IMG/VR virus record: IMGVR_UViG_3300029309_000013
Location: 1-64,000 of that record
DNA from: a virus
Strand: one strand, 5' to 3'
DNA length: 64,000 nucleotides
Part shown: positions 1 to 64,000 of the stretch, one piece after another
How the letters are laid out: every line of letters starts with the position of its first letter
How positions within the stretch are numbered: the stretch's first letter is position 1
The notes under the pieces: model-generated
What the model was told of the DNA's origin: nothing
The model's input: only the letters and a program-made list of their open reading frames with translations
The model's database searches: none
Position numbers and translations under genes: made by a program

Positions 1-28
1 CGCCGAGCTTGACTCGGAGGAAACGTAA
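1..28 (+). CDS. 3' end of a gene entering from the left
   Basis: The frame starting at base 2 reads eight codons (AELDSEET) and then TAA at 26-28, directly followed by a T-rich run and an early promoter. This matches the layout of the other early genes, where a stop codon is followed at once by a promoter cassette. Only the tail is visible, so no function can be given. Confidence 0.35.
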
Positions 29-53
29 TAGTTGTTTTTTTTCTTTTTTTTTC

Positions 54-81
54 TTGACAAATCCCAATAGGGTGATACATT
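54..81 (+). promoter_or_regulatory. Early sigma70-like promoter, cassette 1
   Basis: TTGACA (54-59), a 16-bp spacer and TACATT (76-81). It is preceded by a long T-run but lacks the A-rich left arm of the other cassettes. The leader that follows (about 91-121) is almost identical to the one at 1748-1779, including the SD GGAGG. Confidence 0.75.
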
Positions 82-119
82 ACTAACACATTCAACAACA
101 ACATTGTCTTGGAGGACAA

Positions 120-434
120 ATGGCTAGAGTATCAAACGCACAAGTAATCAAAGCATTTCTTGCTGGCCGTGAAGCGCACAGCTTGAGCCTGACTTCTACT
201 TTCTACCCCCAGATGGGTACACTAGCTCCGCGAGGTTTCCTGCGGTCTTACAACCAACTAATCGCTCGTTATGATGAGGGCTGTGGCTTCTTGGTTTTCG
301 ATTTTACCTCATCTGGTGAGTATATTTCACAAACAACCTCAAAGCACGTTGGGATGGTAAAAAGACAACTTCCAGCAAAGTGTGTCATGCACCCCACCCA
401 AGCTAGACTTGGCGGTCTACTCGGAGATCAATAA
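120..434 (+). CDS. Early protein of unknown function (104 aa)
   Basis: First full gene behind an early promoter, with SD GGAGG six bases before the ATG. The product is 104 residues with no signal peptide or membrane segment that I can see. The N-terminal part (ARVSNAQVIKAFLAGREA) looks helical and the middle (FLVFDFTSSGEYIS) looks like beta strands. I do not recognise the family. The stop codon lies only about 19 bases before the next -35 box, so this is a one-gene transcription unit. Its high-copy promoter type and small size fit a host-takeover protein, which is an inference from position only. Confidence 0.8.
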   Translation: MARVSNAQVIKAFLAGREAHSLSLTSTFYPQMGTLAPRGFLRSYNQLIARYDEGCGFLVFDFTSSGEYISQTTSKHVGMVKRQLPAKCVMHPTQARLGGLLGDQ

Positions 435-452
435 AAAAGTTTATCTTTTTAC

Positions 453-481
453 TTGACAACCTAAAACAAACATATTACATT
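453..481 (+). promoter_or_regulatory. Early promoter, cassette 2
   Basis: The A/T element AAAAAAGTTTATCTTTTT (433-450) leads into TTGACA (453-458), a 17-bp spacer and TACATT (476-481). A 19-bp dyad ATTA...TAAC spans 474-492. The leader carries six CAA-type repeats before SD CTGGAGG. Confidence 0.85.
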
Positions 482-527
482 ATCATTGTAACCATTCAAC
501 AACAACAACAACAAACTGGAGGTCACT

Positions 528-686
528 ATGACCATCAATAGCTTCATTCAACATTCAAATCGTTTCCGTGGTTCATTCGAGGTCGTTATCGAAAAGAAAG
601 ACAAGTCAGGTAATGTGTCGCGTGAGGTCGTGCCCTGTCACAATCTTGCATCCGCCCGAACTACCCTGCGCCAGCGCACCAAGTAG
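528..686 (+). CDS. Small basic early protein (52 aa)
   Basis: A short gene. The ATG at 528 has SD GGAGG (518-522), and TAG ends at 686. The product has 52 residues, is basic, begins MTINSFIQHSNRF, and has a predicted strand-turn-strand (SFEVVIEKKDKSGNVSREVV) followed by a basic helix with RTTLRQRTK at the end. No family is recognised. The next gene starts 9 bases later without a promoter of its own, so the two share one message. Confidence 0.7.
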   Translation: MTINSFIQHSNRFRGSFEVVIEKKDKSGNVSREVVPCHNLASARTTLRQRTK

Positions 687-695
687 AGGTGATTT

Positions 696-1022
696 ATGAG
701 CGTAAAGCAGATAGCTAAAAAGCTCGATGAGATTGAGGACTACGGACTGTTTATGTTTATGTGGCAGTCCATCTCGGAGCTGCGCGACCCTAGCCTGATA
801 AAGGCTTGTCGCCCAGCCGTCCTAGCTAGAATAAACTCAATGAGCGACACCCGAACAAGCCAGATATACCGAGACATTGATACTGTCGGTGGCCTGTTTG
901 CCGATATAGTCGAGCGCAGACTAGAGATTGGCTTTGATGAGATCTTCCAGACCGAGCAGGAAGTATCAACTCCCAACTTGACCGTGATTGACGGTGGTCT
1001 AGCAAAATCTAAAGAAAAATAA
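696..1022 (+). CDS. Early protein of unknown function (108 aa)
   Basis: The ATG at 696 is preceded by AGAGGTGA. The 108-residue product is acidic-basic mixed and mostly helical by eye (KQIAKKLDEIEDYGLF, then SLIKACRPAVLARINSM, then RDIDTVGGLFADIVERRLE). The C-terminus is strand-like and lysine-rich. No motif is recognised. It is the second gene of a two-gene unit driven by cassette 2 and ends ten bases before the next promoter. Confidence 0.75.
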   Translation: MSVKQIAKKLDEIEDYGLFMFMWQSISELRDPSLIKACRPAVLARINSMSDTRTSQIYRDIDTVGGLFADIVERRLEIGFDEIFQTEQEVSTPNLTVIDGGLAKSKEK

Positions 1023-1032
1023 GACTTTTTTC

Positions 1033-1060
1033 TTGACAAGCCCTGCTACCGTGATACGCT
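1033..1060 (+). promoter_or_regulatory. Early promoter, cassette 3 (variant)
   Basis: TTGACA (1033-1038), a 16-bp spacer and TACGCT (1055-1060). The upstream element is reduced to a T-run, and the -10 box is a poorer match than in the other cassettes. It drives the three overlapping GDLV-family genes. Confidence 0.65.
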
Positions 1061-1087
1061 GTATATGTAATCAATAACGGAGATAAT

Positions 1088-1300
1088 ATGCAAGTCGGAG
1101 ACTTAGTAATGCTACCCTCATCACAGGGGTACATTGCCGAGCACCCACATTTGAAACTCATCGGTATCGTGACCAAGAAATGGGGTAGACTAGTGAACTA
1201 TCCCGATGGTGTCCGCGACCAAGAGTATGTGTGTGTGAGCTGGGCCAACGGTAATCAATGTGACTACAGGCCCGACTGGCTGGAGGTGCTATGCAAGTAG
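1088..1300 (+). CDS. GDLV-family small SH3-like protein A (70 aa)
   Basis: Seventy residues, opening MQVGDLV and carrying the pattern GDLV ... LIGIV ... V.WANG ... WLEVL. This looks like a small five-stranded SH3/KOW-type barrel, judged by strand pattern only. Related patterns occur in the next two genes and at 18727, so this is a tandemly expanded family. It overlaps the next gene by 10 bp. The function is unknown. Small barrels like this often bind nucleic acid or a partner protein, but nothing here tells which. Confidence 0.75.
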   Translation: MQVGDLVMLPSSQGYIAEHPHLKLIGIVTKKWGRLVNYPDGVRDQEYVCVSWANGNQCDYRPDWLEVLCK

Positions 1301-1479
1301 GAGATTTAGTAAAGTACAGGGCTGGTCGCCCCGAAATGATCGGTGTCGTAATGAAACTATGGACTGAAACGCTCGGCCAGAACTGGGCACAAAAGAAGTA
1401 TCAAATGTGCAAAATCTACTGGAATGACCATTCAATGGGGTTTGTGCGACAAAAGAATGTGGAGGTGATTGATGGATAA
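1291..1479 (+). CDS. GDLV-family small protein B (62 aa)
   Basis: The ATG at 1291 lies inside the end of the previous gene, with SD GGAGG just ahead. The product begins with the same MQVGDLV as its neighbour, then has MIGVVMKLW and a YWNDHSMGF strand before NVEVIDG. It is the middle member of three overlapping genes, so translation is probably coupled. I read it as a diverged tandem duplicate of protein A. No function is assigned. Confidence 0.75.
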   Translation: MQVGDLVKYRAGRPEMIGVVMKLWTETLGQNWAQKKYQMCKIYWNDHSMGFVRQKNVEVIDG

Positions 1480-1708
1480 CATCGAGATTGGCGACTTAGT
1501 AAAACTTGGCCACATGGCATACGACTACAGCCCTAAACTTATCGGCATTGTGATGGACTATCGCGACCCCACCGAGGATGACGGAAGCGATTGCTCTCTC
1601 ATCGGTATCCGACAGTATCTCATTCAATGGTGCAACGGAGAGCAATGGGAGGAGGAAGCCGAATATATCGAGGTCATTGAAAAAAAAGAAAAAAACTTTG
1701 CCTTTTGA
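1472..1708 (+). CDS. GDLV-family small protein C (78 aa)
   Basis: The ATG at 1472 is chosen over the in-frame TTG at 1469, because SD GGAGG (1461-1465) then has a 6-base spacing. The product reads IEIGDLVKL ... LIGIVMDY ... YLIQWCNG ... YIEVIEKKEK, the full family pattern. The last codons run into the A-rich arm of the next promoter cassette, so the gene end and the cassette are fused. Coding and promoter bases here closely resemble those at 2206-2252, which suggests the block was copied as one unit. Confidence 0.75.
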   Translation: MDNIEIGDLVKLGHMAYDYSPKLIGIVMDYRDPTEDDGSDCSLIGIRQYLIQWCNGEQWEEEAEYIEVIEKKEKNFAF

Positions 1709-1709
1709 C

Positions 1710-1738
1710 TTGACAGTCTACTACCCCCGCGTTACATT
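1710..1738 (+). promoter_or_regulatory. Early promoter, cassette 4
   Basis: TTGACA (1710-1715), a 17-bp spacer and TACATT (1733-1738). The dyad GTTA...TAAT covers 1731-1749. The A-rich upstream arm is part of the preceding gene's 3' end. Confidence 0.85.
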
Positions 1739-1776
1739 ACTAACATAATCAACAACAACATTGTCTTGGAGGACAA

Positions 1777-2010
1777 ATGAACGCAGTAGTTTTATCAATA
1801 ATCACAGGCGCAGAAAATGATGTAACAGTATGGTCAAGCGAAGAGGAAGCCAAGGCATCAGCCGTTGAGTACCTCGCCCATTATGCGGATGGCTCCGAGT
1901 GTGATACCGCCGACTGGGGTTATGACGATTATGTCGAGTTTGCCGAGCTGTTCTACCACATTCAAACTCAAATCTCATTCCATCTACTTCCAACCAAGGG
2001 GAGCGAATGA
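1777..2010 (+). CDS. Acidic early protein (77 aa)
   Basis: SD GGAGG lies six bases before the ATG, and the leader is shared almost base for base with the gene at 120. The product is strongly acidic (runs such as SSEEEAKAS and DYVEFAELF) and probably helical. An acidic 77-residue early protein could be a DNA mimic or inhibitor, but there is no motif to support that. It overlaps the next gene by 4 bp (ATGA). Confidence 0.75.
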   Translation: MNAVVLSIITGAENDVTVWSSEEEAKASAVEYLAHYADGSECDTADWGYDDYVEFAELFYHIQTQISFHLLPTKGSE

Positions 2011-2171
2011 TAGACAAAGACCGATTAGGTCGCCTCTTTGAGTTCATAACCCAAGAGTTTGTTTGCGGCCTAAACCGTCAGCACCTTGGTAAAAAGATAA
2101 TCTGCTACAGGCACTGGAGGCCCGATGAGCAAATATATTCACCGTACAGGCACTGGTCCAAAATCCATTGA
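2007..2171 (+). CDS. Small early protein, possibly truncated (54 aa)
   Basis: The ATG overlaps the previous stop (ATGA) and has SD AAGGGGAG. Fifty-four residues end KIICYRHWRPDEQIYSPYRHWSKIH and then TGA. The same frame stays open after the TGA and would read LVDRPSFDTEIIEVIQKKKK, resembling the C-terminus of GDLV protein C (YIEVIEKKEK). The gene may therefore be a longer paralog cut by a stop codon, or a decayed copy. A short direct repeat (ACAGGCACTGG) occurs twice within it. Confidence 0.5.
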   Translation: MIDKDRLGRLFEFITQEFVCGLNRQHLGKKIICYRHWRPDEQIYSPYRHWSKIH

Positions 2172-2246
2172 TTGGTGGACCGTCCTAGCTTCGACACTGA
2201 GATAATCGAGGTCATTCAAAAAAAGAAAAAAAGTTTATCTTTTTCC

Positions 2247-2275
2247 TTGACAGCTTCCTACTACCTTGTTACATT
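2247..2275 (+). promoter_or_regulatory. Early promoter, cassette 5
   Basis: TTGACA (2247-2252), a 17-bp spacer and TACATT (2270-2275), with AAAAAAAGTTTATCTTTTT directly upstream. The dyad GTTA...TAAC spans 2268-2286. The ATG at 2276 overlaps the expected transcription start region and is not used. Confidence 0.85.
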
Positions 2276-2305
2276 ATGAACATAACCAACAACAACGGAG
2301 CCACA

Positions 2306-2470
2306 ATGAACCTTTTTGAATATATCGACAGTTGGGAGAAAGCCTTTGCCTTTTGGTTCTTCATAGTATGCTTAGCTTTCCTCGGTATTGTCCTAGGTAT
2401 GGGTCTTGAAAAACTGGGCGCATACGTCTTTCAAGACCTCCTTTATCCACTACTAACAACCACCCGATAA
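2306..2470 (+). CDS. Small membrane protein (54 aa)
   Basis: The start at 2306 is chosen because SD CGGAG precedes it and because the upstream ATG (2276) lies right after the -10 box. The product has 54 residues with one clear membrane-spanning stretch (AFWFFIVCLAFLGIVLGMGL) and a short amphipathic tail. It is probably inserted in the host inner membrane. Early phage membrane micro-proteins of this size often act in superinfection exclusion or lysis timing, but here that is only a possibility. Confidence 0.7.
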   Translation: MNLFEYIDSWEKAFAFWFFIVCLAFLGIVLGMGLEKLGAYVFQDLLYPLLTTTR

Positions 2471-2483
2471 TCTGGAGGTAGCT

Positions 2484-2750
2484 ATGCTCCACTATGATGG
2501 AATGACCCTGCACAATGTGACCCTGACCTTTACCGATGGTGAGGTGCTGGAGACACAGCTTTTCCTGAAAGATGACCAATCTCACGCGGAGCAGATGGAC
2601 TGGCTCTACGGTAGGTTTCTTGTCTCTTACGAGACAACCAAGGCAACCGAGAAGTGGGTAACCCATAAGAAGCTCTCTCAGGATGCTAAGAGAAGCCAAG
2701 ACCCGACTTGGGTATTGATGGCGACTACCCGACACTCTTTCAGTTTCTAA
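2484..2750 (+). CDS. Early protein of unknown function (88 aa)
   Basis: SD CTGGAGG precedes the ATG. The N-terminal half looks like a beta hairpin pair (LHNVTLTFTDGEVLETQLFL), and the C-terminal half is helical and charged. It is co-transcribed with the small membrane protein 13 bases upstream. No family is recognised. Confidence 0.75.
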   Translation: MLHYDGMTLHNVTLTFTDGEVLETQLFLKDDQSHAEQMDWLYGRFLVSYETTKATEKWVTHKKLSQDAKRSQDPTWVLMATTRHSFSF

Positions 2751-2770
2751 AAAAAAGTTTACCTTTTTTC

Positions 2771-2799
2771 TTGACAGCTAAAATATACCCTGTTACATT
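2771..2799 (+). promoter_or_regulatory. Early promoter, cassette 6
   Basis: TTGACA (2771-2776), a 17-bp spacer and TACATT (2794-2799). The perfect dyad GTTACATTACTAGTGTAAC covers 2792-2810, and the A/T element lies immediately upstream. Confidence 0.88.
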
Positions 2800-2830
2800 A
2801 CTAGTGTAACCAACAACAAAGGAGAGACAG

Positions 2831-3037
2831 ATGACTGTACTGATTGAAAATCTTTTCACCTACCGAGAGCGATTGACCAATGGTGCTCAATCATTTCTAG
2901 CAATCCAATCCAACGAGCCGTGGGCCGATGGTGTCCAAGACCTAGTCAATATTATCTGTGATACTTGGAAAGTTGAAGAGCAGGATCTCGTCGTCGCAAT
3001 CCACGATGTGAAACATAACGCACCTGTCTGGGGCTGA
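2831..3037 (+). CDS. Early protein of unknown function (68 aa)
   Basis: A single-gene unit between two promoter cassettes, with SD GGAGAG before the ATG. Sixty-eight residues, acidic and mainly helical by eye (FTYRERLTNGAQSFLAIQ, DGVQDLVNIICDTWK). No membrane segment and no recognisable motif. Confidence 0.75.
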   Translation: MTVLIENLFTYRERLTNGAQSFLAIQSNEPWADGVQDLVNIICDTWKVEEQDLVVAIHDVKHNAPVWG

Positions 3038-3056
3038 AAAAAGTTTATCTTTTTCC

Positions 3057-3085
3057 TTGACAGCTGATACAGACCTTGTTACATT
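3057..3085 (+). promoter_or_regulatory. Early promoter, cassette 7
   Basis: AAAAAAGTTTATCTTTTT, then TTGACA (3057-3062), a 17-bp spacer and TACATT (3080-3085). The right half of the dyad is degenerate here, unlike in its neighbours. Confidence 0.85.
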
Positions 3086-3115
3086 ATTAGAGAACAACAC
3101 AACAACGGAGAAACA

Positions 3116-3337
3116 ATGAACTCATTCTATAGCGTGCTTGTGGCCCTATGCCGAGCTAACCCTGACTTCGCCATTCAACTTCAACGCGATGCTAACTGGC
3201 TGTCCGACACCATCACAGTAGATGCTTTCGACATTCAGGACAACATTGATGCGATTGACCTTTTCGCGGAGCGGAGAGAATACGCACCCCTCTTCAAGAA
3301 GTTAGCAAAGGCCCAGCTTGCCGAGAGGGAACAATAA
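3116..3337 (+). CDS. Early protein of unknown function (73 aa)
   Basis: A single-gene unit with SD CGGAG. The 73 residues look all-helical (SVLVALCRANPDFAIQLQ, then a long acidic-basic C-terminal helix ending LAKAQLAEREQ). No family is recognised. TAA TAA double stops lead directly into the next cassette. Confidence 0.75.
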   Translation: MNSFYSVLVALCRANPDFAIQLQRDANWLSDTITVDAFDIQDNIDAIDLFAERREYAPLFKKLAKAQLAEREQ

Positions 3338-3359
3338 TAAAAAAAGTTTATCCTTTTCC

Positions 3360-3388
3360 TTGACAGCCTAAAATCATCGTGTTACATT
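3360..3388 (+). promoter_or_regulatory. Early promoter, cassette 8
   Basis: TTGACA (3360-3365), a 17-bp spacer and TACATT (3383-3388). The perfect 19-bp dyad GTTACATTACTAGTGTAAC at 3381-3399 is identical to that of cassette 6. Confidence 0.88.
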
Positions 3389-3417
3389 ACTAGTGTAACC
3401 AACACAACGGAGACACA

Positions 3418-3588
3418 ATGCACAAAATCCAATGCTTAGAAAGCGGTGAGACAATGAACTGGTCGCTTGATATGATACTAGAGGAAATCAATAGGGACCG
3501 CTCAGAACAATGGACACCGTATGATGAAACGGACTGGCTGGACGGTTGGAGCAACTGGGTCGAAGGAGAGTTTTACAGCCTTATCTAA
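3418..3588 (+). CDS. Small acidic, Trp-rich early protein (56 aa)
   Basis: The ATG at 3418 has SD CGGAG, and TAA ends at 3588, a few bases before the next A/T element. Fifty-six residues are unusually rich in Trp and acidic residues (EQWTPYDETDWLDGWSNW). Tryptophan-rich acidic peptides often bind a partner protein through a flat hydrophobic face, but no partner can be named. Confidence 0.7.
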   Translation: MHKIQCLESGETMNWSLDMILEEINRDRSEQWTPYDETDWLDGWSNWVEGEFYSLI

Positions 3589-3606
3589 AAAAGTTTATCT
3601 TTTTCC

Positions 3607-3635
3607 TTGACAGCTAAAACAAACCTTGTTACATT
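3607..3635 (+). promoter_or_regulatory. Early promoter, cassette 9
   Basis: A full A/T element, TTGACA (3607-3612), a 17-bp spacer and TACATT (3630-3635). Dyad GTTA...TAAT at 3628-3646. It is followed by a long leader rather than directly by a gene. Confidence 0.85.
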
Positions 3636-3853
3636 ACTAACATAATCGAGACAACCCCTAACACCGAGGCCAAATGAAAATCCCCAGCTAAGGGCGAATG
3701 CGATGCCGAGTGAGAGCCAGCCCATTTCAAAATCTCACTATGAAAACACAACCGAGACAGTCACAGTGTAGTGACATCTCACTATCTCACAAACACCATC
3801 GGGGAAGTGGTGCTAGACTTCCCCACCTTTCATCCTCTCATCTGGAGCTTTCA
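3636..3853 (+). promoter_or_regulatory. Long leader with a five-codon mini-ORF
   Basis: This is the only early cassette with a long (about 210 base) untranslated leader. It holds a mini-ORF at 3674-3691 (MKIPS, with GAGG before it). An open frame from 3698 also reads into the next gene but lacks a convincing SD. The leader could carry translational control, or it may be the wreck of a lost small gene. Neither can be decided by eye. Confidence 0.35.
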
Positions 3854-4081
3854 ATGAAATACCAAGTCGGAGACACAATCGAATATATCATAGGTGATGG
3901 AAACACTAGACGCGTTTATGTCCAAAGTAGAGAAGCGGACATCAAAAATGGTCACCGTGGCTTCACTGGAGTGTTAGTAGACTTTGGTCAGTTTGATGCT
4001 GAACCAGAAAGCTACCTAGAGGTGTGGGGATACGACTACCAAATCGTTGCGGTGTTCAACAACCGCTATCGCCTGACCTGA
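3854..4081 (+). CDS. Small SH3-like early protein (75 aa)
   Basis: The start at 3854 is chosen for SD CTGGAG and because the product then opens MKYQVGDTIEYII, like the GDLV family. A longer open frame from 3698 has no SD. The strand pattern (VGDTIEYI, GVLVDFG, YLEVWGYDYQIVAVF) suggests a small beta barrel. It is probably a distant member of the 1088-1708 family. Function unknown. Confidence 0.7.
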   Translation: MKYQVGDTIEYIIGDGNTRRVYVQSREADIKNGHRGFTGVLVDFGQFDAEPESYLEVWGYDYQIVAVFNNRYRLT

Positions 4082-4136
4082 TGTCACATCTCCGAGACCT
4101 AAAAAAAAAGTTTATGAACAAAGAGAGGAGGGTAGG

Positions 4137-4337
4137 ATGAAAACGATTACGATAGGACAAAAGGTAGTAAGCACAATAGCAGACTGTATAGAGACAGGAG
4201 AGATAATAGCTGGCTTCCTAGTAGATGCTAACATTCAGGACGGAATAGCTACAGTGATGCTATCTCAGTTAGATGATAACGGTGATGCTCAGCACGTACA
4301 GGTTCCCCTTGATACCCTTATCTATATAGATTATTGA
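4137..4337 (+). CDS. Small SH3-like early protein (66 aa)
   Basis: A strong SD (GAGAGGAGGG) precedes the ATG. The product opens MKTITIGQKVV and continues as alternating strands (GIATVMLSQLDDNGDAQHVQV), so again a small beta barrel by eye. Just upstream, at about 4101-4115, lies AAAAAAAAAGTTTAT, the left arm of a promoter cassette without TTGACA or TACATT. This looks like a truncated cassette, so the gene is probably read from the promoter at 3607. Confidence 0.7.
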   Translation: MKTITIGQKVVSTIADCIETGEIIAGFLVDANIQDGIATVMLSQLDDNGDAQHVQVPLDTLIYIDY

Positions 4338-4369
4338 ATACTACTACCCTAGCAGGAGGGCGTACCCCT

Positions 4370-4465
4370 ATGCGATATGTGATAAAGCGCGTATGCAAGC
4401 GCGTGATATGTGGATGCGGACACCGCTTCACAGATAGCATTAGAAAGATTATTTTTTCAGGTTGA
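4370..4465 (+). CDS. Cys-rich micro-protein (31 aa)
   Basis: AGGAGGG (4354-4360) sits nine bases before the ATG at 4370, and TGA ends at 4465. The 31 residues are very basic and contain CKRVICGCGHRF, a CxCGHxF knuckle of the sort seen in zinc ribbons, though with only three Cys and one His it may need a partner. The strong SD is the best argument that it is real. It follows the gene at 4137 by 32 bases. Confidence 0.45.
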   Translation: MRYVIKRVCKRVICGCGHRFTDSIRKIIFSG

Positions 4466-4576
4466 ATGTGTCATAGCTCAGAACCCCTTTCTGGTTTGCC
4501 TGTGTTGGGTTGACTAGTCTATAGTGCAGCTCTAGTGCATCTGATTGCCTGACTGTTGGTGACTGGGTGTCAGTTA

Positions 4577-4592
4577 TTGGGAGGTATCCCAA
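4577..4592 (+). other. Perfect 6-bp hairpin with GGTA loop
   Basis: TTGGGA (4577-4582) and TCCCAA (4587-4592) around GGTA. It lies in the gene-free stretch 4466-4875 and is the first of four hairpins there. No U-tract follows, so it does not look like an intrinsic terminator. Confidence 0.45.
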
Positions 4593-4655
4593 CCCCTCAC
4601 AGGAAAACATTCAAGGACATTTTTTGACCGATTTACATTTTATTTGTACTCCTTT

Positions 4656-4765
4656 GTCGACGGCTCCTATGTCGACGTGATTATCGTGTGGTTCCGAGCG
4701 TGGTATCGGAATGGCTTGGGGGGTGTTAGCATTTGGTTATTGGCTAGCGCGCAACCCCCAAGTCT
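4656..4765 (+). ncRNA. Candidate structured RNA in the 4466-4875 gap
   Basis: The 410-base stretch 4466-4875 has no gene. Within it, three hairpins follow each other: GTCGAC/GTCGAC (4656-4661, 4671-4676), TTCCGA/TCGGAA (4692-4697, 4706-4711) and CTTGGGGG/CCCCCAAG (4715-4722, 4755-4762), the last with an inner TTAGC/GCTAG pairing. A possible promoter (TTGACC at 4624-4629, 17 bp, TACTCC at 4647-4652) would start transcription at their left edge. I checked for a tRNA shape and found none. The boundaries are a guess. Confidence 0.4.
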
Positions 4766-4875
4766 AAAGGAGCTAAACCACCTAGAGCAAACGGCATACC
4801 CTGTTTAGGATAAGGTAGGATCTAAGGGGACTTTGGAGGACAGCAAAAAAAAGCAAAAAAAGTTTGCAAAAAAGC

Positions 4876-4904
4876 TTGACAGTCATTTTGGAACCTGTTA
4901 CATT
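4876..4904 (+). promoter_or_regulatory. Early promoter, cassette 10
   Basis: TTGACA (4876-4881), a 17-bp spacer and TACATT (4899-4904). Dyad GTTA...TAAC at 4897-4915. The upstream element is AAAAAAAGTTTGC followed by a second A-run, with the T-arm replaced. Confidence 0.85.
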
Positions 4905-4934
4905 ATTAGCATAACCAACAAACAGGAGCTTCAG

Positions 4935-5150
4935 ATGCAGACTTTCTACTTCAGCTATCCACACTATCGTCTTGTTTCTAGCTATGGTCAGCCTAAGCGT
5001 TACGCGGACAAGGCAGAAATCGTCTGGGATTCAGTCCGCGCTCCGGACGTGGAAGCAGCCCGACAACTCATTTGGGAAATCCGAATGATTGACCCGCGCG
5101 AAGTCATCACAGCAGATGAGTGGCGACGAAAAGAAAAAAGATTTTTCTAA
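4935..5150 (+). CDS. Early protein of unknown function (71 aa)
   Basis: The start at 4935 has SD CAGGAG. The open frame extends upstream to 4833 but would cross the promoter, so that start is rejected. Seventy-one residues begin with aromatic strands (MQTFYFSYPHYRLVSSYG) and end basic (DEWRRKEKRFF). The middle has ADKAEIVWDSVRAPDVEAAR, which looks like a strand-helix unit. No family is recognised. Confidence 0.75.
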   Translation: MQTFYFSYPHYRLVSSYGQPKRYADKAEIVWDSVRAPDVEAARQLIWEIRMIDPREVITADEWRRKEKRFF

Positions 5151-5168
5151 AAAAGTTTGCCTTTTCAC

Positions 5169-5197
5169 TTGACAGCCATTTCATTCAACGTTACATT
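5169..5197 (+). promoter_or_regulatory. Early promoter, cassette 11
   Basis: AAAAAAGTTTGCCTTTT, TTGACA (5169-5174), a 17-bp spacer and TACATT (5192-5197). An 18-bp dyad GTTACATTACAGTGTAAC runs from 5190 to 5207. Confidence 0.87.
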
Positions 5198-5225
5198 ACA
5201 GTGTAACCCTAACAACGGAGAGACA

Positions 5226-5318
5226 ATGCTTTTCCTTCTCGCTCTTTTCCTTCTCGTGTTCCTTCCCCTTTATGCCATTGCTGATGGTGCTAACAAAGCC
5301 ATCCAGAAAGGACGGTGA
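5226..5318 (+). CDS. Membrane micro-protein 1 (30 aa)
   Basis: The ATG at 5226 follows SD CGGAGAG. Thirty residues consist of one very hydrophobic helix (LFLLALFLLVFLPLYAIA) and a short basic tail (KAIQKGR). It is too short for a signal peptide with cargo, so it most likely stays in the inner membrane. It is read together with the next gene, 3 bases downstream. Confidence 0.65.
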   Translation: MLFLLALFLLVFLPLYAIADGANKAIQKGR

Positions 5319-5321
5319 CGA

Positions 5322-5414
5322 ATGGCGATTATCGATTGTTTCATCATGGTCTTTGCCTGCCTTGGCTTCTACTATGCTATTGATAGCTTGCTATTGACCA
5401 TCGAGAAAAAATGA
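5322..5414 (+). CDS. Membrane micro-protein 2 (30 aa)
   Basis: The ATG at 5322 sits 3 bases after the previous stop, with GGACGGTGA as a weak SD. Thirty residues with one membrane helix (IIDCFIMVFACLGFYYAI) and a short tail IEKK. The equal length of the two neighbouring membrane peptides suggests a pair that acts together, an inference from arrangement only. Confidence 0.6.
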   Translation: MAIIDCFIMVFACLGFYYAIDSLLLTIEKK

Positions 5415-5433
5415 AAAAAGTTTGCCTTTTTGC

Positions 5434-5462
5434 TTGACGACCTAAAAAGAACCTGTTACATT
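5434..5462 (+). promoter_or_regulatory. Early promoter, cassette 12
   Basis: AAAAAAGTTTGCCTTTTT, TTGACG (5434-5439), a 17-bp spacer and TACATT (5457-5462). The right arm of the dyad is changed (TAGA). It is the last cassette of the array. Confidence 0.82.
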
Positions 5463-5508
5463 ATTAGTGTAGACAAAAACAATAACCTCTAACTCCTCGG
5501 AGTAATCT

Positions 5509-6132
5509 ATGACTATCTCTACCACTTCATTCATTCAAGCCGAACTCGAAGCACGTTTCGCAGGACACACTGAGCAAGGCCAGTATGCTCTCGAATGCGC
5601 AGACGTTGAAGAGCTTCGTAACTATCCTGCTGTTGATACCGCGTTGGCTGCCACCCATAAAACACTCGGTGCTGGTTACGTTATCTTCGAGGGCTTCCTC
5701 AACGGTTCGCACGTTGTTGTCTTTCAAGCTGAGACAGTAGACCGCGACCGACCTGGGCGGGATGGTAGGTTCATCTCTAAGTACACTGCAGCCGGTTATG
5801 TTTCTGATACCCTGAAGCAAGTGTGCGAGCACATCGGAGACACCGACGTTGTTGAGCGTGCTATCGATAGCTACGTGTACGTCGATGGTTTCAACTGGTA
5901 CGCCGCTAACCCTGATGCCCTCGTGGTCGACCGCCCTACCGCTACCTCAGCCCCGGTGTCCAACGTGACCCCTGTGCTAGAGCGTAAGCGACAGCGAGCA
6001 GTGGAGCGCGCCAAGGCTGCCGTCACCACTAACACGTTTGCCGAAGATGTCGAGGACAGTTTTTGTCCGGAGTGGATGGCCGGTGAGCTTGCCGAAGCGT
6101 GGAGCGACTACGAAACATTCGGTGACTTCTAA
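5509..6132 (+). CDS. Largest early protein, unknown function (207 aa)
   Basis: SD CTCGGAG lies before the ATG. The 207 residues contain a mixed alpha/beta first half (AGYVIFEGFLNGSHVVVFQA), a Pro/Thr/Val linker around 145-160 (VDRPTATSAPVSNVTPV), a basic helix (ERKRQRAVERAKAAV) and an acidic C-terminus (EDVEDSFCPEW, DYETFGDF). Codons are conspicuously G+C-richer than in genes after 6400. No family is recognised. Confidence 0.78.
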   Translation: MTISTTSFIQAELEARFAGHTEQGQYALECADVEELRNYPAVDTALAATHKTLGAGYVIFEGFLNGSHVVVFQAETVDRDRPGRDGRFISKYTAAGYVSDTLKQVCEHIGDTDVVERAIDSYVYVDGFNWYAANPDALVVDRPTATSAPVSNVTPVLERKRQRAVERAKAAVTTNTFAEDVEDSFCPEWMAGELAEAWSDYETFGDF

Positions 6133-6327
6133 GAACCCGAGCGGCTCGACATTGTAGCGACAGCCGAAACAAAACAAAACGAAACAGCAGCGTGGGGGGT
6201 CCTCCCCCTGCCCCCCGTCGGGGCGGTCAGATATTGTCCGAAATAAGTACTTGACAAGGGCGGCGCGCGCAATAAGCGAAGCGGGGTACATTCAATACGG
6301 CTACAAAATTTCCGAGATTTTTGGTTT
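6133..6327 (+). other. G+C-rich gene-free junction
   Basis: No gene is seen between 6133 and 6425. The first half is far more G+C-rich than the rest of the window and holds two hairpins: CGAG-CGG-CTCG just after the stop, and GGGGG-TCCT-CCCCC at 6195-6208. Neither has a U-tract. A TTGACA at 6251-6256 and a TACATT at 6287-6292 resemble the cassettes but are 30 bp apart. This marks the boundary between the early array and the AT-rich region. Confidence 0.5.
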
Positions 6328-6357
6328 TTAACTCATTTGAGTTAAGAGCCTTTTTTT
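6328..6357 (+). terminator. Inverted repeat plus T-run (terminator or operator)
   Basis: Perfect 8-bp arms TTAACTCA (6328-6335) and TGAGTTAA (6338-6345) with a 2-base spacer, then GAGCC and seven T (6351-6357). The tight loop makes a protein-binding palindrome equally possible. TATAAT follows at 6362-6367, so the site may act on both transcription end and start. Confidence 0.5.
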
Positions 6358-6425
6358 GTGTTATAATTTACTATTTAATGCAGCAATGCCCTAAAAATTG
6401 CGGGAAAAAATTTTGGAGATTTAAC

Positions 6426-7430
6426 ATGAACATAACGAAAGAAAACCTTGTATCGATTATTAAAGAAGAGCTAGATAACGTACTGTCGGAACAAGAACCC
6501 ACGATTGATGAAAAGTGGGAGACTTACAGAGCAACAAGAACCCGTGAATGGGAAAATGCTATTGTTAAATCATTATTTGGAGATAATGAGCCAAGCAAAA
6601 GAGTATATGGCTATCCAGAAAGTCAAGACTTTCGCCAAGGCACTAAAAAAATTAGTGGTATGTTTTTTAATAAATTTGCGAGAGAGCGTTTTGCTAAAGA
6701 ACATGCAGATATTTGGAAGCCAGGATCAAATGATGTAGGATCATATGATGAAGTAAGGAAATTTGTTGTTGATTTAGGGAACGCTTTCTTTACACAAGCT
6801 CAAGTCAACACCCAGGACGGAGCACAACTTACACTTGACCAAGCATCACCGTCGGTAAGAGCAAGCGTTTTGCAATCAAGAGATAATGCCTTAAAGCGAA
6901 GCATAGAAATGATTGATCCACCAAGCAGCGGCACACAAAGCACTAGTGACTCAGGCGATAGAAAGAAAGCCGAGAATGATTACATGAGAGTGTTTAAGTT
7001 TTGGAACGGGGAAGATGAAACCATCAGCAAAATTGGCGGCAATGCTCCGCAGCCGATCACAGCTATCATTAAAGGAGCTTTTGACGTAGAAGACGAGGAT
7101 GCAAAACAAATTGGCTTTACGATATTGAACACTTTGGTTGCGAAAACAAAACCGACATTTAAGGACGGCAGCAGATATTCAGGCGAAAGATTTGGACAAA
7201 GCGATTTCATGAGAATGTTGGCCGACTTTGTGACCGGCGACGTTACTATCGGAAAAGCCGAAGAGCTTGAATGGAAAGAAGGTGAGTTTGAGAAGTACGT
7301 ATTGGGTGTGCTAAATAATATTGCCGACAGAAATCCGGAGCTACAAAAGCGCCGCAAGCAACAACAGGAACCGGAAGCAGAACGACCAAGTTTAAGACAA
7401 AGGTTCAGTAGGTTCTTAGGTAGATCATGA
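6426..7430 (+). CDS. Motif-tagged candidate head cargo protein (334 aa)
   Basis: The ATG at 6426 is chosen for SD GGAG (6415-6418). The open frame extends to a TTG at 6321 but without an SD. The N-terminus reads NLVSIIKEELDNVLSEQ, the short amphipathic motif shared by many proteins between 6.4 and 24 kb. The remaining 310 residues are hydrophilic and largely helical, with a Ser/Gly/Thr linker near residue 160-175 and a basic, Gln-rich end. No known fold is recognised. The motif suggests head targeting with cleavage near the LSE. The stop overlaps the next micro-gene (ATGA). Confidence 0.72.
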   Translation: MNITKENLVSIIKEELDNVLSEQEPTIDEKWETYRATRTREWENAIVKSLFGDNEPSKRVYGYPESQDFRQGTKKISGMFFNKFARERFAKEHADIWKPGSNDVGSYDEVRKFVVDLGNAFFTQAQVNTQDGAQLTLDQASPSVRASVLQSRDNALKRSIEMIDPPSSGTQSTSDSGDRKKAENDYMRVFKFWNGEDETISKIGGNAPQPITAIIKGAFDVEDEDAKQIGFTILNTLVAKTKPTFKDGSRYSGERFGQSDFMRMLADFVTGDVTIGKAEELEWKEGEFEKYVLGVLNNIADRNPELQKRRKQQQEPEAERPSLRQRFSRFLGRS

Positions 7431-7504
7431 TTGTTGTACAAGAAGTATATTGTGATGTATGCGGTTGCACTCCGTGCGATTGCCTATGGGGCACCGATGA
7501 GTGA
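7427..7504 (+). CDS. Cys-rich micro-protein (25 aa)
   Basis: The ATG at 7427 overlaps the preceding TGA by the ATGA arrangement common in this genome, and TGA ends at 7504. The 25 residues include CDVCGCTPCDC, five cysteines in eleven positions, which could hold one zinc ion or form disulfides. There is no strong SD, so it would depend on coupled translation. It is probably real because of the overlap and cysteine spacing, but it is too short for statistics. Confidence 0.45.
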   Translation: MIVVQEVYCDVCGCTPCDCLWGTDE

Positions 7505-7514
7505 GCGTTATCAC

Positions 7515-7530
7515 AAAACTCGAGTTTTTT
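7515..7530 (+). terminator. AAAACTCGAGTTTT palindrome with T-run
   Basis: A perfect 14-base palindrome (7515-7528) ending in a run of six T (7525-7530). It is short for an intrinsic terminator but placed correctly, ten bases after the micro-gene stop. Confidence 0.45.
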
Positions 7531-7546
7531 GACAATTGTGCAACAG

Positions 7547-7574
7547 CCCTCCTATTTATTCAGGAGGGTTTTTT
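7547..7574 (+). promoter_or_regulatory. Hairpin that hides the SD of the lipoprotein gene
   Basis: CCCTCC (7547-7552) pairs perfectly with GGAGGG (7563-7568), a 10-base loop lies between, and six T follow (7569-7574). The GGAGGG is also the only SD for the ATG at 7575. The element has the form of an intrinsic terminator placed on the ribosome site, so read-through and translation would both be limited when it folds. Confidence 0.7.
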
Positions 7575-9137
7575 ATGTTGTGGTTATTTCTAGCTTTTAT
7601 TTCTTGTACGGATTATGGGGTCACTGCTGTTAAGTTAAGAGAACAAGATGTTCTTGCTTATCCCGATCATATAAATTTCGGGCACCTCATTGCTGGTGAC
7701 GAAAGTGACTCGGATAGCTTCGCCGTTATTAATACTGGTGATGAAGTGCTTACCGTGTATAGTGTGGATTTGATTTCAGGAAATAATCGTTTTGGCTTAA
7801 CTGGGCCTGAAGAAGATCGTTATATCATTGAGCCAGGAGAACACATCAGTTTCGATGTCGATTATACTCCTCAGACATTTGAGTCAAACGGTGCTTATGT
7901 TGAGATCACCTCTGATGACCCTGACGAACCAAAGGTTCGGGTCCATCTTGAGGGATATGGAGATGCTCCCGTTATTTCTGTTACACCAGAGGTAACCGAC
8001 TATGGAGATATATCTATCGGCTGTGATAACGAAGAAAGAATAACGATTCGCAACGAAGGCAATATGGATCTTGTTGTTAATGACGTTACCCAACTTGTTA
8101 CTCAACCTGTAGAGATCGTTATGGAGTTTGGTTCTCTTCCGCCTCCGCCTTGGACAATTCCTCCTAATCAAGAGTTAGATTTTCTTGTTTCTTATGTTCC
8201 TTTGGATATTGGTAGTGATCGGTCCGAGATTGAGATTGATTCTAACGATCCAACCAACGGACTTGTGCTTGTTACTCAAGAGGGACACGGCGATATTGAA
8301 CAATGGCACGTTGAAAACTGGGAGCAAGAGGATGTTCCTATCTTGGATATCTTGTGGGTTATCGATGATTCTGGTTCGATGTATCCATTTCAAAATGCTA
8401 TTGGTGTAAATGTCTCTGCTTTCTTTACAAATTTTTTAGCGTCTGCGCCTGACTATCACATGGCTGTTATTACTACGACTAGTCCTCACTTTGTTAACCA
8501 TACTTGGATTGATCAATATACGGTCTATCCTGCCCTTGAGCTTTCGCAAATGGTTACCGTGGGTATTATGGGCGCCGGTATGGAAAAGGGCCTTGAAATG
8601 GCCGCCTTGAGCCTCGCAAGCACTACGGCTGCTGGTCCCGGAGGATTATTTTTTAGGGACGAAGCTGCGCTGGTAGTAATTTGGGTCTCGGATGAGCCTG
8701 ATTGGTCCTCTAACACCTGGAGTTATTACGCCAACTTCTTTTCTAACTTGAAAGATCCCGGTATGTTTTATCCAATTGGTATTATTGGTGATGTTCCTGG
8801 TGGATGTGTATACAACTCTCCTCACGGTATTAGAAATGCACAAGCTGGTGCTGGATATTATGAACTTATAAATTATTTTTACGGTGATGTTTATTCAATA
8901 TGCGCTCAAGATTGGGGTAACCAAATGCAACGAGTGGCGAATAGTGTTGTTAATCGTATTTCATTCCGTCTAGCAAACGCTGATGTTATGGAATCATCCA
9001 TTGAAGTTAGAGTAAACGGACAAATTGTGACCGATTGGACTTTTGACGTTAATGCAAACGCCGTTAAGTTTGATCAAGGCGCTGTCCCAGATGCTGGTAA
9101 CACTATTGAAATCTCATATGCTACTTGGGGTTGCTAA
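7575..9137 (+). CDS. vWA-domain lipoprotein with two anchor-D-like repeats (520 aa)
   Basis: The start at 7575 gives a short lipoprotein signal, MLWLFLAFISC, with the Cys as the likely lipidated residue; the -3 residue (Phe) is not ideal for a lipobox. Residues about 30-135 and 135-245 are two Ig-like repeats of the choice-of-anchor-D/HYDIN type (INFGHL, VINTGDEVL, ITSDDPDEPKVRVHLEG). From about 258 follows a von Willebrand A domain with an intact MIDAS motif DDSGS (264-268) and later IWVSDEPDWS. The C-terminus is a strand-rich tail. It would sit on the host envelope. Such proteins are common in deltaproteobacteria and unexpected in a phage. Possible roles are surface change against superinfection or host adhesion. 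Confidence 0.8.
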   Translation: MLWLFLAFISCTDYGVTAVKLREQDVLAYPDHINFGHLIAGDESDSDSFAVINTGDEVLTVYSVDLISGNNRFGLTGPEEDRYIIEPGEHISFDVDYTPQTFESNGAYVEITSDDPDEPKVRVHLEGYGDAPVISVTPEVTDYGDISIGCDNEERITIRNEGNMDLVVNDVTQLVTQPVEIVMEFGSLPPPPWTIPPNQELDFLVSYVPLDIGSDRSEIEIDSNDPTNGLVLVTQEGHGDIEQWHVENWEQEDVPILDILWVIDDSGSMYPFQNAIGVNVSAFFTNFLASAPDYHMAVITTTSPHFVNHTWIDQYTVYPALELSQMVTVGIMGAGMEKGLEMAALSLASTTAAGPGGLFFRDEAALVVIWVSDEPDWSSNTWSYYANFFSNLKDPGMFYPIGIIGDVPGGCVYNSPHGIRNAQAGAGYYELINYFYGDVYSICAQDWGNQMQRVANSVVNRISFRLANADVMESSIEVRVNGQIVTDWTFDVNANAVKFDQGAVPDAGNTIEISYATWGC

Positions 9138-9174
9138 TATTGTTCGCAACTATTTAGCTTGAGGAACTTTTACC

Positions 9175-9522
9175 ATGATTACTTTTGTAGCACCTAAATT
9201 TTTGGCCGCGATTTCTATTTTTATTAACATTGGAGACATTACTCTTTGGCCTTTTGTTATTACACGCGAACCAATGGATCAGATTACAAAAAATCACAAA
9301 CGAATTCAGTTAAAGCAACAGGAAGAACTTTTAATTTTTGGATTTTACGCTCTGTATATATATTATTGGTTCAAAGGAATGAAAAAATACAAAGGATCCA
9401 AGAGACAAAGGATGCTAGCCTATCGAAACATTCCTTTTGTTAGAGAGGCTTATCAACACCAAATGAGTGATATCTACACTATGAGAAGAAAATCCTACGC
9501 TTGGTGGGAATATAGAAAATGA
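9175..9522 (+). CDS. Small membrane protein (115 aa)
   Basis: GAGG precedes the ATG at a longer spacing. Hydrophobic segments lie at about 5-28 (APKFLAAISIFINIGDITLW) and 60-75 (LLIFGFYALYIYYWF), followed by a basic, aromatic C-terminus (KKYKGSKRQRM, YAWWEYRK). Two membrane passes with the basic tail in the cytoplasm are likely. It overlaps the following kinase gene by 4 bp, so the two are probably made together. Family unknown. Confidence 0.7.
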   Translation: MITFVAPKFLAAISIFINIGDITLWPFVITREPMDQITKNHKRIQLKQQEELLIFGFYALYIYYWFKGMKKYKGSKRQRMLAYRNIPFVREAYQHQMSDIYTMRRKSYAWWEYRK

Positions 9523-11855
9523 GCAACTATAATGATAACTGGAAACAGTTTTTAAATGAAATGTATTCAACCTCTGCAACTAAGCAGGATGGTATGGGTC
9601 TTCCAACAGTATCAGCCGAGGAAGAATTTGAAGGATACAAAGAAAGAGCGCAACACTCATCTGATAATAGGCCTGCGTTACAGAATGTTAGCGAAGAAGA
9701 TGCTATAGAAGAAAAGAAAAAGAAGCGAGATTGCTTTAAAAACAAAACATTCAGTGGAAAAGTACGTTGCACCATCAGGAAAAAAAATATTTCTAAGAAA
9801 CGGGCCTCTGCTTATGTTGCCTCTGTCCTCAGAGATATGGGTGAACTGGATGAAGCTGACTCTTATCACTGGAATGAACCTAGCTGGCATTACGATGGTG
9901 GATATGGAGACCCAGAGGGTCCTGACTCTAAGTGGTATCTTGGCGAAGAAGAACTGGAAGAAAAGAAAAATCGTAAAGGAGCAAGTTCATCATATTGCAA
10001 AAAAACTCCTTGTAAAGATATGGGCTTTACTCAAAAAGCCAGTTGTAAGTCTCAAGGCATAAAAGACTGCTATAGAGGGAAGAAAAATGAATCTAAAGAG
10101 AAAAAGTCTAAAATAGACTTAATGCTACCCAGAGGTAAGAAAGTTGTTCTAAAAGCAGAAGATAAAGATTATGATCGTGGTTTAGTTGTTAAACTACTTG
10201 ATGATGGCGGTTATGATGTTTATTACTGGTATGAAAATCCAGATGATATATATCCAGCAGAAATAAAAATTGATGATAAGTTAATCACTAAAGATGGCAA
10301 GGTTGTTCACATAGGTTATCATCCGGAGTTAAAAAATGAGAGAAAAGATCCTAAAGTCGGTACTGGAAAGAAACCTAAAGGCTCTGGAAGGCGACTGTAT
10401 ACGGATGAGGACCCTAGCGACACTGTTTCTGTTGAATTCTCTAGTGTTGCTGCGATTAAAAGAACGCTAGCTAAGTCTAGTTTTAAGTCTAAGTCTCACA
10501 AAAGACAATCTCAGATAATAAATCTTATACATCAAAGAGCCAGAGCTGCTTACAAGAACGCTAAAGACCCTAAAGTTAAGGCAAGACTCAAGAAAGCTTT
10601 TAAATATGCTGAGCGGAGGAAAGAAGCTTCTAAGAAAAAAACAAAAGCAAGACAAAAAAAGAAAAATGAGAGCCTCCGACGCATCATTCAGGAAGAACTT
10701 AACGTTGTAAGGTTAGAAAAACTGATTAATGTCTCTGATATGGAGTACTTATCTGCTGGTAGATTTGGAAGCGTGTTTACGGCAACACACCCAGAGTATG
10801 GTAACATAGCTCTAAAGGTTCTTAGTTTAGATTCTGGTAAGTCTGATAGTGATTTTGCTGGTGCAGATCCTGTTAAAGTAAGACAAGAGATCAGTAATTA
10901 CGAAAATGTTGGTATTGCTGTCGATTCAAATGATCAAGTTGCTAAACATTTTCCAAAAATTTATGATGTTGGTATGAAAAGAGATGGTGATGATGTAATT
11001 GGTTATGTTATTATGGAACTTATTAAGCCAAGCCCTTATTCACAGGAAATAATTAATACATTATTCTCTGGTGTGGAAAGAATAGCAAGAATTGAGAATG
11101 AAGACTGGTGGACACCTGACCCAATAGGACCTGAGGGTGAATTATATGGTAAAGAATTGTCCATAGACAGAAAAACAGAAAATATTTTTCTTTATGACCA
11201 AGAATCTGTTAAAGGTATGATAAAAGAACTATGGGATCAAATCAAAACAGAACTTGATTGGAGCAACATGGACGAAGATCAGTTAAGTTCCTTGATTCAA
11301 GCTGGATCTGAAGACATAACAAAGATTACCGAAACAATACATGGTTTGTTTCGCAATTACTTTACAAATATTGAAGCAATTTCTGATTCTGCTATTGAAT
11401 CAAGGTATAATCAAGCAAGAAATATGGTATTGAGCGCATCTTCTACGGCAAGTTCTAAGTTAAACAACCTACAATCAATAATTGACTCTGATTATGGTAG
11501 TCGTCCTGTTGCGAAACTTGGCGTCATGGCTGTTACGGCAGCAATACTTGAGTTCTTAAAGAGATTTCCACTAAAAGATAGTTTTGATTATTTCTTGCCG
11601 GGCTGGTTACAAGATGCAATTACCTATCCTAAAATGTTTGAAGTTATTCCTGCGCATTATTATTCAAGTAGCCTTAAGGATGTCCGAAAAGATATACCTG
11701 AAGCTGCTGTATCGCTAGAAAAATCCTTCAAAGCACTAAAAGATGAGGTTGGTCTTGTACCGAGAGACCTTCACTCTTTAAATGTTATGGTTAAAGACGA
11801 TACAGGTGGTATAGTTATAGTTGATGTTGGTAGTTTTCAAGAAGTTAAAGGTTAA
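9519..11855 (+). CDS. Multi-module protein with C-terminal protein kinase domain (778 aa)
   Basis: Modules in order: residues 1-20, NDNWKQFLNEMYST, like a T4 head-targeting peptide; 66-112 and 150-190, basic Cys/Lys modules; 194-280, strand-rich SH3-like; 280-382, a GTGKKPKGSGRRLYTDE module (I recall DUF5824, unchecked); 383-398, ESLRRIIQEELNVV; 405-778, a kinase fold. The kinase shows a Gly loop (GRFGSVFTA, about 412), the ATP Lys in IALKVL, a catalytic RDLHSLNV with Asp and Asn (about 748-755) and DVG in place of DFG. A long insert lies between the lobes. The reaction would be protein phosphorylation. Two head-type motifs suggest it travels inside the virion. Confidence 0.75.
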   Translation: MSNYNDNWKQFLNEMYSTSATKQDGMGLPTVSAEEEFEGYKERAQHSSDNRPALQNVSEEDAIEEKKKKRDCFKNKTFSGKVRCTIRKKNISKKRASAYVASVLRDMGELDEADSYHWNEPSWHYDGGYGDPEGPDSKWYLGEEELEEKKNRKGASSSYCKKTPCKDMGFTQKASCKSQGIKDCYRGKKNESKEKKSKIDLMLPRGKKVVLKAEDKDYDRGLVVKLLDDGGYDVYYWYENPDDIYPAEIKIDDKLITKDGKVVHIGYHPELKNERKDPKVGTGKKPKGSGRRLYTDEDPSDTVSVEFSSVAAIKRTLAKSSFKSKSHKRQSQIINLIHQRARAAYKNAKDPKVKARLKKAFKYAERRKEASKKKTKARQKKKNESLRRIIQEELNVVRLEKLINVSDMEYLSAGRFGSVFTATHPEYGNIALKVLSLDSGKSDSDFAGADPVKVRQEISNYENVGIAVDSNDQVAKHFPKIYDVGMKRDGDDVIGYVIMELIKPSPYSQEIINTLFSGVERIARIENEDWWTPDPIGPEGELYGKELSIDRKTENIFLYDQESVKGMIKELWDQIKTELDWSNMDEDQLSSLIQAGSEDITKITETIHGLFRNYFTNIEAISDSAIESRYNQARNMVLSASSTASSKLNNLQSIIDSDYGSRPVAKLGVMAVTAAILEFLKRFPLKDSFDYFLPGWLQDAITYPKMFEVIPAHYYSSSLKDVRKDIPEAAVSLEKSFKALKDEVGLVPRDLHSLNVMVKDDTGGIVIVDVGSFQEVKG

Positions 11856-11860
11856 ATGAC

Positions 11861-11889
11861 TTGACGTTATAACTTAATTGTGTTATATT
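11861..11889 (+). promoter_or_regulatory. Sigma70-like promoter with dyad
   Basis: TTGACG (11861-11866), a 17-bp spacer and TATATT (11884-11889). TATAAC and GTTATA form an inverted repeat across the spacer and -10 box, similar in plan to the early cassettes. Confidence 0.75.
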
Positions 11890-11909
11890 AATATAAAGGT
11901 GATAAATTT

Positions 11910-13148
11910 ATGAAAGATCTGTTAAACAAAATTAGCTTACTTAGAGAAAATAAGAACGGTAAAGTGATTACTTTTGATTTTGATAACACAATTGTCTTCT
12001 CTCATGTAAATCATGACGACGAAGGTGGGCTAGCATATGCCCAGGGTGGCTTAAATCACTACATAATCGACCTAATTAAGAGTGTTAAGGCAAAGGGCTA
12101 CACTGTTTTTATCGTTACTGCACGGCAATCCTCGCTTGAACAAGGCGATTCATCTGTTCAAAGCTTCGTTGATAAGTTAAAACTACCAGTGGATGGTGTT
12201 TTCTTCACTAATGGTGAGCCAAAAGCAAGAAAACTGTATGAATTAGGGTCTACTATACACTACGATGATGACCCAAAGGAGCATGAAGCGGTGGTTGCGT
12301 TCCGACAACTACACCCAGACTTCAATATGTCGATAAAATACCCAGATGAGAACCTAAAAGATACTGATGAGGTCGCTAAAGGTATGATTATAACCCTAGA
12401 TGGAAGATATATTATACTAAAAAGGGCTGATACTGGTGAGTGGGATGCTCCCGGTGGTCACTCAAGGCAAGGTGAGACCCCGAATTATGCTTTTTTTAGA
12501 GAAGTAAGGGAGGAAACTGGTCTAAGTCTAGTCAGAGCAGAGTATCTAGAGACTAGATCTGTTGCATTTAACGGTAAAGATGAAGAGATACACTACTTTA
12601 TTGGTCATATCAACAATGATTTTGACGATTTACACAAAATAATCCAACTAGATCAAGAAAATGTTGAGTATTTTGTTGGAGATATAGTAGAAATCATTGA
12701 TAAATGTAAAGAAGGCTGTACAAGGATTGTTAAAGACCTTATTGATATGGTTGATGACGATCAAATAGTCAGAGAAGTAAAGAGTTTTCAAAGCAAAATG
12801 AAGAGTGGTCACCAAAAAGGAAAGAAAAAACTCATTGGGCTTGGCGGAAGCAAGACAACGGGTGCTGATGGGCTTAAAAGAGTCAAAGATTTTACCAGAT
12901 CTAAGTCTCCCCCTGCTGGATTTGGTGTTTTAGAGGAAGAAGATGAACAAAAACGAAAGATTAAAGTTAAAATTCTATCACGAGTTGAGGAAAAAAGAAA
13001 AAAGAAGAAGAAAAAGAAGAAAAAATCTTCAAAACCAAGAAGACAAGCTTACTACGGCGGCTTTTTCCCCTACGGAGGCACTTCAACACAAGATTCAAGC
13101 TCTGGAAGTGGCGATGCAGGAGGAGATGGAGGCGGTGGCGGTGAGTAA
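11910..13148 (+). CDS. HAD phosphatase-Nudix hydrolase fusion (412 aa)
   Basis: AAGGTG precedes the ATG. Residues 1-15 contain ISLLREN, a possible head-type motif. Residues 18-140 are a HAD-type phosphatase (FDFDNT nucleophile motif, IVTARQS, HYDDDP). Residues 152-260 are a Nudix domain with a complete box: GETP, then REVREETGL. After about 290 comes a basic stretch (GHQKGKKKLIGLGG, SKSPPAGFGVLEEE), a run of ten lysines, and a Gly/Ser/Asp-rich tail. Nudix enzymes cut nucleoside-diphosphate-linked compounds, and the HAD part would remove a phosphate. The pair might process NAD, ADP-ribose or RNA ends. The next gene overlaps by 8 bp. Confidence 0.8.
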   Translation: MKDLLNKISLLRENKNGKVITFDFDNTIVFSHVNHDDEGGLAYAQGGLNHYIIDLIKSVKAKGYTVFIVTARQSSLEQGDSSVQSFVDKLKLPVDGVFFTNGEPKARKLYELGSTIHYDDDPKEHEAVVAFRQLHPDFNMSIKYPDENLKDTDEVAKGMIITLDGRYIILKRADTGEWDAPGGHSRQGETPNYAFFREVREETGLSLVRAEYLETRSVAFNGKDEEIHYFIGHINNDFDDLHKIIQLDQENVEYFVGDIVEIIDKCKEGCTRIVKDLIDMVDDDQIVREVKSFQSKMKSGHQKGKKKLIGLGGSKTTGADGLKRVKDFTRSKSPPAGFGVLEEEDEQKRKIKVKILSRVEEKRKKKKKKKKKSSKPRRQAYYGGFFPYGGTSTQDSSSGSGDAGGDGGGGGE

Positions 13149-13470
13149 AAAGTCTCCTACTAGCAAAAAACTCTTAGAAACAGCCTATAAGAACCCTATG
13201 ATCATGGCTGAGAGACTCCAGTTACTAATAAGGAGTGAAAAAGGAGAACTTTTAGAGCCAGTAATGTTTAAAGGTGAGGGTTATGGCTCATATTACTCAC
13301 AATCAGACAAAAAATTCCTAAAAGTGGCCAGAAAATCAGCTCATTACTTAATTCCTTGGCGTGACCCAAAGGATGAGGATGCTAGATTCGTATATACACA
13401 CCATATTGCACACGTTGGGGTCATTTTAAGAGTAAATAAGGATGATTTTTACAAAATTGGCTTCAATTGA
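13141..13470 (+). CDS. Unknown protein after the Nudix gene (109 aa, GTG start)
   Basis: The frame is open from 12943, but the upstream part only shadows the lysine-rich end of the Nudix gene. GTG at 13141 has SD GGAGG (13128-13132) eight bases ahead and is preferred over ATG at 13126 or 13114. The product has a helical start (KKLLETAYKNPMIMAERLQLLI) and a strand-rich half with YFLIPW-like segments and VGVILRVNKDDFYKIGFN. No family is recognised. Translation is probably coupled to the upstream gene. Confidence 0.65.
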   Translation: MSKKSPTSKKLLETAYKNPMIMAERLQLLIRSEKGELLEPVMFKGEGYGSYYSQSDKKFLKVARKSAHYLIPWRDPKDEDARFVYTHHIAHVGVILRVNKDDFYKIGFN

Positions 13471-13477
13471 GGGAAAA

Positions 13478-13606
13478 ATGGAAGAAAAATTTGTTTATTT
13501 TTTTAAAATCTCTGTATTATTCCTGATTACAATGCTATTTTATGCTTTTTTTGGTGCTGAATTTACTTCTTTGTGTCTTTTGTTCTATCTTGCCTTTGGA
13601 AAATGA
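13478..13606 (+). CDS. Small membrane protein (42 aa)
   Basis: The ATG at 13478 is preceded by GAGGG. Forty-two residues give two short hydrophobic segments (FKISVLFLITMLFYAFF and SLCLLFYLAF) with few charges. It is probably a membrane hairpin. It follows the previous gene by 7 bases. The AT-rich bases 13607-13738 after it hold no gene that I can see. Confidence 0.55.
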   Translation: MEEKFVYFFKISVLFLITMLFYAFFGAEFTSLCLLFYLAFGK

Positions 13607-13738
13607 TAAATATAACACAAATTATCTTAAATTTTAACTAAATTATACAAAATATTAGCCATATATTACTTGAAAACATCAATATTGTTACAAAATAACT
13701 CATTTTAAGCTAATTATTATAGCATAAATGACTTAAAA

Positions 13739-14005
13739 ATGAAACAATTTAGACCAACAAAAGGCCTTGGGTGGTCCATAGCAGCAGGTTATGATGTAGG
13801 AGAATTGGTTACTTGGTGCGATTTTGTAGCCACCAAGGCCGGTGGATGGGGCAAAGAATACAAAAATGGCGTCATAACAGACATAATATCATACAATGCA
13901 GGCACTAGAAACGTATTTGTAGCTGTTGTTATACCATTTGGTCAATCAGAAGCTATTGAGGTTAGTGTCTTTAGGTTGCGTAAATTAAAAACGAAGACTA
14001 ATTAG
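13739..14005 (+). CDS. Small beta-barrel-like protein (88 aa)
   Basis: The ATG at 13739 lacks a clear SD, so the start is uncertain. The product has the order YDVGELVTWCDF, GVITDII, NVFVAVVIPFG, VSVFRLRKL, which is the GDLV-family strand pattern in a longer form, with a basic end. I infer a small SH3-like barrel related to the early GDLV proteins and to 18727. Function unknown. Confidence 0.6.
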   Translation: MKQFRPTKGLGWSIAAGYDVGELVTWCDFVATKAGGWGKEYKNGVITDIISYNAGTRNVFVAVVIPFGQSEAIEVSVFRLRKLKTKTN

Positions 14006-14008
14006 TGT

Positions 14009-15577
14009 ATGCATTGCAAAATAGTTAACAATGCCGGGATTGACCTCGGTGACCTTGAGCAACATGTGCAAGATATGTACGCTCATTTTGATAATCGTGT
14101 AGGCTTCAAAAAGCCTCCTGTTATGGTCTTTGATTCAGACCCAGGCAATGAGACCAACACTCTTGGAAAGACAGCGTACTACGATCCTCAGACGTTTGAG
14201 GTACATGTTTATGTGGACGGTCGTCATCCAAAGGATATGTTGCGTTCAATCGCACATGAACTAATTCACCATCAACAGAATCTTGAAGGTAGACTTGATG
14301 TCGGTGGTTATCAAGGAGACGGCTACTATTTAAAGAACAAAGCTATGCGCTCGCTTGAGCAAGAAGCTATGCTTAATGGTAACAGATTCTTAAGAGAATA
14401 TGAAGATCAACTTAAATTAAATAAGGAGGGGCTTAACATGTCCACTAAAGATTGGAAAAATAAAGAACTTTTTGAAAACCTTGCTCAGCGCTGGGGATTT
14501 GGACATAGGGTCATCTCAGAAGCTCACTGTTTTGGTGAAGATGTACAAGAGGCACACTGTAACGAAAGTCAGCTTGAACAGGATCTGGCTGCTCTTGATC
14601 TTGAAGGGGGCAAAGATTACGCGGAAATGAGCAACCCCGAGTTAACTAAACACTTTAAAAGTAAAGTTCACTATAAAATTAAAGCCGGTGCTGCTGAGGT
14701 TATTGCAGGCAGGGATGATCATCCACTCCAAGGTGAAGCTATTGAGTACTTGAAAAAACAAGAAATAGAAGAAGAAAAGACCCCTAAGTATGACGATAAC
14801 CCAGGGCTTGAAGGGGGTCAGAAAACAAAGCTTCCGGACGCACTTCAAAAAGCTATTTTAAACAAAAAAGGTGCTCTTGAAGAAGAAGAAAGAATGCCTT
14901 CTGGTGCTGAGGCAGAAGCTGCTGCTAAGGTAGCAAAAATGAAAGGCGAAAAACCAAAAGGTAAAAAAGTTGAAGAAGCCACCGAGACCTATAGTGCAGA
15001 TCTCGATTTCATGAAGAAATACCTAAGATTGAAAGGTTATAAGAATTTGGAGAGTAGGAAAGAAGAAAAAATAAAACAACTATACACCCAATCTCTTTTC
15101 TCCAGGGGACTTACTAAACCAAGTCTTGATGACTTGGAAAAGATGGGCATAGAGCGAGTTGATGAAATTCTTGGAGTCGCAGCAATGGCTGGTGGAGCCG
15201 CTGCTCTTGTTGCTCTGGTTAGTAAAATTGTGGGAATGAATCAGGATCAAACTAAAAAATTTGAGGCTTTCTTGGAAGCCAATCCTACGGTTCAGAAAAA
15301 TCTTGATTACTATAAAGGTCAAATTGAAATTGCCGTGACCCGTAGAGAGAGGGCAGAAGCCCAAAAGGCTTTTGCTAAATACAGCCGAGCAATTACATTA
15401 TCAGATAAATTTCGAGACTTTGAACCCAAAAAAGTTGATGAGACCTCAGCCATGGCTGGTGCTGGTGGTGGTGTTCAGGGTTACGCAGGTGAACTCAAGG
15501 AGTCTCTTGAAAACCTAATCAACGAAGCGCTTACTAGCAATAAGAAAATTAGACAACTACTGAAAGGAAGAAAATAA
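14009..15577 (+). CDS. Zinc metalloprotease-like multi-module protein with head-type motif (522 aa)
   Basis: Residues 1-135 form a compact metalloprotease-like domain with HELIHHQQN (about 88-96), the HExxH zinc motif. EQEAMLNGNRF near 112-122 may give the third ligand. The rest is a string of acidic-helical modules with EEEK and EEEER linkers, a hydrophobic Ala/Gly stretch (LGVAAMAGGAAALVALV, about 388-404), then DETSAMAGAGGGVQGYAG and a C-terminal ESLENLINEALTS. INE/A fits the T4 gp21 cleavage rule (L/I-x-E, cut before A/G/S). A packaged protease is possible. No SD is visible, so the start is not certain. Confidence 0.7.
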   Translation: MHCKIVNNAGIDLGDLEQHVQDMYAHFDNRVGFKKPPVMVFDSDPGNETNTLGKTAYYDPQTFEVHVYVDGRHPKDMLRSIAHELIHHQQNLEGRLDVGGYQGDGYYLKNKAMRSLEQEAMLNGNRFLREYEDQLKLNKEGLNMSTKDWKNKELFENLAQRWGFGHRVISEAHCFGEDVQEAHCNESQLEQDLAALDLEGGKDYAEMSNPELTKHFKSKVHYKIKAGAAEVIAGRDDHPLQGEAIEYLKKQEIEEEKTPKYDDNPGLEGGQKTKLPDALQKAILNKKGALEEEERMPSGAEAEAAAKVAKMKGEKPKGKKVEEATETYSADLDFMKKYLRLKGYKNLESRKEEKIKQLYTQSLFSRGLTKPSLDDLEKMGIERVDEILGVAAMAGGAAALVALVSKIVGMNQDQTKKFEAFLEANPTVQKNLDYYKGQIEIAVTRRERAEAQKAFAKYSRAITLSDKFRDFEPKKVDETSAMAGAGGGVQGYAGELKESLENLINEALTSNKKIRQLLKGRK

Positions 15578-16419
15578 TGTCTATAATACAAATTACAGAT
15601 ATTGATAAATTTTATGATCTTACAAAGGGTAAAAGAATTATGAGAGAAGAAGTAATAGCCGAACAACTAATAAGAAAATTTATTAGAAAAAATTTACCTT
15701 CTGTTATGGAAAGAGTAAATAAGCAAAAGAACAAACAATTACAAGAAGAACAAGAACTAAGAGCAATTATTCGACAAATGTTGATTGAGCGTGATATTGC
15801 TGATAACTATCCTCATAGATCCACTGGTATTAATACCCTCGAAGATGTTCTCAAAAAAATGATTACTACCCTTCGTGGAGATTACAAAAGACTTACAACC
15901 GACAAGTCACAGCGGGAGTCTTATCGAGCGCACTTGCTCAATGCAATTACAATGTCTCTACAGCCTGCCGAAGCAAATGATATGTCCGACGGTGGAGACT
16001 CTGCTTTGTTATCTGCACCAACTGAGCCTAGTGAAGAAACTCCAACACCAAGAGAGCCCGCTTTCACAATGGATGACCTGGATGAAGATCTCGGAGTTGA
16101 TATTGTTGATGATAAAGAAAAAATGATTGATGTTGAAGGCGATGATAAGCCAGATGAATTTGAAGAATTTAGAGCAGAGACTGGTGATGAAAGTTTAGAC
16201 CGTACCGGTGCTCGTGCTGCTTTTGATACCCATAAGAAAGTTGGCCAATACATTCTTGATGGTTTTGAAAAACTTGATAACCCAACTGATGCTGAGGATT
16301 TCAAGGATTATTTGGTTACCAATGTTAAGCTTTACATGGATAAATTCGAAAGTGAATTGGCTCAAGATTTAGATGAACCAACAACTTTAGAATATGAAAA
16401 AATTACAGGACATAAATAA
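15577..16419 (+). CDS. Acidic candidate head or scaffold-type protein (280 aa)
   Basis: The start overlaps the previous stop by one base. The N-terminal third is helical with two copies of the recurring motif type (REEVIAEQLIRKFIRKNL at about 23-40; EQELRAIIRQMLIE at about 58-71). Then comes a conserved-looking block (STGINTLEDVLKKMITTLRGDY) and a long acidic, Pro/Ser-rich centre (EPSEETPTPREP, DLDEDLGVDIVDDKE). The C-terminus is helical. High acidity and the head-type motifs would fit a prohead core or internal protein. That is an inference. Confidence 0.65.
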   Translation: MSIIQITDIDKFYDLTKGKRIMREEVIAEQLIRKFIRKNLPSVMERVNKQKNKQLQEEQELRAIIRQMLIERDIADNYPHRSTGINTLEDVLKKMITTLRGDYKRLTTDKSQRESYRAHLLNAITMSLQPAEANDMSDGGDSALLSAPTEPSEETPTPREPAFTMDDLDEDLGVDIVDDKEKMIDVEGDDKPDEFEEFRAETGDESLDRTGARAAFDTHKKVGQYILDGFEKLDNPTDAEDFKDYLVTNVKLYMDKFESELAQDLDEPTTLEYEKITGHK

Positions 16420-16439
16420 TCTAACTAACTGGTGTTATC

Positions 16440-16772
16440 TTGTCAAGTAAACAATATAAAAATTATTCTTTAATAAACAAACTAAGAAAAGAGAGGCGTA
16501 TAAATGAAGACTTCATAAACGTTCTCTCTTCTTTAACTTTAGAAGAACTGATTGGTTTAAAGCTAGAACAAACATCAAGATTATTGGGTGGTAAATTATT
16601 TAATTTTCCAATTTGGAAAGCTATGCCTGAAATCTGTAGAGCTGCATTATTTAAATTTGCTTTATCTGTCTCAGAGACTAAAAAAGAAGCCTCTAGAGTA
16701 TTAGGAATTGATAGAGCAGAGTTTTATAAAATGATTAAGAAACATGGTACTGAAACTTACTTTGATAATTAA
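16440..16772 (+). CDS. Fis/NtrC-C-terminal-type helix-turn-helix protein (110 aa, TTG start)
   Basis: The start is TTG at 16440 and has only a weak SD, so the true start could lie elsewhere. The last 40 residues (ALFKFALSVSETKKEA, then SRVLGIDRAEFYKMIKKHG) match the layout of the Fis/HTH_8 DNA-binding unit: a helix, a turn with the LGI core, and a recognition helix. The first 65 residues have no known domain. It probably binds DNA and may act as a phage transcription or nucleoid regulator. It sits alone between head-type genes and before a T4-late-like promoter. Confidence 0.65.
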   Translation: MSSKQYKNYSLINKLRKERRINEDFINVLSSLTLEELIGLKLEQTSRLLGGKLFNFPIWKAMPEICRAALFKFALSVSETKKEASRVLGIDRAEFYKMIKKHGTETYFDN

Positions 16773-16791
16773 GATTCTATAATCTATTTAT

Positions 16792-16799
16792 TATAAATA
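16792..16799 (+). promoter_or_regulatory. T4-late-type promoter box TATAAATA
   Basis: An exact TATAAATA, the known T4 late -10 element, 48 bases before the ATG at 16847, in a stretch made almost only of A and T. The window also encodes a gp55-like late sigma factor. Chance matches are easy in such AT-rich DNA, so support is moderate. Confidence 0.4.
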
Positions 16800-16846
16800 A
16801 TATTATATTATTATTATATTATATATTATATAAGGGGTTCTTTACA

Positions 16847-17566
16847 ATGGATTTAGAAGAAAAGAAACGTAGAAAAAAAAGAAAAGTAAAAGCTAAAAAA
16901 ACAAAAAGAGATGCCTGCTACCATAAGGTCAAAAGACGTTATAAGGTCTGGCCTTCAGCATACGCTTCAGGTGCTCTTGTTAAATGCAGAAAAGTTGGCG
17001 CAGCTAATTGGGGCAATAAATCCAAAAAGAACGAGTCACTGACTGAGGAAAAAGAAATGACTGTATCAGCAGTCAAAGCAATCTTTAAGGAAAAAGGTGG
17101 TGCTCTTGCGATGCAAGATCTTAAGGATGCCTTCCCAGACGCTTCAGAAAAAGAGATTGAAGAAATGTTAGCCAGTATGAAAGATGTTGGTGAGCATAAA
17201 CATGGCGATCTTGTTCGTGCTGATGGTGATGAAATTGAGATAAACGAAGAGCAGCTAGCAGCTATTATCGCAGAAGAAATTGAGGCAGTCCTCAATGAAA
17301 AAAAAAAGAGAAAGTTAACTAAGAAGCCAAGTTCGGAGAAAAATTTACGTGATTGGTTTGGAAGAAAAGGCGCTAAAGGTTCTAAAGGCGGTTGGGTCGA
17401 CTGTAATGCACCAGATGGTAAAGGTGGTTATAAAGCGTGTGGAAGGTCTTCAGGTGAAAAGCGAAAGAAGTATCCAGCTTGTAGACCAACTCCATCTGCT
17501 TGTAAGTCTAAAGGTAAAGGTAAAAAATGGGGCAAGAAGGCCGGTAAAGGCAAAAAGGGTAAATAG
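16847..17566 (+). CDS. Basic Cys/Lys-rich module protein with head-type motif (239 aa)
   Basis: AAGGGG precedes the ATG. The N-terminal module (DACYHKVKRRYKVWPSAYAS, then LVKCRKVG) is basic with two Cys. The middle is a small winged-helix-like acidic segment (AVKAIFKEKGGALAMQDL). Then comes the head-type motif EEQLAAIIAEEIEAVLNE (about 132-149). The C-terminal module (GGWVDC, YKACGRSSGEKRKK, YPACRPTPSACKS) ends in a Gly/Lys tail. I recall the last module as DUF5872, known from large DNA viruses and phages, unchecked. The strong positive charge would suit binding of packaged DNA. Confidence 0.7.
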   Translation: MDLEEKKRRKKRKVKAKKTKRDACYHKVKRRYKVWPSAYASGALVKCRKVGAANWGNKSKKNESLTEEKEMTVSAVKAIFKEKGGALAMQDLKDAFPDASEKEIEEMLASMKDVGEHKHGDLVRADGDEIEINEEQLAAIIAEEIEAVLNEKKKRKLTKKPSSEKNLRDWFGRKGAKGSKGGWVDCNAPDGKGGYKACGRSSGEKRKKYPACRPTPSACKSKGKGKKWGKKAGKGKKGK

Positions 17567-17568
17567 AT

Positions 17569-17973
17569 ATGAATGAAATATTGATTTATGAAGGCGATGA
17601 TGTTATACTAGAATTGTTCGAAGGAGCAACACTTGAAGAAGGCGATTTAGTATGTGAAGCTTGTTTATTTGAGATGCTCCAAGAGGCCTCTTGTGGCTGC
17701 CCAAACTTAATGGGTGAAGCAGTCTATCAGGGAAAAACCGTGCAACTTAACAAACCAACTCGTGGTGATGTTAAGAAATTTAAAGTCTATGTTAACTCCG
17801 GTAAAAAAGACAAAGAGGGTAGAGTTATTGCTAAAAAAGTAAACTTTGGTGATAAAAACATGAAGATTAAAAAGTCAAACCCAAAGCGAAGAAAGTCATT
17901 TAGAGCAAGGCACAAGTGCCACACTGCTAAAGACAAAACAACACCTAGGTACTGGTCTTGTAAGAAATGGTAG
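17569..17973 (+). CDS. Small Cys/Lys-rich protein, probable head-associated module (134 aa)
   Basis: It starts two bases after the previous stop. The first 50 residues are acidic with LVCEACLFEMLQEASCGC and NLMGEAVYQG. LQE/A fits the gp21 cleavage rule. The rest (VQLNKPTRGDVKKFKVYV, KVNFGDKNMKIKKSNP, KRRKSFRARHKCHTAKDK, YWSCKKW) is a basic module that I recall from marine T4-type phages and large viruses, without a proven function. Acidic pro-part plus basic body would suit a protein processed in the prohead. Confidence 0.65.
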   Translation: MNEILIYEGDDVILELFEGATLEEGDLVCEACLFEMLQEASCGCPNLMGEAVYQGKTVQLNKPTRGDVKKFKVYVNSGKKDKEGRVIAKKVNFGDKNMKIKKSNPKRRKSFRARHKCHTAKDKTTPRYWSCKKW

Positions 17974-17983
17974 AGGATTTATT

Positions 17984-18727
17984 GTGAAGTTGTTAATGGA
18001 AAATTGGAGAAGTTATTTAAACGAGGCTTACGCTGGAACTGGCTTTGGAGGTACTTTAAACCCCCCAAGGTTCATGCTAAATCCTGGTGAAGCCCAAAAA
18101 GTTGTTAAAGAAGGGATTCAGCTTGAGGGTTGGGATAGATACGGTCAATTAGTAGCAGAGGCTTATTTGGCGGCACCGAAGAGTAGTGCCGATGGGTTGA
18201 AATCCTTTGAAGCTCTAAAGAAACACATCTACGTTAACTTCAAGAGAATTGTCGGTGGTAATGTGGACGTTGTTTTTGTTGACCATGATCCATACGAGTC
18301 AGCCGAACAAATGCTTGATGATGTTAGGAAGACGGGTGTGATGAAAATTTCATCTTTGTTCAATCAACCTGAGTACTTTGGACCTGAGTTGAATCTCCAA
18401 TTCAGAGCAGTTCATGACTATTATGCTCATATGAAAGCATCGTCACAAGCAGCTGACGCCCTCACTGGTTTTACCTACGAAGGAGAGATTAGAGCTTTCA
18501 ATAACCACGCAGCACTACTTGGTAAGACAGCAAAAGCCCTCCCAGCAGTTTTTACAGAGGTTGTTGGACAAGCATCTGTGTATTTTTATACCGGCAATTT
18601 CCCTGACCAGAAATTAGTCACCCTTCCAGGGTTTGATCCTACTAAACTAGGTCAAGTTTCGGGGTATACGATAATTGATAAGAATTTAGTTAAGGCCGGT
18701 GAAACACCAGAAGAGGAAGAAGTATAA
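17984..18727 (+). CDS. Head-tagged protein with FRAVHD...H...E..GQ pattern (247 aa, GTG start)
   Basis: GTG at 17984 has SD AGAGGA (17972-17977). The N-terminus is MKLLMENWRSYLNEAYAGTG, very close in form to T4 internal-protein targeting peptides, with LNE/A as a perfect gp21-type site. The body contains LQFRAVHDYYAHM, EGEIRAFNNHAALL and FTEVVGQASVYFYTGNF. Conserved His, Asp and Glu in this spacing suggest a metal-binding enzyme. I recall a similar pattern in other phage proteins of unknown function. Confidence 0.68.
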   Translation: MKLLMENWRSYLNEAYAGTGFGGTLNPPRFMLNPGEAQKVVKEGIQLEGWDRYGQLVAEAYLAAPKSSADGLKSFEALKKHIYVNFKRIVGGNVDVVFVDHDPYESAEQMLDDVRKTGVMKISSLFNQPEYFGPELNLQFRAVHDYYAHMKASSQAADALTGFTYEGEIRAFNNHAALLGKTAKALPAVFTEVVGQASVYFYTGNFPDQKLVTLPGFDPTKLGQVSGYTIIDKNLVKAGETPEEEEV

Positions 18728-18960
18728 TGCATATCGGTGATTTGGTTATATTGTCTAAAAGTATAAGTCAAAGATCGGGCATTAAATATATATTTGAATA
18801 TATTCTTCAAAATAATTTGATCGGTATTATAACAGATAAGAGACCTCTGTATTATTCTAAGTACGAGGGTCAAGTATATGAATTGACTATAAGATGGTCA
18901 GATGGGTCAATGAGTGATATGAGTGAAAAGTACCTGGAGAGATTGAATGGGTCACCATGA
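18727..18960 (+). CDS. GDLV-family small protein D (77 aa)
   Basis: MHIGDLVILSK at the start, NLIGIITDK in the middle, ELTIRWSDGSMSDM and YLERLNGS near the end: the same order as the early GDLV proteins (GDLV, IGIV, W-D/N-G, LE). It shows that the family is not confined to the early array. It overlaps its upstream neighbour by one base and the downstream coiled-coil gene by 14 bases. Function unknown. Confidence 0.72.
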   Translation: MHIGDLVILSKSISQRSGIKYIFEYILQNNLIGIITDKRPLYYSKYEGQVYELTIRWSDGSMSDMSEKYLERLNGSP

Positions 18961-19117
18961 GCAAAAGCTTTGGCTTATCTTAGATGAGGCAGAGAAAAAA
19001 TTATCAAGAGCAAAACACATGGTCAACAAGTACGATGAATACTATGTTGAAGTAATTAACGCACTTGAGAAAGTAAAGATAGCAAAGGAAAAGCTAGAGA
19101 AAGAACTTGACATATAA
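18947..19117 (+). CDS. Small coiled-coil protein (56 aa)
   Basis: The ATG at 18947 has SD GGAG (18936-18939), and TAA ends at 19117. The product is one long charged helix (LDEAEKKLSRAKHMVNKYDE, then EKVKIAKEKLEKELDI) with heptad-like spacing, so a coiled coil is likely. Its last codons overlap the -35 box of the next promoter (TTGACA at 19107). Confidence 0.6.
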   Translation: MGHHEQKLWLILDEAEKKLSRAKHMVNKYDEYYVEVINALEKVKIAKEKLEKELDI

Positions 19118-19135
19118 ATTAAATCATGTTACATT
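19107..19135 (+). promoter_or_regulatory. Early-type promoter for the mannomutase gene
   Basis: TTGACA (19107-19112), a 17-bp spacer and TACATT (19130-19135), identical boxes to the 1-5.5 kb array. TTACATTTAATGTAA (19129-19143) is an inverted repeat over the -10 box. Confidence 0.8.
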
Positions 19136-19155
19136 TAATGTAAATGAGGCATAAC

Positions 19156-19959
19156 ATGAATTTAAACAAAAAAAGAATTTTTCTATTTGATATGGACGGT
19201 ACGTTGATAAAGGACGACCAGCCATTTCCATGGACACTAGAAAGTGCCCTAAAAGACCTGATGCAGTATGGTGAACTTGGTATTGTAAGCGGGACAGATC
19301 TGGACACAATTCAGAACAAACTGGATAAGTTTCTTAATTATTCCTCCACGCGCTATCATCTTCACGTTTTACCGTGCAATGGTACCAAATGGTTTGCACC
19401 ACCAGAGTTCAGCCAAAAGAGTCTGCACAGGAGATACAGTATTTCTATGGAGCAATTCATGGGAAAAAATGATTTCCAAAAACTTATGAAGATTTTAGTG
19501 GACCATCAATCAATCGCAACTGATGATGAAAACATTTCCTTAAAAGGGTCTTTTATTCTAAATCGAGGATCAATTGTTAATTGGTGCCCAATTGGACATT
19601 CAGCTTCCTCTGAGGATCGTAACATGTTTGAGGATTATGATAATAAAATTAAATTCAGAGAATCACTGCTGGCCAACTTAAGGAAATCAATTGCGCTAAC
19701 TCAGTTTTCAAAAAAATTAGATGTTAAGTTAGCGGGAAGAACATCGTTTGATATCTTCCCAACAAACTGGAATAAAACCTTTGCGATGTCTCATTTTCCT
19801 GATTTTGAGATTTGGTTTGTAGGAGACAGTTGTCGTGCAAATGGTAACGATAAGGAAATATATGAAGCATGTTCAGATAGGGCCTATGAAACAACAGGCC
19901 CTCACGCTACTGCTGATATAATTTATGATATTATAGATCGCATAGATCCAGAAGAATGA
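19156..19959 (+). CDS. Eukaryotic-type phosphomannomutase-like HAD enzyme (267 aa)
   Basis: The start at 19156 is chosen for GAGG six bases ahead. The ATG at 19144 would lie right at the transcription start. Motifs in order: FDMDGTL (HAD nucleophile, about residues 11-17), LPCNGTKW, NRGSIVNWCPIGHSAS, DIFPTNWNKTFAM and WFVGDSCRANGNDKEIYE. These match the eukaryotic PMM family (HAD type IIB cap) and its 245-265 length. The reaction would turn mannose-6-P into mannose-1-P, the entry to GDP-sugars. A phosphatase with another sugar substrate is possible. It may supply the glycan operon at 26.8-35 kb. Confidence 0.78.
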   Translation: MNLNKKRIFLFDMDGTLIKDDQPFPWTLESALKDLMQYGELGIVSGTDLDTIQNKLDKFLNYSSTRYHLHVLPCNGTKWFAPPEFSQKSLHRRYSISMEQFMGKNDFQKLMKILVDHQSIATDDENISLKGSFILNRGSIVNWCPIGHSASSEDRNMFEDYDNKIKFRESLLANLRKSIALTQFSKKLDVKLAGRTSFDIFPTNWNKTFAMSHFPDFEIWFVGDSCRANGNDKEIYEACSDRAYETTGPHATADIIYDIIDRIDPEE

Positions 19960-19965
19960 GTATTA

Positions 19966-20039
19966 GCACCCGTAGCTCAACTGGATAGAGCATCTGCCTT
20001 CTAAGCAGAGGGTTACAGGTTCGAGTCCTGTCGGGTGTA
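19966..20039 (+). tRNA. tRNA-Arg (anticodon UCU)
   Basis: A 74-base cloverleaf: acceptor arms GCACCCG (19966-19972) and CGGGTGT (20032-20038), D arm GCTC/GAGC, anticodon stem TCTGC/GCAGA with loop CTTCTAA (anticodon TCT), T arm ACAGG-TTCGAGT-CCTGT, discriminator A. CCA is not encoded. It reads AGA, the arginine codon preferred in the structural genes but not in the early array. Confidence 0.93.
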
Positions 20040-20056
20040 CTTTTTTAGGAGTTAAA

Positions 20057-20479
20057 ATGTCGAATGATTTTATTTTAAAAGGTATAAAAGATATCCTAAA
20101 TCATGGTATAAATCTTGACCTGAATTCTATCGAAGAAGAGGAAGAGTACCTACAAGTCTTTATGGATTGGTATGTAACAAACACAAGTTATTATTGTTGT
20201 CAGATGGAAACAAACTCTTGTATGATAGAAACAAAACAAGGAGCACCCTTAGCGGAAATTTACATAGAAGACTCAATAATGAGAATTGCCCCACATGATG
20301 ATGATCTGTTTGGTATAATCACAGAAATACTCAGGTTTGTTGCAAAAGAACATCAAAAATTTATTGATAATTTTAGAGGCCTTGAGAAAAGATCTACAAT
20401 AACCTCACCCTCAGAAATTAACAAGAAGACACTAGATAGTGAAGAAGAAATATCTACCGAAGAGGATGAATGGTTATGA
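20057..20479 (+). CDS. Unknown acidic protein (140 aa)
   Basis: SD AGGAG before the ATG. Residues 20-30 are a run of Glu, and the middle has strands with several Cys (SYYCCQMETNSCMIET, APLAEIYIEDSIMRIA), followed by a helix and an acidic tail (EEEISTEEDEWL). No family is recognised. It is translationally coupled to the next gene through an overlap. Confidence 0.68.
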   Translation: MSNDFILKGIKDILNHGINLDLNSIEEEEEYLQVFMDWYVTNTSYYCCQMETNSCMIETKQGAPLAEIYIEDSIMRIAPHDDDLFGIITEILRFVAKEHQKFIDNFRGLEKRSTITSPSEINKKTLDSEEEISTEEDEWL

Positions 20480-20799
20480 AAATATTTTATTTAAAAAGAG
20501 AAGAAGATGAGAGCGGAATCTCTGGAACAGGAAGAGTCGCTCAGGGATTTGTTTTCGACAACGGTAAAGTGGCTGTTACTTGGCTATCTGAACACCCTTC
20601 CGTTACCGTATACGATAGTATTGGTGAAGTACATGCAATTCATGGTCATGGTGGAAAAACAGTTGTAGAAATGGAACCAGATTACAAAAAGGCTTTTGGT
20701 GAAGTTAAATCTTTTTTGGACAATTTTGATCTAAAAGAAATTGCTGGTGCTAAGTTAACCCCGGAAGGAGCGGCGTCAAAACTAATGAGTAGAAACTAG
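20476..20799 (+). CDS. Unknown protein with IHGHGG motif (107 aa)
   Basis: ATG at 20476 overlaps the previous stop (ATGA) and has AGAGGA nine bases ahead. An in-frame ATG at 20470 is too close to it. A strand-rich N-terminal domain (FYLKREED, GFVFDNGKVAVTWLSE) leads to VHAIHGHGGKTVVEM and a helical C-terminus. I recall similar small domains in phages without a known role. The His cluster could bind metal or phosphate. Confidence 0.65.
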   Translation: MKIFYLKREEDESGISGTGRVAQGFVFDNGKVAVTWLSEHPSVTVYDSIGEVHAIHGHGGKTVVEMEPDYKKAFGEVKSFLDNFDLKEIAGAKLTPEGAASKLMSRN

Positions 20800-20820
20800 T
20801 TACATTGAGAGGTAAACATT

Positions 20821-21315
20821 TTGAGCCAGCTGACTCTAAAATTAGACGCCGCTTGGCAACCCATAGAAGTTATATCTTCTGACCGGGGCTTCACAATGGT
20901 TCATTCAGGAAGGGCAAAGGCTATTGAGTTATACAACGATGGTCCTTGCCCTTTTTATTTTTACCCCTCAGTTATAGTTTTAAACAAATATATCAGGACA
21001 AAAAGAATTATTATGAGTCCTACAAGAAAAAATATTTACTGGAGAGACAAATATATATGTCAATATTGTGGTGATAGGTTTCCTTATTCTGGCTTGACCC
21101 TAGATCACATAGTACCAAAAGCATCAGGTGGTCAAGGTGGTTGGCTTAACTTAGTAACAGCCTGTGTTAAGTGTAATCAGAAGAAGGGTTGTAAGTCTGT
21201 CTCTGAAGCTGATATGGAGCTGATAAAAGAACCTACCAAGCCTCACATTAATATTTTAAACTTTTACCACCTCAACAAAGTTCCAAAACAATGGGAAAAT
21301 TACATTTCATATTAA
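20821..21315 (+). CDS. HNH endonuclease (164 aa, TTG start)
   Basis: TTG at 20821 with SD GAGAGG (20807-20812) eight bases ahead. The C-terminal half is a clear HNH nuclease: CQYCGD, LTLDHIVPKASGG, NLVTACVKCNQKKG, with two CxxC pairs for zinc and DH plus N for catalysis. The N-terminal half (WQPIEVISSDRGFTMVHSGR) resembles the segment found in stand-alone bacterial and phage HNH proteins. It could be a homing-type or packaging/defence nuclease. No intron or intein is seen near it. Confidence 0.85.
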   Translation: MSQLTLKLDAAWQPIEVISSDRGFTMVHSGRAKAIELYNDGPCPFYFYPSVIVLNKYIRTKRIIMSPTRKNIYWRDKYICQYCGDRFPYSGLTLDHIVPKASGGQGGWLNLVTACVKCNQKKGCKSVSEADMELIKEPTKPHINILNFYHLNKVPKQWENYISY

Positions 21316-21324
21316 GGAGAAAAA

Positions 21325-21570
21325 ATGAAACTTGAAGATCCAATACTAGAACAACTGGTCCAGCGCGCCGAAGAGGATGAGACCGGACAACTAATGATGA
21401 TGATGCAAGAACTTATCCATGTATCATCAAAGGCAGCAGAGCTTGGTTTTGAACTACAAGAACTAGCCAGTGTATGCACAATGGGCCACTTTCTGGGTAA
21501 AAACCCTGAGTATATACAAGCCTTGGCTTATTTGATGGAGAGGGGCGTAGATACAGACACAGAGCATTAA
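21325..21570 (+). CDS. Unknown helical protein (81 aa)
   Basis: SD AAGGAG before the ATG, 9 bases after the HNH gene. All-helical by eye, with four Met in a row (QLMMMMQELIHV) and a second helix pair (ELGFELQELASVCTMGHFLG, EYIQALAYLMERG). It ends at a strong terminator. Family unknown. Confidence 0.68.
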   Translation: MKLEDPILEQLVQRAEEDETGQLMMMMQELIHVSSKAAELGFELQELASVCTMGHFLGKNPEYIQALAYLMERGVDTDTEH

Positions 21571-21579
21571 TCAGTATAT

Positions 21580-21605
21580 AAGGCAGGGGTAATTCCCTGC
21601 CTTTT
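21580..21605 (+). terminator. Rho-independent terminator
   Basis: AAGGCAGGG (21580-21588), a 6-base loop and CCCTGCCTT (21595-21603), then TT. A nine-bp G+C-rich stem with a T-run. It ends the 19.1-21.6 kb unit (mannomutase, tRNA, HNH). Confidence 0.85.
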
Positions 21606-21648
21606 GTCTATTTAAATGTGTAGATAAAATATTCATTGAGGGCTAAAG

Positions 21649-21936
21649 ATGGAAATCACAAAAGACAAGCTATTGCAAATTATCAAAGAAGAGATTCAAA
21701 AAGTAACAGAACAAGAGGGTCTTGGGGGTGACCTAGAGGCTGAACCTTCAAATTCTCAAGAGATGGCTGAAAAATTTAAGAAACTTTCTCAAATATTCCC
21801 ACAACTAGTAGATATTGAAGATCGAGAACGTGATCTTCTTAATACAATTATTTTTGGATCAATTGATTTAGCTGCGAAAGGGGCGCAGTACAACAACCTA
21901 GCGGTTGTTAAAGCTGAGCTGGAGAAGTATTTATAA
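21649..21936 (+). CDS. Small motif-tagged candidate head cargo protein (95 aa)
   Basis: The N-terminus reads ITKDKLLQIIKEEIQKVTEQE, almost the same as the start of the protein at 6426 (ITKENLVSIIKEELDNVLSEQ), while the two bodies differ. The rest is a helical domain (EMAEKFKKLSQIFPQL, RDLLNTIIFGSIDLAAKGA). This is the cleanest example of one N-terminal tag on unrelated bodies. The stop overlaps the next start by one base. Confidence 0.68.
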   Translation: MEITKDKLLQIIKEEIQKVTEQEGLGGDLEAEPSNSQEMAEKFKKLSQIFPQLVDIEDRERDLLNTIIFGSIDLAAKGAQYNNLAVVKAELEKYL

Positions 21937-23939
21937 TGAAAAAACAAGATATAGCAAAACTATTGGTTAACCACCCAGCAATCAAGTTACTTAGAGAATC
22001 TGATGAAGATGGTCATTTACTTGGTATCATGGCGGAAGAAATTAAAGATCTAGAAGAGGCAATTTCAACAATTACCAGAAATAAGGGTGCTCAAGTAAAA
22101 AAAGAACTGGACGGCGCTATTGAGAAAAATGAAGTTGATAAATGGCTTGATAAGTATTTCCCAGGGGGTGAGTTTTCTTTTGCCGGGCTTGGTACCGGAA
22201 GGGGTACTGATAAGCAATCGATAGAACGGTACTTAGCCAACAAGCCAGAAGAGCTAGAATATTTGAAAAAAAGAATCATTGGCTATGTTAAGCAAGCTCT
22301 GGAAACTAAAGGTGTAGGGTTCGAAGGAGAAAAGGAAGAGTACTTTGGAAGTGAGTGGTTAGCAACACCTGCACAACTTCCCCCTACAAAGGATTCATCT
22401 TCAACCAACATAACCCCAGAAATTAGGCAACAATTTGAAAACAGATTGAAAGATATCGTTGAAGCTCCAGCAGTTGAGCCTTTTTTATCTTTTTTCACTC
22501 TTTTGGTCAGACAACAGGTAAGAGAGGAAGTAACACTACCGCAAGCGTTACAAGGAGCCAATCTTCTTGGGGGAGAAAACACTTCAAAGGTCAGAGAAGC
22601 ATTGCTTCAAATGGAAAAATCCGACAGAATTACCATCCTTCAGGCATTTAAACAACTAGATTCTACAAAGCAAACATATTTGGTTGATATGATAAAAGAT
22701 GTATTACCAGAAGTACCAGCTAAAGTTGAACCAGAGATTGTAGATGATGAGGAAGAAGAGACTGCACAACAAGATCCAGAAACTGAAGAAGGGACTGTAC
22801 AACAAGAACCAGAAACTGAAGAAGGGACTGTACAACAAGAACCGGAAACTGAAGAAGTTGTTATATCCAAAGAAGATCTTGATCATCATAAGGAAAAGTT
22901 TATTAAATTTTTCTCTTCTGAGAGACGTGTTGGATTTATGCAACAAATGTTTCTAGATGAACAGTCCAAACTTCTGGTTTCTCTATTGAGTGCCTTAAGG
23001 GGTCTGCTTGGCGATAGCTCTAGGGCTAAAGCAATTGGTGTCTCTGAATTGGATGAATCTCAACATGACTCTTTGGATGTCCCAATGGGAGAAAGACGAG
23101 CCATTGTTAAGGATATGAAAAACATTAAAATCACAATGGAAGATCTGGTGTTTATTCTTAAGCGCTACAGGGAGCAAATGAATAAAGTGTCTGCCTACGA
23201 AAAATTTGATGGTACTAAACTCAAAAAAAGAGTAAAGAATGATCTAGAAGATACACAGATAGCAATTGCAAAGCTTTATAGAAATATAGTCAAAGTTATA
23301 CTCTCCGGAGAGGATATCATTAAAGAGCAAGATGAGGGTCCGTCTGCTGAAGAAAAAGCAAAAAACGTTAGAAGAGTGTATGGTGAGCTTCTAACAACTT
23401 ATAATGATTCTCTAGAGCCAATTATTAGAGGTGAGGTTGACTTTGATGGAGCAACAGTAAAAAACACAGCGCAGAGCATGCTAGATTTAATTCTAAGTTC
23501 AGGCATTGTTGATTATTTTCCAAGTGAAAACATAAGATTCTCACCAAAAGTTGATGCTAGAACAACTTTAAAAGACGCAATGAATCATCTGGCTGATAGT
23601 CTAAAAGAATTAGCCACTTTTATTTCTCGTGTATTTGCAAGAGTCAACACAAATGATATAACAGAAGCACAAGCCAGAACATTTCTTAAAAAATTAAGAG
23701 ACATCTCGATTGTATTAGAGAGAGATTTTGGGGCTGAGTCTGTTATTAATGCATTACCAGAGATCGAAGAGGAAAACCCAGAGAACTCATTGGGCACCCC
23801 CCCTCAAAATAGAGATGATAGAACCATGATGGACAGGATTGATGATTTTGTTTTAAACCCACTTCTGTCCCAACCAGCCAACATATACGAGAAAATAATT
23901 CCAATTGTGGAAAAAATTATAAAGGACCAACATGGCTAA
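21936..23939 (+). CDS. Large helical protein with acidic repeats, possible head or core protein (667 aa)
   Basis: The N-terminus (AKLLVNHPAIKLLRESDED) contains LRE/S, which fits the gp21 cleavage rule. The body is helical and charged. Residues about 275-308 are three 11-residue acidic repeats of the type TVQQEPETEEG that act as a linker. The C-terminal 350 residues are helical (EERRAIVKDMKNIKI-like stretch, then LKELATFISRVFARV). No enzyme motif is found. It overlaps the PhoH gene by 8 bp. Scaffold, internal or unrelated cytoplasmic roles are all possible. Confidence 0.65.
   Translation: MKKQDIAKLLVNHPAIKLLRESDEDGHLLGIMAEEIKDLEEAISTITRNKGAQVKKELDGAIEKNEVDKWLDKYFPGGEFSFAGLGTGRGTDKQSIERYLANKPEELEYLKKRIIGYVKQALETKGVGFEGEKEEYFGSEWLATPAQLPPTKDSSSTNITPEIRQQFENRLKDIVEAPAVEPFLSFFTLLVRQQVREEVTLPQALQGANLLGGENTSKVREALLQMEKSDRITILQAFKQLDSTKQTYLVDMIKDVLPEVPAKVEPEIVDDEEEETAQQDPETEEGTVQQEPETEEGTVQQEPETEEVVISKEDLDHHKEKFIKFFSSERRVGFMQQMFLDEQSKLLVSLLSALRGLLGDSSRAKAIGVSELDESQHDSLDVPMGERRAIVKDMKNIKITMEDLVFILKRYREQMNKVSAYEKFDGTKLKKRVKNDLEDTQIAIAKLYRNIVKVILSGEDIIKEQDEGPSAEEKAKNVRRVYGELLTTYNDSLEPIIRGEVDFDGATVKNTAQSMLDLILSSGIVDYFPSENIRFSPKVDARTTLKDAMNHLADSLKELATFISRVFARVNTNDITEAQARTFLKKLRDISIVLERDFGAESVINALPEIEEENPENSLGTPPQNRDDRTMMDRIDDFVLNPLLSQPANIYEKIIPIVEKIIKDQHG
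22760..22858 (+). repeat. Three tandem 33-bp units
   Basis: Units at 22760-22792, 22793-22825 and 22826-22858. The second and third differ at one base before their ends, and the first has two further changes. In frame they encode three acidic 11-residue repeats. Such arrays change copy number easily by slippage. Confidence 0.9.
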
Positions 23940-25275
23940 GAAGAACATCGTCATTGATACATCTGTCTTTTTGACCGATTCTCAGTGTATTTATAAATTT
24001 GAAAATAATGATATTTTTGTACCACTTAAAGTTTTAGAAGAAATTGATAAGCATAAAAAACGACAGGACTCTGCTGGTTTTCATGCTAGAAATGCTATTA
24101 AAACATTTGACCTCTTACGTCTACGAGGATCGCTTGTAAAGGGCGTTAGACTTGAGAAGGGCAAAGGTATGGTTAAAGTGATTAGGGCGTCTGAAATCGC
24201 ACTAGAGAAGCTCCCACGGGATCTTACACACAACATTGCTGATCATCTTATTCTTGCAACAGCTTTAACAGTCCAGGAGCAACATGAAAAAAGAAAAACA
24301 ATTGTTGTCTCTAATGATGTAAATATGCGAGTAATAGCAGATTCTATTGGTTTATTAACTGATGATTACTCCATTGACCAAGTTGTTGACGATGCAAATA
24401 AGATATATGATGGTTTCTGTTCCGTTTTGGTTGATGATGAATTAATAGATCAGTTTTATCAGGGAGAGGATATTATGTTAGACCCTGAACTGTTAAGCGA
24501 TCAAAAAATAAATATATACCCAAATCAATATGTAATGTTGGTATCCTCTTCGTGCGAAAAAAAGACTGCACTTGCGAGATATTTGAATAACATACAGCCC
24601 CTACTACCAATATATGATAGGAAGAATGAGCTTAGTTTTAGGGTGCTTCCTAGAAACAAGGAGCAATCATTTGCCTTTGATTTACTATTCGACCCAGAAG
24701 TACCTCTTGTGTCTCTCATAGGTCGTGCTGGTTCCGGAAAGACCCTAATGGCCATTGCAGCTGGGATGGAGCAGGTATTGGGTCATGGTGAAAGAGTTTA
24801 TGACCGCCTGATAGTATCAAGACCAGTTCAGCCTATGGGTAAAGATATTGGATTCTTGCCTGGTACGATGGAAGAGAAGATGTTACCATGGTTGAAGCCG
24901 ATTGAAGATAACATAAGATACACAATAGGTGATCACGGTGTAAAACTAGAAGAGTATATGGAAATAGGAAAGCTGGAGATCGAGGCGCTAACATATATTC
25001 GAGGTCGATCAATCTCCAACGCTTTTGTTGTAATTGACGAAGCTCAGAATTTAACTGCACACGAGGTCAAAACAATTATTACCCGCATTGGTGAGAATAC
25101 AAAAATTATCTTAACTGGGGATATAGAACAGATAGATAACGTTTATACTAACGAGACAAGTAATGGTCTCGCTTATGCAATAGAAAAATTTAAACATTCA
25201 GACTTATCTGGTCATGTTACGTTTCGCAAGGGTGAACGTAGTAAATTGGCTACTGCTGCTGCAAAAATACTCTAA
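23932..25275 (+). CDS. phoH: PIN domain-PhoH ATPase fusion (447 aa)
   Basis: Residues 1-135 are a PIN nuclease domain (IVIDTSVFLTD, VLEEIDKHKK, DHLILATAL, VVSNDVNMRVIAD) with the acidic residues expected for metal-dependent RNA cutting. Residues 235-447 are the PhoH ATPase: Walker A GRAGSGKT (about 264-271), PVQPMGKDIGFLPGT, Walker B FVVIDEAQN (about 364-372), and ILTGDIEQID. The length and order equal the bacterial YlaK/PhoH2 type, where ATPase and PIN are fused to unwind and cut RNA. Many phages carry only the PhoH half. It overlaps the upstream gene by 8 bp. Confidence 0.92.
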   Translation: MAKKNIVIDTSVFLTDSQCIYKFENNDIFVPLKVLEEIDKHKKRQDSAGFHARNAIKTFDLLRLRGSLVKGVRLEKGKGMVKVIRASEIALEKLPRDLTHNIADHLILATALTVQEQHEKRKTIVVSNDVNMRVIADSIGLLTDDYSIDQVVDDANKIYDGFCSVLVDDELIDQFYQGEDIMLDPELLSDQKINIYPNQYVMLVSSSCEKKTALARYLNNIQPLLPIYDRKNELSFRVLPRNKEQSFAFDLLFDPEVPLVSLIGRAGSGKTLMAIAAGMEQVLGHGERVYDRLIVSRPVQPMGKDIGFLPGTMEEKMLPWLKPIEDNIRYTIGDHGVKLEEYMEIGKLEIEALTYIRGRSISNAFVVIDEAQNLTAHEVKTIITRIGENTKIILTGDIEQIDNVYTNETSNGLAYAIEKFKHSDLSGHVTFRKGERSKLATAAAKIL

Positions 25276-25279
25276 TCGC

Positions 25280-25308
25280 TTGACGGTCTACTAATTTTAT
25301 GTTAAGAT
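25280..25308 (+). promoter_or_regulatory. Sigma70-like promoter
   Basis: TTGACG (25280-25285), a 17-bp spacer and TAAGAT (25303-25308). It lies right after the PhoH stop and before the metalloprotease gene, with SD CGGAG downstream. Confidence 0.65.
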
Positions 25309-25331
25309 AATAGTAATTACGGAGAAATAAA

Positions 25332-26000
25332 ATGTGGATTACTGAGTCTGCTAAAAAAGGTAGGAGAATGAAAGACATGTATTCTATCAGTGGCGTTGAT
25401 GTTTTTATAAAAGATAAATTACCTGAGCATATTGATGCGGAGTTTGTTTTCAAATACATCTCATCTCGCGTACCAGCGAAGATGATTGACGGCGTTGATA
25501 TTATCTACATTGGAAAGTTTCCGTATATGGACGAGAAAGGGTTCAATGCCTACTATGAAGATGGCGCAATTTATGTTACGAACGAACAGGACGATGATCG
25601 TGATATGATTGAAGACATTGTTCATGAGATTGCTCACGCATGTGAAGAAATGTATCATGAGCGAATTTATGGTGATGGTAGAATTTTTTCTGAATTCAAA
25701 AAGCGTAGACAAGTTCTGGGTCAGTTATTAAATGAACTATATGATGACGTGCCCCATGACTTTGAAACAAAAATGGAGTATGATGAAGACATAGACAAAT
25801 TTCTTTATGAAACCATCGGGTATGATATTCTAAATCAAATCTGTATCGGCATATTCATTTCAGCCTATGCAGCAACTTCTATAAACGAATATTTTGCTAG
25901 AGGTTTTGAAGAATTTTTCTTGGGTAATGGAGATGAGGTTAAATCCATGCACCCTAAACTTTATGATGCAATACAAAGGCTCACAAATATGGAGGACTAA
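25332..26000 (+). CDS. Putative zinc metallopeptidase (222 aa)
   Basis: SD CGGAG before the ATG. VHEIAHACEE (about residues 98-107) is an HExxH zinc motif, and NEYFARGFEEFFLG (about 188-201) gives Glu residues placed as a third ligand would be in gluzincins. The region before the motif (AYYEDGAIYVTNEQ) supplies the edge strand usual in this fold. It is intracellular by lack of a signal peptide. Targets are unknown. It overlaps the nuclease gene downstream by one base, so the two are co-translated. Confidence 0.75.
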   Translation: MWITESAKKGRRMKDMYSISGVDVFIKDKLPEHIDAEFVFKYISSRVPAKMIDGVDIIYIGKFPYMDEKGFNAYYEDGAIYVTNEQDDDRDMIEDIVHEIAHACEEMYHERIYGDGRIFSEFKKRRQVLGQLLNELYDDVPHDFETKMEYDEDIDKFLYETIGYDILNQICIGIFISAYAATSINEYFARGFEEFFLGNGDEVKSMHPKLYDAIQRLTNMED

Positions 26001-26785
26001 TGAGCAAAAAGAAACACATCTCTTATTCAGAACTTAAAAATTGGGCAGAATGCCCATGGAAACATAATTTAGTATACATTCAGGGAATTAAAGGATTCAC
26101 GGGTAATTTATATACAGCGTTTGGTACAGCTATCCACGCAGTCTGTGAAAATATAGCAAAAGGGTTATTAACAGAAGACACAGATCGAGAAGACTTTTTT
26201 GATGAGACATTTGATCAAGAACTTGATAAACTTGATCTTGATGAGGAAGTTCAAGAAGTTGCCCTTAAAGAGTTTAGAAGAAACGCTAGGCTTATCATGC
26301 CTCTTGTTTTTCCCCAATTAGAAGAGCACTTTCCTGGCTATGAAGTTTACTCTACAGAAGAAATGCTATATCAACAGATAGATGAACTTGATTACGATTG
26401 GAATCTCAAAGGCTTTATTGATCTCGTGATAAAAACACCGGACGATAAGTATCACATTATTGATTGGAAAACCTGTTCATGGGGTTGGAACTTAGAGAAG
26501 AAACAAAGCACATTGGTAACTTACCAGCTTACACTATACAAAAAGTTCTTCTGTGAAAAGCACAACATAGACCCCAAGATGGTTGAGACATACTTTGGCC
26601 TTCTAAAGAGAACAGCTAAAAAAGATAACGTTGAAATATATCGAGTAACATCTGGCCCTCGTAAAACCAGAAGTGCAACTAAACTCTTGACTGATGGTTG
26701 TAAATCAATTAAAGCTGGTCTTAAAATTAAAAATAGAAAGAACTGTAAGTACTGTGAGTTTTATCACACAGAACATTGTCCATAA
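26000..26785 (+). CDS. Cas4/RecB-like PD-(D/E)XK nuclease (261 aa)
   Basis: Residues 5-20 (SYSELKNWAECPWKHN) and FGTAIHAVCE form the start of the fold. GFIDLVI and HIIDWKTCSWGW (about 138-165) hold the D...D-x-K active site, and TYQLTLYKKFF is the QxxxY motif. The end (CKYCEFYHTEHC) with an early Cys in AECPW gives four Cys, as in the iron-sulfur cluster of Cas4/AddB. It probably acts as a DNA exonuclease in replication or recombination. No CRISPR array is nearby. Confidence 0.85.
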   Translation: MSKKKHISYSELKNWAECPWKHNLVYIQGIKGFTGNLYTAFGTAIHAVCENIAKGLLTEDTDREDFFDETFDQELDKLDLDEEVQEVALKEFRRNARLIMPLVFPQLEEHFPGYEVYSTEEMLYQQIDELDYDWNLKGFIDLVIKTPDDKYHIIDWKTCSWGWNLEKKQSTLVTYQLTLYKKFFCEKHNIDPKMVETYFGLLKRTAKKDNVEIYRVTSGPRKTRSATKLLTDGCKSIKAGLKIKNRKNCKYCEFYHTEHCP

Positions 26786-26790
26786 AAAAT

Positions 26791-26807
26791 TTAACTAATT
26801 TAGTTAA
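26791..26807 (+). promoter_or_regulatory. Perfect palindrome TTAACTAATTTAGTTAA
   Basis: Two 8-base arms around one central T, all but two base pairs A-T, just before the -35 box at 26813. No T-run follows, so an operator is more likely than a terminator. It resembles TTAACTCA/TGAGTTAA at 6328-6345. Confidence 0.55.
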
Positions 26808-26812
26808 AATAC

Positions 26813-26841
26813 TTGACGCCTTATCTAAACCGTGTTATAAT
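26813..26841 (+). promoter_or_regulatory. Strong sigma70-like promoter of the glycan operon
   Basis: TTGACG (26813-26818), a 17-bp spacer and a consensus TATAAT (26836-26841). It is the only promoter I see for the long run of overlapping genes to about 35055. Confidence 0.82.
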
Positions 26842-26862
26842 GATAGCATAAATTAGATAAGG
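26819..26862 (+). promoter_or_regulatory. Inverted repeat CCTTATCTAA/TTAGATAAGG around the -10 box
   Basis: Ten-base perfect arms at 26819-26828 (in the spacer) and 26853-26862 (in the leader, touching the SD). The arms are 34 bp apart centre to centre, about three turns of DNA. Only the second arm is transcribed, so this is a DNA operator rather than an RNA hairpin. Confidence 0.6.
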
Positions 26863-26870
26863 TGTTTTTT

Positions 26871-28136
26871 ATGTCGAATAAGTTAAAAGTATTAACATTA
26901 AGTGACCATCCACTTTCCCCAAGTGGTGTTGGTACACAAACTAGGTATATTTGCGAGGCTTTATTAAAGTCTGGTAAATTTCAAATTATTTCTCTTGGTG
27001 GAGCGATAAAGCATCATAATTATGATCAAGTCTTTGTAGAGCCATATGATAAAGACTGGAAAGTAATCCCAGTTGACGGGTATGGTAATGCTGATATGAT
27101 TCGTTCCATTATTAGAAACGAGCGTCCTGATTTCGTATGGATGATGACCGACCCTCGTTTCTGGGAATGGTTGTGGGCGATTGAGAATGAGATCCGCCCC
27201 TTGTGTCCATTAGTATATTACCATGTTTGGGATAATTATCCATATCCTGAATTTAATAGGAAATACTATGAGTCAAATGACTATGTTGCGTGCATCTCTC
27301 GGCTAACTGCCGATTGTGTTCGCTCAGTGGCCCCAACTGTTCCCTCTTCTTATTTACCACACGCAGTAAACCAAGATGTCTTCAGGCCACTAACAAAGGC
27401 CCAGAGGTTTCAATTAAGAAAACAAAATCTTCACCCTGAAGATCAGGACAAATTTATTGTATTCTGGAACAACAGGAACGCTAGAAGAAAACAGTCCGGA
27501 ACTTTGATTTGGTGGTTTAAGGAATGGTTAGATAAAAATAACTTGCATGATAAAGCTCAATTGATTATGCATACGCACCCTAATGATCAACACGGCCAGG
27601 ATTTAAATAATATTGTAAGCCATTTGGGTTTAAATAATAGACAAGTCTTGTTCTCTACGGCTAAAGTTCCTTTGGAAAACATGGCGACTTTCTATAATCT
27701 AGCTGATGTTACAGTAAACATTTCTGATGCTGAGGGTTTTGGCCTTGCGACACTGGAGTCTCTGGCTTGTGGTACTCCAATTATTGCTACCTTAACTGGC
27801 GGACTACAAGAGCAAGTTCTGCATAAAGGGAAGTATTATGGAGTTGGGTTAAAACCTGTCTCAAAGGCTATTATTGGATCACAACAGGTCCCTTATATCT
27901 ATGAAGATAGGGTTTCCAAGAGTGATTTTCATAATGCTTTGACTAAGATGTATAGAATGGGTACAGACCGACGGCTAGAGCTTGGTATGAAAGGGCATGC
28001 GCACGTTACTAATAATTATAATTTTGAAAACTTTCAAAAGAAATGGGTTGACTTGATGCTTGATATTCATGAAAAAGAAGGCTCTTGGGAAACTAGAAAG
28101 GGCTATAGTAACATTACTTTTAAGGAGATTGTATGA
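26871..28136 (+). CDS. Glycosyltransferase, GT4-like (421 aa)
   Basis: ATG at 26871 follows AAGGTG. An in-frame start at 26862 is less likely. The N-terminus LTLSDHPLSPSGVGTQTRYI is the glycine-rich donor-domain entry of GT-B enzymes, and the C-terminal domain has VTVNISDAEGFGLATLESLA, with the E...E pair of family GT4, then GTPIIATLTGG. It transfers a sugar from a nucleotide-sugar. It is the first gene of the operon and overlaps the next by 4 bp. Confidence 0.87.
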   Translation: MSNKLKVLTLSDHPLSPSGVGTQTRYICEALLKSGKFQIISLGGAIKHHNYDQVFVEPYDKDWKVIPVDGYGNADMIRSIIRNERPDFVWMMTDPRFWEWLWAIENEIRPLCPLVYYHVWDNYPYPEFNRKYYESNDYVACISRLTADCVRSVAPTVPSSYLPHAVNQDVFRPLTKAQRFQLRKQNLHPEDQDKFIVFWNNRNARRKQSGTLIWWFKEWLDKNNLHDKAQLIMHTHPNDQHGQDLNNIVSHLGLNNRQVLFSTAKVPLENMATFYNLADVTVNISDAEGFGLATLESLACGTPIIATLTGGLQEQVLHKGKYYGVGLKPVSKAIIGSQQVPYIYEDRVSKSDFHNALTKMYRMGTDRRLELGMKGHAHVTNNYNFENFQKKWVDLMLDIHEKEGSWETRKGYSNITFKEIV

Positions 28137-29359
28137 AAAAGAATATTTTTATAAAAGGTCCATTTTTATCTCAAAGCGGATATGGTGAGCAAGCTAGGTT
28201 TGCCCTTAGAGCATTACGATCAAGAGAGGATATTTTCAACATTTATCTTCACCCAATTAACTGGGGCCAAACTGGCTGGGTATGGGAGGATACAGAATTC
28301 AGAAGATGGATTGATAAGAGAATTCTGCAAACTCAAATAGCGGCCCAAAATGGTACATTTAGACCAGATATCACACTACAGGTAACTATTCCCAATGAAT
28401 TCACTAAAATGTCTTCCCTTGATATTGGATTTACAGCAGGAATTGAAACAACAAAAGTATCTCCGCAATGGCTTCAAAAAGGTAACCAAATGGATAAAAT
28501 TCTAGTTGTATCAAATCATGCAAAAGTAACTTTTGAATCAACATCCGTTATATTACAAGACCAACTTAACAATCAGATACCTATTTCTCTAAAAACCCCA
28601 ATAGAGGTAGTATCTCAATGTACCCCAAAAGCCGCTGCTCAAGAGATTGATGAATTTGATTTACCGTATGATGATAACTTTTTAGTAATCTCACAGATGG
28701 GTCCACGTAAGAACTTTGAAAACACACTTAAATGGTTTGTTGAGGAATTTAAAAATGAGGAAGTTGGTCTACTAGTCAAGACTGGATTTAAATCAAACTG
28801 TAGGATGGACAGAGAACATACAGAGAATTTTCTTAAGTCTTTCTTGAGAGGTTATGAAGATAGAAAATGCAAGGTGCATCTTCTTCATGGAGACCTCTCA
28901 GATGGACAGATGAACTGGCTCTACAATCACCCTAAAATTACCGCATTAGTTAATATTGCCCACGGTGAAGGGTATGGTCTACCTTTATTTGAAGCGGCCC
29001 GAGAAGGACTTCCTGTGGCCACTATCGGTTGGTCTGGCCAGCTTGATTTTTTACATCATGATGGAAAAGATTACTTTGAAAAGGTTGAATTTACACTCGG
29101 ACCAGTACAACAAGAGGCGGTCTGGGATGGTGTTGTGCAAGCTGACTCTATGTGGGCTTATGCTAATGAAGACTCTTATAAAAAGACCTTGCGGTCATTG
29201 ATTATAAATAATGAAAGTGCAAGAACTAGAGCTTCTGAACTTAAGCAGATTATTGAAAATAATTTCTCTGATGAAAGACTGTACGAATTATTTGTTAGCA
29301 AGATCATTCAGGAAGATAATTTTGAGACTGTAGATGTTGGACTAATGTTTGAGGAGTAA
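28133..29359 (+). CDS. Glycosyltransferase, GT-B fold (408 aa)
   Basis: It opens IFIKGPFLSQSGYGEQARFA, the same type of entry loop as the gene before it, and has VVSQCTPK, ISQMGPRKNFENTLKWF and VNIAHGEGYGLPLFEAAREG with an E...E pair. The length is that of a complete single-domain-pair GT-B enzyme. The start overlaps the previous stop (ATGA). It is likely the second transferase in one glycan assembly line. Confidence 0.82.
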   Translation: MKKNIFIKGPFLSQSGYGEQARFALRALRSREDIFNIYLHPINWGQTGWVWEDTEFRRWIDKRILQTQIAAQNGTFRPDITLQVTIPNEFTKMSSLDIGFTAGIETTKVSPQWLQKGNQMDKILVVSNHAKVTFESTSVILQDQLNNQIPISLKTPIEVVSQCTPKAAAQEIDEFDLPYDDNFLVISQMGPRKNFENTLKWFVEEFKNEEVGLLVKTGFKSNCRMDREHTENFLKSFLRGYEDRKCKVHLLHGDLSDGQMNWLYNHPKITALVNIAHGEGYGLPLFEAAREGLPVATIGWSGQLDFLHHDGKDYFEKVEFTLGPVQQEAVWDGVVQADSMWAYANEDSYKKTLRSLIINNESARTRASELKQIIENNFSDERLYELFVSKIIQEDNFETVDVGLMFEE

Positions 29360-29365
29360 TAAAAG

Positions 29366-30985
29366 ATGAAAAAAGATTTAGTTAGTATTGTGATCCCAAC
29401 TTACAATGATGCTCAATATCTAAGGCAAGCTGTTGATGATATTTTGAACCAAACATACGAGGATTTTGAACTTATTATAGTCAATGACGGATCAACAGAT
29501 AATACAGTAGAAATACTCGAAGAATACTCTACCATAGACTCTAGGGTCAAAGTGTTTCACAAAGAAAACGGAGGCACTGGCTCGGCTTTGAATTTAGGAT
29601 TTAGCAAGGCCACCGGTGAGTTTGGTACCTGGGTTTCTTCTGATGATAATAAAGAGACAAATTTTATTGAAGAGTTGGTTTCATTTTTGAAAAAAAACCG
29701 GGATGTTGAGTTTGTTTGCTCTGCTTTTTACAGTAATTATCTGAAATCTATTTTTAAGCCATACAAGAAAGAGAACGACAGATTTGTTTTCTGTAATGGC
29801 TTAAATCATAATTCTTTTCTATCTGGTGAATCAATAATTGTTGATGACTGGGCCGACATTAATTATGAGGCATGCTTTCAAGGTGTATGTTTTATGTTTA
29901 CTATGAGATTAAAGAACGCTTGTGGTGATTACATCGAAATCCCCGGAGAAGACTATTACATGACTATGCTTATGGGTCTTAATTCAAGAATTGGATATGT
30001 TGATAAAATGCTCGGTACTCACAATAATCCTGTTGACTCTTTATCAATGATGGATCGGAACTGTGTGGCTGAAGCGAACGTAAAAACCAGGAGTCTTTAT
30101 TTGAACTCTAAAAGATGGAAGATGAATAAAATACCAAAGATCGCCAGTTTTTATTGGGGATCTGATAAAATGTCTTTCATGAGGTATCTCACGATTTTTT
30201 CGTTCAAAAAACAAAACCCAGACTGGTCAATACACTTGTATGTTCCAAAAAGTGTTTCTGATAGTATTTCATGGCTAGATAAAGGAGCAGATAATCACCA
30301 TAAGTGTGATCAAGTTTCCTATGAAGGTCAAGACTATTACGAAAAACTATTAAATGATGTTCCGGTAAAAGTTATTAAAGTTGATTTTTCAAATTCTTTC
30401 TTAACGAAAGAGGCCCCAGAGCCTCATAAATCAGATCTGTTAACATGGCAGGTTTTAGCTACTAGAGGCGGCTTATGGTGCGATATGGACATCATATTTC
30501 GTAAGTCAATGGTTACTATGTTTCGTAAGTATGATAGTAGTGCTGATACTGTTTTATGTTACGATAATCGCCTAAAATGTCCAGATGGAACGCCCTCAAA
30601 GCCAATTGGCTTTATGTTATCTGCCCCCAAGAATAGATTTTTCAATAAAGCTCTTGTGGAAAGCAAAAAGAATTATGATGACCGCTCTTATCAAAGTATA
30701 GGCACAGTCACGCTTATGAGGATTGGTCGTACTATAAGAGAATGCGAGAGACTTTATAATCTTAACAAGTTTGAAAACATAGACCCAGAGGATATTTATT
30801 ATTTTCATCATCAAATGATGGATGATATTTACAATAAATCACTAGAAATACCAGAAAAATTAATTGCTATTCACTGGTATGGGGGCCACCCCTTAAGTCA
30901 AAAATTCAATAACAACATAAATCATGAAAATTATTTAGAATTCGATAATACAATTTCTAAAATTATAAAAGAGGTGATGTCTTGA
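29366..30985 (+). CDS. Fused glycosyltransferase: GT2 plus GT32-like (539 aa)
   Basis: Residues 1-240: GT2 family A-fold, with VSIVIPTYNDAQYLRQAVDD, IIVNDGSTDNT, a DDN-type metal site (SSDDNKE) and a Cys-rich end. Residues 255-539: a second A-fold transferase of the GT32/capsular type with FYWGSDKMSFMRYLTI, HKSDLLTWQVLATRGGLWCD and a DMD (DxD) motif, then GFMLSAPKN. Two complete active sites in one chain suggest two sugars added in turn. The stop overlaps the next start (TTGA). Confidence 0.85.
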   Translation: MKKDLVSIVIPTYNDAQYLRQAVDDILNQTYEDFELIIVNDGSTDNTVEILEEYSTIDSRVKVFHKENGGTGSALNLGFSKATGEFGTWVSSDDNKETNFIEELVSFLKKNRDVEFVCSAFYSNYLKSIFKPYKKENDRFVFCNGLNHNSFLSGESIIVDDWADINYEACFQGVCFMFTMRLKNACGDYIEIPGEDYYMTMLMGLNSRIGYVDKMLGTHNNPVDSLSMMDRNCVAEANVKTRSLYLNSKRWKMNKIPKIASFYWGSDKMSFMRYLTIFSFKKQNPDWSIHLYVPKSVSDSISWLDKGADNHHKCDQVSYEGQDYYEKLLNDVPVKVIKVDFSNSFLTKEAPEPHKSDLLTWQVLATRGGLWCDMDIIFRKSMVTMFRKYDSSADTVLCYDNRLKCPDGTPSKPIGFMLSAPKNRFFNKALVESKKNYDDRSYQSIGTVTLMRIGRTIRECERLYNLNKFENIDPEDIYYFHHQMMDDIYNKSLEIPEKLIAIHWYGGHPLSQKFNNNINHENYLEFDNTISKIIKEVMS

Positions 30986-32043
30986 AAACAATTGTAACAA
31001 TAACTGGTATACGACCTGATTTTATTCGTATGTCTGAGATTTTTAAAAAACTAGATAATGCAACATGGTGCAATCATATTTTGATACACACAGGACAGCA
31101 TTATGATAAACTGATGTCTGATGTCTTTTTTGATGATTTGGAAATAAGACAACCAGACTATAATTTGTTGATTGGCGGACCAGGAAAAAAACACTATCAT
31201 CAACAGGCAGAGTTGGGTATAAAAATAATTGAACTGTTCCAAAACCATAACATCAGCCCTGATGTCGTACTGTTTCTTGGTGATAGTAATTCTGTGTTAG
31301 CTTCTGTTCCCTTGAGGAAAGAGGGTTATAAAGTAGGTCACATAGAAGCAGGTATGAGAAGTTATGACGAAAGAATGCTTGAAGAGCTTAACAGAAAAGT
31401 GTGTGATCATATGAGTAATTTTCTATTTGTATATCATGAAAACTACAGGCAAAAAGCTTTAAAAGAAGGTATAAAAGATAATAGAATCTTTGTTGTTGGT
31501 AATACAATTGTTGAGCCGTTACTTAAGATAGCCAATGGGTCAAATAATAACAAAAAGCACATTCTACTTGATATACACCGACCAGAAAACTTTAAATACC
31601 CTGAAAGGATGAGTAAAATAATAAAATTTGCTAATCAAGCTTATGATAGCACCGGGATGCCTGTAAAGATGCTTAAATTCGGGAGAACAATAAAGGCCCT
31701 AGAAGAGTATAAAATTAGCACCGGAGCAGTTGAAGTTGTTGATTTGATGGGCTACAAAGACTTCGTGAAGTTTATGAAAGACTCATTGTTTATTATAAGC
31801 GATAGTGGAACAGCCCAAGAGGAACCAGCATTGCTAGGAGTGCCCGTAATCGTACCCAGAGATTTTACAGAAAGACCAGAATCACTCGATAACAATAACA
31901 GTATCATGTTGTCCCCACTGAGTGAAGAAAATTACAGCAGAGCTATTTCTTGGGCCTTGAGAGACAAACATATGGAGACTGCTTGGCTAGGCGATGGAAA
32001 AACTAGTGATAAAATAATCAATATTTTAAAGGATAAATTATAA
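30982..32043 (+). CDS. UDP-GlcNAc 2-epimerase family enzyme, WecB/FnlC type (353 aa, TTG start)
   Basis: TTG at 30982 with AGAGGTG ahead. It reads TITGIRPDFIRMSEIF, LIHTGQHYDKLMSDVFFDDL, VLFLGDSNSVLA, GHIEAGMRSYDERMLEELNR, and SDSGTAQEEPALLGVPVI. These are the standard motifs of the non-hydrolysing epimerase. The usual reaction is UDP-GlcNAc to UDP-ManNAc; in the FnlC/WbvD branch it acts on a 6-deoxy-talose-type intermediate. The neighbouring SDR and RmlD-like genes favour the second. Confidence 0.88.
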   Translation: MKTIVTITGIRPDFIRMSEIFKKLDNATWCNHILIHTGQHYDKLMSDVFFDDLEIRQPDYNLLIGGPGKKHYHQQAELGIKIIELFQNHNISPDVVLFLGDSNSVLASVPLRKEGYKVGHIEAGMRSYDERMLEELNRKVCDHMSNFLFVYHENYRQKALKEGIKDNRIFVVGNTIVEPLLKIANGSNNNKKHILLDIHRPENFKYPERMSKIIKFANQAYDSTGMPVKMLKFGRTIKALEEYKISTGAVEVVDLMGYKDFVKFMKDSLFIISDSGTAQEEPALLGVPVIVPRDFTERPESLDNNNSIMLSPLSEENYSRAISWALRDKHMETAWLGDGKTSDKIINILKDKL

Positions 32044-32609
32044 TGGCTAATTGGTTAACAAGAACAGTAAATGGATTTTTGAATCCAAACGATTCAGTTT
32101 TGGATTTATGTTGCGGAATTGGAAATGTATCAGATGGTTTTTTATATTCTGAAATAACTGGGATTGATGCATGCGAAGAATATTTGGAAGTCTATAGGGC
32201 AAAGTTGCCCAATAGTGAAACATTGTTGTTTGATTTGTCCAAATTGGCTGATAGTGAACTAGATATTTTTTCTGAAAAAAGATTTGATAATGTTCTCTGT
32301 ATTGATGGAGTAGAGCATTTAGAGAAACAAGAGGCTATTAAATTAATAGAAAGAATGGAGAAAATGGCTAGAAAAAAAGTTATTATTTTCACACCAGAAA
32401 ATGCCTCTAACCCAAACGCACCAACCTTGAATCACCCTAAAAACACCTGGGGTATTACTGCTGGTGATAGCTGGCAAATCCACAGAAGTGGTTTTTCTAG
32501 AGATTTTTTTAGACAAAGAGGGTATAACGTGATACAATGTAATATGGCTAAAAATGTTTATGATGGATCAAATTATTATGAAATGCTTTATGTTTTGGAG
32601 AAAAAATGA
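32043..32609 (+). CDS. SAM-dependent methyltransferase (188 aa)
   Basis: The start overlaps the previous TAA. VLDLCCGIGNVSDGF (about residues 19-33) is motif I of class I methyltransferases, EITGIDACEEYLE the acidic motif II, and VLCIDGVEHLEK motif IV. The short C-terminal part has PKNTWGITAG and SGFSRDFFRQRGYNV, as in sugar or lipid methyltransferases. It probably methylates a sugar of the glycan made by this operon. Confidence 0.8.
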   Translation: MANWLTRTVNGFLNPNDSVLDLCCGIGNVSDGFLYSEITGIDACEEYLEVYRAKLPNSETLLFDLSKLADSELDIFSEKRFDNVLCIDGVEHLEKQEAIKLIERMEKMARKKVIIFTPENASNPNAPTLNHPKNTWGITAGDSWQIHRSGFSRDFFRQRGYNVIQCNMAKNVYDGSNYYEMLYVLEKK

Positions 32610-33550
32610 ATGATAATATTTTAATTGTTGGCGGTTGTGGTTATATTGGAGGATTTCTAACAGATTATTTGAAATCGTTTAACTATAACATAACTGTATA
32701 TGACAATCTTTTGTTTGAAAGTAGGTTTCTTAAAGATTGTAACTTTATATTTGGAGACATTAGAGACACTGATAAGTTGTCCTCTATTGTTAATGACTAC
32801 GATACAGTCATTTGGTTAGCTGGATTAGTTGGTGATGGAGCCTGTGCTGTAAATCCTGAACTAACTAAAACCTTGAATGTTGACACAGTAAAATGGCTCG
32901 TAGATAATTTTAATGGAAAAATTATTTTTCCATCTACCTGTTCTGTGTATGGGATCAATAATGATTTGATTTCTGAAGAGGCAACCCCTAACCCTCTATC
33001 ATTATATGCAGCAACTAAACTAGAGGCAGAGCAATATGTTTTATCAAAAAGACAAGACGCTTTGGTATTTAGGCTGGGTACTCTCTTCGGCCTGGGAGAT
33101 AGACACTCAAGAATGAGGCTGGATCTTGTTGCTAACATATTGTCTATGAAGGCCGCAAATGGACTCCCTTTGACCGTTTTTGGCGGAGAGCAGTGGAGAC
33201 CACTTCTGCATGTTCGGGATGTCTCTACGGCCATTCTGCACGGCTTAAAGAACAACATCTCTGGTCTTTATAACTTATCCTATGGAAACTATACCATATC
33301 TCAATTAGCTGATGAGATTAAGCTTGTAGTTCCTGATTGCGAGGTTGAATACACCGACATGAAATTTGAAGATTTGAGAAACTACAAAGTAAAAAATGAA
33401 AAATACATCAACACTGGCTGGACGCCACACTACACAATTAAAGATGGAATAGACCAGATCAGCTCGTTAATTAAGGAAAATAGAGTAAAAGATTTGAATG
33501 ATTTGGTTTATTCTAATGCTGCATACATGAGGAGAATAAATGATTTCTAA
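32606..33550 (+). CDS. NAD-dependent sugar epimerase/dehydratase, SDR (314 aa)
   Basis: An ATGA overlap starts the gene. GGCGYIGGFL is the NAD-binding Gly motif (residues about 8-17), FGDIRD and WLAGLVGDG follow, and the active site is S-T-C with YAATK (Tyr-x-x-x-Lys) at about 134-138. The C-terminal half (QWRPLLHVRDVSTAILHGL) holds the sugar. The substrate is a nucleotide-sugar, possibly UDP-GlcNAc derived. It overlaps the cupin gene by 11 bp. Confidence 0.85.
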   Translation: MNDNILIVGGCGYIGGFLTDYLKSFNYNITVYDNLLFESRFLKDCNFIFGDIRDTDKLSSIVNDYDTVIWLAGLVGDGACAVNPELTKTLNVDTVKWLVDNFNGKIIFPSTCSVYGINNDLISEEATPNPLSLYAATKLEAEQYVLSKRQDALVFRLGTLFGLGDRHSRMRLDLVANILSMKAANGLPLTVFGGEQWRPLLHVRDVSTAILHGLKNNISGLYNLSYGNYTISQLADEIKLVVPDCEVEYTDMKFEDLRNYKVKNEKYINTGWTPHYTIKDGIDQISSLIKENRVKDLNDLVYSNAAYMRRINDF

Positions 33551-33953
33551 GATATCTGGTGGACTATTTGCTGATGATAGAGGTTTTTTGAGATTTGTGA
33601 ATGATTTTAATTTCTCAAATATAAAGAGATTCTATCAAGTGGAAAATCATTCAAGAGGATACATTCGTGCATGGCACGGTCATAACAAAGAATCAAAGTA
33701 TGTTTACGTCGCAAAAGGTTCTGCTTTAGTTGGAGCTGTTAATTTGGAGAACGAAGAGGTTCATAAATTTACTCTTTCTTCGCAATCCCCAGCAGTTTTA
33801 CACATTCCAGCCGGCTTTGCAAATGGTTTCAAAACACTAGAGGAGGATACGATAGTTATGTTCTTTTCAACTTCTACTTTAAGTGAGAGCCATGGGGATG
33901 ATATTAGGTTCCCTTGGGACAAATGGAACATTTGGGAGGAAAATTACAGATGA
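33540..33953 (+). CDS. RmlC/WxcM-like cupin sugar epimerase or isomerase (137 aa)
   Basis: SD GAGGAG inside the upstream gene. DDRGFLRFVND, RGYIRAWHGHNKESKYVYVA and VLHIPAGFANGFKTLEED are the cupin strands of dTDP-4-keto-sugar 3,5-epimerases and the related keto-isomerases. At 137 residues it is shorter than RmlC (about 180) and closer to the FdtA/WxcM size. It acts on a 4-keto sugar. The start of the next gene overlaps by 4 bp. Confidence 0.8.
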   Translation: MISKISGGLFADDRGFLRFVNDFNFSNIKRFYQVENHSRGYIRAWHGHNKESKYVYVAKGSALVGAVNLENEEVHKFTLSSQSPAVLHIPAGFANGFKTLEEDTIVMFFSTSTLSESHGDDIRFPWDKWNIWEENYR

Positions 33954-34240
33954 CCTTTTCAGAATATTACGAACACTACCTGACTTTACATACAAATAAG
34001 TGGTGTCGCCGGCTTCATGTATTAGGGCAATTGTTCACAATTGCGTTTGTTGTCCTTGTAATTAACTATTCGCTCTATCCACTATTAATCTTAGGACCTT
34101 TCATTGTATATCCTTTTGCGTGGAGTGGGCATTTTTACTTTGAAAAGAACAAGCCAGCAGCTTTCTCGCGTCCTATTTGGGCAAAAGCTTGCGACTGGAT
34201 AATGCTAAAAGATATTTTAATTGGGAGAATCAAATGGTAA
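33950..34240 (+). CDS. DUF962/Mpo1-like membrane protein (96 aa)
   Basis: The ATG at 33950 overlaps the cupin stop (ATGA) and is preferred over 33914. YYEHYLTLHTNKWCRRLHVLG and AWSGHFYFEKNKPAAFSRP carry the family's H...RRLH and GHFxFEKNxPA motifs, with two membrane helices between (IAFVVLVINYSLYPLLILGP). In yeast, Mpo1 is an iron-dependent dioxygenase acting on 2-hydroxy fatty acids. In a phage sugar operon it could modify the lipid part of lipopolysaccharide, an inference. Confidence 0.8.
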   Translation: MTFSEYYEHYLTLHTNKWCRRLHVLGQLFTIAFVVLVINYSLYPLLILGPFIVYPFAWSGHFYFEKNKPAAFSRPIWAKACDWIMLKDILIGRIKW

Positions 34241-35055
34241 AGGTAACTATTTTAGGCAGCACCGGCATGCTAGGTAATTCTGTTACAAGACAGCTTATTT
34301 CGAATGAAAACTTTAACGTAACAACATCATTTAGAAAGGAACAATTCAGACAAAACGAAAATTCTTTCTATTTTGATGCTCTTACAAGTAGACTTCAGGA
34401 TTTACCAGACAGCGACTATATTATAAATTGCATTGGTATTATTAAACCATATATGAACGACAATCCTCTTAATGCAATTAAGATTAATTCATTGTTTCCA
34501 AGAAATCTTGCAAATTGGTGCAAAACTAATAACACTAAGCTAATTCACATCACTACTGATTGTGTATTTTCTGGTCAAACTGGTCGTTATGATGAGAGTA
34601 GTTTGCATGATTGTATAGATGAATATGGTAAATCAAAATCCCTGGGAGAGCCAACAGATTGCATGACGATTCGAACTAGTATTATTGGGGAAGAGATCCA
34701 TAGCAACAGTAGCCTTGTTGAGTGGGTTAAGTCCCAAAAAGGAAAAACAATTAAAGGCTTTACAAATCATTTCTGGAACGGAGTAACAACATCTCAATAT
34801 GGAAAAATTTGTTCACAAATTATAACAAAAAATCTATACCAAGAAGGCCTATTTCATGTACACTCAGATGATCTTAGTAAGTATGAATTGGTCTCTATAA
34901 TCAATGATGTATATGATTTAGGTATTACAATTGAACCATATAGCACATCAAATTCGTGCGATAGGACCTTAAGGACCAATAAGGAACTAAATAGCGTTCT
35001 AAGTATCCCAACTCTAAAAGAGCAAATTATATCAATGAAAAACTTGACGATATAA
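34234..35055 (+). CDS. RmlD-like NAD(P)-dependent sugar reductase (273 aa)
   Basis: The start at 34234 has GGGAG ahead and overlaps the upstream stop by 7 bp. VTILGSTGMLGNSVTRQL is the cofactor motif, NCIGIIKPYM and HITTDCVFSGQTGRYDE follow, and the active site is YGKSKSLGE. The C-terminal half holds MTIRTSIIG and GFTNHFWNGVTTSQYGK. This form is typical of WbvR/FnlB-type reductases that, with a 2-epimerase of the WecB type, make UDP-L-QuiNAc or UDP-L-FucNAc. It is the last gene of the operon. Confidence 0.83.
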   Translation: MVKVTILGSTGMLGNSVTRQLISNENFNVTTSFRKEQFRQNENSFYFDALTSRLQDLPDSDYIINCIGIIKPYMNDNPLNAIKINSLFPRNLANWCKTNNTKLIHITTDCVFSGQTGRYDESSLHDCIDEYGKSKSLGEPTDCMTIRTSIIGEEIHSNSSLVEWVKSQKGKTIKGFTNHFWNGVTTSQYGKICSQIITKNLYQEGLFHVHSDDLSKYELVSIINDVYDLGITIEPYSTSNSCDRTLRTNKELNSVLSIPTLKEQIISMKNLTI

Positions 35056-35072
35056 CTTAAATGAGTTATAAT
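35044..35072 (+). promoter_or_regulatory. Sigma70-like promoter with internal dyad
   Basis: TTGACG (35044-35049), a 17-bp spacer and TATAAT (35067-35072). TATAACT (35051-35057) and AGTTATA (35064-35070) form an inverted repeat inside it. It drives the small genes and late sigma factor. Confidence 0.78.
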
Positions 35073-35102
35073 ATAGTAAATATTTCATATAAGGAGATAA
35101 AA

Positions 35103-35303
35103 ATGAAAGACCACAAATTATCAAACCAAGCAGTTGGGGCCATTATGATGGCCTTGCAAAAATCCCTTCTGGAGCAGTCCGATATTACACCGGTTCTCCG
35201 AGGTTTCAAGGTACAGGTGGACGATGCAGGGGAACTTGTAATTGTAAACCCACCAGTTGTTCAAGCCAAAGCTAATGTTAATATTTTAACCGGTGATGAG
35301 TAA
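35103..35303 (+). CDS. Small conserved T4-type phage protein (66 aa)
   Basis: ATG at 35103 with SD AAGGAG. An upstream in-frame ATG (35061) overlaps the -10 box. The product (KLSNQAVGAIMMALQKSLLE, then VLRGFKVQVDDAGELVIVNP) is a helix followed by a beta pair. I recall near-identical small proteins next to late sigma genes of marine T4-type phages, with no assigned role. It may accompany late transcription. Confidence 0.72.
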   Translation: MKDHKLSNQAVGAIMMALQKSLLEQSDITPVLRGFKVQVDDAGELVIVNPPVVQAKANVNILTGDE

Positions 35304-35566
35304 TGCCCAAGTATGTTTACAAATGTAAATCATGCGATCAACATTTCGAGGTCTATCATGGTATGAGCGAAGAACAAGAAACTTGTATCTTCTGCCCTAC
35401 CAAAGACCTCGTTAGGGTGCCTCAAATGCCCCATATTAGCCGCGAAATTAAGTCGGAAGGTAGTAAGGCCGGCGATAAAGTAAAGGCCGCTATAGAGGAA
35501 AATAGAGCCATTCTAGAAGAGGCTAAAAAAGACGCTAGAAGCACTCTCTATGGAGAAGAAAAATGA
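35303..35566 (+). CDS. FmdB-type zinc ribbon protein (87 aa)
   Basis: One-base overlap with the gene before. PKYVYKCKSCDQHFEVYHGM and CIFCPTKDLVRVP form two CxxC knuckles, the FmdB-like zinc ribbon, in residues 1-45. The rest is one charged helix (AAIEENRAILEEAKKDA). FmdB-type proteins are thought to be regulators, but evidence is thin in phages. Confidence 0.8.
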   Translation: MPKYVYKCKSCDQHFEVYHGMSEEQETCIFCPTKDLVRVPQMPHISREIKSEGSKAGDKVKAAIEENRAILEEAKKDARSTLYGEEK

Positions 35567-35949
35567 CTTTATCAATTTGGTTATCGATAGCACTCGCATT
35601 TTCTGTGGGTGTAAATTTACTTTTGCTCTTATTCTCAGTCCAAAAGTCTAGACAGGTTGTCGCTTTTTCTGAAAACATCACTGAACTTATTGATCTTGTT
35701 GGTAACTATAGAGATCATTTAAAGGTTGTTTATGAACTTGAAGCCTTTTATGGAGACCCAACTTTAGAGTCCCTACTACAACACACAATAGAGATATCAA
35801 AAATATTAGAGGAAGACTTTTCAGAGTTTGAAGATTATATAGCTGAATATATTTTAGAAGAGGAGCAGCAAAATGGCGAGACGCAGACGGAAGAACCCAT
35901 CCGAGAAAAGGATGTACTTTACGCAGGAGCACGAGAACGCAATAATTGA
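35563..35949 (+). CDS. Single-pass membrane protein with acidic cytoplasmic domain (128 aa)
   Basis: An ATGA overlap. Residues 3-24 are a membrane helix (LSIWLSIALAFSVGVNLLLL), followed by basic SVQKSRQ, so the helical acidic rest (residues 30-128) should lie in the cytoplasm. It could anchor something at the membrane. The last 26 codons overlap the start of the sigma factor gene in another frame, a rare long overlap here. Confidence 0.7.
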   Translation: MTLSIWLSIALAFSVGVNLLLLLFSVQKSRQVVAFSENITELIDLVGNYRDHLKVVYELEAFYGDPTLESLLQHTIEISKILEEDFSEFEDYIAEYILEEEQQNGETQTEEPIREKDVLYAGARERNN

Positions 35950-36571
35950 GTATTGTAAAACTGATGATAGAAAAGTAAAAGAGCAGCTTTACATCAAATG
36001 GATTCAACCGGCTTTCAACGAAATGGTTGATAAAATTGTGTTTGCATACAAGTTTACTAGTCTACCAAACATCGACGATTTAAGAATGGAGTGTAAGGTC
36101 TGGCTCACAACAATTCTGGACAAGTACGATCCTGGAAAAGGCTCCAAGGCATTCTCATACTTCTCAGTAATAACTAAGAATTGGTTTATTCACAAGGTAA
36201 AAAAGAACACAAAAAGACTTCAGAGAGAAGTTCCATATGAAGAAGCAGAGCTTGAATTAGAAACAACTTTCGTAGATCCCGGTCAAACATACTTTGTCGA
36301 GACAATCAAAGCAGAGTTTTGGGATAATTTATGGGTTGAGATTGATACTTGGGATTCTGATTTTGAAAAAGATCAAGAGCGTAAAGTTTATGAAGCTGTT
36401 AAGGTTATTCTAGAGTCTGCCGATCAAATCGATATTCTTAACAAGAAAGCGATATACCTTTATCTAAGAGAACTTACAGGCTTGAACACAAAACAGGTCG
36501 TAACTCAACTTAACAAAATGCGTTCAAGATATCATATGTTTAAAAAGGACTGGGATGAAGGTAAAATCTGA
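35873..36571 (+). CDS. T4 gp55-like sigma factor for late transcription (232 aa)
   Basis: The start at 35873 has SD GAGGAG seven bases ahead, which forces a 77-base overlap with the previous gene. Region 2-like helices are clear: KFTSLPNIDDLRMECKVWLT, ILDKYDPGKGSKAFSYFSVI, TKNWFIHKVKK. These match the conserved core of T4 gp55. Later residues (GLNTKQVVTQLNKMRSRYHM) look like a small helix-turn-helix absent from T4 gp55 as I recall it. It should direct host RNA polymerase to late promoters together with a sliding clamp. Confidence 0.87.
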   Translation: MARRRRKNPSEKRMYFTQEHENAIIEYCKTDDRKVKEQLYIKWIQPAFNEMVDKIVFAYKFTSLPNIDDLRMECKVWLTTILDKYDPGKGSKAFSYFSVITKNWFIHKVKKNTKRLQREVPYEEAELELETTFVDPGQTYFVETIKAEFWDNLWVEIDTWDSDFEKDQERKVYEAVKVILESADQIDILNKKAIYLYLRELTGLNTKQVVTQLNKMRSRYHMFKKDWDEGKI

Positions 36572-36591
36572 CTAAAATTCTAGTTATCTGT

Positions 36592-36891
36592 ATGAGTAAT
36601 AGCAAAAAACACATTAAACAAGCGATTGATAATATAGAAGAAGATCGTAAAATCACACGGGAGTTGCTTGATGATGCCATCAAGTGGCTCGCTGTTGACG
36701 AAGCGAGACATAAAGAAATTGGCGTTGTTTTAGCCAAATATGTAGAAACCCTGCAGAGGTCTAACGAGCAGTTAGTAAAACTGTGTTCTCTCATGTCTAA
36801 GAATGAGGATACAGATGAACTAACAGACAAAGACTTCGCAGGGATTTTTGATGCCATACAAAATTCTGAAAAAACGGAGAGTGATAAGTGA
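36592..36891 (+). CDS. Small helical protein (99 aa)
   Basis: It starts 20 bases after the sigma gene with no strong SD. All helices (KKHIKQAIDNIEEDRKITRE, RHKEIGVVLAKYVETLQRSN) and acidic C-terminus. The stop overlaps the hub gene's GTG. Its place between late sigma and hub genes gives no clear role. Confidence 0.65.
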   Translation: MSNSKKHIKQAIDNIEEDRKITRELLDDAIKWLAVDEARHKEIGVVLAKYVETLQRSNEQLVKLCSLMSKNEDTDELTDKDFAGIFDAIQNSEKTESDK

Positions 36892-38072
36892 GCGGTCCTT
36901 TTGATCAGAGTAGCATCGCGGATGATAAAGCATTAAATCTACAGTTGAAAGAATTAACGGTAGACTTAATTTATGATAACTATTACAGTAAATTCAAGAA
37001 TAAATCTGTTTTTAAGGCAGTGATATTGTCTGGTTATGTTACTGGTAATGCAACTGTTGATGACCCTGGTGATGCTGATCCTGCGACTTTTCCTAAGAAA
37101 TATAAACTAAGACCAATAGAGATACATGATCTGTTTTTACCAGATCCTTTAGAAGTAAAAGAAAATTCAGAGAACAGCTTCTTGCAGTTTAAACGTCTAG
37201 TGAAGCTACATCCATTCGGTTTCCCGGAAATGGATATAGAAAATAACGCCAAAGCACAATATGTTTATGGTGATATAGTAACGTTTAGATTTGAAGAGGG
37301 TCCGTCAAGTAGGGGTTTCCTTAGATCAATAAGGATAATTCAAAAGGTTGACCATGTAACTGGACTCTTGCCTTTTCAAAAAACCCTAGGGTCAATTACG
37401 TATGAACCAGGCGCCAAGGATGCGTTAGATAATGGTGGTGCCACAACAGCTGCTGAAGCCAAGAGAGAAAAAGATGCTACACCATCGGAGACAAGCAGCA
37501 CTGGTCATAGAGTTTCGTGGTCAGCAAAGCCGGGAGTTGTACTCACCACTGCCGCACAAAGAAATTTTTTAGATAATTTAACCAAGAGGTTATCAAAAAC
37601 CTCTTGGTCTAAAACATTAATAGTAAACAGTGGAACCAGATCTCCCAGTGCACAAATGAGAGCGATCATCAAGCAGTATGATAAAAGAGCATCCTGGTTC
37701 GACGATAAATATAAGAAATGGACGCCATACCGATCTGAAATTAAAAAAATATTGCAAAATAAAAGTATAGATAGAATAAAGACTGGAGCAGATGTTATTA
37801 GAAAAGCTATAAGTGCAGGTAGATATATGTCCCTCCACAATATTGGTCTTGCGGTTGATATTCAAACTATAAATTTTACTTACAATGAAGTAGTGGCTCT
37901 TCTAAAGGTAATAAGAGACATGCAGCAACCAACATATGTACGTTGGGAAAATATTGAAGGTAAGCGCAACACTCAATCAATGGAGAAGCGCAGATCAGGT
38001 ACCGTTAAATCCATTGCCTACGAGCACCTCCATATAGGACTTTCAAATATTGTCGATAAGGAAGATGAATAA
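36888..38072 (+). CDS. Baseplate hub protein with M15 peptidase domain (394 aa, GTG start)
   Basis: GTG at 36888 overlaps the previous stop (GTGA). Residues 20-160 are a strand-rich domain like the N-terminal part of phage hub proteins (RPIEIHDLFLPDP, FRFEEGPSSRGFLRSIRII). After a Thr/Ala/Ser linker, residues 225-385 are a D-Ala-D-Ala carboxypeptidase-like M15 domain: SGTRSPSAQMRA, SLHNIGLAVD (S-x-H-x-x-G-x-A-x-D) and EHLHIG. It would cut peptide cross-links of peptidoglycan during tail entry, replacing the lysozyme of T4 gp5. Confidence 0.8.
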   Translation: MSGPFDQSSIADDKALNLQLKELTVDLIYDNYYSKFKNKSVFKAVILSGYVTGNATVDDPGDADPATFPKKYKLRPIEIHDLFLPDPLEVKENSENSFLQFKRLVKLHPFGFPEMDIENNAKAQYVYGDIVTFRFEEGPSSRGFLRSIRIIQKVDHVTGLLPFQKTLGSITYEPGAKDALDNGGATTAAEAKREKDATPSETSSTGHRVSWSAKPGVVLTTAAQRNFLDNLTKRLSKTSWSKTLIVNSGTRSPSAQMRAIIKQYDKRASWFDDKYKKWTPYRSEIKKILQNKSIDRIKTGADVIRKAISAGRYMSLHNIGLAVDIQTINFTYNEVVALLKVIRDMQQPTYVRWENIEGKRNTQSMEKRRSGTVKSIAYEHLHIGLSNIVDKEDE

Positions 38073-39100
38073 TGTTTCCAGATAAAAATAGCATCAGTGA
38101 AGCCGGAAAAACAGTAGACGGCTATTACATAGACTCTCAGGAGCTTGTCCCTGTGGGGGCCACCCCTGAGATAGAAAAACAAATCCAACAACGAATTGAT
38201 GATGGTCTTGTGATGAGTGGTCAATATTTGACCAAAGATGTTGATGATATACCTGTGTTTGGGCCACTTGGAGATTGTGAAATAGTATTCGCTAGGAAGG
38301 TTAGCAAGAAAGGACATCAAGGTTCAAGAATTGTGTTAACAAGGGATAACTATGGACATCGCGGCACTGGCTTTGGTGGTATGGGAGCAACACGCTGTGA
38401 GGCAATTGATATTGTTGCTGGATCTTTGACCGGTGAAGAGAATAAAAAAAACTCAACAATCCAAGCTCGAGCTAGCTTTATTAATGATGCTGCTAGAATA
38501 TATCTCACTGAGAGAGGCGATATTCAAAGGTACTTTGGACTACCAGTTGAAAACAGATCCAATTGTTCGGTATCTTCTCTTAATAAATCTGGTATAGGCA
38601 TTAAGGCTGATCATACCGCTATTATTGGTAGAGAGAAGATAACAATTTATGCTGGCTTTGCTGTTAATGCTGACGGTAAAGAGAATCTGACCAGCTTTTC
38701 CGAGTCACCACGTCCAAGAATTGAATTATCTACTGGTGCATCAAAAGGAACACAACCAGCAGTCCTTGGTAACAATCTGGAGGATGCGATAATAGTAGCA
38801 AGATCTGAAAGAGAAGGTTTATTAAAAAAGATACAAGAAATAGAAACAAGTCTTGTTAAACTGTACATCGCTTTAGGGGCACATACCCACCCAGTAGTTG
38901 CTCTTGGTGGCGGTGTAGCATTACCGTCACCTGACTTGATTGGTAATGTTGTGCAAAAATTCCCAGAGTATGGTAAGAAAACAGTCACCAACACAATTGA
39001 TCTGATTAATCAACAGATTGAAGCACTAAACTCAAACGGCTTGACTATAGCAAAGGGCGGAAAAGCACTAACCAGTGATTCTGTATTTATTGGAGATTAA
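38072..39100 (+). CDS. Probable central spike or hub-tip protein (342 aa)
   Basis: One-base overlap with the hub gene. A Gly-rich, strand-rich chain (LTRDNYGHRGTGFGGMGA, then SGIGIKADHTAIIGREKITI) in which short repeats suit a beta-helix needle. Near the end is LGAHTHPVVALGGGVALPSP, where the HTH could hold a metal ion as at the tip of P2/phi92-type spikes. The place between hub and gp25 genes fits a membrane-piercing part. Confidence 0.65.
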   Translation: MFPDKNSISEAGKTVDGYYIDSQELVPVGATPEIEKQIQQRIDDGLVMSGQYLTKDVDDIPVFGPLGDCEIVFARKVSKKGHQGSRIVLTRDNYGHRGTGFGGMGATRCEAIDIVAGSLTGEENKKNSTIQARASFINDAARIYLTERGDIQRYFGLPVENRSNCSVSSLNKSGIGIKADHTAIIGREKITIYAGFAVNADGKENLTSFSESPRPRIELSTGASKGTQPAVLGNNLEDAIIVARSEREGLLKKIQEIETSLVKLYIALGAHTHPVVALGGGVALPSPDLIGNVVQKFPEYGKKTVTNTIDLINQQIEALNSNGLTIAKGGKALTSDSVFIGD

Positions 39101-39102
39101 AG

Positions 39103-42100
39103 ATGGCGAGTGAAATAAGACAAAAGCAGACTGATGTATGTGCGGATATCCCAAAGGATACTCCATTAAAAAAGATATGCCCAACATGTAAGCCCAATCC
39201 AAACTTTATCGAACCAAATTGGGTCACTTCTACCAAACCTTTTCTTAACGAAAAGAATTGTGAATACGAAATCACTGTTGATACAAATGAAGCAGGAGAT
39301 ATCTTTACAGCCGAAGCACTGGCCTCAGAGTTTGATCTTGATACATATCTAAGAACATTTGTGATACCTGGTATAAGATTAATGCTTAGGTACTACGGTA
39401 AATTAGAGCTTAACCAATTATTGTATGCATCAATCCCAGGATTAACAATAGCAGGTCTAACAGCAGAAGAGCTACTTCGAGCATACCCAACATATGAATC
39501 GGCTTTCGAGCAATTAATATCTGAAAATGAACCATCCGCAGCAGACCTTGCAGCAGCTGTGATACAGATTCCTACCAAAGAAACAATAACAGACTATTCC
39601 GGAGACACCTACGACATATTCAGGCTAGATCCAACCATTGTAAATAATCCCGCAATAACCAATCCATTTGCTCTTGAAATTTATGCATACCCAAAAGACT
39701 TTGATATTGATCCGATAACAGGCTTGGGAAAAGTTCGTGTAGCGATCCCTGCATTTATTTTTGATAAGGTACCAGAAGCTCCTGGCGTTGCAGAATTGCA
39801 AGTAGAAGCTAGCGAGACGGAAGATTATGTTGAGATAAAAGCAGAAGAGGCGTTTGCTATTTTTACTAGATTCTCAACTGCAATGACGATCTACGGATCA
39901 TACCAGTCCTATTGGTATAGTCAAAACCCAGAATCTGAGATTCAATTTAAAGAATCAGGCGACCCATACTATGCGATTGATTATGCTACTTTGGGCATCA
40001 ACTTCTTTAATGATCTAGCAAATCTCGCATTCGCAAATATGCCACACACAGAATTGTACAAAGTTAAGATAGAGTTTGATAATTCTGACCCTGATAACAT
40101 GTATAAGATCACTAACGTAAAGGGTCGTCTACGAGGCTGTAAATACCAGAACTTTACGAAGGGTGGAATTGAAAATTTTAAACAAAAGTACTCAACAAGC
40201 AAGAAGACCCCACTAATGGGTTATGTGGCTAAAATTAATCTCATAGATATTGATTTAACAGCAAGACAGTCTTATCCTTGGCTTGATTTCATTATGAAGT
40301 ATACATTTCCGGTAATACATATCAATTATGGTGCCTTGTCTCAAGAGAGTCTACAAAAGAACGGCCTTGGTTGTGTTGTTGATGGCCTAATTACTAGCGG
40401 TGAGAGTATTCGAGATTACATTTTAAACCAAACATTGTCTCTAAGCGAAATACTTCAGTACGAATTTAATACAAAAAATTGTGCTGCCCTAAAAGATCCC
40501 ACAAACCAGCCTGAGTTTAAGTTTTCTCAAGAATTTACCAAGCCTTTTAGTGATGCTAAAAAGGCAAGCACAGAGGCTAAACAATCGGTTGCACAAGAGT
40601 ACGCGATAAAGATTGAAGAGAAAGAGAAACAGTTGCCTATTGCATATCAGCATGCCAATGAATTGACTCATGCGTACCTAGAGGCACTACAAGAATATAA
40701 TGCTGCAGCCTCTAGTCCTGATTATAATGAACAGCTTCGTTTATACGCTCCTCTCAAAGAATTAGAAGAGCAAATAAATGCAGCAATCCAAGCAGAGGCA
40801 GTAATCAAAAAAGATATTCAGAAACTAAAAAAAGAAGCGAAGAAAAAAGCAGCCAGTGCTGGAAGATCAGCTGCATTTAATGCCTTTAGAAACGCCGGCC
40901 CCTTCAACGACAGGAATCTTGAAAACTCAAGAATCTCTGCTGTGGAACAATTTACATCTCAGAGCAGCTTACTCGAGAGTATAGTGGATCTAGAAACTTT
41001 TGGTAAGACCGGTAAATTAAACTTTGGTAATTTTGATGGACAATCAAAAGAGGCAAAGGGTGACTCTATTAAGAGAATGTCTCTTTGCAATATTAGGTCT
41101 TTATCTAACAAAGCTGTTAGGTGTCTTTTGTCTGGTGTAACTTACGAAGATGCACTGAGAAAGCTAATAAAAACTGTCCTAGAATCTTACGATATTGATT
41201 TGATAGGCATATTCATTGAGGGTTTACCATACGAAGAGCAACAAAAACTTAGAGAACAATATGAAAGAGATTTCGGAAACCTACCACTACCATGGGAATC
41301 AGGCTATGATCCTGGTGCTCTATCGTCTACAAACCCATACATAAAACATAAGTCTCGCGACCCAGAAAATGTTTTTCAGGTAAGAACTGCAATCGAGAAA
41401 ACAAAACTCGACACACAAAAAATATCAGACCTTGAACAAACAATAGAACAGATAGGGTCACAAATAAAGAAATTTGAAAAAGACTTGTTAACAATTGAGA
41501 AAAGTATTCAAGATACGACACAAGAGTTCGCAGCCTTTGAGAGAGGAATGCTCGCTGCCGCCAAAGCGGATCTTGTTCCAGGACCATTCGGCTCAGCTTA
41601 TGAAGCACATCTAGCCATAGAGGAAAAGCAAACAATTTTTGATGCTAAAATAAAATCATTTCAAGATATGTTAGTGCAAATCAATGAAGAAATAGATCCG
41701 CTAGTTCAAAACAAATTTAACTTAGAAAGACAACTGGATGGTCTTAGGTCTGGCTTAGAGCTTGATCCTGAGCTTCAAACTAGAATTGATCAATACAATA
41801 ACCTATCAGATGAAGAAAAAAAAGAGACCAATAAGCAAGTGGCCGACGAATTAGCTCGTAATATAGGAGCAGGTTTATTCCTTGCTGATCCAAACGATCC
41901 TCACACACCGGGTACTTACGGTAAAGCCCTTGGTAATATGCAAAAAGCTATCACCCAAGCATACATTAACTATGCTTTGGACTTAATCGATTATGATGTT
42001 TTAATGAAAAGACTAGAGAGATTACCTGGCCCTCCGGTTATACAAAGAATATTAAAATCAGTTAGTTGTACATATCAGGGATTATTTTACCCACCGATAG

Positions 42101-45100
42101 ATAGTTTTCTATCAACTCTAACCTACGACCCTTGTGGTGATAATAAAGGCGGCTTATTGCTACCAGTTGTACCTAAGATTCCAAACTTTTTTGATACATC
42201 CTTTTTGAATGTTGTTAAGAAAAAATTTGTTACTAAAATTGATGATGTGATAACCCAAGTACTAAGCAGTATGCTGTTGAAACTGTTGCAAGTTATTGAT
42301 GAGGCTTTATGTAAAAGCATCAATGCGGTAGGTCAATTTGTTGCCTCTGGACAACCAGACCCTGGTGTTGGCCTAGCTGAGGCCTTTAATGATGCTTTCT
42401 GCCCGAACGGGACAGAAGAAGAAAGAAGCAACACAATAAACTCAGTCTTTGGTGCTTCCGGTATGTCGAATGAAATTAAAGACAATGATTTCAACAATGC
42501 ATTCAAAACAATGAGCAGTGTGGTTTCTGGGAAAGAAGCAGCTGCCCTATTTTCTAAAAACGGATCAGAACTGGACATAAATGTTCTTAATAGGATTGCT
42601 AGTGTAATTAACGCTTTTCATCCTGAGTTTAGTGAAGTGCTTGGTGATGCTGATGGTGTTAGAGACATTTTTACAAGAACACAGAAGTTTGTTCCCTTAA
42701 ATGTTAGGAAAGAATTGCGAGACTTCGCAGATAGAACAGATGATAGACCAATATATAACAACATTTGTTTAACAAAAGACGAGTACGAAAAATGGAACAC
42801 TGATAGAATAAATCTATTAACCGACAAAGGGTTAGACGAAAGTTTGGCTAAAGACATCATTGATAAAGCTAATGATAGGGCACTAAATGATCTCGAGGAT
42901 GTATCGGCAATCATCCAACAGGGACCTGATGGCCTGATGCAGGATGCATTAAATGATTTGCTTGGTTTTGCAGAGGACCCAAGCTGCTCAGTAAATAAAT
43001 CCGCCATAACATTTGAAGACGAGCAACAAGCAGCATTAAAGGGTCAGTTGATAAATGATTACTTTAAAAATCTAGAGAGAGATTTCTTAAAAGATATTAT
43101 TGGTGATTTCAGTTCCATCATGCAAAATGTCCTTCGGGATAAAAACGATCAATCTCTTGCATTTCACGAATTTTATGCTAATTTTCCATTGTTTTTTCCA
43201 AATTATGTTAACAACAGAGAACACTGGGACATAAGAAAAGAGACCGCTCCATTTTTTATAGAGCCATTTATGGATGAAGATAACATCAACGGAGTGTTCC
43301 CAGACACAGTTGGTATTCATATGAAAAAACAGATCGATCAGAAAAGAAGTTTTAGGACAGATCATGTGAATAGCGGAAACTTTAAGTTAAAATTTCAAGA
43401 TAGAAAAAATGGAGAATCAGATGATGATTATTCGTATGCTTTTGATATGAAATTCTCATACGACTTTGATAATCCGTTCCAATACAGCCTAAGTGTTATC
43501 CAGAAATATAAAGACACAATATATAGCGAATCACAGGAGGTTGCCCTGGATAAGACAGTCACCCTTGATACGAGCGGATATTTAGGGGCTTATGAGAGAT
43601 TGGATACTAACCAACAAAGTCAAGTTGTGTTTAATCAAGCAAGAATGTTTAAAAATTTAATTTCACAAAATGTCTCAAACCTTTCTTTTGACGATCAATT
43701 ACTAAACAGTGTATTTGATTATCACACAACTGCAATGTTAAATTATGTTAAAAAAGCAACCGGAGAAACCGCAGATGGTTCAATACCACCGGGATATAGT
43801 TTTGGATATGATGCTAATCAATTATTGACCGCGCTAGACTTAACATATGTGGATCCCGAAGCTGACCCTAACGATACCTCTACGTGGAAATACACCTATG
43901 ACGAAGAAGATGCGGTGCTCGGGAAGAGTGCAACAGAAAACCCCAGAGTTCACTTTTTGACCCCATCTGTGTATGGTGGCTCATACAAACGACCTCAGAT
44001 TTATATTGAACCAGCTGTTTATAATGGCTGGATGTCTTTGATGCAAACTTTTGTACCAGAGGTTGAGCCATGCGAGGATAGAGACACTAACTTCTTAGAG
44101 ATAGCAACAATAAGGCAGAGAGTTAAGTTTCTCGAAGAAAATATACCAATGGATGAAAGATTATCTATGCCTCCAGAATGCCGAGACGAGAGACCGTATG
44201 ATAAACTTGCATCCCCAACAACACATGCTCTAATTGAAGGCACTGTTATAGCAACAGTGAGAGTTTATGTTACAGAATTTATTCTAAGAACAATGCCCAT
44301 ATTCTCAAGTGTTGAGTACAATTCTAAAAATGTTGATGATACCATGTTTGATACTATGGTTGATGAAATTGAAAAAGCATTAAAAGATGAGACAGCTTGG
44401 TTTACAACAATCCAGGGGTTTGTTTATTGGCTATTGTTTTTAGAACAATCAGCCCAAGTCGCTCAACGTCAATTAAAGGATGGTCTTATAGAGTCAACAC
44501 AAGCCCTTGAGGATGCGTTTACTGAGATTGGTGAGGTAGAAGCTAGGTACTCGGCAGAAGAGCCTATAGCGGTCCTTAACGGAGCTGCAATCGCTGCTTA
44601 TGGTGAGGATTTTCAAAAGACATCTTTGTCTGTGCCCTATAAAATATTATTGGGAATACTTGAGGCCGGAGGTACAATAGGTCTTAGTTTAAATCTTATT
44701 AGATATGCATCTAAGCTATACAACTTATATGAATCTCAAGCTGCAGCTAAAATAGCGCTAAGAAGTATTATCAAAAAAGAATTTGAGACCTTGGTTGAAA
44801 AAGTAAACTTTAACATGAGACCAAGACCACACGTTCACGATATCAATAAATATTTACTGGGTAGGAATGGATATGTCCGCAACTCAACAATCCGTGCCGG
44901 CGAACAGGTCATTGAGGCACCAACTGTTGAAAATGCCTCTATCCCTGCATATGGAACAATACAAAATGTTGCCGAGAGCAATGATGTTAATCCGTTGGAT
45001 GGTATTGAACTAGCAATGTCGATTCACGACCTGGACCTCCCTGGAGGCAATTTAGTTGATTTTTTAGCAGACAATTTTTCACTTGACTTAAGCATTGATA

Positions 45101-46128
45101 GTTTATCAGATTTAGCTAATTTGGGCAATTATGAAATACCGAGCGTAGAAGATATACAGAATAGTTTAGTGTCTATATATTCTCCTCTACAAAACGGCTT
45201 CTTTTTCTTGGAGAAGTATATTCGTGTGCTGGGCAAAGACGAACAAGTCTATACAGTACCCCAGTTTCAAGATCTAATAAGAAACTCTGGGTTTGATCCT
45301 GCTTCTCATTTAAACGAACATTTTGGTAACGCTGAAATAGTTAACGATGAACTTATAGGAACAATTGGAGTAAAGTATGGTGTTAGGCTGTCTTATGTTG
45401 CCCCAAAAGACGTATCATATTCTGTGAGTGATAGTTTTTCTAGTCAAGAAAGGTCTTATAGATTCCCATCCGCAAAGGTATTCATAAAAATACCAGATAA
45501 TGTTGTAAATCTTATACCTTCTCCAATTAAAGAATTAATCGAGCCTTATACTAGTTTTGAGGTTGAAAATGTATTCCGTAATATTGTACCGCTAGTAAGT
45601 TTTGAACAAGACCTGCCGGATTACAAAATTGACGAAATAGACCTAGAGAGTCAAGACCTAGGACAGGATGTAAAATGTTACGTTGATAAGTTGGTGGAGC
45701 AAGAAGATTTTAAGTTATTGTTCGACTATATATTTCCCAACAAAACATTTGTATCAATGTTGGGCATATATTCTTTTTATGGGTTCTTTCAATCAATTGG
45801 CGAGGACGATTCAGAAAGAGATAGAGGGTCGATCAGCGATCCCGACTCATGGCAGGACAAAGTATTTAACGATACAAGATCAAGACTTAGAAAGATGTTT
45901 GCTAGTGCCTATAGATCTGATGATGATACATATGATGATGAAGAGGGTGCCTCCTCTTCTAGAGATAAAGATAGAAGATTTCTTAAAAATATCTTACCTC
46001 TAGCATATTTAAACTTAGATTCTAGCATTAATTGGTTTATGAGAAGAAGAATTATTGAGGAGAAGCCTTTTGATTCTGATGGTAAGCCGTGTAAAAATGT
46101 CTTCCAGAAGCTATTTGAGGATAATTAA
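39103..46128 (+). CDS. Giant virion protein, probable baseplate component (2341 aa)
   Basis: GGAG before the ATG, one uninterrupted frame of 7 kb. The N-terminus has a Cys pair (ICPTCKPNP). Residues about 490-610 and 755-850 are long coiled coils (DLEQTIEQIGSQIKKFEKD). A hydrophobic helix pair near 1080 (VITQVLSSMLLKLLQVIDEA) and several more in 1700-1900 (VYWLLFLEQSAQVAQRQ) suggest buried packing rather than membranes. The C-terminal 500 residues are acidic and strand-rich. No enzyme motif is found. Its place before gp25 points to hub/wedge structure; a tape-measure role is less likely. Confidence 0.75.
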   Translation: MASEIRQKQTDVCADIPKDTPLKKICPTCKPNPNFIEPNWVTSTKPFLNEKNCEYEITVDTNEAGDIFTAEALASEFDLDTYLRTFVIPGIRLMLRYYGKLELNQLLYASIPGLTIAGLTAEELLRAYPTYESAFEQLISENEPSAADLAAAVIQIPTKETITDYSGDTYDIFRLDPTIVNNPAITNPFALEIYAYPKDFDIDPITGLGKVRVAIPAFIFDKVPEAPGVAELQVEASETEDYVEIKAEEAFAIFTRFSTAMTIYGSYQSYWYSQNPESEIQFKESGDPYYAIDYATLGINFFNDLANLAFANMPHTELYKVKIEFDNSDPDNMYKITNVKGRLRGCKYQNFTKGGIENFKQKYSTSKKTPLMGYVAKINLIDIDLTARQSYPWLDFIMKYTFPVIHINYGALSQESLQKNGLGCVVDGLITSGESIRDYILNQTLSLSEILQYEFNTKNCAALKDPTNQPEFKFSQEFTKPFSDAKKASTEAKQSVAQEYAIKIEEKEKQLPIAYQHANELTHAYLEALQEYNAAASSPDYNEQLRLYAPLKELEEQINAAIQAEAVIKKDIQKLKKEAKKKAASAGRSAAFNAFRNAGPFNDRNLENSRISAVEQFTSQSSLLESIVDLETFGKTGKLNFGNFDGQSKEAKGDSIKRMSLCNIRSLSNKAVRCLLSGVTYEDALRKLIKTVLESYDIDLIGIFIEGLPYEEQQKLREQYERDFGNLPLPWESGYDPGALSSTNPYIKHKSRDPENVFQVRTAIEKTKLDTQKISDLEQTIEQIGSQIKKFEKDLLTIEKSIQDTTQEFAAFERGMLAAAKADLVPGPFGSAYEAHLAIEEKQTIFDAKIKSFQDMLVQINEEIDPLVQNKFNLERQLDGLRSGLELDPELQTRIDQYNNLSDEEKKETNKQVADELARNIGAGLFLADPNDPHTPGTYGKALGNMQKAITQAYINYALDLIDYDVLMKRLERLPGPPVIQRILKSVSCTYQGLFYPPIDSFLSTLTYDPCGDNKGGLLLPVVPKIPNFFDTSFLNVVKKKFVTKIDDVITQVLSSMLLKLLQVIDEALCKSINAVGQFVASGQPDPGVGLAEAFNDAFCPNGTEEERSNTINSVFGASGMSNEIKDNDFNNAFKTMSSVVSGKEAAALFSKNGSELDINVLNRIASVINAFHPEFSEVLGDADGVRDIFTRTQKFVPLNVRKELRDFADRTDDRPIYNNICLTKDEYEKWNTDRINLLTDKGLDESLAKDIIDKANDRALNDLEDVSAIIQQGPDGLMQDALNDLLGFAEDPSCSVNKSAITFEDEQQAALKGQLINDYFKNLERDFLKDIIGDFSSIMQNVLRDKNDQSLAFHEFYANFPLFFPNYVNNREHWDIRKETAPFFIEPFMDEDNINGVFPDTVGIHMKKQIDQKRSFRTDHVNSGNFKLKFQDRKNGESDDDYSYAFDMKFSYDFDNPFQYSLSVIQKYKDTIYSESQEVALDKTVTLDTSGYLGAYERLDTNQQSQVVFNQARMFKNLISQNVSNLSFDDQLLNSVFDYHTTAMLNYVKKATGETADGSIPPGYSFGYDANQLLTALDLTYVDPEADPNDTSTWKYTYDEEDAVLGKSATENPRVHFLTPSVYGGSYKRPQIYIEPAVYNGWMSLMQTFVPEVEPCEDRDTNFLEIATIRQRVKFLEENIPMDERLSMPPECRDERPYDKLASPTTHALIEGTVIATVRVYVTEFILRTMPIFSSVEYNSKNVDDTMFDTMVDEIEKALKDETAWFTTIQGFVYWLLFLEQSAQVAQRQLKDGLIESTQALEDAFTEIGEVEARYSAEEPIAVLNGAAIAAYGEDFQKTSLSVPYKILLGILEAGGTIGLSLNLIRYASKLYNLYESQAAAKIALRSIIKKEFETLVEKVNFNMRPRPHVHDINKYLLGRNGYVRNSTIRAGEQVIEAPTVENASIPAYGTIQNVAESNDVNPLDGIELAMSIHDLDLPGGNLVDFLADNFSLDLSIDSLSDLANLGNYEIPSVEDIQNSLVSIYSPLQNGFFFLEKYIRVLGKDEQVYTVPQFQDLIRNSGFDPASHLNEHFGNAEIVNDELIGTIGVKYGVRLSYVAPKDVSYSVSDSFSSQERSYRFPSAKVFIKIPDNVVNLIPSPIKELIEPYTSFEVENVFRNIVPLVSFEQDLPDYKIDEIDLESQDLGQDVKCYVDKLVEQEDFKLLFDYIFPNKTFVSMLGIYSFYGFFQSIGEDDSERDRGSISDPDSWQDKVFNDTRSRLRKMFASAYRSDDDTYDDEEGASSSRDKDRRFLKNILPLAYLNLDSSINWFMRRRIIEEKPFDSDGKPCKNVFQKLFEDN

Positions 46129-46129
46129 T

Positions 46130-46504
46130 ATGGCCTTATCACTATCACTACCGCTACTAGTAAATCGTATTGATGGATTCTCCACCTTCAGTGAATCAGA
46201 TCTTATTGACGCTATTAAGCAAAACATGAAAATGCTATTGCTAACAAATCCTGGGGAACTGCTTTTCAACGCTGAAGCTGGCTGTGGATTAGATAGATTT
46301 TTATTTGAACTTGAAAGCCAAGAGCTAGCAAACACAGTCAAGAGTACAATATTACAGCAGTTTTCAATTTACTTACCATATGTCGTAATAACAAGTCTAG
46401 ATGTAACTTTAGATCCTGAATCAAATAGTATGCGAATTAGTTATGTTTTTGATGTTGATAGGTTGATAACTCAAGAAACCTTTGCAATTGAGGTCTTTGC
46501 ATAA
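46130..46504 (+). CDS. 25: gp25-like baseplate wedge protein (124 aa)
   Basis: ATG at 46130, one base after the giant gene's stop, is chosen. The frame extends upstream to 46055 only as a shadow. The chain carries the gp25 core: ESDLIDAIKQNMKMLLLTNPG, then GELLFNAEAGCGL and strands to VDRLITQETFAIEVF. gp25 is the most conserved sheath-baseplate wedge protein of contractile tails and of type VI secretion (TssE). Its length is the usual one. Confidence 0.9.
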   Translation: MALSLSLPLLVNRIDGFSTFSESDLIDAIKQNMKMLLLTNPGELLFNAEAGCGLDRFLFELESQELANTVKSTILQQFSIYLPYVVITSLDVTLDPESNSMRISYVFDVDRLITQETFAIEVFA

Positions 46505-46546
46505 GAAACGCCTCAAAGAACTATTTAAATTTACGAGGGACTATGG

Positions 46547-48346
46547 ATGCCTAAAGGTAAAAACATTAATATAAATTACACTAGTAGAGATTTTGACTCT
46601 ATTAAGAGAGATCTGGAAGAGTACGCTAAAAGACATTACCCAGACACCTACAAGGATTTTAGCGCCTTATCCGTAAACTCATTAATCCTTGACTCTGTAG
46701 CTTATGTTGGTGATATCTTGTCTTACTATGTAGACTACCAGGCCAATGAGTCTTTTTTGGACACCTCCATTGAGAGAGCTAACATAAGAAAAATATCCAG
46801 GTCTCTTGGTTATAAATTTTCTGGTAAACCAAATGCCTATGGTCAAGTTGCCTTATTTTGCTTAATACCTGCTGATGAAGATGGGATTGCACCAAACGCT
46901 AGTTATTATCCCATAATTAAAAGAGGAACTTCTTTTACAAATGCAAATGGCGCTACATACACACTAACTGAAGATGTTAGGTTTGATAGTGATACAACTG
47001 AGGTTGTTGCTGCTAGATTTGATTCCACATCCGGTCAAACAACATTTTTTGCAGCCAAGAACTATGGCCAAGTGGTGTCTGGGGTTTTTCAACAATCAAC
47101 CGCTGATTTAACAAACTCAACGTTTAGAAAATTTAGAAAAATTAAAGTTGGTGACGTTAACACCTCAGAGGTTGTTTCTATAAAAGATTCTGATGGGAAT
47201 GAATATTTTGAAGTTGACAACCTTTCACAAGAAGTTGTGTTTAAAGAGGTCACAAATAAATCAGCAGCCTCTGATGGTGTTAGGTCAATTATGAAACCGT
47301 TTATAGCCACTAGGAGATTTATTGTTGAACAAGACGACACAGGGACCTATGTCCAGTTTGGATTTGGTGATGAATCAAACGAGCCAGAGGGCCTTGCAGA
47401 TCCATCTAAACTAGCTATTAAAATGCATGGAAAAAGAGAGATATCATCCTTAACGTTTGACCCAACTCAATTGCTAGGAACCTCAAAGCTTGGTTTTTCT
47501 CCACAAAATACAGTCTTAACAATTGTTACAAAAGTTAACGACTCAGCAAATATCAATTCTGCTGTTGATTCTCTAAGAACAATAAAGTTTAGGAATATAG
47601 ATTTTGATAACATACAGGCACTATCAGCCCCCTTGGTCAGACAAGTTCTTAATTCAATTGAGGTCACAAATGAAGAGCCGATTATAGGCGGCGACTCTAC
47701 TATGACCAATGAAGAAATTAAGCAAAATGCAAAAACCTATTATGCATCTCAAAGCAGGGCTGTGACCAAGCAGGATTATGAATCACTGGTGTATAGTATG
47801 CCTGCAAAATTTGGTAAAATAAAAAGAGTCAATGTTGTTAATGACCCATCATCAACAAATAGAAGAATAGCAATGTACCTAATATCGGTCGATAAAAATG
47901 GAAGATTAACAACAGCAAACAGTAGAATTAAATTAAATGTTAAGAACTGGTTATCAAGCTATCAATCACTTAATGATAGAGTTGATATTTTTGACGCTAA
48001 GATAGTAAACTTTGGTATTGATTTTAAAATAACTGTAGATGAGAGATATAGTCAATATGATATTGTTGGTCGCTGTGTTGAAAAGTTAAAACAAGAGTAT
48101 TCTAACCAGCTTTACATTGGCGAACCTGTATCTATCACAAACTTATACTCTGTCCTTGGAAAAGTCGAGGGTGTCGCAGACGTTAAAAACGTTAATGTTA
48201 TACCGAAAAAAGGCACTAATTATTCAGCGACTAGATTTAATTTTGATGAAATGAAAAGCACTGATGGTACTTTTATTAAGACACCAAAAAATGTTATAAT
48301 GGAGTTAAAATTTCCAAATGCAGATATTAGAGGAAGGATTGCATAA
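46547..48346 (+). CDS. 6: gp6-like baseplate wedge protein, baseplate J family (599 aa)
   Basis: CGAGGGA precedes the ATG at 46547. Residues 1-95 (INYTSRDFDSIKRDLEEYAK, LDSVAYVGDILSYYVDYQAN, FLDTSIERANIRKISRSLGY) are the typical start of T4 gp6/baseplate-J proteins, and residues 370-420 (EEIKQNAKTYYASQSRAVTK, DYESLVYSMPAKFGKIKRVN) are the other signature. gp6 forms the continuous ring holding the wedges together. It overlaps the next gene by one base. Confidence 0.88.
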   Translation: MPKGKNININYTSRDFDSIKRDLEEYAKRHYPDTYKDFSALSVNSLILDSVAYVGDILSYYVDYQANESFLDTSIERANIRKISRSLGYKFSGKPNAYGQVALFCLIPADEDGIAPNASYYPIIKRGTSFTNANGATYTLTEDVRFDSDTTEVVAARFDSTSGQTTFFAAKNYGQVVSGVFQQSTADLTNSTFRKFRKIKVGDVNTSEVVSIKDSDGNEYFEVDNLSQEVVFKEVTNKSAASDGVRSIMKPFIATRRFIVEQDDTGTYVQFGFGDESNEPEGLADPSKLAIKMHGKREISSLTFDPTQLLGTSKLGFSPQNTVLTIVTKVNDSANINSAVDSLRTIKFRNIDFDNIQALSAPLVRQVLNSIEVTNEEPIIGGDSTMTNEEIKQNAKTYYASQSRAVTKQDYESLVYSMPAKFGKIKRVNVVNDPSSTNRRIAMYLISVDKNGRLTTANSRIKLNVKNWLSSYQSLNDRVDIFDAKIVNFGIDFKITVDERYSQYDIVGRCVEKLKQEYSNQLYIGEPVSITNLYSVLGKVEGVADVKNVNVIPKKGTNYSATRFNFDEMKSTDGTFIKTPKNVIMELKFPNADIRGRIA

Positions 48347-49773
48347 TGATTAAAAGATATTTTGCAGATGCTGATAATACTATCTCTAATGCCTTTGATG
48401 AGTCACTAAGCACTAGGGCCACTGGATCAAACATGGGCCAGTCCGACATACTTGAAGTTTTCTCAATATATGCGCAAGTTTCTAACTCTTCAGGCTTATC
48501 CTCTGAATTATCAAGAGTTATAATACAGTTCCCAATGTCTACAGTATCATCGGATAGAAATGCCGGAACGGTGCCTTCTAATGCGTCATATTTTTTAAAA
48601 CTATACAATGCCGAGCATCCATTTACATTACCTAGACAATATAATCTTGAAGTATTAGCAGTTTCTGCTTCATGGCAGGAAGGCCTTGGCTTGGACATGG
48701 ATAATTACACTGACTTAACATATGATGTTGTAGGCTCGAACTGGATAAAAAGGTCTGGTTCAACCTCCTGGAGTAGCCAAGGGGCAGACACACATGCCTC
48801 TCCAATATTTAATCAAAATTTTGACGAAGGAACAGAGGACCTAGAAGTAGATGTAACATCTTTGGTAAATCAGTGGCATGCAGGAACTAAAGAAAATTAT
48901 GGCTTTATGGTGAGACTATCCTCTTCTCTAGAATCTCAAGCTAAATCTTATTATACAAAAAAGTTTTTCTCTCGAAGCTCTGAATTTTTCTTTAAAAGAC
49001 CTGTTCTAGAGGCACGTTGGGATAGTTCAATAAGAGACGATAGGGCAAATTTTTACGCTTCATCATCTCTCTCCCCCGCTGAAGATAATCTTAACACTCT
49101 TTTTCTCTATAATTATTCTAGGGGCAGATTGGCTAACATACCTGCAATTGGAACTGGGGAGATTTTTGTTAATCTACACGAAACACTGGGCGGAGATCCT
49201 AGTACTCTAGCCGTAAACACACCAGCAACTGGTGGATATGTTTCAACAGGTATATACTCCTGCTCAGTAGGAGTGGATACTACTGCGACCAACATACGAG
49301 ATGTTTGGTTTTCTGGTAGTACTCAGTTTTTCACAGGCTCTATAGTGGTAAAAAGGCAGGAGGTCGAGCAGTATGTTACTGATTCTGACTATGTTTTATC
49401 AATGCCTGGTCTTAAAAAAGAATATCAATATGAACAAACTCATAAACTTAGACTTTACGCAAGAGAAAAAAAATGGTCACCTAGTATTTTTACAACAGCC
49501 ACAACAATTCCTGCTAGTTTAATTTTTGAAAGTGCTTCTTATGAAATTTTTAGAGCTATTGATGGAGAGACAGTTGTGCCTTACGGTACCGGGTCCTCTC
49601 AACATACCAGATTATCTTATGACGTTTCAGGTAACTATTTTTATCTTGATACTTCTGTTCTTGAACCTAATTATACATACGGAATACGTTATTCTATATA
49701 TAATTCGAATGCTGCTAGCTATGAAGAGCAGCCATATACTTTCAAGATAAGAGTAGTTAAAAATGAGTATTAA
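48346..49773 (+). CDS. DNRLRE-like virion protein (475 aa)
   Basis: Residues 1-230 have the DNRLRE/disaggregatase-type jelly-roll pattern: FADADNTISNAFDESLST, LSRVIIQFPMSTVSS, LEVLAVSASWQEGLGLDMDN, LEVDVTSLVNQWHAGTKENY and YGFMVRLSS. In other proteins this domain binds carbohydrate or forms a stalk. The rest is strand-rich, with little sign of coiled coil. The gene order puts it where T4 has gp7/gp8 wedge proteins, so it may be a wedge-bound fibre anchor. It overlaps the next gene by 11 bp. Confidence 0.65.
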   Translation: MIKRYFADADNTISNAFDESLSTRATGSNMGQSDILEVFSIYAQVSNSSGLSSELSRVIIQFPMSTVSSDRNAGTVPSNASYFLKLYNAEHPFTLPRQYNLEVLAVSASWQEGLGLDMDNYTDLTYDVVGSNWIKRSGSTSWSSQGADTHASPIFNQNFDEGTEDLEVDVTSLVNQWHAGTKENYGFMVRLSSSLESQAKSYYTKKFFSRSSEFFFKRPVLEARWDSSIRDDRANFYASSSLSPAEDNLNTLFLYNYSRGRLANIPAIGTGEIFVNLHETLGGDPSTLAVNTPATGGYVSTGIYSCSVGVDTTATNIRDVWFSGSTQFFTGSIVVKRQEVEQYVTDSDYVLSMPGLKKEYQYEQTHKLRLYAREKKWSPSIFTTATTIPASLIFESASYEIFRAIDGETVVPYGTGSSQHTRLSYDVSGNYFYLDTSVLEPNYTYGIRYSIYNSNAASYEEQPYTFKIRVVKNEY

Positions 49774-52700
49774 GGATTTATTTGGGCGCAAAGTAAAAAG
49801 TTATGATGAGCTAAGCCAGGACGTAGAGTCCCCAGAGTTCATTGATAAAGAAGTTGAGGAGAGAGGGACATTTATTCCTCCTATTGACTTCTCTACGGCC
49901 TCAAATTTTGTTTCCTACGGATCTGCTGAGCTTTACTACAAAAATTCGCTAGAGAGAATTTATGGAGAATATCCATACGATGGATCTCAAAAAGAAAAGG
50001 TTGAGTTTCAATTATCTTCATCTTATTTGGATAGGTATCTTTTTGATAACAAATACCCTAAGAGTACTGGGTTTGGAGTGTTTGGTCAATCTGGTCAAGC
50101 AACTGGAACTTCAACTGGCTATGGTACGTCATACTCCAGCAGAGAGTACGTATATATTCCTGGTGGGGTTAGGGTAGGGAAAGACTTTTCTGAGACTGCT
50201 AGGTTATCGACAGCCTTTGAGCAAAATGCAGTTTATGATGCAGATAATAAAAGACAAAAAGTTTTTCCAGTTGATCTTTCTGTAGGTACAACAGTTGAAT
50301 TTTGGCTTAGAAAACAGACAACCCCTTCGACTGGTACAAAAGAGGTCATTTTAGATCTGTGGAATGGTGTTGCCTCTGGATCCTCAGATTATGCTAGGAT
50401 GACCATAGAGATAGATCTCAGCTCTACATCTGGTGCGGCTTTTAACGCAACTATAGCACAAGGACAACAGGCTGTTAATGCAGTGGGGTTTAAAAGGCAA
50501 GATATCAGCACCCCCTCAGTAAATCCAGCGTCGCTAACTTCCTGGAATCACTACGCAGTATCTTTTATTCAAACATCTATTGATAAGATCAAAACTAGAT
50601 TTTATGTTAATGGTGATTTGAATTTAGAACAAGATCTTACCTTGGCTTTTGGCGGCGCCAATATTAACTTCTCTGGGCTTGTAAATGCTTTTATTGGTGC
50701 TTTACAGACCAACCATACAGCAGAGACACAATCTCAGGGAGATGGTAAACTAATAGCTGATATAGACGATTTTAGATTTTGGAAAACAAGACGAACCTCT
50801 AGGCAAATTAAGATTAATTGGAATCGTCAAATAGGCGGCGGTGCAAACACTGATGACAATACGGTTGACTTGGGACTTTACTATAAATTTAATGAGGGTA
50901 TCACCACAGACGCGACAACAGACTCCACAGTTTTGGATTACTCTGGTAGAATAGCCAATGGATCGTGGACAGGGTACCAATCGTCTTCAAGAAATACGGA
51001 TTCCGCCTTTGTACTTTCAGGGTATGGCTCTGAGCCTGGTGATCCAATTATATATGCAACACACCCAAGTGTTTCTGCTTTGATCACCGAGATGCAAATT
51101 TCAGGCTCAGAGCATGATGCTGAATATGGTAATAGACTGTATCATACACTACCAAGGTGGGTCATTGAACAAGATCAACAGAACGAAAAGAATCTAGAAA
51201 AAATATATCAGATTATAGCAACATATTTTGATCAACTGCATACACAAATAACGGCATTATCAACACTTAAAGATAAGACATATTATCAGGATAACGTTAA
51301 GGCGCCCCCTTTTGGTAGAAGATTGTTGGAAGAAAAAGGATTTGTAACATCAGATATACTTGTAGACAGTGATATATTAGAGTTGTTTAGCAACAAGGCT
51401 CTAGACTCCCAAACATTTACACAAAACATAGACGAGATTAAAAATAGAATATATATAAACATCTATAACAACCTCGAGGCTATTTTAAAGTCTAAAGGCA
51501 CAGAGAGGTCAATTAGAAACTTTATTAGATGTTTTGGTGTTGATGATGAAATTATCAAACTTAATGTATACACAGACGAAGGTATGCATTATTTTTCTGA
51601 TAAAGTAAGAGAGAATTCATCACGAATAAGATATATTGATTTTAACGAGGAACAATATTCATCAGCGACAATTTTTCAAACCTCTTCCCTAAACAATCCA
51701 AACACGTTTATAAGTGGATCACTGGTCAGTAAGCTTGAGCAATATAGCGCATTTACTTTTGAAGCTGACTTAATAGTCCCTTTTAAAATACCAGAAGGTC
51801 AAACTGGCTTTTATCATACCCCATTTTTATCTTCATCAGTATTTGGTTTTCACGAAGCCAGGCCAGCAGATCCTTCTGATTATACATGGGAGACAAACGA
51901 AAAAGCAAATTTACAAGTTTATCTGGTAAGAAATACAAAAGACTCACCAGACGCAAGATTTGTAATTGAGAACCAGGATGGCTCAATACTTTTAGAATCT
52001 GACTATGTTAAGGGTATATACGATAATCAGCACTGGAATCTTTCTTTAAGAATCAAGCCGGACACATATCCATATGCTAATGTGGCCACAAACACAACAC
52101 CCTCAGCCAGTATTGAGTTTTATGCAGTTAATCATAATTTTGGCGAACTGGAGAATGAAATATTATTAACTGCCTCCGTATCATACGCTTCAGGATCAGC
52201 ATATCTTTCAAACCCAAAGAGGGTGTATGCTGGTGCTCATTTACAGAATTTTACAGGATCGGTGATTGAAAATACTGACGTAGAGATTGGAGCAGTACGA
52301 GCCTGGTTATCTTACGCAGATAATGATGTTATTAAACAACACAACTTGGACCCAATGAATTATGGTTTATCAAAATCAGAACAGTCCGACAATATTTTTA
52401 CCATTGATAATAAGCAAATACCATCCAGTGAGCTTTCTATTTTACATTGGCAGTTTGATACAGTCACTGGATCAGATGGGTCCGGCAATTTTATTGTAGA
52501 GGATTTCTCAAGTGGATCAACTGATACTATATATGGTTGGCCAGACAACATCATAAGACGAGAACATCGGGCAAAAGGTTTTGGATTTGGCGCTAATAAA
52601 ACAAGTTTTGCAAGACATGAAAACGTATTTTCTATGAAAAAACAGTTACCTGAATTGTCTTATAATTTTGATGCGATCACAATTAAAGGTGATGAAGAAA

Positions 52701-55700
52701 TAAATTTCATAAAAGATGAAGACGTTAGTGATAGTTTCTTTATTTTAGAAAAGAGTATATATGCAATTGTGTCCGAGGAGATGTTAAAAACATTTTCTAC
52801 TATTCAAGAGTTTTCAAACTTATTTGGACACAGTGTCGACAGATATAGGATGAACTATAAATCCCTTGATCACGCAAGATCTATTTTCTTTGAAAGAGTT
52901 GAGCAAGACATAGATTTCGAAACGTTCATAAATTACTATAGATGGATAGATTCATCAATCTCTACAATGGTTGAACAATTATACCCAGCCTCTGTGAGAC
53001 ATAGTGAGGGAGTAATAGACGTTGTTGAGTCTCATATTTTAGAGAGAAATAAGTATCAAAATAAGTTTGGTTTACTGGAAAGACTCTCAAGTACTGAGGG
53101 TTCTGTTAGGGGTGTAAATGAGCTTAATTATAATTGGGCTGTTGGACATGCCCCAGATTATAAAAACTTCATAAATCAAAACGAATTTAGCTTAAGAATA
53201 GCACAAGCTAGCTCTGATATATCTCGTTTTAAAATAACATCAACAGAGCAGCACTTCGATAGGTTTGTTACATCAATGTGGGTTAAGTTGGAATCAAACC
53301 CTGCCGGTAATGCAGAAATCAAATATATGGTTCTTGCCGACAGTAACCCAAATAAAGAATTTGTTCTTGAAACTTCCGGTAGTCATTTCCGAGCGAGATC
53401 AAAAACAGCAGATCAGACAAAACTACACACCACGAATAATAGTTTCACACTGACCAACTGGAATCATGTTGCTTTCTATTTCGAAGGAACATCATGGTCA
53501 ACAGCAGCAGTTAATATATATGTTAATGGTGTTGCACAAACAACTACTGTAACAACCCCCGCTACTGGTACTGATAACGTACTAGCCACAGTCCAACAGA
53601 TGTTTATACGACAAAATCAGACATCTGCTGTTAAGCTCGATGAGCTAAATATCATAACAGGCTCACTAACTACAGACCAATTCTCTGAGCTTTACAATGG
53701 CGGAAAATACTTTAATGTAGCCGAGGATTTTTCTAATAGGTTGGATTTAATAGCTAGCTATAGACTTGGTGACGCCCCAGGTGACGACACCGCTACAGTG
53801 CTAAAAGACGTTAGAAACAATAATGATTTTGTACCAAGCACAGTTGGGTCTCTTGCGGCTGCATCTTTTGTTGGTGATGTTTTTGATGCTGGTGCGATTG
53901 CTAGTGATAGTGAGACAGTAGAAAATACTCATTGCTTGTGGCAGAGAGAAAGAAAAGAGAGAACAGACATAACGGCTAGAGAGACAATCAGGCAAGTATT
54001 TGTAACAGACATCAGTTCCTCAATTCCTAATTTAGCACAGCCAGATAAGACAATTTATCAAGGTTCAACTTACGCCACCAGAAGATTAAGTAAACCATAT
54101 AGAGTTGGTATTGAACTTAAAAATACAATTCATGGCGGTATTAATTACGCTCCTAAAAAAGATAGAGATTTTATAGCAACTGTTGTAAACCCACAGGGCG
54201 GTGTATTCCCATCTGGAACTCCAAGAAATGTATTTGTAGTAGGTACGGGTCAAGGTGCTGGTATTAACGAGCAGCAAAAATGTGATGATCCAAAGCCGCC
54301 CAATAATAAAGAATATTATGATTTTATAGCACAAGCTGGTAAATATTCTGACGACTCTAATGGTCAGCCATTATCAGAGCTAGACGGCTTTGTCTACAAA
54401 CTAGAGGGTAAAAAATACTATCCACTAAACTTAAAGAGGGCGACCGTTGAAACAGGATATAACCAACAGATTAATCGTCTATTTAAGTCTGACGCTGTGA
54501 TCGTAAATTTACACTCGGACACAACTGATTTTACAAATGAAATACCAATGCAGGGGCCTTTTACAAACACCCACGTTGGAGGCCACCAATCTCGTCACGT
54601 CCCACTCAATAGGCACGACACAACATTAGTTACTGAAGGCGGCGGAGCTACTTTAAACAATTTGGATGATCAATACTCCAGACCAGAAAGATGGAGACTA
54701 AAGCTTGGAGAGCACCCCGTTGAAGACAATCGTGATGGTGCTATGGGCTTTGTTAGTCCGTCATACGGAGGTGATCTTGCTGGAGGTGGTTACATAGATA
54801 CATCTCGTGAATGGGCAATATACTATCGCGATGGTAGGATCAAAAGGGCAGTAAATGTTCAGAACATCCAAGATAGAGTTAGCGATAATGTTTTGGGTAA
54901 CTACAATAAGCTTTATCAGGTATTTTCAACCTTTGGTAATAAAAACAAAAGAACATTCGTAAAAGCCGGAGGATTATCGTTACCAGCCAATCTTTTAAGT
55001 TTGCCGCAAACAACACAGCCTCTTACCAGATTTGATAGACAAAGCACCTTTGCAACACCAGAGAATAACCTAACTAGTTCTGAAGCGATTATTACAACTA
55101 GATTTTCCGCACCAGGATCTAGAGACACTGGTACTCGTGGCTTTCTTGATATAGCTAGTGGAGAAAAATCAGTATATAATTCAATTAACTTTAGAAACCT
55201 TGCTGTGCGTGGATCCGGCTCTGAACCTGCTGAGGAAATGAGAGTTGTTGATCAGCTAAATGAGGGTAGAGGTCTGCAAACACTACTATCTTTGCATTCT
55301 GGAAGATTTGGCCATGACCCAACTTTTGGATCAGTTGTAAGTTCAACCTATGTTACCAAGCCATCATTCCATAAACAACACAGGAACGATTTATATAGAA
55401 GAACTACTGCTGATATTCAATCCGTTGGTTTATTGAGAGTCTCAAGCTCTAACGATATATATCTTGAGACCGATAACCTTGGTGGATTTGATACGCAAAC
55501 ATCTACCATCTCTATGTGGCTTAAGTTTGATGGAACACCAGATTCTGGAAACTTTACGATGTTTGAAACAAATAAAATACTTATTAGATTTGTAAGCGCG
55601 ACATCAATACAGCTCACCCTTTTTGACGATGTAAGTTCTTCAAAGTTTTCTTTACATACATTTACCATAAGTCACGATATAACCAAGTGGAATCATTATA

Positions 55701-56359
55701 ATTTTAATATCAATACATTCTCATCAGGTAATTTTGTTCTATATGTAAATGCAGACACCGCATACACTTCTTCAGTTTCATCACTAAACTCACCAAGCTT
55801 AATGCCCGAATTAAGAACTGTTAGGTTTTTAACCGGATCTGCTGTAACTGGTGGTGTTAATATAATGAATTTGTCCCTTTTCTCTCAAATGGTTAGTGAT
55901 CCAACAAACAGAACGACCCTATATAACCACACAAACGGAAGTGAAATTTCTAGCATCCCCGGACTTACTCATTTTTGGTCTTTAGGTGAAAATGAAGGTG
56001 TTACTGTTGGAGAGAATATAACCAATGGATTTAAATTTTCAGAAACCTTCACTGCAGCGACCAAACAAGTCACAGCCATAGTAACAGGTAGTGATTTACA
56101 GGGTACCGATGGCTTCTATACTGGGGAGGGAACTGGATTTGCAGATGACACATTACGTAACAACGCCCTAATTACTTCACCACTGCCTGCTTCTGATTTC
56201 CAATACAGTTGGGTTATGAGTACAATTAGTGGTTCAAACTGGAGAGATAATCAAAAAGTGTTTGGCTATGCCCCAAGAGATGGTCTATTAAGTTCATCAG
56301 CAGGGATTACAGAGGCGATCACATTCCCATCATCATCAGCATTATTCGGAGAGGATTAA
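49763..56359 (+). CDS. Giant baseplate or fibre protein with three LamG-like lectin domains (2198 aa)
   Basis: Three concanavalin-A/LamG-like folds can be read: about residues 174-340 (TVEFWLRKQTTP, SWNHYAVSFIQT, FYVNGDLN), 1150-1330 (VTSMWVKLESNP, NWNHVAFYFEG, IYVNGVAQ) and 1890-2040 (TISMWLKFDGTP, KWNHYNFNINTF, LYVNADTA). Between them lie helical and strand-rich parts, including GTERSIRNFIRCFGVDDEII (about 578-600), like gp7-type wedge segments. LamG domains bind glycans, so it probably both builds the wedge and touches the host surface. It abuts the next gene. Confidence 0.75.
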   Translation: MSIKDLFGRKVKSYDELSQDVESPEFIDKEVEERGTFIPPIDFSTASNFVSYGSAELYYKNSLERIYGEYPYDGSQKEKVEFQLSSSYLDRYLFDNKYPKSTGFGVFGQSGQATGTSTGYGTSYSSREYVYIPGGVRVGKDFSETARLSTAFEQNAVYDADNKRQKVFPVDLSVGTTVEFWLRKQTTPSTGTKEVILDLWNGVASGSSDYARMTIEIDLSSTSGAAFNATIAQGQQAVNAVGFKRQDISTPSVNPASLTSWNHYAVSFIQTSIDKIKTRFYVNGDLNLEQDLTLAFGGANINFSGLVNAFIGALQTNHTAETQSQGDGKLIADIDDFRFWKTRRTSRQIKINWNRQIGGGANTDDNTVDLGLYYKFNEGITTDATTDSTVLDYSGRIANGSWTGYQSSSRNTDSAFVLSGYGSEPGDPIIYATHPSVSALITEMQISGSEHDAEYGNRLYHTLPRWVIEQDQQNEKNLEKIYQIIATYFDQLHTQITALSTLKDKTYYQDNVKAPPFGRRLLEEKGFVTSDILVDSDILELFSNKALDSQTFTQNIDEIKNRIYINIYNNLEAILKSKGTERSIRNFIRCFGVDDEIIKLNVYTDEGMHYFSDKVRENSSRIRYIDFNEEQYSSATIFQTSSLNNPNTFISGSLVSKLEQYSAFTFEADLIVPFKIPEGQTGFYHTPFLSSSVFGFHEARPADPSDYTWETNEKANLQVYLVRNTKDSPDARFVIENQDGSILLESDYVKGIYDNQHWNLSLRIKPDTYPYANVATNTTPSASIEFYAVNHNFGELENEILLTASVSYASGSAYLSNPKRVYAGAHLQNFTGSVIENTDVEIGAVRAWLSYADNDVIKQHNLDPMNYGLSKSEQSDNIFTIDNKQIPSSELSILHWQFDTVTGSDGSGNFIVEDFSSGSTDTIYGWPDNIIRREHRAKGFGFGANKTSFARHENVFSMKKQLPELSYNFDAITIKGDEEINFIKDEDVSDSFFILEKSIYAIVSEEMLKTFSTIQEFSNLFGHSVDRYRMNYKSLDHARSIFFERVEQDIDFETFINYYRWIDSSISTMVEQLYPASVRHSEGVIDVVESHILERNKYQNKFGLLERLSSTEGSVRGVNELNYNWAVGHAPDYKNFINQNEFSLRIAQASSDISRFKITSTEQHFDRFVTSMWVKLESNPAGNAEIKYMVLADSNPNKEFVLETSGSHFRARSKTADQTKLHTTNNSFTLTNWNHVAFYFEGTSWSTAAVNIYVNGVAQTTTVTTPATGTDNVLATVQQMFIRQNQTSAVKLDELNIITGSLTTDQFSELYNGGKYFNVAEDFSNRLDLIASYRLGDAPGDDTATVLKDVRNNNDFVPSTVGSLAAASFVGDVFDAGAIASDSETVENTHCLWQRERKERTDITARETIRQVFVTDISSSIPNLAQPDKTIYQGSTYATRRLSKPYRVGIELKNTIHGGINYAPKKDRDFIATVVNPQGGVFPSGTPRNVFVVGTGQGAGINEQQKCDDPKPPNNKEYYDFIAQAGKYSDDSNGQPLSELDGFVYKLEGKKYYPLNLKRATVETGYNQQINRLFKSDAVIVNLHSDTTDFTNEIPMQGPFTNTHVGGHQSRHVPLNRHDTTLVTEGGGATLNNLDDQYSRPERWRLKLGEHPVEDNRDGAMGFVSPSYGGDLAGGGYIDTSREWAIYYRDGRIKRAVNVQNIQDRVSDNVLGNYNKLYQVFSTFGNKNKRTFVKAGGLSLPANLLSLPQTTQPLTRFDRQSTFATPENNLTSSEAIITTRFSAPGSRDTGTRGFLDIASGEKSVYNSINFRNLAVRGSGSEPAEEMRVVDQLNEGRGLQTLLSLHSGRFGHDPTFGSVVSSTYVTKPSFHKQHRNDLYRRTTADIQSVGLLRVSSSNDIYLETDNLGGFDTQTSTISMWLKFDGTPDSGNFTMFETNKILIRFVSATSIQLTLFDDVSSSKFSLHTFTISHDITKWNHYNFNINTFSSGNFVLYVNADTAYTSSVSSLNSPSLMPELRTVRFLTGSAVTGGVNIMNLSLFSQMVSDPTNRTTLYNHTNGSEISSIPGLTHFWSLGENEGVTVGENITNGFKFSETFTAATKQVTAIVTGSDLQGTDGFYTGEGTGFADDTLRNNALITSPLPASDFQYSWVMSTISGSNWRDNQKVFGYAPRDGLLSSSAGITEAITFPSSSALFGED

Positions 56360-59300
56360 ATGGCCAAATATTATCAAGACTTTGTTGGACTGAATACATT
56401 TGTGTATATTCCCAATGGATATTATTTACCTGGAACATCAATAAGTGCAGCCAATATATCTAACAGACCAGAAAGTAAGACTGCTGGTGGTCTATTTTAT
56501 ATGCAACAGAATACTATTGGTGGATATTCACTAGAGGGCGGAGAAGTTATTTTTCCATTAGTCGAGGACAGCAATGCAGGTGAGTTTATTAAGAATTTTT
56601 TATTCCCCTTTGATTTACCAAATACCGCATCTTTTTACAACGCGATGCATGTTTATCACAATGGACCTTATGGATACCCAGTCTGGAGACAAGTTAGGGC
56701 CTCTCATAACCCACTATCTAGAAAGCAAAGGAAAGAGAATATTTTCACCTTTGTTTCTGAACCAGGCGAGAAATTTCAAACACAAATAAACGGAAAGTTT
56801 TTTGATCGAACAAATAGATTTGGATCTATTAATGTCTTCAAAGAACCAGTTGTTCAAAGCACAGAATATCCATTAGAGTTATACGCCGGTATTGATACTT
56901 TCTCCCATGCTCTTAACGAACAGGTCAATAGGAACATTGTTCTGAGAACCACTTTTGGTAACGAAATCGTTTTCTTTGCTAACGATGAAATTAATCGTCA
57001 TTACGGCACTGAACTGATAACCGATGCGAACTATGAAGATCTCAAGGGGCTGTATTTAGATGGCGGTCTTGAAGATGCAGGTTCTCCACTTAATAGTTTT
57101 AAGTTGTTAAGATACAAGCAATCTGTGTGGCCAAAAGCAGAGCATTCTTTCATGCACTCAACAAGATCAAGAACTTTCTATGTTAACACATTCTGGAGAG
57201 ACTTGAGATTAGACAGAACAGAGACTGGGGTTAGTAACAAGCAAGGAGCAACGGTCCCATTCCAATCAATGTGGCCACTCGATGCTGCAGCGGATTTTGA
57301 AACTAGAAGTCAACCAAACGCAGCAACCGGTGCAAACCGAGGGTTTTTCTATTATATTGGTGGTCGATCTGGCTCTTTAGATCAAGGAGGGTTTAACACT
57401 GGGGACGATACAGAGACAAATTCCGGCACTCCTAACGCTTCTCTTGGCGGCAGTGGTATATTGCAAAACTCATACGCTCAAGTCTGTCGTGGGTCTTACC
57501 CTTCAAACACGGCTGCGTTTAATAGCTTTGGTGGTCAACCGTCAGAAGCTCTAACTGGATCATGTTACTATTCCAGAAGACATACGCTAAATTCTATAGA
57601 ATCTGTGGTTTCTCCTTCTGGTATGTATATTGAAGAAACGGGCAGCTTAAGCGAAGTAGCAAAAGCTAATCTATTTGAGGGTGTGGCCGCATGGGATGCT
57701 GGTAGGCAATCCGGCAAGAATCCATTTTATGACTCTTATGAAAGCTATGGATCAGACATTAAATTGAAAGGGCAGGGCTATTCAATCATCCCAGAATTCA
57801 GAATTAGTTCTCACGTTGAGACCTATGAGACCAAAGGTGTTACTGAGGAATTAAAGGAAATTTTTGAATTATCTGGTGCCCTAGAACAAAACACAACAAC
57901 TAGCGGATCTTCAACGTTTTACAAAGTTTTATCAAATAGTGATTTTATGCAACACTTTGAATTAATCAAGAAGGACCACAAAGATTTTGCAAACCCTATA
58001 GCAATATCATTGAAATGTAAAGCAATTAAGAAGTTTTTACCTTATGAGGGCTTTTACCCAGCAGAAAGAACCGTTAATTTAGCAGAGCAATTTAACAACT
58101 CTTATGGGTCTAATATTTTTACTTACATTAATGGAGTACAACAAGAATCAAGTGATAATTTTGCAAAACAAGCTATCATTGAGCCATTATTTGCACCCGG
58201 TATTTTGTTTAATACGATTAAATCTGGCGTTGCCTGTGATTATCCTTTAATTTTTGCTAATGGCGGAATGGGAGTCGAAGAAAGAAATTCAGACGGCGAC
58301 ACTTCTGGGGATAGAATAAATTTTCTGATCCAGTCATCTTCGTATAACTCGGCAGCGACAGATTTGTTTAGTACATTTATTAGAATACCCTTTGAGGCGA
58401 TTGTTGAACCAGAGAGGTTTTTATCCACCAGGGAGCTTCAATTGATGGGGTCACACCCTTTTGAGCTAGCGGGACAAGACTTAACAGCTCAATGGTCAGG
58501 GGATGGAGATTCATTATATACAAAAATGGCCAATAACTTTCTTGCAGAGACTATTGATTTCTTTATGAAGGACAAAAGAATTACAACATTAGCATCTTTA
58601 CCTTCTGAAAACCCAGCCTTTGGAAACGCAGAGTCTGGCTCTTTCTATGCTATGAGAATCAAAATGAAAAGATCAAGGAATAAGCCTAATGACTTTTTGC
58701 CTGGATTTGGATCAGACAAGGTTATCCCTCCTCAAGATTTATACCCAAGGTTTGGTGTTAAAGAAAATTTCACTATGTACTCTAGACCATCTGCTTTTGG
58801 GCCACCAATTGATGGCGGTGGAGATACGACTGGTAGTTACGGAAATTCAGCCCAGTTTACAATCAGTGGTTCTGATAGTCTATGGGGCTATAATTTTCCT
58901 TATACACCACCATACTATTACGGAGAAGGGTGGTGTGACTTAATCTTTGAAGCAACAGAAACTAGAAAATATACCATTGATGAGATCTTATCAGCAGTAA
59001 AGGAGTTCCCTTATTATACTAGGTTCTGGTGGAATGGTACCATGGACGCTCTCAGGGATGTAAATGGATATGCTGGAAGCGGTCAGTTAACCTCAGACAT
59101 AGGTATTCGTACTGGAGCATACGCAGGGTACATTAATTCACCTTGGCATACTCTAATAACATCTAGTATACATATTGGTTCAACTTTAACATGCTCTGAT
59201 GGCTCTAATTACACTCAAGGCAACTGGGGGGATGCAATCCCGTCATCATCGTTTGGTAGCTACCCGGATAGAGTTACTTATCCTGAAACTGCTGGTAGTA

Positions 59301-60622
59301 AATACCTTGCATCTCACCCATACTACCTAAACTATAATGCAATGCAGATTAATTCTAGTGTTAATTTATTTGGTAAGGGTGTTGCTCGTATAACCAGAAC
59401 CACAGATTCCGGAGAAGAACAGATCGTTAGTATCGATACAGAAGCAACAAGTGAAAGAAAATCAAGATGGATCATTCAGCCAAAATTTGAAACACCAATG
59501 TTAAACTTTAACAGTTATACAAATTTAACTACTGACGAGAACCTAACTTGTCCAACATACGCCTCAGAGTCAGTACCCAGAGGTATGTGGCATCAATACG
59601 GACTAGTTGAAGAAGACCCACAGAAAGGCGTTTTTCTAGAGATAGGTGATATCCCCCCTACTTGGTGGAAGGGCGCACTAGGTGTGAATCAAGGACTTCA
59701 GAATGCTAAGATAAAATCATTGGCTGATCTTTGTGGCTTCTCAAAAGATCCAGTAAAACTAGGCCAAGTTGGACAATCTAGGGAAATATCAGAGGCTGTT
59801 GTGGCCGTACCATTTGTCGAGAGAGAAGGCACGAGACAATTTTTCTCACTTTCCAGGAGAGATATTGAAAGAGCAAAGACGGTGTTGAATTTAGAAGTTG
59901 AGCCTGGTGTTTTTGTAGCTTTAGGAGATAAGGGAGTAAACGTTTCAGAAGGCATACTGGACATGGTTAGAAATATGCAAAAATACGTATTTCCTCCGTC
60001 AATGGATTTTGTGAAGACGACTGAAATGGATCCGTTTGCAATGTATGTATTTGAATTCAAGCATGAACTAGATAAACAGGATTTAGCCGACATGTGGCAG
60101 AACCTCCCCCCAAAAATTGGTAGATCTTTTGAGGAGGCTGAGGTAACAATAGCTCATCCATTGTTAGCAAAAGAATTGCTCGGCGGAGGATCCGTTCTTT
60201 CCGAAGGCATACTACAGAAAAATGCAAAAGGAAATGATGTACCAACAGATATTCAGTGGATGATTTTTAAGGTAAAAAGAAAGGCAAAAACAAATTATTT
60301 TGATAAAGTTGTTACAAAAAAGGGTGAAACCACAGATAGTTCTAGTATAATTTTGGAAAATGCAACAGGGGAACTTGGAGAACCAGAAGGTTTCACGTAC
60401 AACTGGCCATACGATTTCTTTTCGCTTGTAGAACTAGTTAAACTAGATGCAGAGGTGATGTTTTCTAATGTTGATCCAACTACTGAAGACAGTGATCCAA
60501 GGCTGATAAAAAAGACAAGAGAACAAGATAGAGCATTAAGAGCAGGTCTACCTAGAAGCACAAAAGCAAGAAATAGTTTTGCTGGGCTAGGCGACAAAAA
60601 GGATGACGGTTCCAGGAGATAG
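56360..60622 (+). CDS. Large virion protein, unknown (1420 aa)
   Basis: It starts at the base after the previous stop. The chain is rich in Tyr, Gly, Asn and Ser and almost free of long helices (FVYIPNGYYLPGTSI, FFYYIGGRSGSLDQGG, YGYPVWRQVRASHNPLSRK), which suits an extended beta-structured fibre or baseplate surface protein. The last 250 residues are helical, with Pro/Met-rich joints (FVKTTEMDPFAMYVFEFKHE) and a basic end. I recall similar chains in marine phage genomes as unnamed structural proteins. Confidence 0.7.
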   Translation: MAKYYQDFVGLNTFVYIPNGYYLPGTSISAANISNRPESKTAGGLFYMQQNTIGGYSLEGGEVIFPLVEDSNAGEFIKNFLFPFDLPNTASFYNAMHVYHNGPYGYPVWRQVRASHNPLSRKQRKENIFTFVSEPGEKFQTQINGKFFDRTNRFGSINVFKEPVVQSTEYPLELYAGIDTFSHALNEQVNRNIVLRTTFGNEIVFFANDEINRHYGTELITDANYEDLKGLYLDGGLEDAGSPLNSFKLLRYKQSVWPKAEHSFMHSTRSRTFYVNTFWRDLRLDRTETGVSNKQGATVPFQSMWPLDAAADFETRSQPNAATGANRGFFYYIGGRSGSLDQGGFNTGDDTETNSGTPNASLGGSGILQNSYAQVCRGSYPSNTAAFNSFGGQPSEALTGSCYYSRRHTLNSIESVVSPSGMYIEETGSLSEVAKANLFEGVAAWDAGRQSGKNPFYDSYESYGSDIKLKGQGYSIIPEFRISSHVETYETKGVTEELKEIFELSGALEQNTTTSGSSTFYKVLSNSDFMQHFELIKKDHKDFANPIAISLKCKAIKKFLPYEGFYPAERTVNLAEQFNNSYGSNIFTYINGVQQESSDNFAKQAIIEPLFAPGILFNTIKSGVACDYPLIFANGGMGVEERNSDGDTSGDRINFLIQSSSYNSAATDLFSTFIRIPFEAIVEPERFLSTRELQLMGSHPFELAGQDLTAQWSGDGDSLYTKMANNFLAETIDFFMKDKRITTLASLPSENPAFGNAESGSFYAMRIKMKRSRNKPNDFLPGFGSDKVIPPQDLYPRFGVKENFTMYSRPSAFGPPIDGGGDTTGSYGNSAQFTISGSDSLWGYNFPYTPPYYYGEGWCDLIFEATETRKYTIDEILSAVKEFPYYTRFWWNGTMDALRDVNGYAGSGQLTSDIGIRTGAYAGYINSPWHTLITSSIHIGSTLTCSDGSNYTQGNWGDAIPSSSFGSYPDRVTYPETAGSKYLASHPYYLNYNAMQINSSVNLFGKGVARITRTTDSGEEQIVSIDTEATSERKSRWIIQPKFETPMLNFNSYTNLTTDENLTCPTYASESVPRGMWHQYGLVEEDPQKGVFLEIGDIPPTWWKGALGVNQGLQNAKIKSLADLCGFSKDPVKLGQVGQSREISEAVVAVPFVEREGTRQFFSLSRRDIERAKTVLNLEVEPGVFVALGDKGVNVSEGILDMVRNMQKYVFPPSMDFVKTTEMDPFAMYVFEFKHELDKQDLADMWQNLPPKIGRSFEEAEVTIAHPLLAKELLGGGSVLSEGILQKNAKGNDVPTDIQWMIFKVKRKAKTNYFDKVVTKKGETTDSSSIILENATGELGEPEGFTYNWPYDFFSLVELVKLDAEVMFSNVDPTTEDSDPRLIKKTREQDRALRAGLPRSTKARNSFAGLGDKKDDGSRR

Positions 60623-60628
60623 TAAAAA

Positions 60629-61582
60629 ATGACATTCTTTAATAAGAAAGAAGATGTAATCAAGATTGAGCTAACTCCCTACGGCAGACATCTTCTCTCG
60701 AAAGGAAAGTTAAAGCCTGCCTATTATGCCTTTTTTGATGATGATATATTGTACGACATAGCTGCCACTAACGGAACTGAAGAGCAAAACGAGATAGTTC
60801 CAAGAATCCTAGAGCAAACACCAAGAATTAGGCCACAAACTTGCTTAGAGTCACCAGAAATAAGCATATTTGAGAGCGACATGCTTTCTAGTGATTTAAA
60901 TAGTAGACCAAAAACTAGAGAAAAAGTCAACTTCTTAACAGACCCACTAGGCTCATCTGATAACACTAAAGATACAGCTCCAGGCTTTAGATCAGTGTTT
61001 ATCCAGGGAGAGATAGACTCTGTTCAGGCCGCCCTATCTAGTTCATATGGAGATAAGCAAATACCTCAAATTAATGCAACCATAGAATATAAGATGCAAA
61101 TTAGAAACGAGAAAAGTGATCCCCTCGTTAGGGGCAGAAGAGTGTCCCCGAGGACCCCAGCATCTCTAATATATTCAGACGGAACTTATGTTGATATTGA
61201 CGAAGAACAGATCATAACTTTTCTAAAAGAAGTTGATGGCTTTGAAGCCAAAGATGGATTTGAGGTTGAGGTATATTTATTTGACGATACTAACGAAGAG
61301 AACTTGATACCGCTAAAATTTACTCCAAAGTTTGACTCAATAATTAATGGTATTTTAGTCGAACCCGAAGAGCAGGAGGTTGATATAACTCCCCAATATG
61401 TCGAGCATTATGTTAACTTTACAACAGACTCAGCGATTCCAGACCGACAAATTTGCAAAGGAATATCTAAGCTTAAGGCAGAAAACATACATATTGATAT
61501 TCAAGTGGAATGCGAAGAGATAGAAACTACAGAGTTTGATATTTATGGAACTAGAGTTACTGATGTGGAGGTTTGTGAATAA
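60629..61582 (+). CDS. Virion-module protein, unknown (317 aa)
   Basis: AGGAGA before the ATG, 6 bases after the previous stop. It begins KKEDVIKIELTPYGRHLLSK, GKLKPAYYAFFDDDILYD, a pattern that recurs at the start of structural proteins in environmental T4-type phages, as I recall. The middle is acidic and strand-rich (GFEVEVYLFDDTNEENLIPL). It overlaps the next gene by one base. Confidence 0.68.
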   Translation: MTFFNKKEDVIKIELTPYGRHLLSKGKLKPAYYAFFDDDILYDIAATNGTEEQNEIVPRILEQTPRIRPQTCLESPEISIFESDMLSSDLNSRPKTREKVNFLTDPLGSSDNTKDTAPGFRSVFIQGEIDSVQAALSSSYGDKQIPQINATIEYKMQIRNEKSDPLVRGRRVSPRTPASLIYSDGTYVDIDEEQIITFLKEVDGFEAKDGFEVEVYLFDDTNEENLIPLKFTPKFDSIINGILVEPEEQEVDITPQYVEHYVNFTTDSAIPDRQICKGISKLKAENIHIDIQVECEEIETTEFDIYGTRVTDVEVCE

Positions 61583-64000
61583 TGAAGGCTTCTGTAGGAT
61601 TAGAGAATTTACCAAACGTATATATTTCAAAAATTACACTAGAAGATCATTCAACCAATGGTTTTCTTTTAAACGTTGAGTTAGAAATACAAGACGCTCA
61701 GAAAGACTCTGGTTTTTATTGGTCTGATGATAAAGTGTTACTTAGTTTTTTGAAAGTCAATCTTGTCGCTACAAGGAACCCTAGGGTATCAAATTTACTT
61801 AAGGACGGCACAATTGTTCCCATCCCCAGCGATATTTCCAGGCTAAATAATCCCGACACTAACATGAACACCTTTGGATTATCAGAATTTAAACATATGG
61901 ACAGTGGTTCATCAAAAATATTTCGTAAAAAATTCACCTATAATATAGAAAATGGAGTTCAAGACTTGCATCTTTATGCTGTATGTTTTTTTGATACAAT
62001 GCAGGCAAGTTCAGATTTAAACATTCGGTTAGAAAATATATACTCTAGATATAATGGAGCTGTATGTTCGGAGATAGTTTTTGTCCAAGGAGAGATTAAA
62101 AGCAGCACAACTTTGTTTTTGAGACCAGATAACACAGTCTGGGCAGGCCCTGTTCATGAGCACGAGGGCACTTACATGGAGGGTTCATTCCATAGCAGTG
62201 AACCTCACAATAAACTACGTAGAATAACCGTTCAGAATTACAAGATAACAGATAATAGAAAAAAGAATTATGGATCTAGGCAAGGTATAAACAGGAAATT
62301 TACTCCAATCATCGGAGATCTAATGTTTTCTTTTAACAACAACACTGATTTATCAGGAATGTTTGTCTTTAACATAAAGCAGATGGCCCTAACTAGAACA
62401 AAATACGGCAGACAGCTCTATAATCTTAGCAACAGGCTGTTTGTGGATTATCTTTCCACAATTAAAATCAGATCATTAACGATTAAGAGGCAACAGGTAA
62501 AGTCAGCAGTATATAGGAATACTGCTGGTTCACCAAAATTTGGATCATCTAGATTGCTTAATACTGTTGTTGTTGCCGACAGTAGAGACATAAAATCATA
62601 TCAATTACAAGAAGATGAGAAAATCAAAGAAATATTCCTTTTCCCAGATAAATCATTAAGGGCTTTTCAATTCATAGATGATGAAAAATCCTCCAAATCA
62701 AAAGGTGAATATCAATATAAGGTAGAAATTAGAATCCTAGATCAATCTCACGTCTTTTTAGAAAATAAGATAAATGATCTTAAATTATTGTTCAATGACT
62801 TGAAAGATTTGAGGTCAATTATAGGTAGAAATTCAAATTACGACTTTAAGTTGAGTAAAATAAAAGATTCAAACCTCCTTGATTCAAAAATAGTTAGCAT
62901 TGTTAATGGTTACTACAACCACCTACAGTATTTTGAGAATTTTACCAATTCAGAAAAAGAGTTTTTGATCAAAGAGAAGTTGAAAAACTTTACTTTCAAC
63001 AATTATAACCTTCTAGTTCACGATAGATTCATAACAGAGTTTCAAAAACTAATGACCTTATTCTCTAAAAGATACAAGACATCTGATAAGGAAAATTACG
63101 CTGGTGCAGTTACTGATAGAAAATCATTTGTTCCTGGCTCTATTGAGCTATCAAGAGTGTTTAGTGATATTATTAGCTTCAGAGATATGTTTAGATCTTA
63201 TGATTATTTAGGGATCAAGAATAATATTGGTTTTCCAATCATTACCACCGCAGAAATGAATGATAGAGCGACTAAGGAAGTGCAGAGATTCTTTAGCGGT
63301 AACTTTGTTAACGGTAATGATGATTTCTCTCAAATGGATGTGGATACAAAACAAGCTTTCGGGGATATTAACGCTTCTAGAATGAGCTTTTTTAGCCCCT
63401 TATCTTTGATGGTGAATAGTGAGGAAATAAATCTCGATAATCTAATGAATATTGATCATGATAAATTAACCACAAGATTCATGGAAGGGAAAGATATTTT
63501 CATATCTTATGTCCAGCCGAAACACAATTATGGTAAAAAACAAACCAAAGGTTTCAACCAGTCTAAGAAAAGAACCAGACAAACATTCAGTAAGAATTAC
63601 AGCTTCTCAAGAGATTCTGGCCCTCAATCAGCTGCCGATCCTAATAAAAATGATGATGCCCTATCTTTGTTAAAATCAGAGAATTTCCTTGGATTAAATT
63701 CTGAATTTGTTAACGCTGAAGAGGGCTATAAAGAATCAGTGATAGAAGAGAGTGACCGACAAACTAACGCACAATTTGATTCATATTATAATTTTACCAG
63801 AGATACTTTTAAATCTAATTTTGACTTGCAAAGCGCTGAAAATAGCTTTAGTAATTATTTGGGTAGCAAGCATGCTAGTAAAGAGAACACAAAAGGTGCT
63901 CCAAATCAATACAAAGCGCTTGTGGGATCTAGGTCAAGTAACACTAAAAATGATATCCTAGAGTCAGACACAGACCCTTTGAGATCTGTAAATACAAAAG
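61582..64000 (+). CDS. Large virion-module protein, partial at window end (at least 806 codons)
   Basis: ATG at 61582 overlaps the previous TAA, and the frame stays open to base 64000, so the gene continues outside. The first 280 residues are strand-rich (YISKITLEDHSTNGFLLNVE, DLHLYAVCFFDTMQASSDL, FVQGEIKSSTTLFLRPDN). The centre has LFVDYLSTIKIRSLTIKRQQ and long helices (KINDLKLLFNDLKDLRS). The visible C-terminal part is Ser/Asn/Lys-rich and low in complexity (YGKKQTKGFNQSKKRTRQ). No family is recognised. Confidence 0.75.
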   Translation, partial: MKASVGLENLPNVYISKITLEDHSTNGFLLNVELEIQDAQKDSGFYWSDDKVLLSFLKVNLVATRNPRVSNLLKDGTIVPIPSDISRLNNPDTNMNTFGLSEFKHMDSGSSKIFRKKFTYNIENGVQDLHLYAVCFFDTMQASSDLNIRLENIYSRYNGAVCSEIVFVQGEIKSSTTLFLRPDNTVWAGPVHEHEGTYMEGSFHSSEPHNKLRRITVQNYKITDNRKKNYGSRQGINRKFTPIIGDLMFSFNNNTDLSGMFVFNIKQMALTRTKYGRQLYNLSNRLFVDYLSTIKIRSLTIKRQQVKSAVYRNTAGSPKFGSSRLLNTVVVADSRDIKSYQLQEDEKIKEIFLFPDKSLRAFQFIDDEKSSKSKGEYQYKVEIRILDQSHVFLENKINDLKLLFNDLKDLRSIIGRNSNYDFKLSKIKDSNLLDSKIVSIVNGYYNHLQYFENFTNSEKEFLIKEKLKNFTFNNYNLLVHDRFITEFQKLMTLFSKRYKTSDKENYAGAVTDRKSFVPGSIELSRVFSDIISFRDMFRSYDYLGIKNNIGFPIITTAEMNDRATKEVQRFFSGNFVNGNDDFSQMDVDTKQAFGDINASRMSFFSPLSLMVNSEEINLDNLMNIDHDKLTTRFMEGKDIFISYVQPKHNYGKKQTKGFNQSKKRTRQTFSKNYSFSRDSGPQSAADPNKNDDALSLLKSENFLGLNSEFVNAEEGYKESVIEESDRQTNAQFDSYYNFTRDTFKSNFDLQSAENSFSNYLGSKHASKENTKGAPNQYKALVGSRSSNTKNDILESDTDPLRSVNTK

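What the first reader, a model, noticed from the sequence alone, without database searches (positions are those of the whole stretch)
6426..23939. A shared head-type targeting/cleavage motif on a whole set of unrelated proteins: candidate virion-packaged effector arsenal
At least nine proteins carry a short amphipathic motif at an N-terminus, a C-terminus or a module junction. Examples are NLVSIIKEELDNVLSEQ (6426), NWKQFLNEMYS and ESLRRIIQEELNVV (9519), ESLENLINEALTS (14009), EQELRAIIRQMLIE (15577), EEQLAAIIAEEIEAVLNE (16847), EMLQEA (17569), ENWRSYLNEAYAGTG (17984), KLLQIIKEEIQKVTEQE (21649) and KLLRES (21936). The bodies differ: kinase, HAD-Nudix (weaker, LLREN), metalloprotease, basic modules. 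Known: T4 internal proteins enter the head by a short N-terminal capsid-targeting peptide and are cut by gp21 after L/I-x-E. Inference: these proteins are co-packaged, trimmed in the prohead and injected with the DNA. I have not seen such a broad tag set described.
Basis: partly seen in the sequence, partly recalled or inferred. Interest (0 to 1): 0.9.

Follow-up and report, generated by a model that had tools for sequence, protein, structure and literature searches.

The report
Head-packaging tags on phage effector proteins
[quoted passage not shown] the principle is known from phage T4, but this tag set and its scale were not found in the papers searched.

Summary
There are two tags, not one motif. 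Tag A (M-K-L-L-M-E-N-W-R-x-[FY]-L-[NK]-E) lies at N-termini. Tag B (M-K-[IL]-T-K-x-Q-L-[KR]-x-I-I-K-E-E-h) lies at N-termini and, in this window, also at module junctions and probably one C-terminus. Eight quoted peptides hold (six strong, two fair); EMLQEA, KLLRES and LLREN are not above background.
In 1,961 proteins of ten related genomes tag A occurs 38 times near the N-terminus and never elsewhere (0.02 expected). An IMG/VR scan found 84 stretches; every in-frame match inspected lies at a gene start. A permuted peptide gave 0, and bacterial genomes one internal chance hit. The tags sit on 126 body families.
Tag A reproduces the residues that matter in T4's IPIII capsid-targeting sequence (Y4, F7, I8, E10) in the same spacing, and conservation ends at the last E. 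All ten tag-A contigs of at least 130 kb carry the T4-type prohead protease. The window's contig stops just before that gene's expected place.
Best reading: capsid-targeting propeptides on packaged, probably injected, proteins. Cleavage, packaging and injection are inferred. The concept is known from T-even phages; these tags, their scale and the A/B exchange appear new.

The parts
6426..6491 (+). Tag B at N-terminus of a 334-aa protein (ATG at 6426): MNITKENLVSIIKEELDNVLSE
   Evidence: matches the tag B consensus
6426..7430 (+). Tag-B protein of unknown function (no family match)
9519..9560 (+). Tag A variant at N-terminus: MSNYNDNWKQFLNE
10668..10709 (+). Tag B at the junction between basic Cys/Lys-rich modules and the kinase-like domain: ESLRRIIQEELNVV
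   Evidence: a homologue in G037 carries tag A at its N-terminus, one in G039 a tag-B-like C-terminus
9519..11855 (+). 778-aa protein: basic modules plus C-terminal protein-kinase-like domain
   Evidence: (phrog_18305 kinase, E 4.8e-6)
11910..11948 (+). Weak candidate cleavage site MKDLLNKISLLRE before the HAD-Nudix body; not above background by itself
15500..15538 (+). Tag-B-like segment near the C-terminus of the metalloprotease-like protein 14009-15577: ESLENLINEALTS (fair support)
15748..15789 (+). Tag-B-like conserved helix EQELRAIIRQMLIE in the 280-aa protein 15577-16419; conserved in homologues (fair support)
17246..17299 (+). Tag B at a module junction: EEQLAAIIAEEIEAVLNE; the two halves are separate proteins in relative G030, each starting with its own tag B
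16847..17566 (+). 239-aa basic two-module protein; modules recur in cyanophages and Flavobacterium phage immuto
17671..17688 (+). EMLQEA in 17569-17973: not supported by itself, but homologous bodies carry tag A in G024 and tag B in G030
17984..18025 (+). Tag A at N-terminus (GTG start): VKLLMENWRSYLNE
   Evidence: L4, E6, N7, W8 and R9 invariant in a seven-member family
17984..18727 (+). Tag-A protein; predicted body matches a domain found in phage polyvalent and head-associated proteins
21649..21717 (+). Tag B at N-terminus: MEITKDKLLQIIKEEIQKVTEQE
21936..21998 (+). Weak candidate site MKKQDIAKLLVNHPAIKLLRE (LLRE|S, as in T4 gp24 and the clade MCP); not above background by itself

Best explanation
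Tags A and B are capsid-targeting propeptides of a clade of T4-like myoviruses. The newly made tagged proteins bind, through the tag, to the scaffold or core inside the prohead and are enclosed. The S77 (gp21-type) prohead protease cuts after the Glu of [LI]-x-E at the end of tag A, and in or just after tag B, which frees the body. The bodies (kinases, Nudix and HAD phosphatases, zeta-toxin-like P-loop kinases, GNAT acetyltransferases, a nucleotidyltransferase, small basic proteins) stay in the head with the DNA and are injected as early effectors or counter-defence proteins. Tags at junctions arise when two tagged genes fuse. Shown here: the tags, their position, the spread over unrelated bodies, peptide-level conservation up to the Glu, and co-occurrence with the protease. 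Inferred: binding, cleavage, packaging and injection.
For: Tag statistics. Viral scan: 84 stretches, 84 in-frame matches in the 80 inspected, all at gene starts; permuted control 0; one internal chance hit in bacterial genomes. 126 body families; in an alignment of 94 tagged proteins the only consensus is MKLxMENWRxxLxE, with the last E one of just two columns at 90% or more. T4 IPIII: residues 4 and 7 govern targeting, 8 and 10 processing (PMC9026906); ipII/ipIII read MKTYQEFIAE; tag A has W, F/Y, L, E in the same spacing. The T4-derived pattern Ar-x-x-[FY]-[LIVM]-x-E is 3-22x enriched at N-termini in 9 of 9 clade genomes and 0-1.3x in seven other records. With no constraint imposed downstream, E is kept in 36 of 42 tags and conservation falls at the next residue. 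S77 protease in 10/10 tag-A contigs of at least 130 kb, 0/11 random control contigs; gp23-type MCP in the same ten. Clade MCPs read LLRE or LLKE at the T4 gp23 cut position and the proteases start with similar sites. Tagged genes lie next to the protease in G039, G011 and G013; one next to it in G021 also carries the scaffold's C-terminal RWxxLAGI. The window's right-end gene precedes terL in eight clade relatives. Homologous bodies carry A in one phage and B in another. The 17984 body resembles domains of polyvalent and head-associated proteins, a class predicted to be injected (PMC5512222).
Against: No virion proteomics was found for this clade; cleavage and injection are unproven. The record itself lacks the head genes because it is truncated. 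Tag B does not have the Ar-x-x-F pattern of T4's sequence, so its role rests on head-module position, body sharing with tag A and a nearby [LIVM]xE (73% against 11% background). Seventeen of 164 tag-A-like N-termini lack the final E. The distant S77 phages G009, G006 and Mel-JY01 have essentially no such tags, so the tag is not a general feature of S77 phages. The random control contigs are mostly small (three of at least 130 kb) and not matched for habitat. Body clustering used a simple BLAST cut-off, so the number of truly unrelated families may be below 126.
Confidence: 0.8

Rival explanations
1. The tags direct the proteins into the prohead, where they act as core or structural parts (DNA condensation, scaffold accessories) and are not injected to act on the host.
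For: Several tagged proteins are small and basic or sit in the head module next to protease and scaffold.
Against: Many bodies are enzymes with no obvious structural use (Nudix, HAD, zeta-toxin-like kinases, GNAT, protein kinase, nucleotidyltransferase), and the set differs from phage to phage, as T-even internal proteins do.
Confidence: 0.12
2. The tags are docking helices for another destination (tail or baseplate, host membrane, replication complex), unrelated to the head protease.
For: Tag B alone is a plain amphipathic helix and has no T4 counterpart by sequence.
Against: Co-occurrence with S77, the L-x-E ending with an abrupt conservation stop, exact spacing of T4 capsid-targeting residues in tag A, and placement beside protease and scaffold genes.
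Confidence: 0.06
3. The conserved start is a DNA or RNA element (promoter, recombination seed, translation enhancer) that happens to be read as a peptide.
For: Tagged genes occur in tandem runs, as expected for spread by recombination; the first Glu of tag A favours GAA.
Against: Synonymous codons for N, R, L and the last E vary as in the genome background; tag B also appears inside proteins and near C-termini.
Confidence: 0.02

Closest known systems
Capsid-targeting sequence (CTS) of phage T4 internal proteins IPI, IPII, IPIII and Alt, cut by gp21
   Same: Short N-terminal peptide ending at [LI]-x-E, identical spacing of the four experimentally mapped residues in tag A, same protease family, different bodies behind one tag
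   Different: Different sequence (W instead of Y, the MENWR block), a second unrelated tag B, more than a hundred body families, tags at junctions and probably at a C-terminus, phages of an uncultured clade
T-even internal protein repertoire (Repoila et al. 1994, as cited in PMC12373910, PMC9026906 and PMC3012670)
   Same: Variable set of packaged proteins united only by the targeting tag
   Different: At least ten internal proteins reported there; here the bodies are far more numerous and include many recognisable enzymes
phiKZ-like giant phage propeptides (SPN3US gp47, gp53, gp54; PMC5694885)
   Same: Head proteins cut after Glu by a gp21-related protease, several of them ejected
   Different: Those propeptides are mostly longer than 100 residues; the tags here are about 14-22 residues
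Polyvalent proteins (PMC5512222) and the P1 DarB targeting signal (PMC9024508)
   Same: Packaged or predicted-injected effectors; the 17984 body resembles domains found in polyvalent proteins; P1 DarB uses an N-terminal signal

Membership tests
T4-type capsid-targeting sequence | Short N-terminal peptide shared by proteins with otherwise different bodies | tested here: met
   All 84 in-frame viral matches inspected lie at gene starts; 126 body families
T4-type capsid-targeting sequence | Tag A: aromatic at position 4 and F at 7 (targeting), I at 8 and E at 10 (processing), spacing i, i+3, i+4, i+6 | tested here: met
   W, F/Y, L/I, E at the same spacing
T4-type capsid-targeting sequence | Tag B: the same aromatic-x-x-F-[LI]-x-E residues | tested here: not met
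   Tag B consensus is MK[IL]TKxQL[KR]xIIKEEh; it may work like a CTS, but is not a member by this feature
T4-type capsid-targeting sequence | Phage encodes a gp21-type S77 prohead protease | tested here: met
   10/10 tag-A contigs of at least 130 kb; absent from the window's own record, which is truncated before that position
T4-type capsid-targeting sequence | Tag ends at the protease's own cleavage consensus in that phage | tested here: met
   L-[RK]-E at the gp23 cut position of the MCP in nine uncultured genomes, V-S-E in immuto; tag A ends L-x-E; tag B contains I-K-E and is followed by [LIVM]xE in 73%. The MCP cut itself is inferred from T4
T4-type capsid-targeting sequence | Tagged protein is found cleaved in the virion and enters the host | not testable with these tools
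   Needs proteomics of virions
Polyvalent proteins | Several disparate effector domains in one polypeptide | tested here: inconclusive
   9519 and 16847 are multi-module; most tagged proteins appear to be single small proteins
Polyvalent proteins | Domain repertoire shared with known polyvalent proteins | tested here: met
   The 17984 body matches viral models annotated as head morphogenesis, ART-PolyVal-like or polyvalent-associated, Foldseek E 1e-8 to 1e-5

The most novel reading that the evidence does not exclude
Two unrelated but interchangeable capsid-packaging tags form a plug-in system in an uncultured T4-like clade, letting each phage swap more than a hundred effector families into its heads. 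Junction tags act as internal protease sites that split fused effectors, so injected effectors could be read directly from metagenomes by their tag.
Probability: 0.55. Interest if true: 0.85.

Novelty: new variant of a known kind. Interest (0 to 1): 0.74.

Why it matters
Which phage proteins enter the cell with the DNA is usually unknown without proteomics. A tag that can be read from sequence alone would give a list of candidate first-minute effectors and anti-defence proteins for an uncultured phage group. It would also give a second natural, sequence-defined address for loading proteins into T4-like heads, and a test of how targeting and cleavage residues co-evolve with the protease.

Tried and rejected
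Rejected as evidence: the weak sites EMLQEA, KLLRES and LLREN. Considered and rejected: a DNA or RNA element, a chance amphipathic helix, wrongly called gene starts (every in-frame viral match inspected has a start codon within about 13 residues upstream). Led nowhere: Pfam, PHROGs and PDB sequence searches gave nothing useful for most window bodies; the PDB fold search of the 17984 body found no match; a fold of five possible ADP-ribosyltransferase proteins was too poor to use, so their ART identity stays a lead with weak Pfam hints. A tblastn search with the tag found no cultured phage apart from one chance-level match in a gokushovirus; with so short a query this is a weak negative. Text searches for the tag letters found no phage paper, and a search for immuto found no virion proteomics paper, but only open-access papers are held. 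PADLOC hits among tagged bodies were few and mostly weak. One locus of the viral scan (L107) gave no in-frame match to the peptide, and four further stretches were not inspected individually.
Full report
What the window is. The window is the first 64,000 bases of a 79,313-base linear IMG/VR virus record. Its tail genes resemble those of Flavobacterium phage immuto, Microcystis phage Mel-JY01 and a set of uncultured contigs. It holds no gp21-type (S77) prohead protease. Its last genes are collinear with relatives in which the next genes are terL, portal and, a few genes on, the S77 protease: the truncated gene at record position 78984 has homologues directly upstream of terL in G011, G013, G019, G021, G024, G030, G037 and G039. 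So the protease is most likely missing because the contig ends there, although this cannot be proved from the record.

What the motif is. Tag A in its clean form is M-K-L-L-M-E-N-W-R-x-[FY]-L-[NK]-E. In the record it is on 9519 (variant), 17984 and 69838. Tag B is M-K-[IL]-T-K-x-Q-L-[KR]-x-I-I-K-E-E-h (profile from 63 tags). It is on 6426, 21649 and 76677, inside 9519 and 16847 at module junctions, and in weaker form in 15577 and near the C-terminus of 14009. The three shortest calls (EMLQEA, KLLRES, LLREN) cannot be told from background, because any [LI]xE turns up in residues 4-35 of about 30-40% of proteins.

More than chance. In 1,961 predicted proteins of ten related genomes tag A occurs 38 times within 45 residues of the start and never elsewhere; shuffled sequences give 0.02. 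Tag B occurs 43 times near the start against 2.9 expected; it also has 28 internal matches against about 9 expected. A scan of 2.9 million viral contigs for a DNA pattern of M-E-N-W-R-x-[FY]-L-[NK]-E found 84 stretches; in the 80 inspected there are 84 in-frame matches, all at the start of an open reading frame. The same pattern with its residues permuted found none. The original pattern in 257 Gb of bacterial and archaeal genomes found one site, at residue 241 of a 395-residue frame. Two large phage contigs without the protease have no N-terminal A or B tag in 531 genes. Synonymous codons within tag A are as varied as in the genome at large for N, R, L and the final E; only the first E favours GAA. 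Selection is therefore mainly on the peptide.

The tag is modular. Two hundred and thirteen distinct tagged proteins fall into 126 body families by BLAST at E 1e-3, 92 of them singletons. When 94 tagged proteins, nearly all from different families, were aligned, the only N-terminal consensus was MKLxMENWRxxLxE, and its final E was one of two columns at 90% or more. Family searches name a Nudix hydrolase, protein kinases, a zeta-toxin-like P-loop kinase, GNAT acetyltransferases, HAD-type and 5'-nucleotidase-type phosphatases and a nucleotidyltransferase. Most bodies have no name.

Why capsid targeting and cleavage. First, in T4 the first ten residues of IPIII suffice for packaging; residues 4 and 7 govern targeting, and 8 and 10 processing (PMC9026906). 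T4 IPII and IPIII both read MKTYQEFIAE, that is Y4, F7, I8, E10. Tag A has W, F/Y, L, E in exactly this spacing, and these are among its most conserved residues, with freer positions between. A pattern built only from the T4 residues is enriched 3-22-fold at N-termini in nine of nine clade genomes and not in seven other records. Second, conservation stops at that Glu: in 42 tags from nine genomes, chosen without any constraint downstream, E is kept in 36 and the next positions are free; in 164 tags the information drops from 3.5 to 0.85 bits, but about half of those came from a pattern that demanded the E. Third, all ten tag-A contigs of at least 130 kb encode an S77 protease and a gp23-type capsid protein, against 0 of 11 contigs found with a random 16-mer; those controls are mostly shorter. 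Fourth, the clade's capsid proteins carry LLRE or LLKE immediately before the start of the mature-like region, where T4 gp23 has FLTE, and the proteases begin with similar L-x-E sites. Fifth, tagged genes lie beside the protease in G039, G011 and G013, and one beside it in G021 has tag A at its start and the scaffold's RWxxLAGI-type ending at its C-terminus.

Tags A and B appear equivalent. The 17569 body has tag A in G024 and tag B in G030. The kinase body has tag A in G037, tag B at a junction in this window, and a tag-B-like C-terminus in G039. The two halves of 16847 are separate proteins in G030, each with its own tag B, so the junction tag here looks like a relic of gene fusion that could also serve as a cleavage point. 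C-terminal processing has a precedent: T4 Alt is cut at both ends (PMC5694885). For tag B the case is less direct: it has no aromatic-x-x-F, but its core contains I-K-E and 46 of 63 have [LIVM]xE within ten residues, against 11% in other windows of the same proteins.

Body of one window protein. The 17984 family (seven members aligned) shares the tag. Its model (mean confidence 77) shows a poorly ordered N-terminal helix with the tag, then a disordered stretch, then a folded body. No solved structure matches. Viral models that match include parts of proteins annotated as head morphogenesis, ART-PolyVal-like or polyvalent-associated. Polyvalent proteins are predicted to be injected with the DNA (PMC5512222).

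Known or new. That T-even internal proteins are a diverse set united only by a capsid-targeting sequence is established (PMC3012670; PMC12373910). New here are the sequences of the tags, their number and variety of bodies, the exchange of two tags, their place at junctions, and their presence in a large uncultured group; no phage paper in the open library prints them. I file it as a new variant of a known kind.

What is shown and what is inferred. Shown by computation: both tags, their positions, their non-random distribution, peptide-level conservation up to the Glu, co-occurrence with protease and capsid genes, and exchange between homologous bodies. Inferred: binding to the prohead core, cleavage, packaging, injection and action on the host.

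Noticed in passing
G021 123980 (L183), G039 124455 (L163), scaffold genes of ten genomes: Scaffold proteins of the clade end in a conserved RWxxLAGI- or RMxxLAGI-type C-terminus, also found on two other proteins of the head module: possibly a second, C-terminal head-targeting or capsid-binding motif.
   Followed up: partly
window 16847-17566 and 9519-11855; S-SM1 SSM1_115 (L238:3023-4510): Cys/Lys-rich basic modules recur in cyanophages and immuto; in S-SM1 the gene lies next to neck and small-terminase genes.
   Followed up: partly
G011 95375 (L059), G039 124858 (L163), Mel-JY01 22183 (L240): A ribosomal protein S21-like gene sits between protease and scaffold in several of these phages (annotated as RpsU in Mel-JY01).
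   Followed up: no
window 15577-16419; G011 167837, G024 90348: Homologues of this 280-aa protein are the C-terminal part of about 1000-aa proteins whose N-terminus looks like an RNA ligase or nucleotidyltransferase.
   Followed up: no
window 7536-9137: Possible secreted lipoprotein with a VWA-like domain among the tagged genes; it bears no tag.
   Followed up: no
window 26862-35055: Block of glycosyltransferase and nucleotide-sugar genes between PhoH and the tail genes.
   Followed up: no
L106:4509-4871, L109:4259-4651, L121:2348-2749, L143:5828-6205, L085:1743-2468: Several tag-A proteins start their body with YHG, YHA or YRG motifs suggestive of ADP-ribosyltransferases, which would parallel T4 Alt; only weak profile hints and no usable model.
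   Followed up: partly
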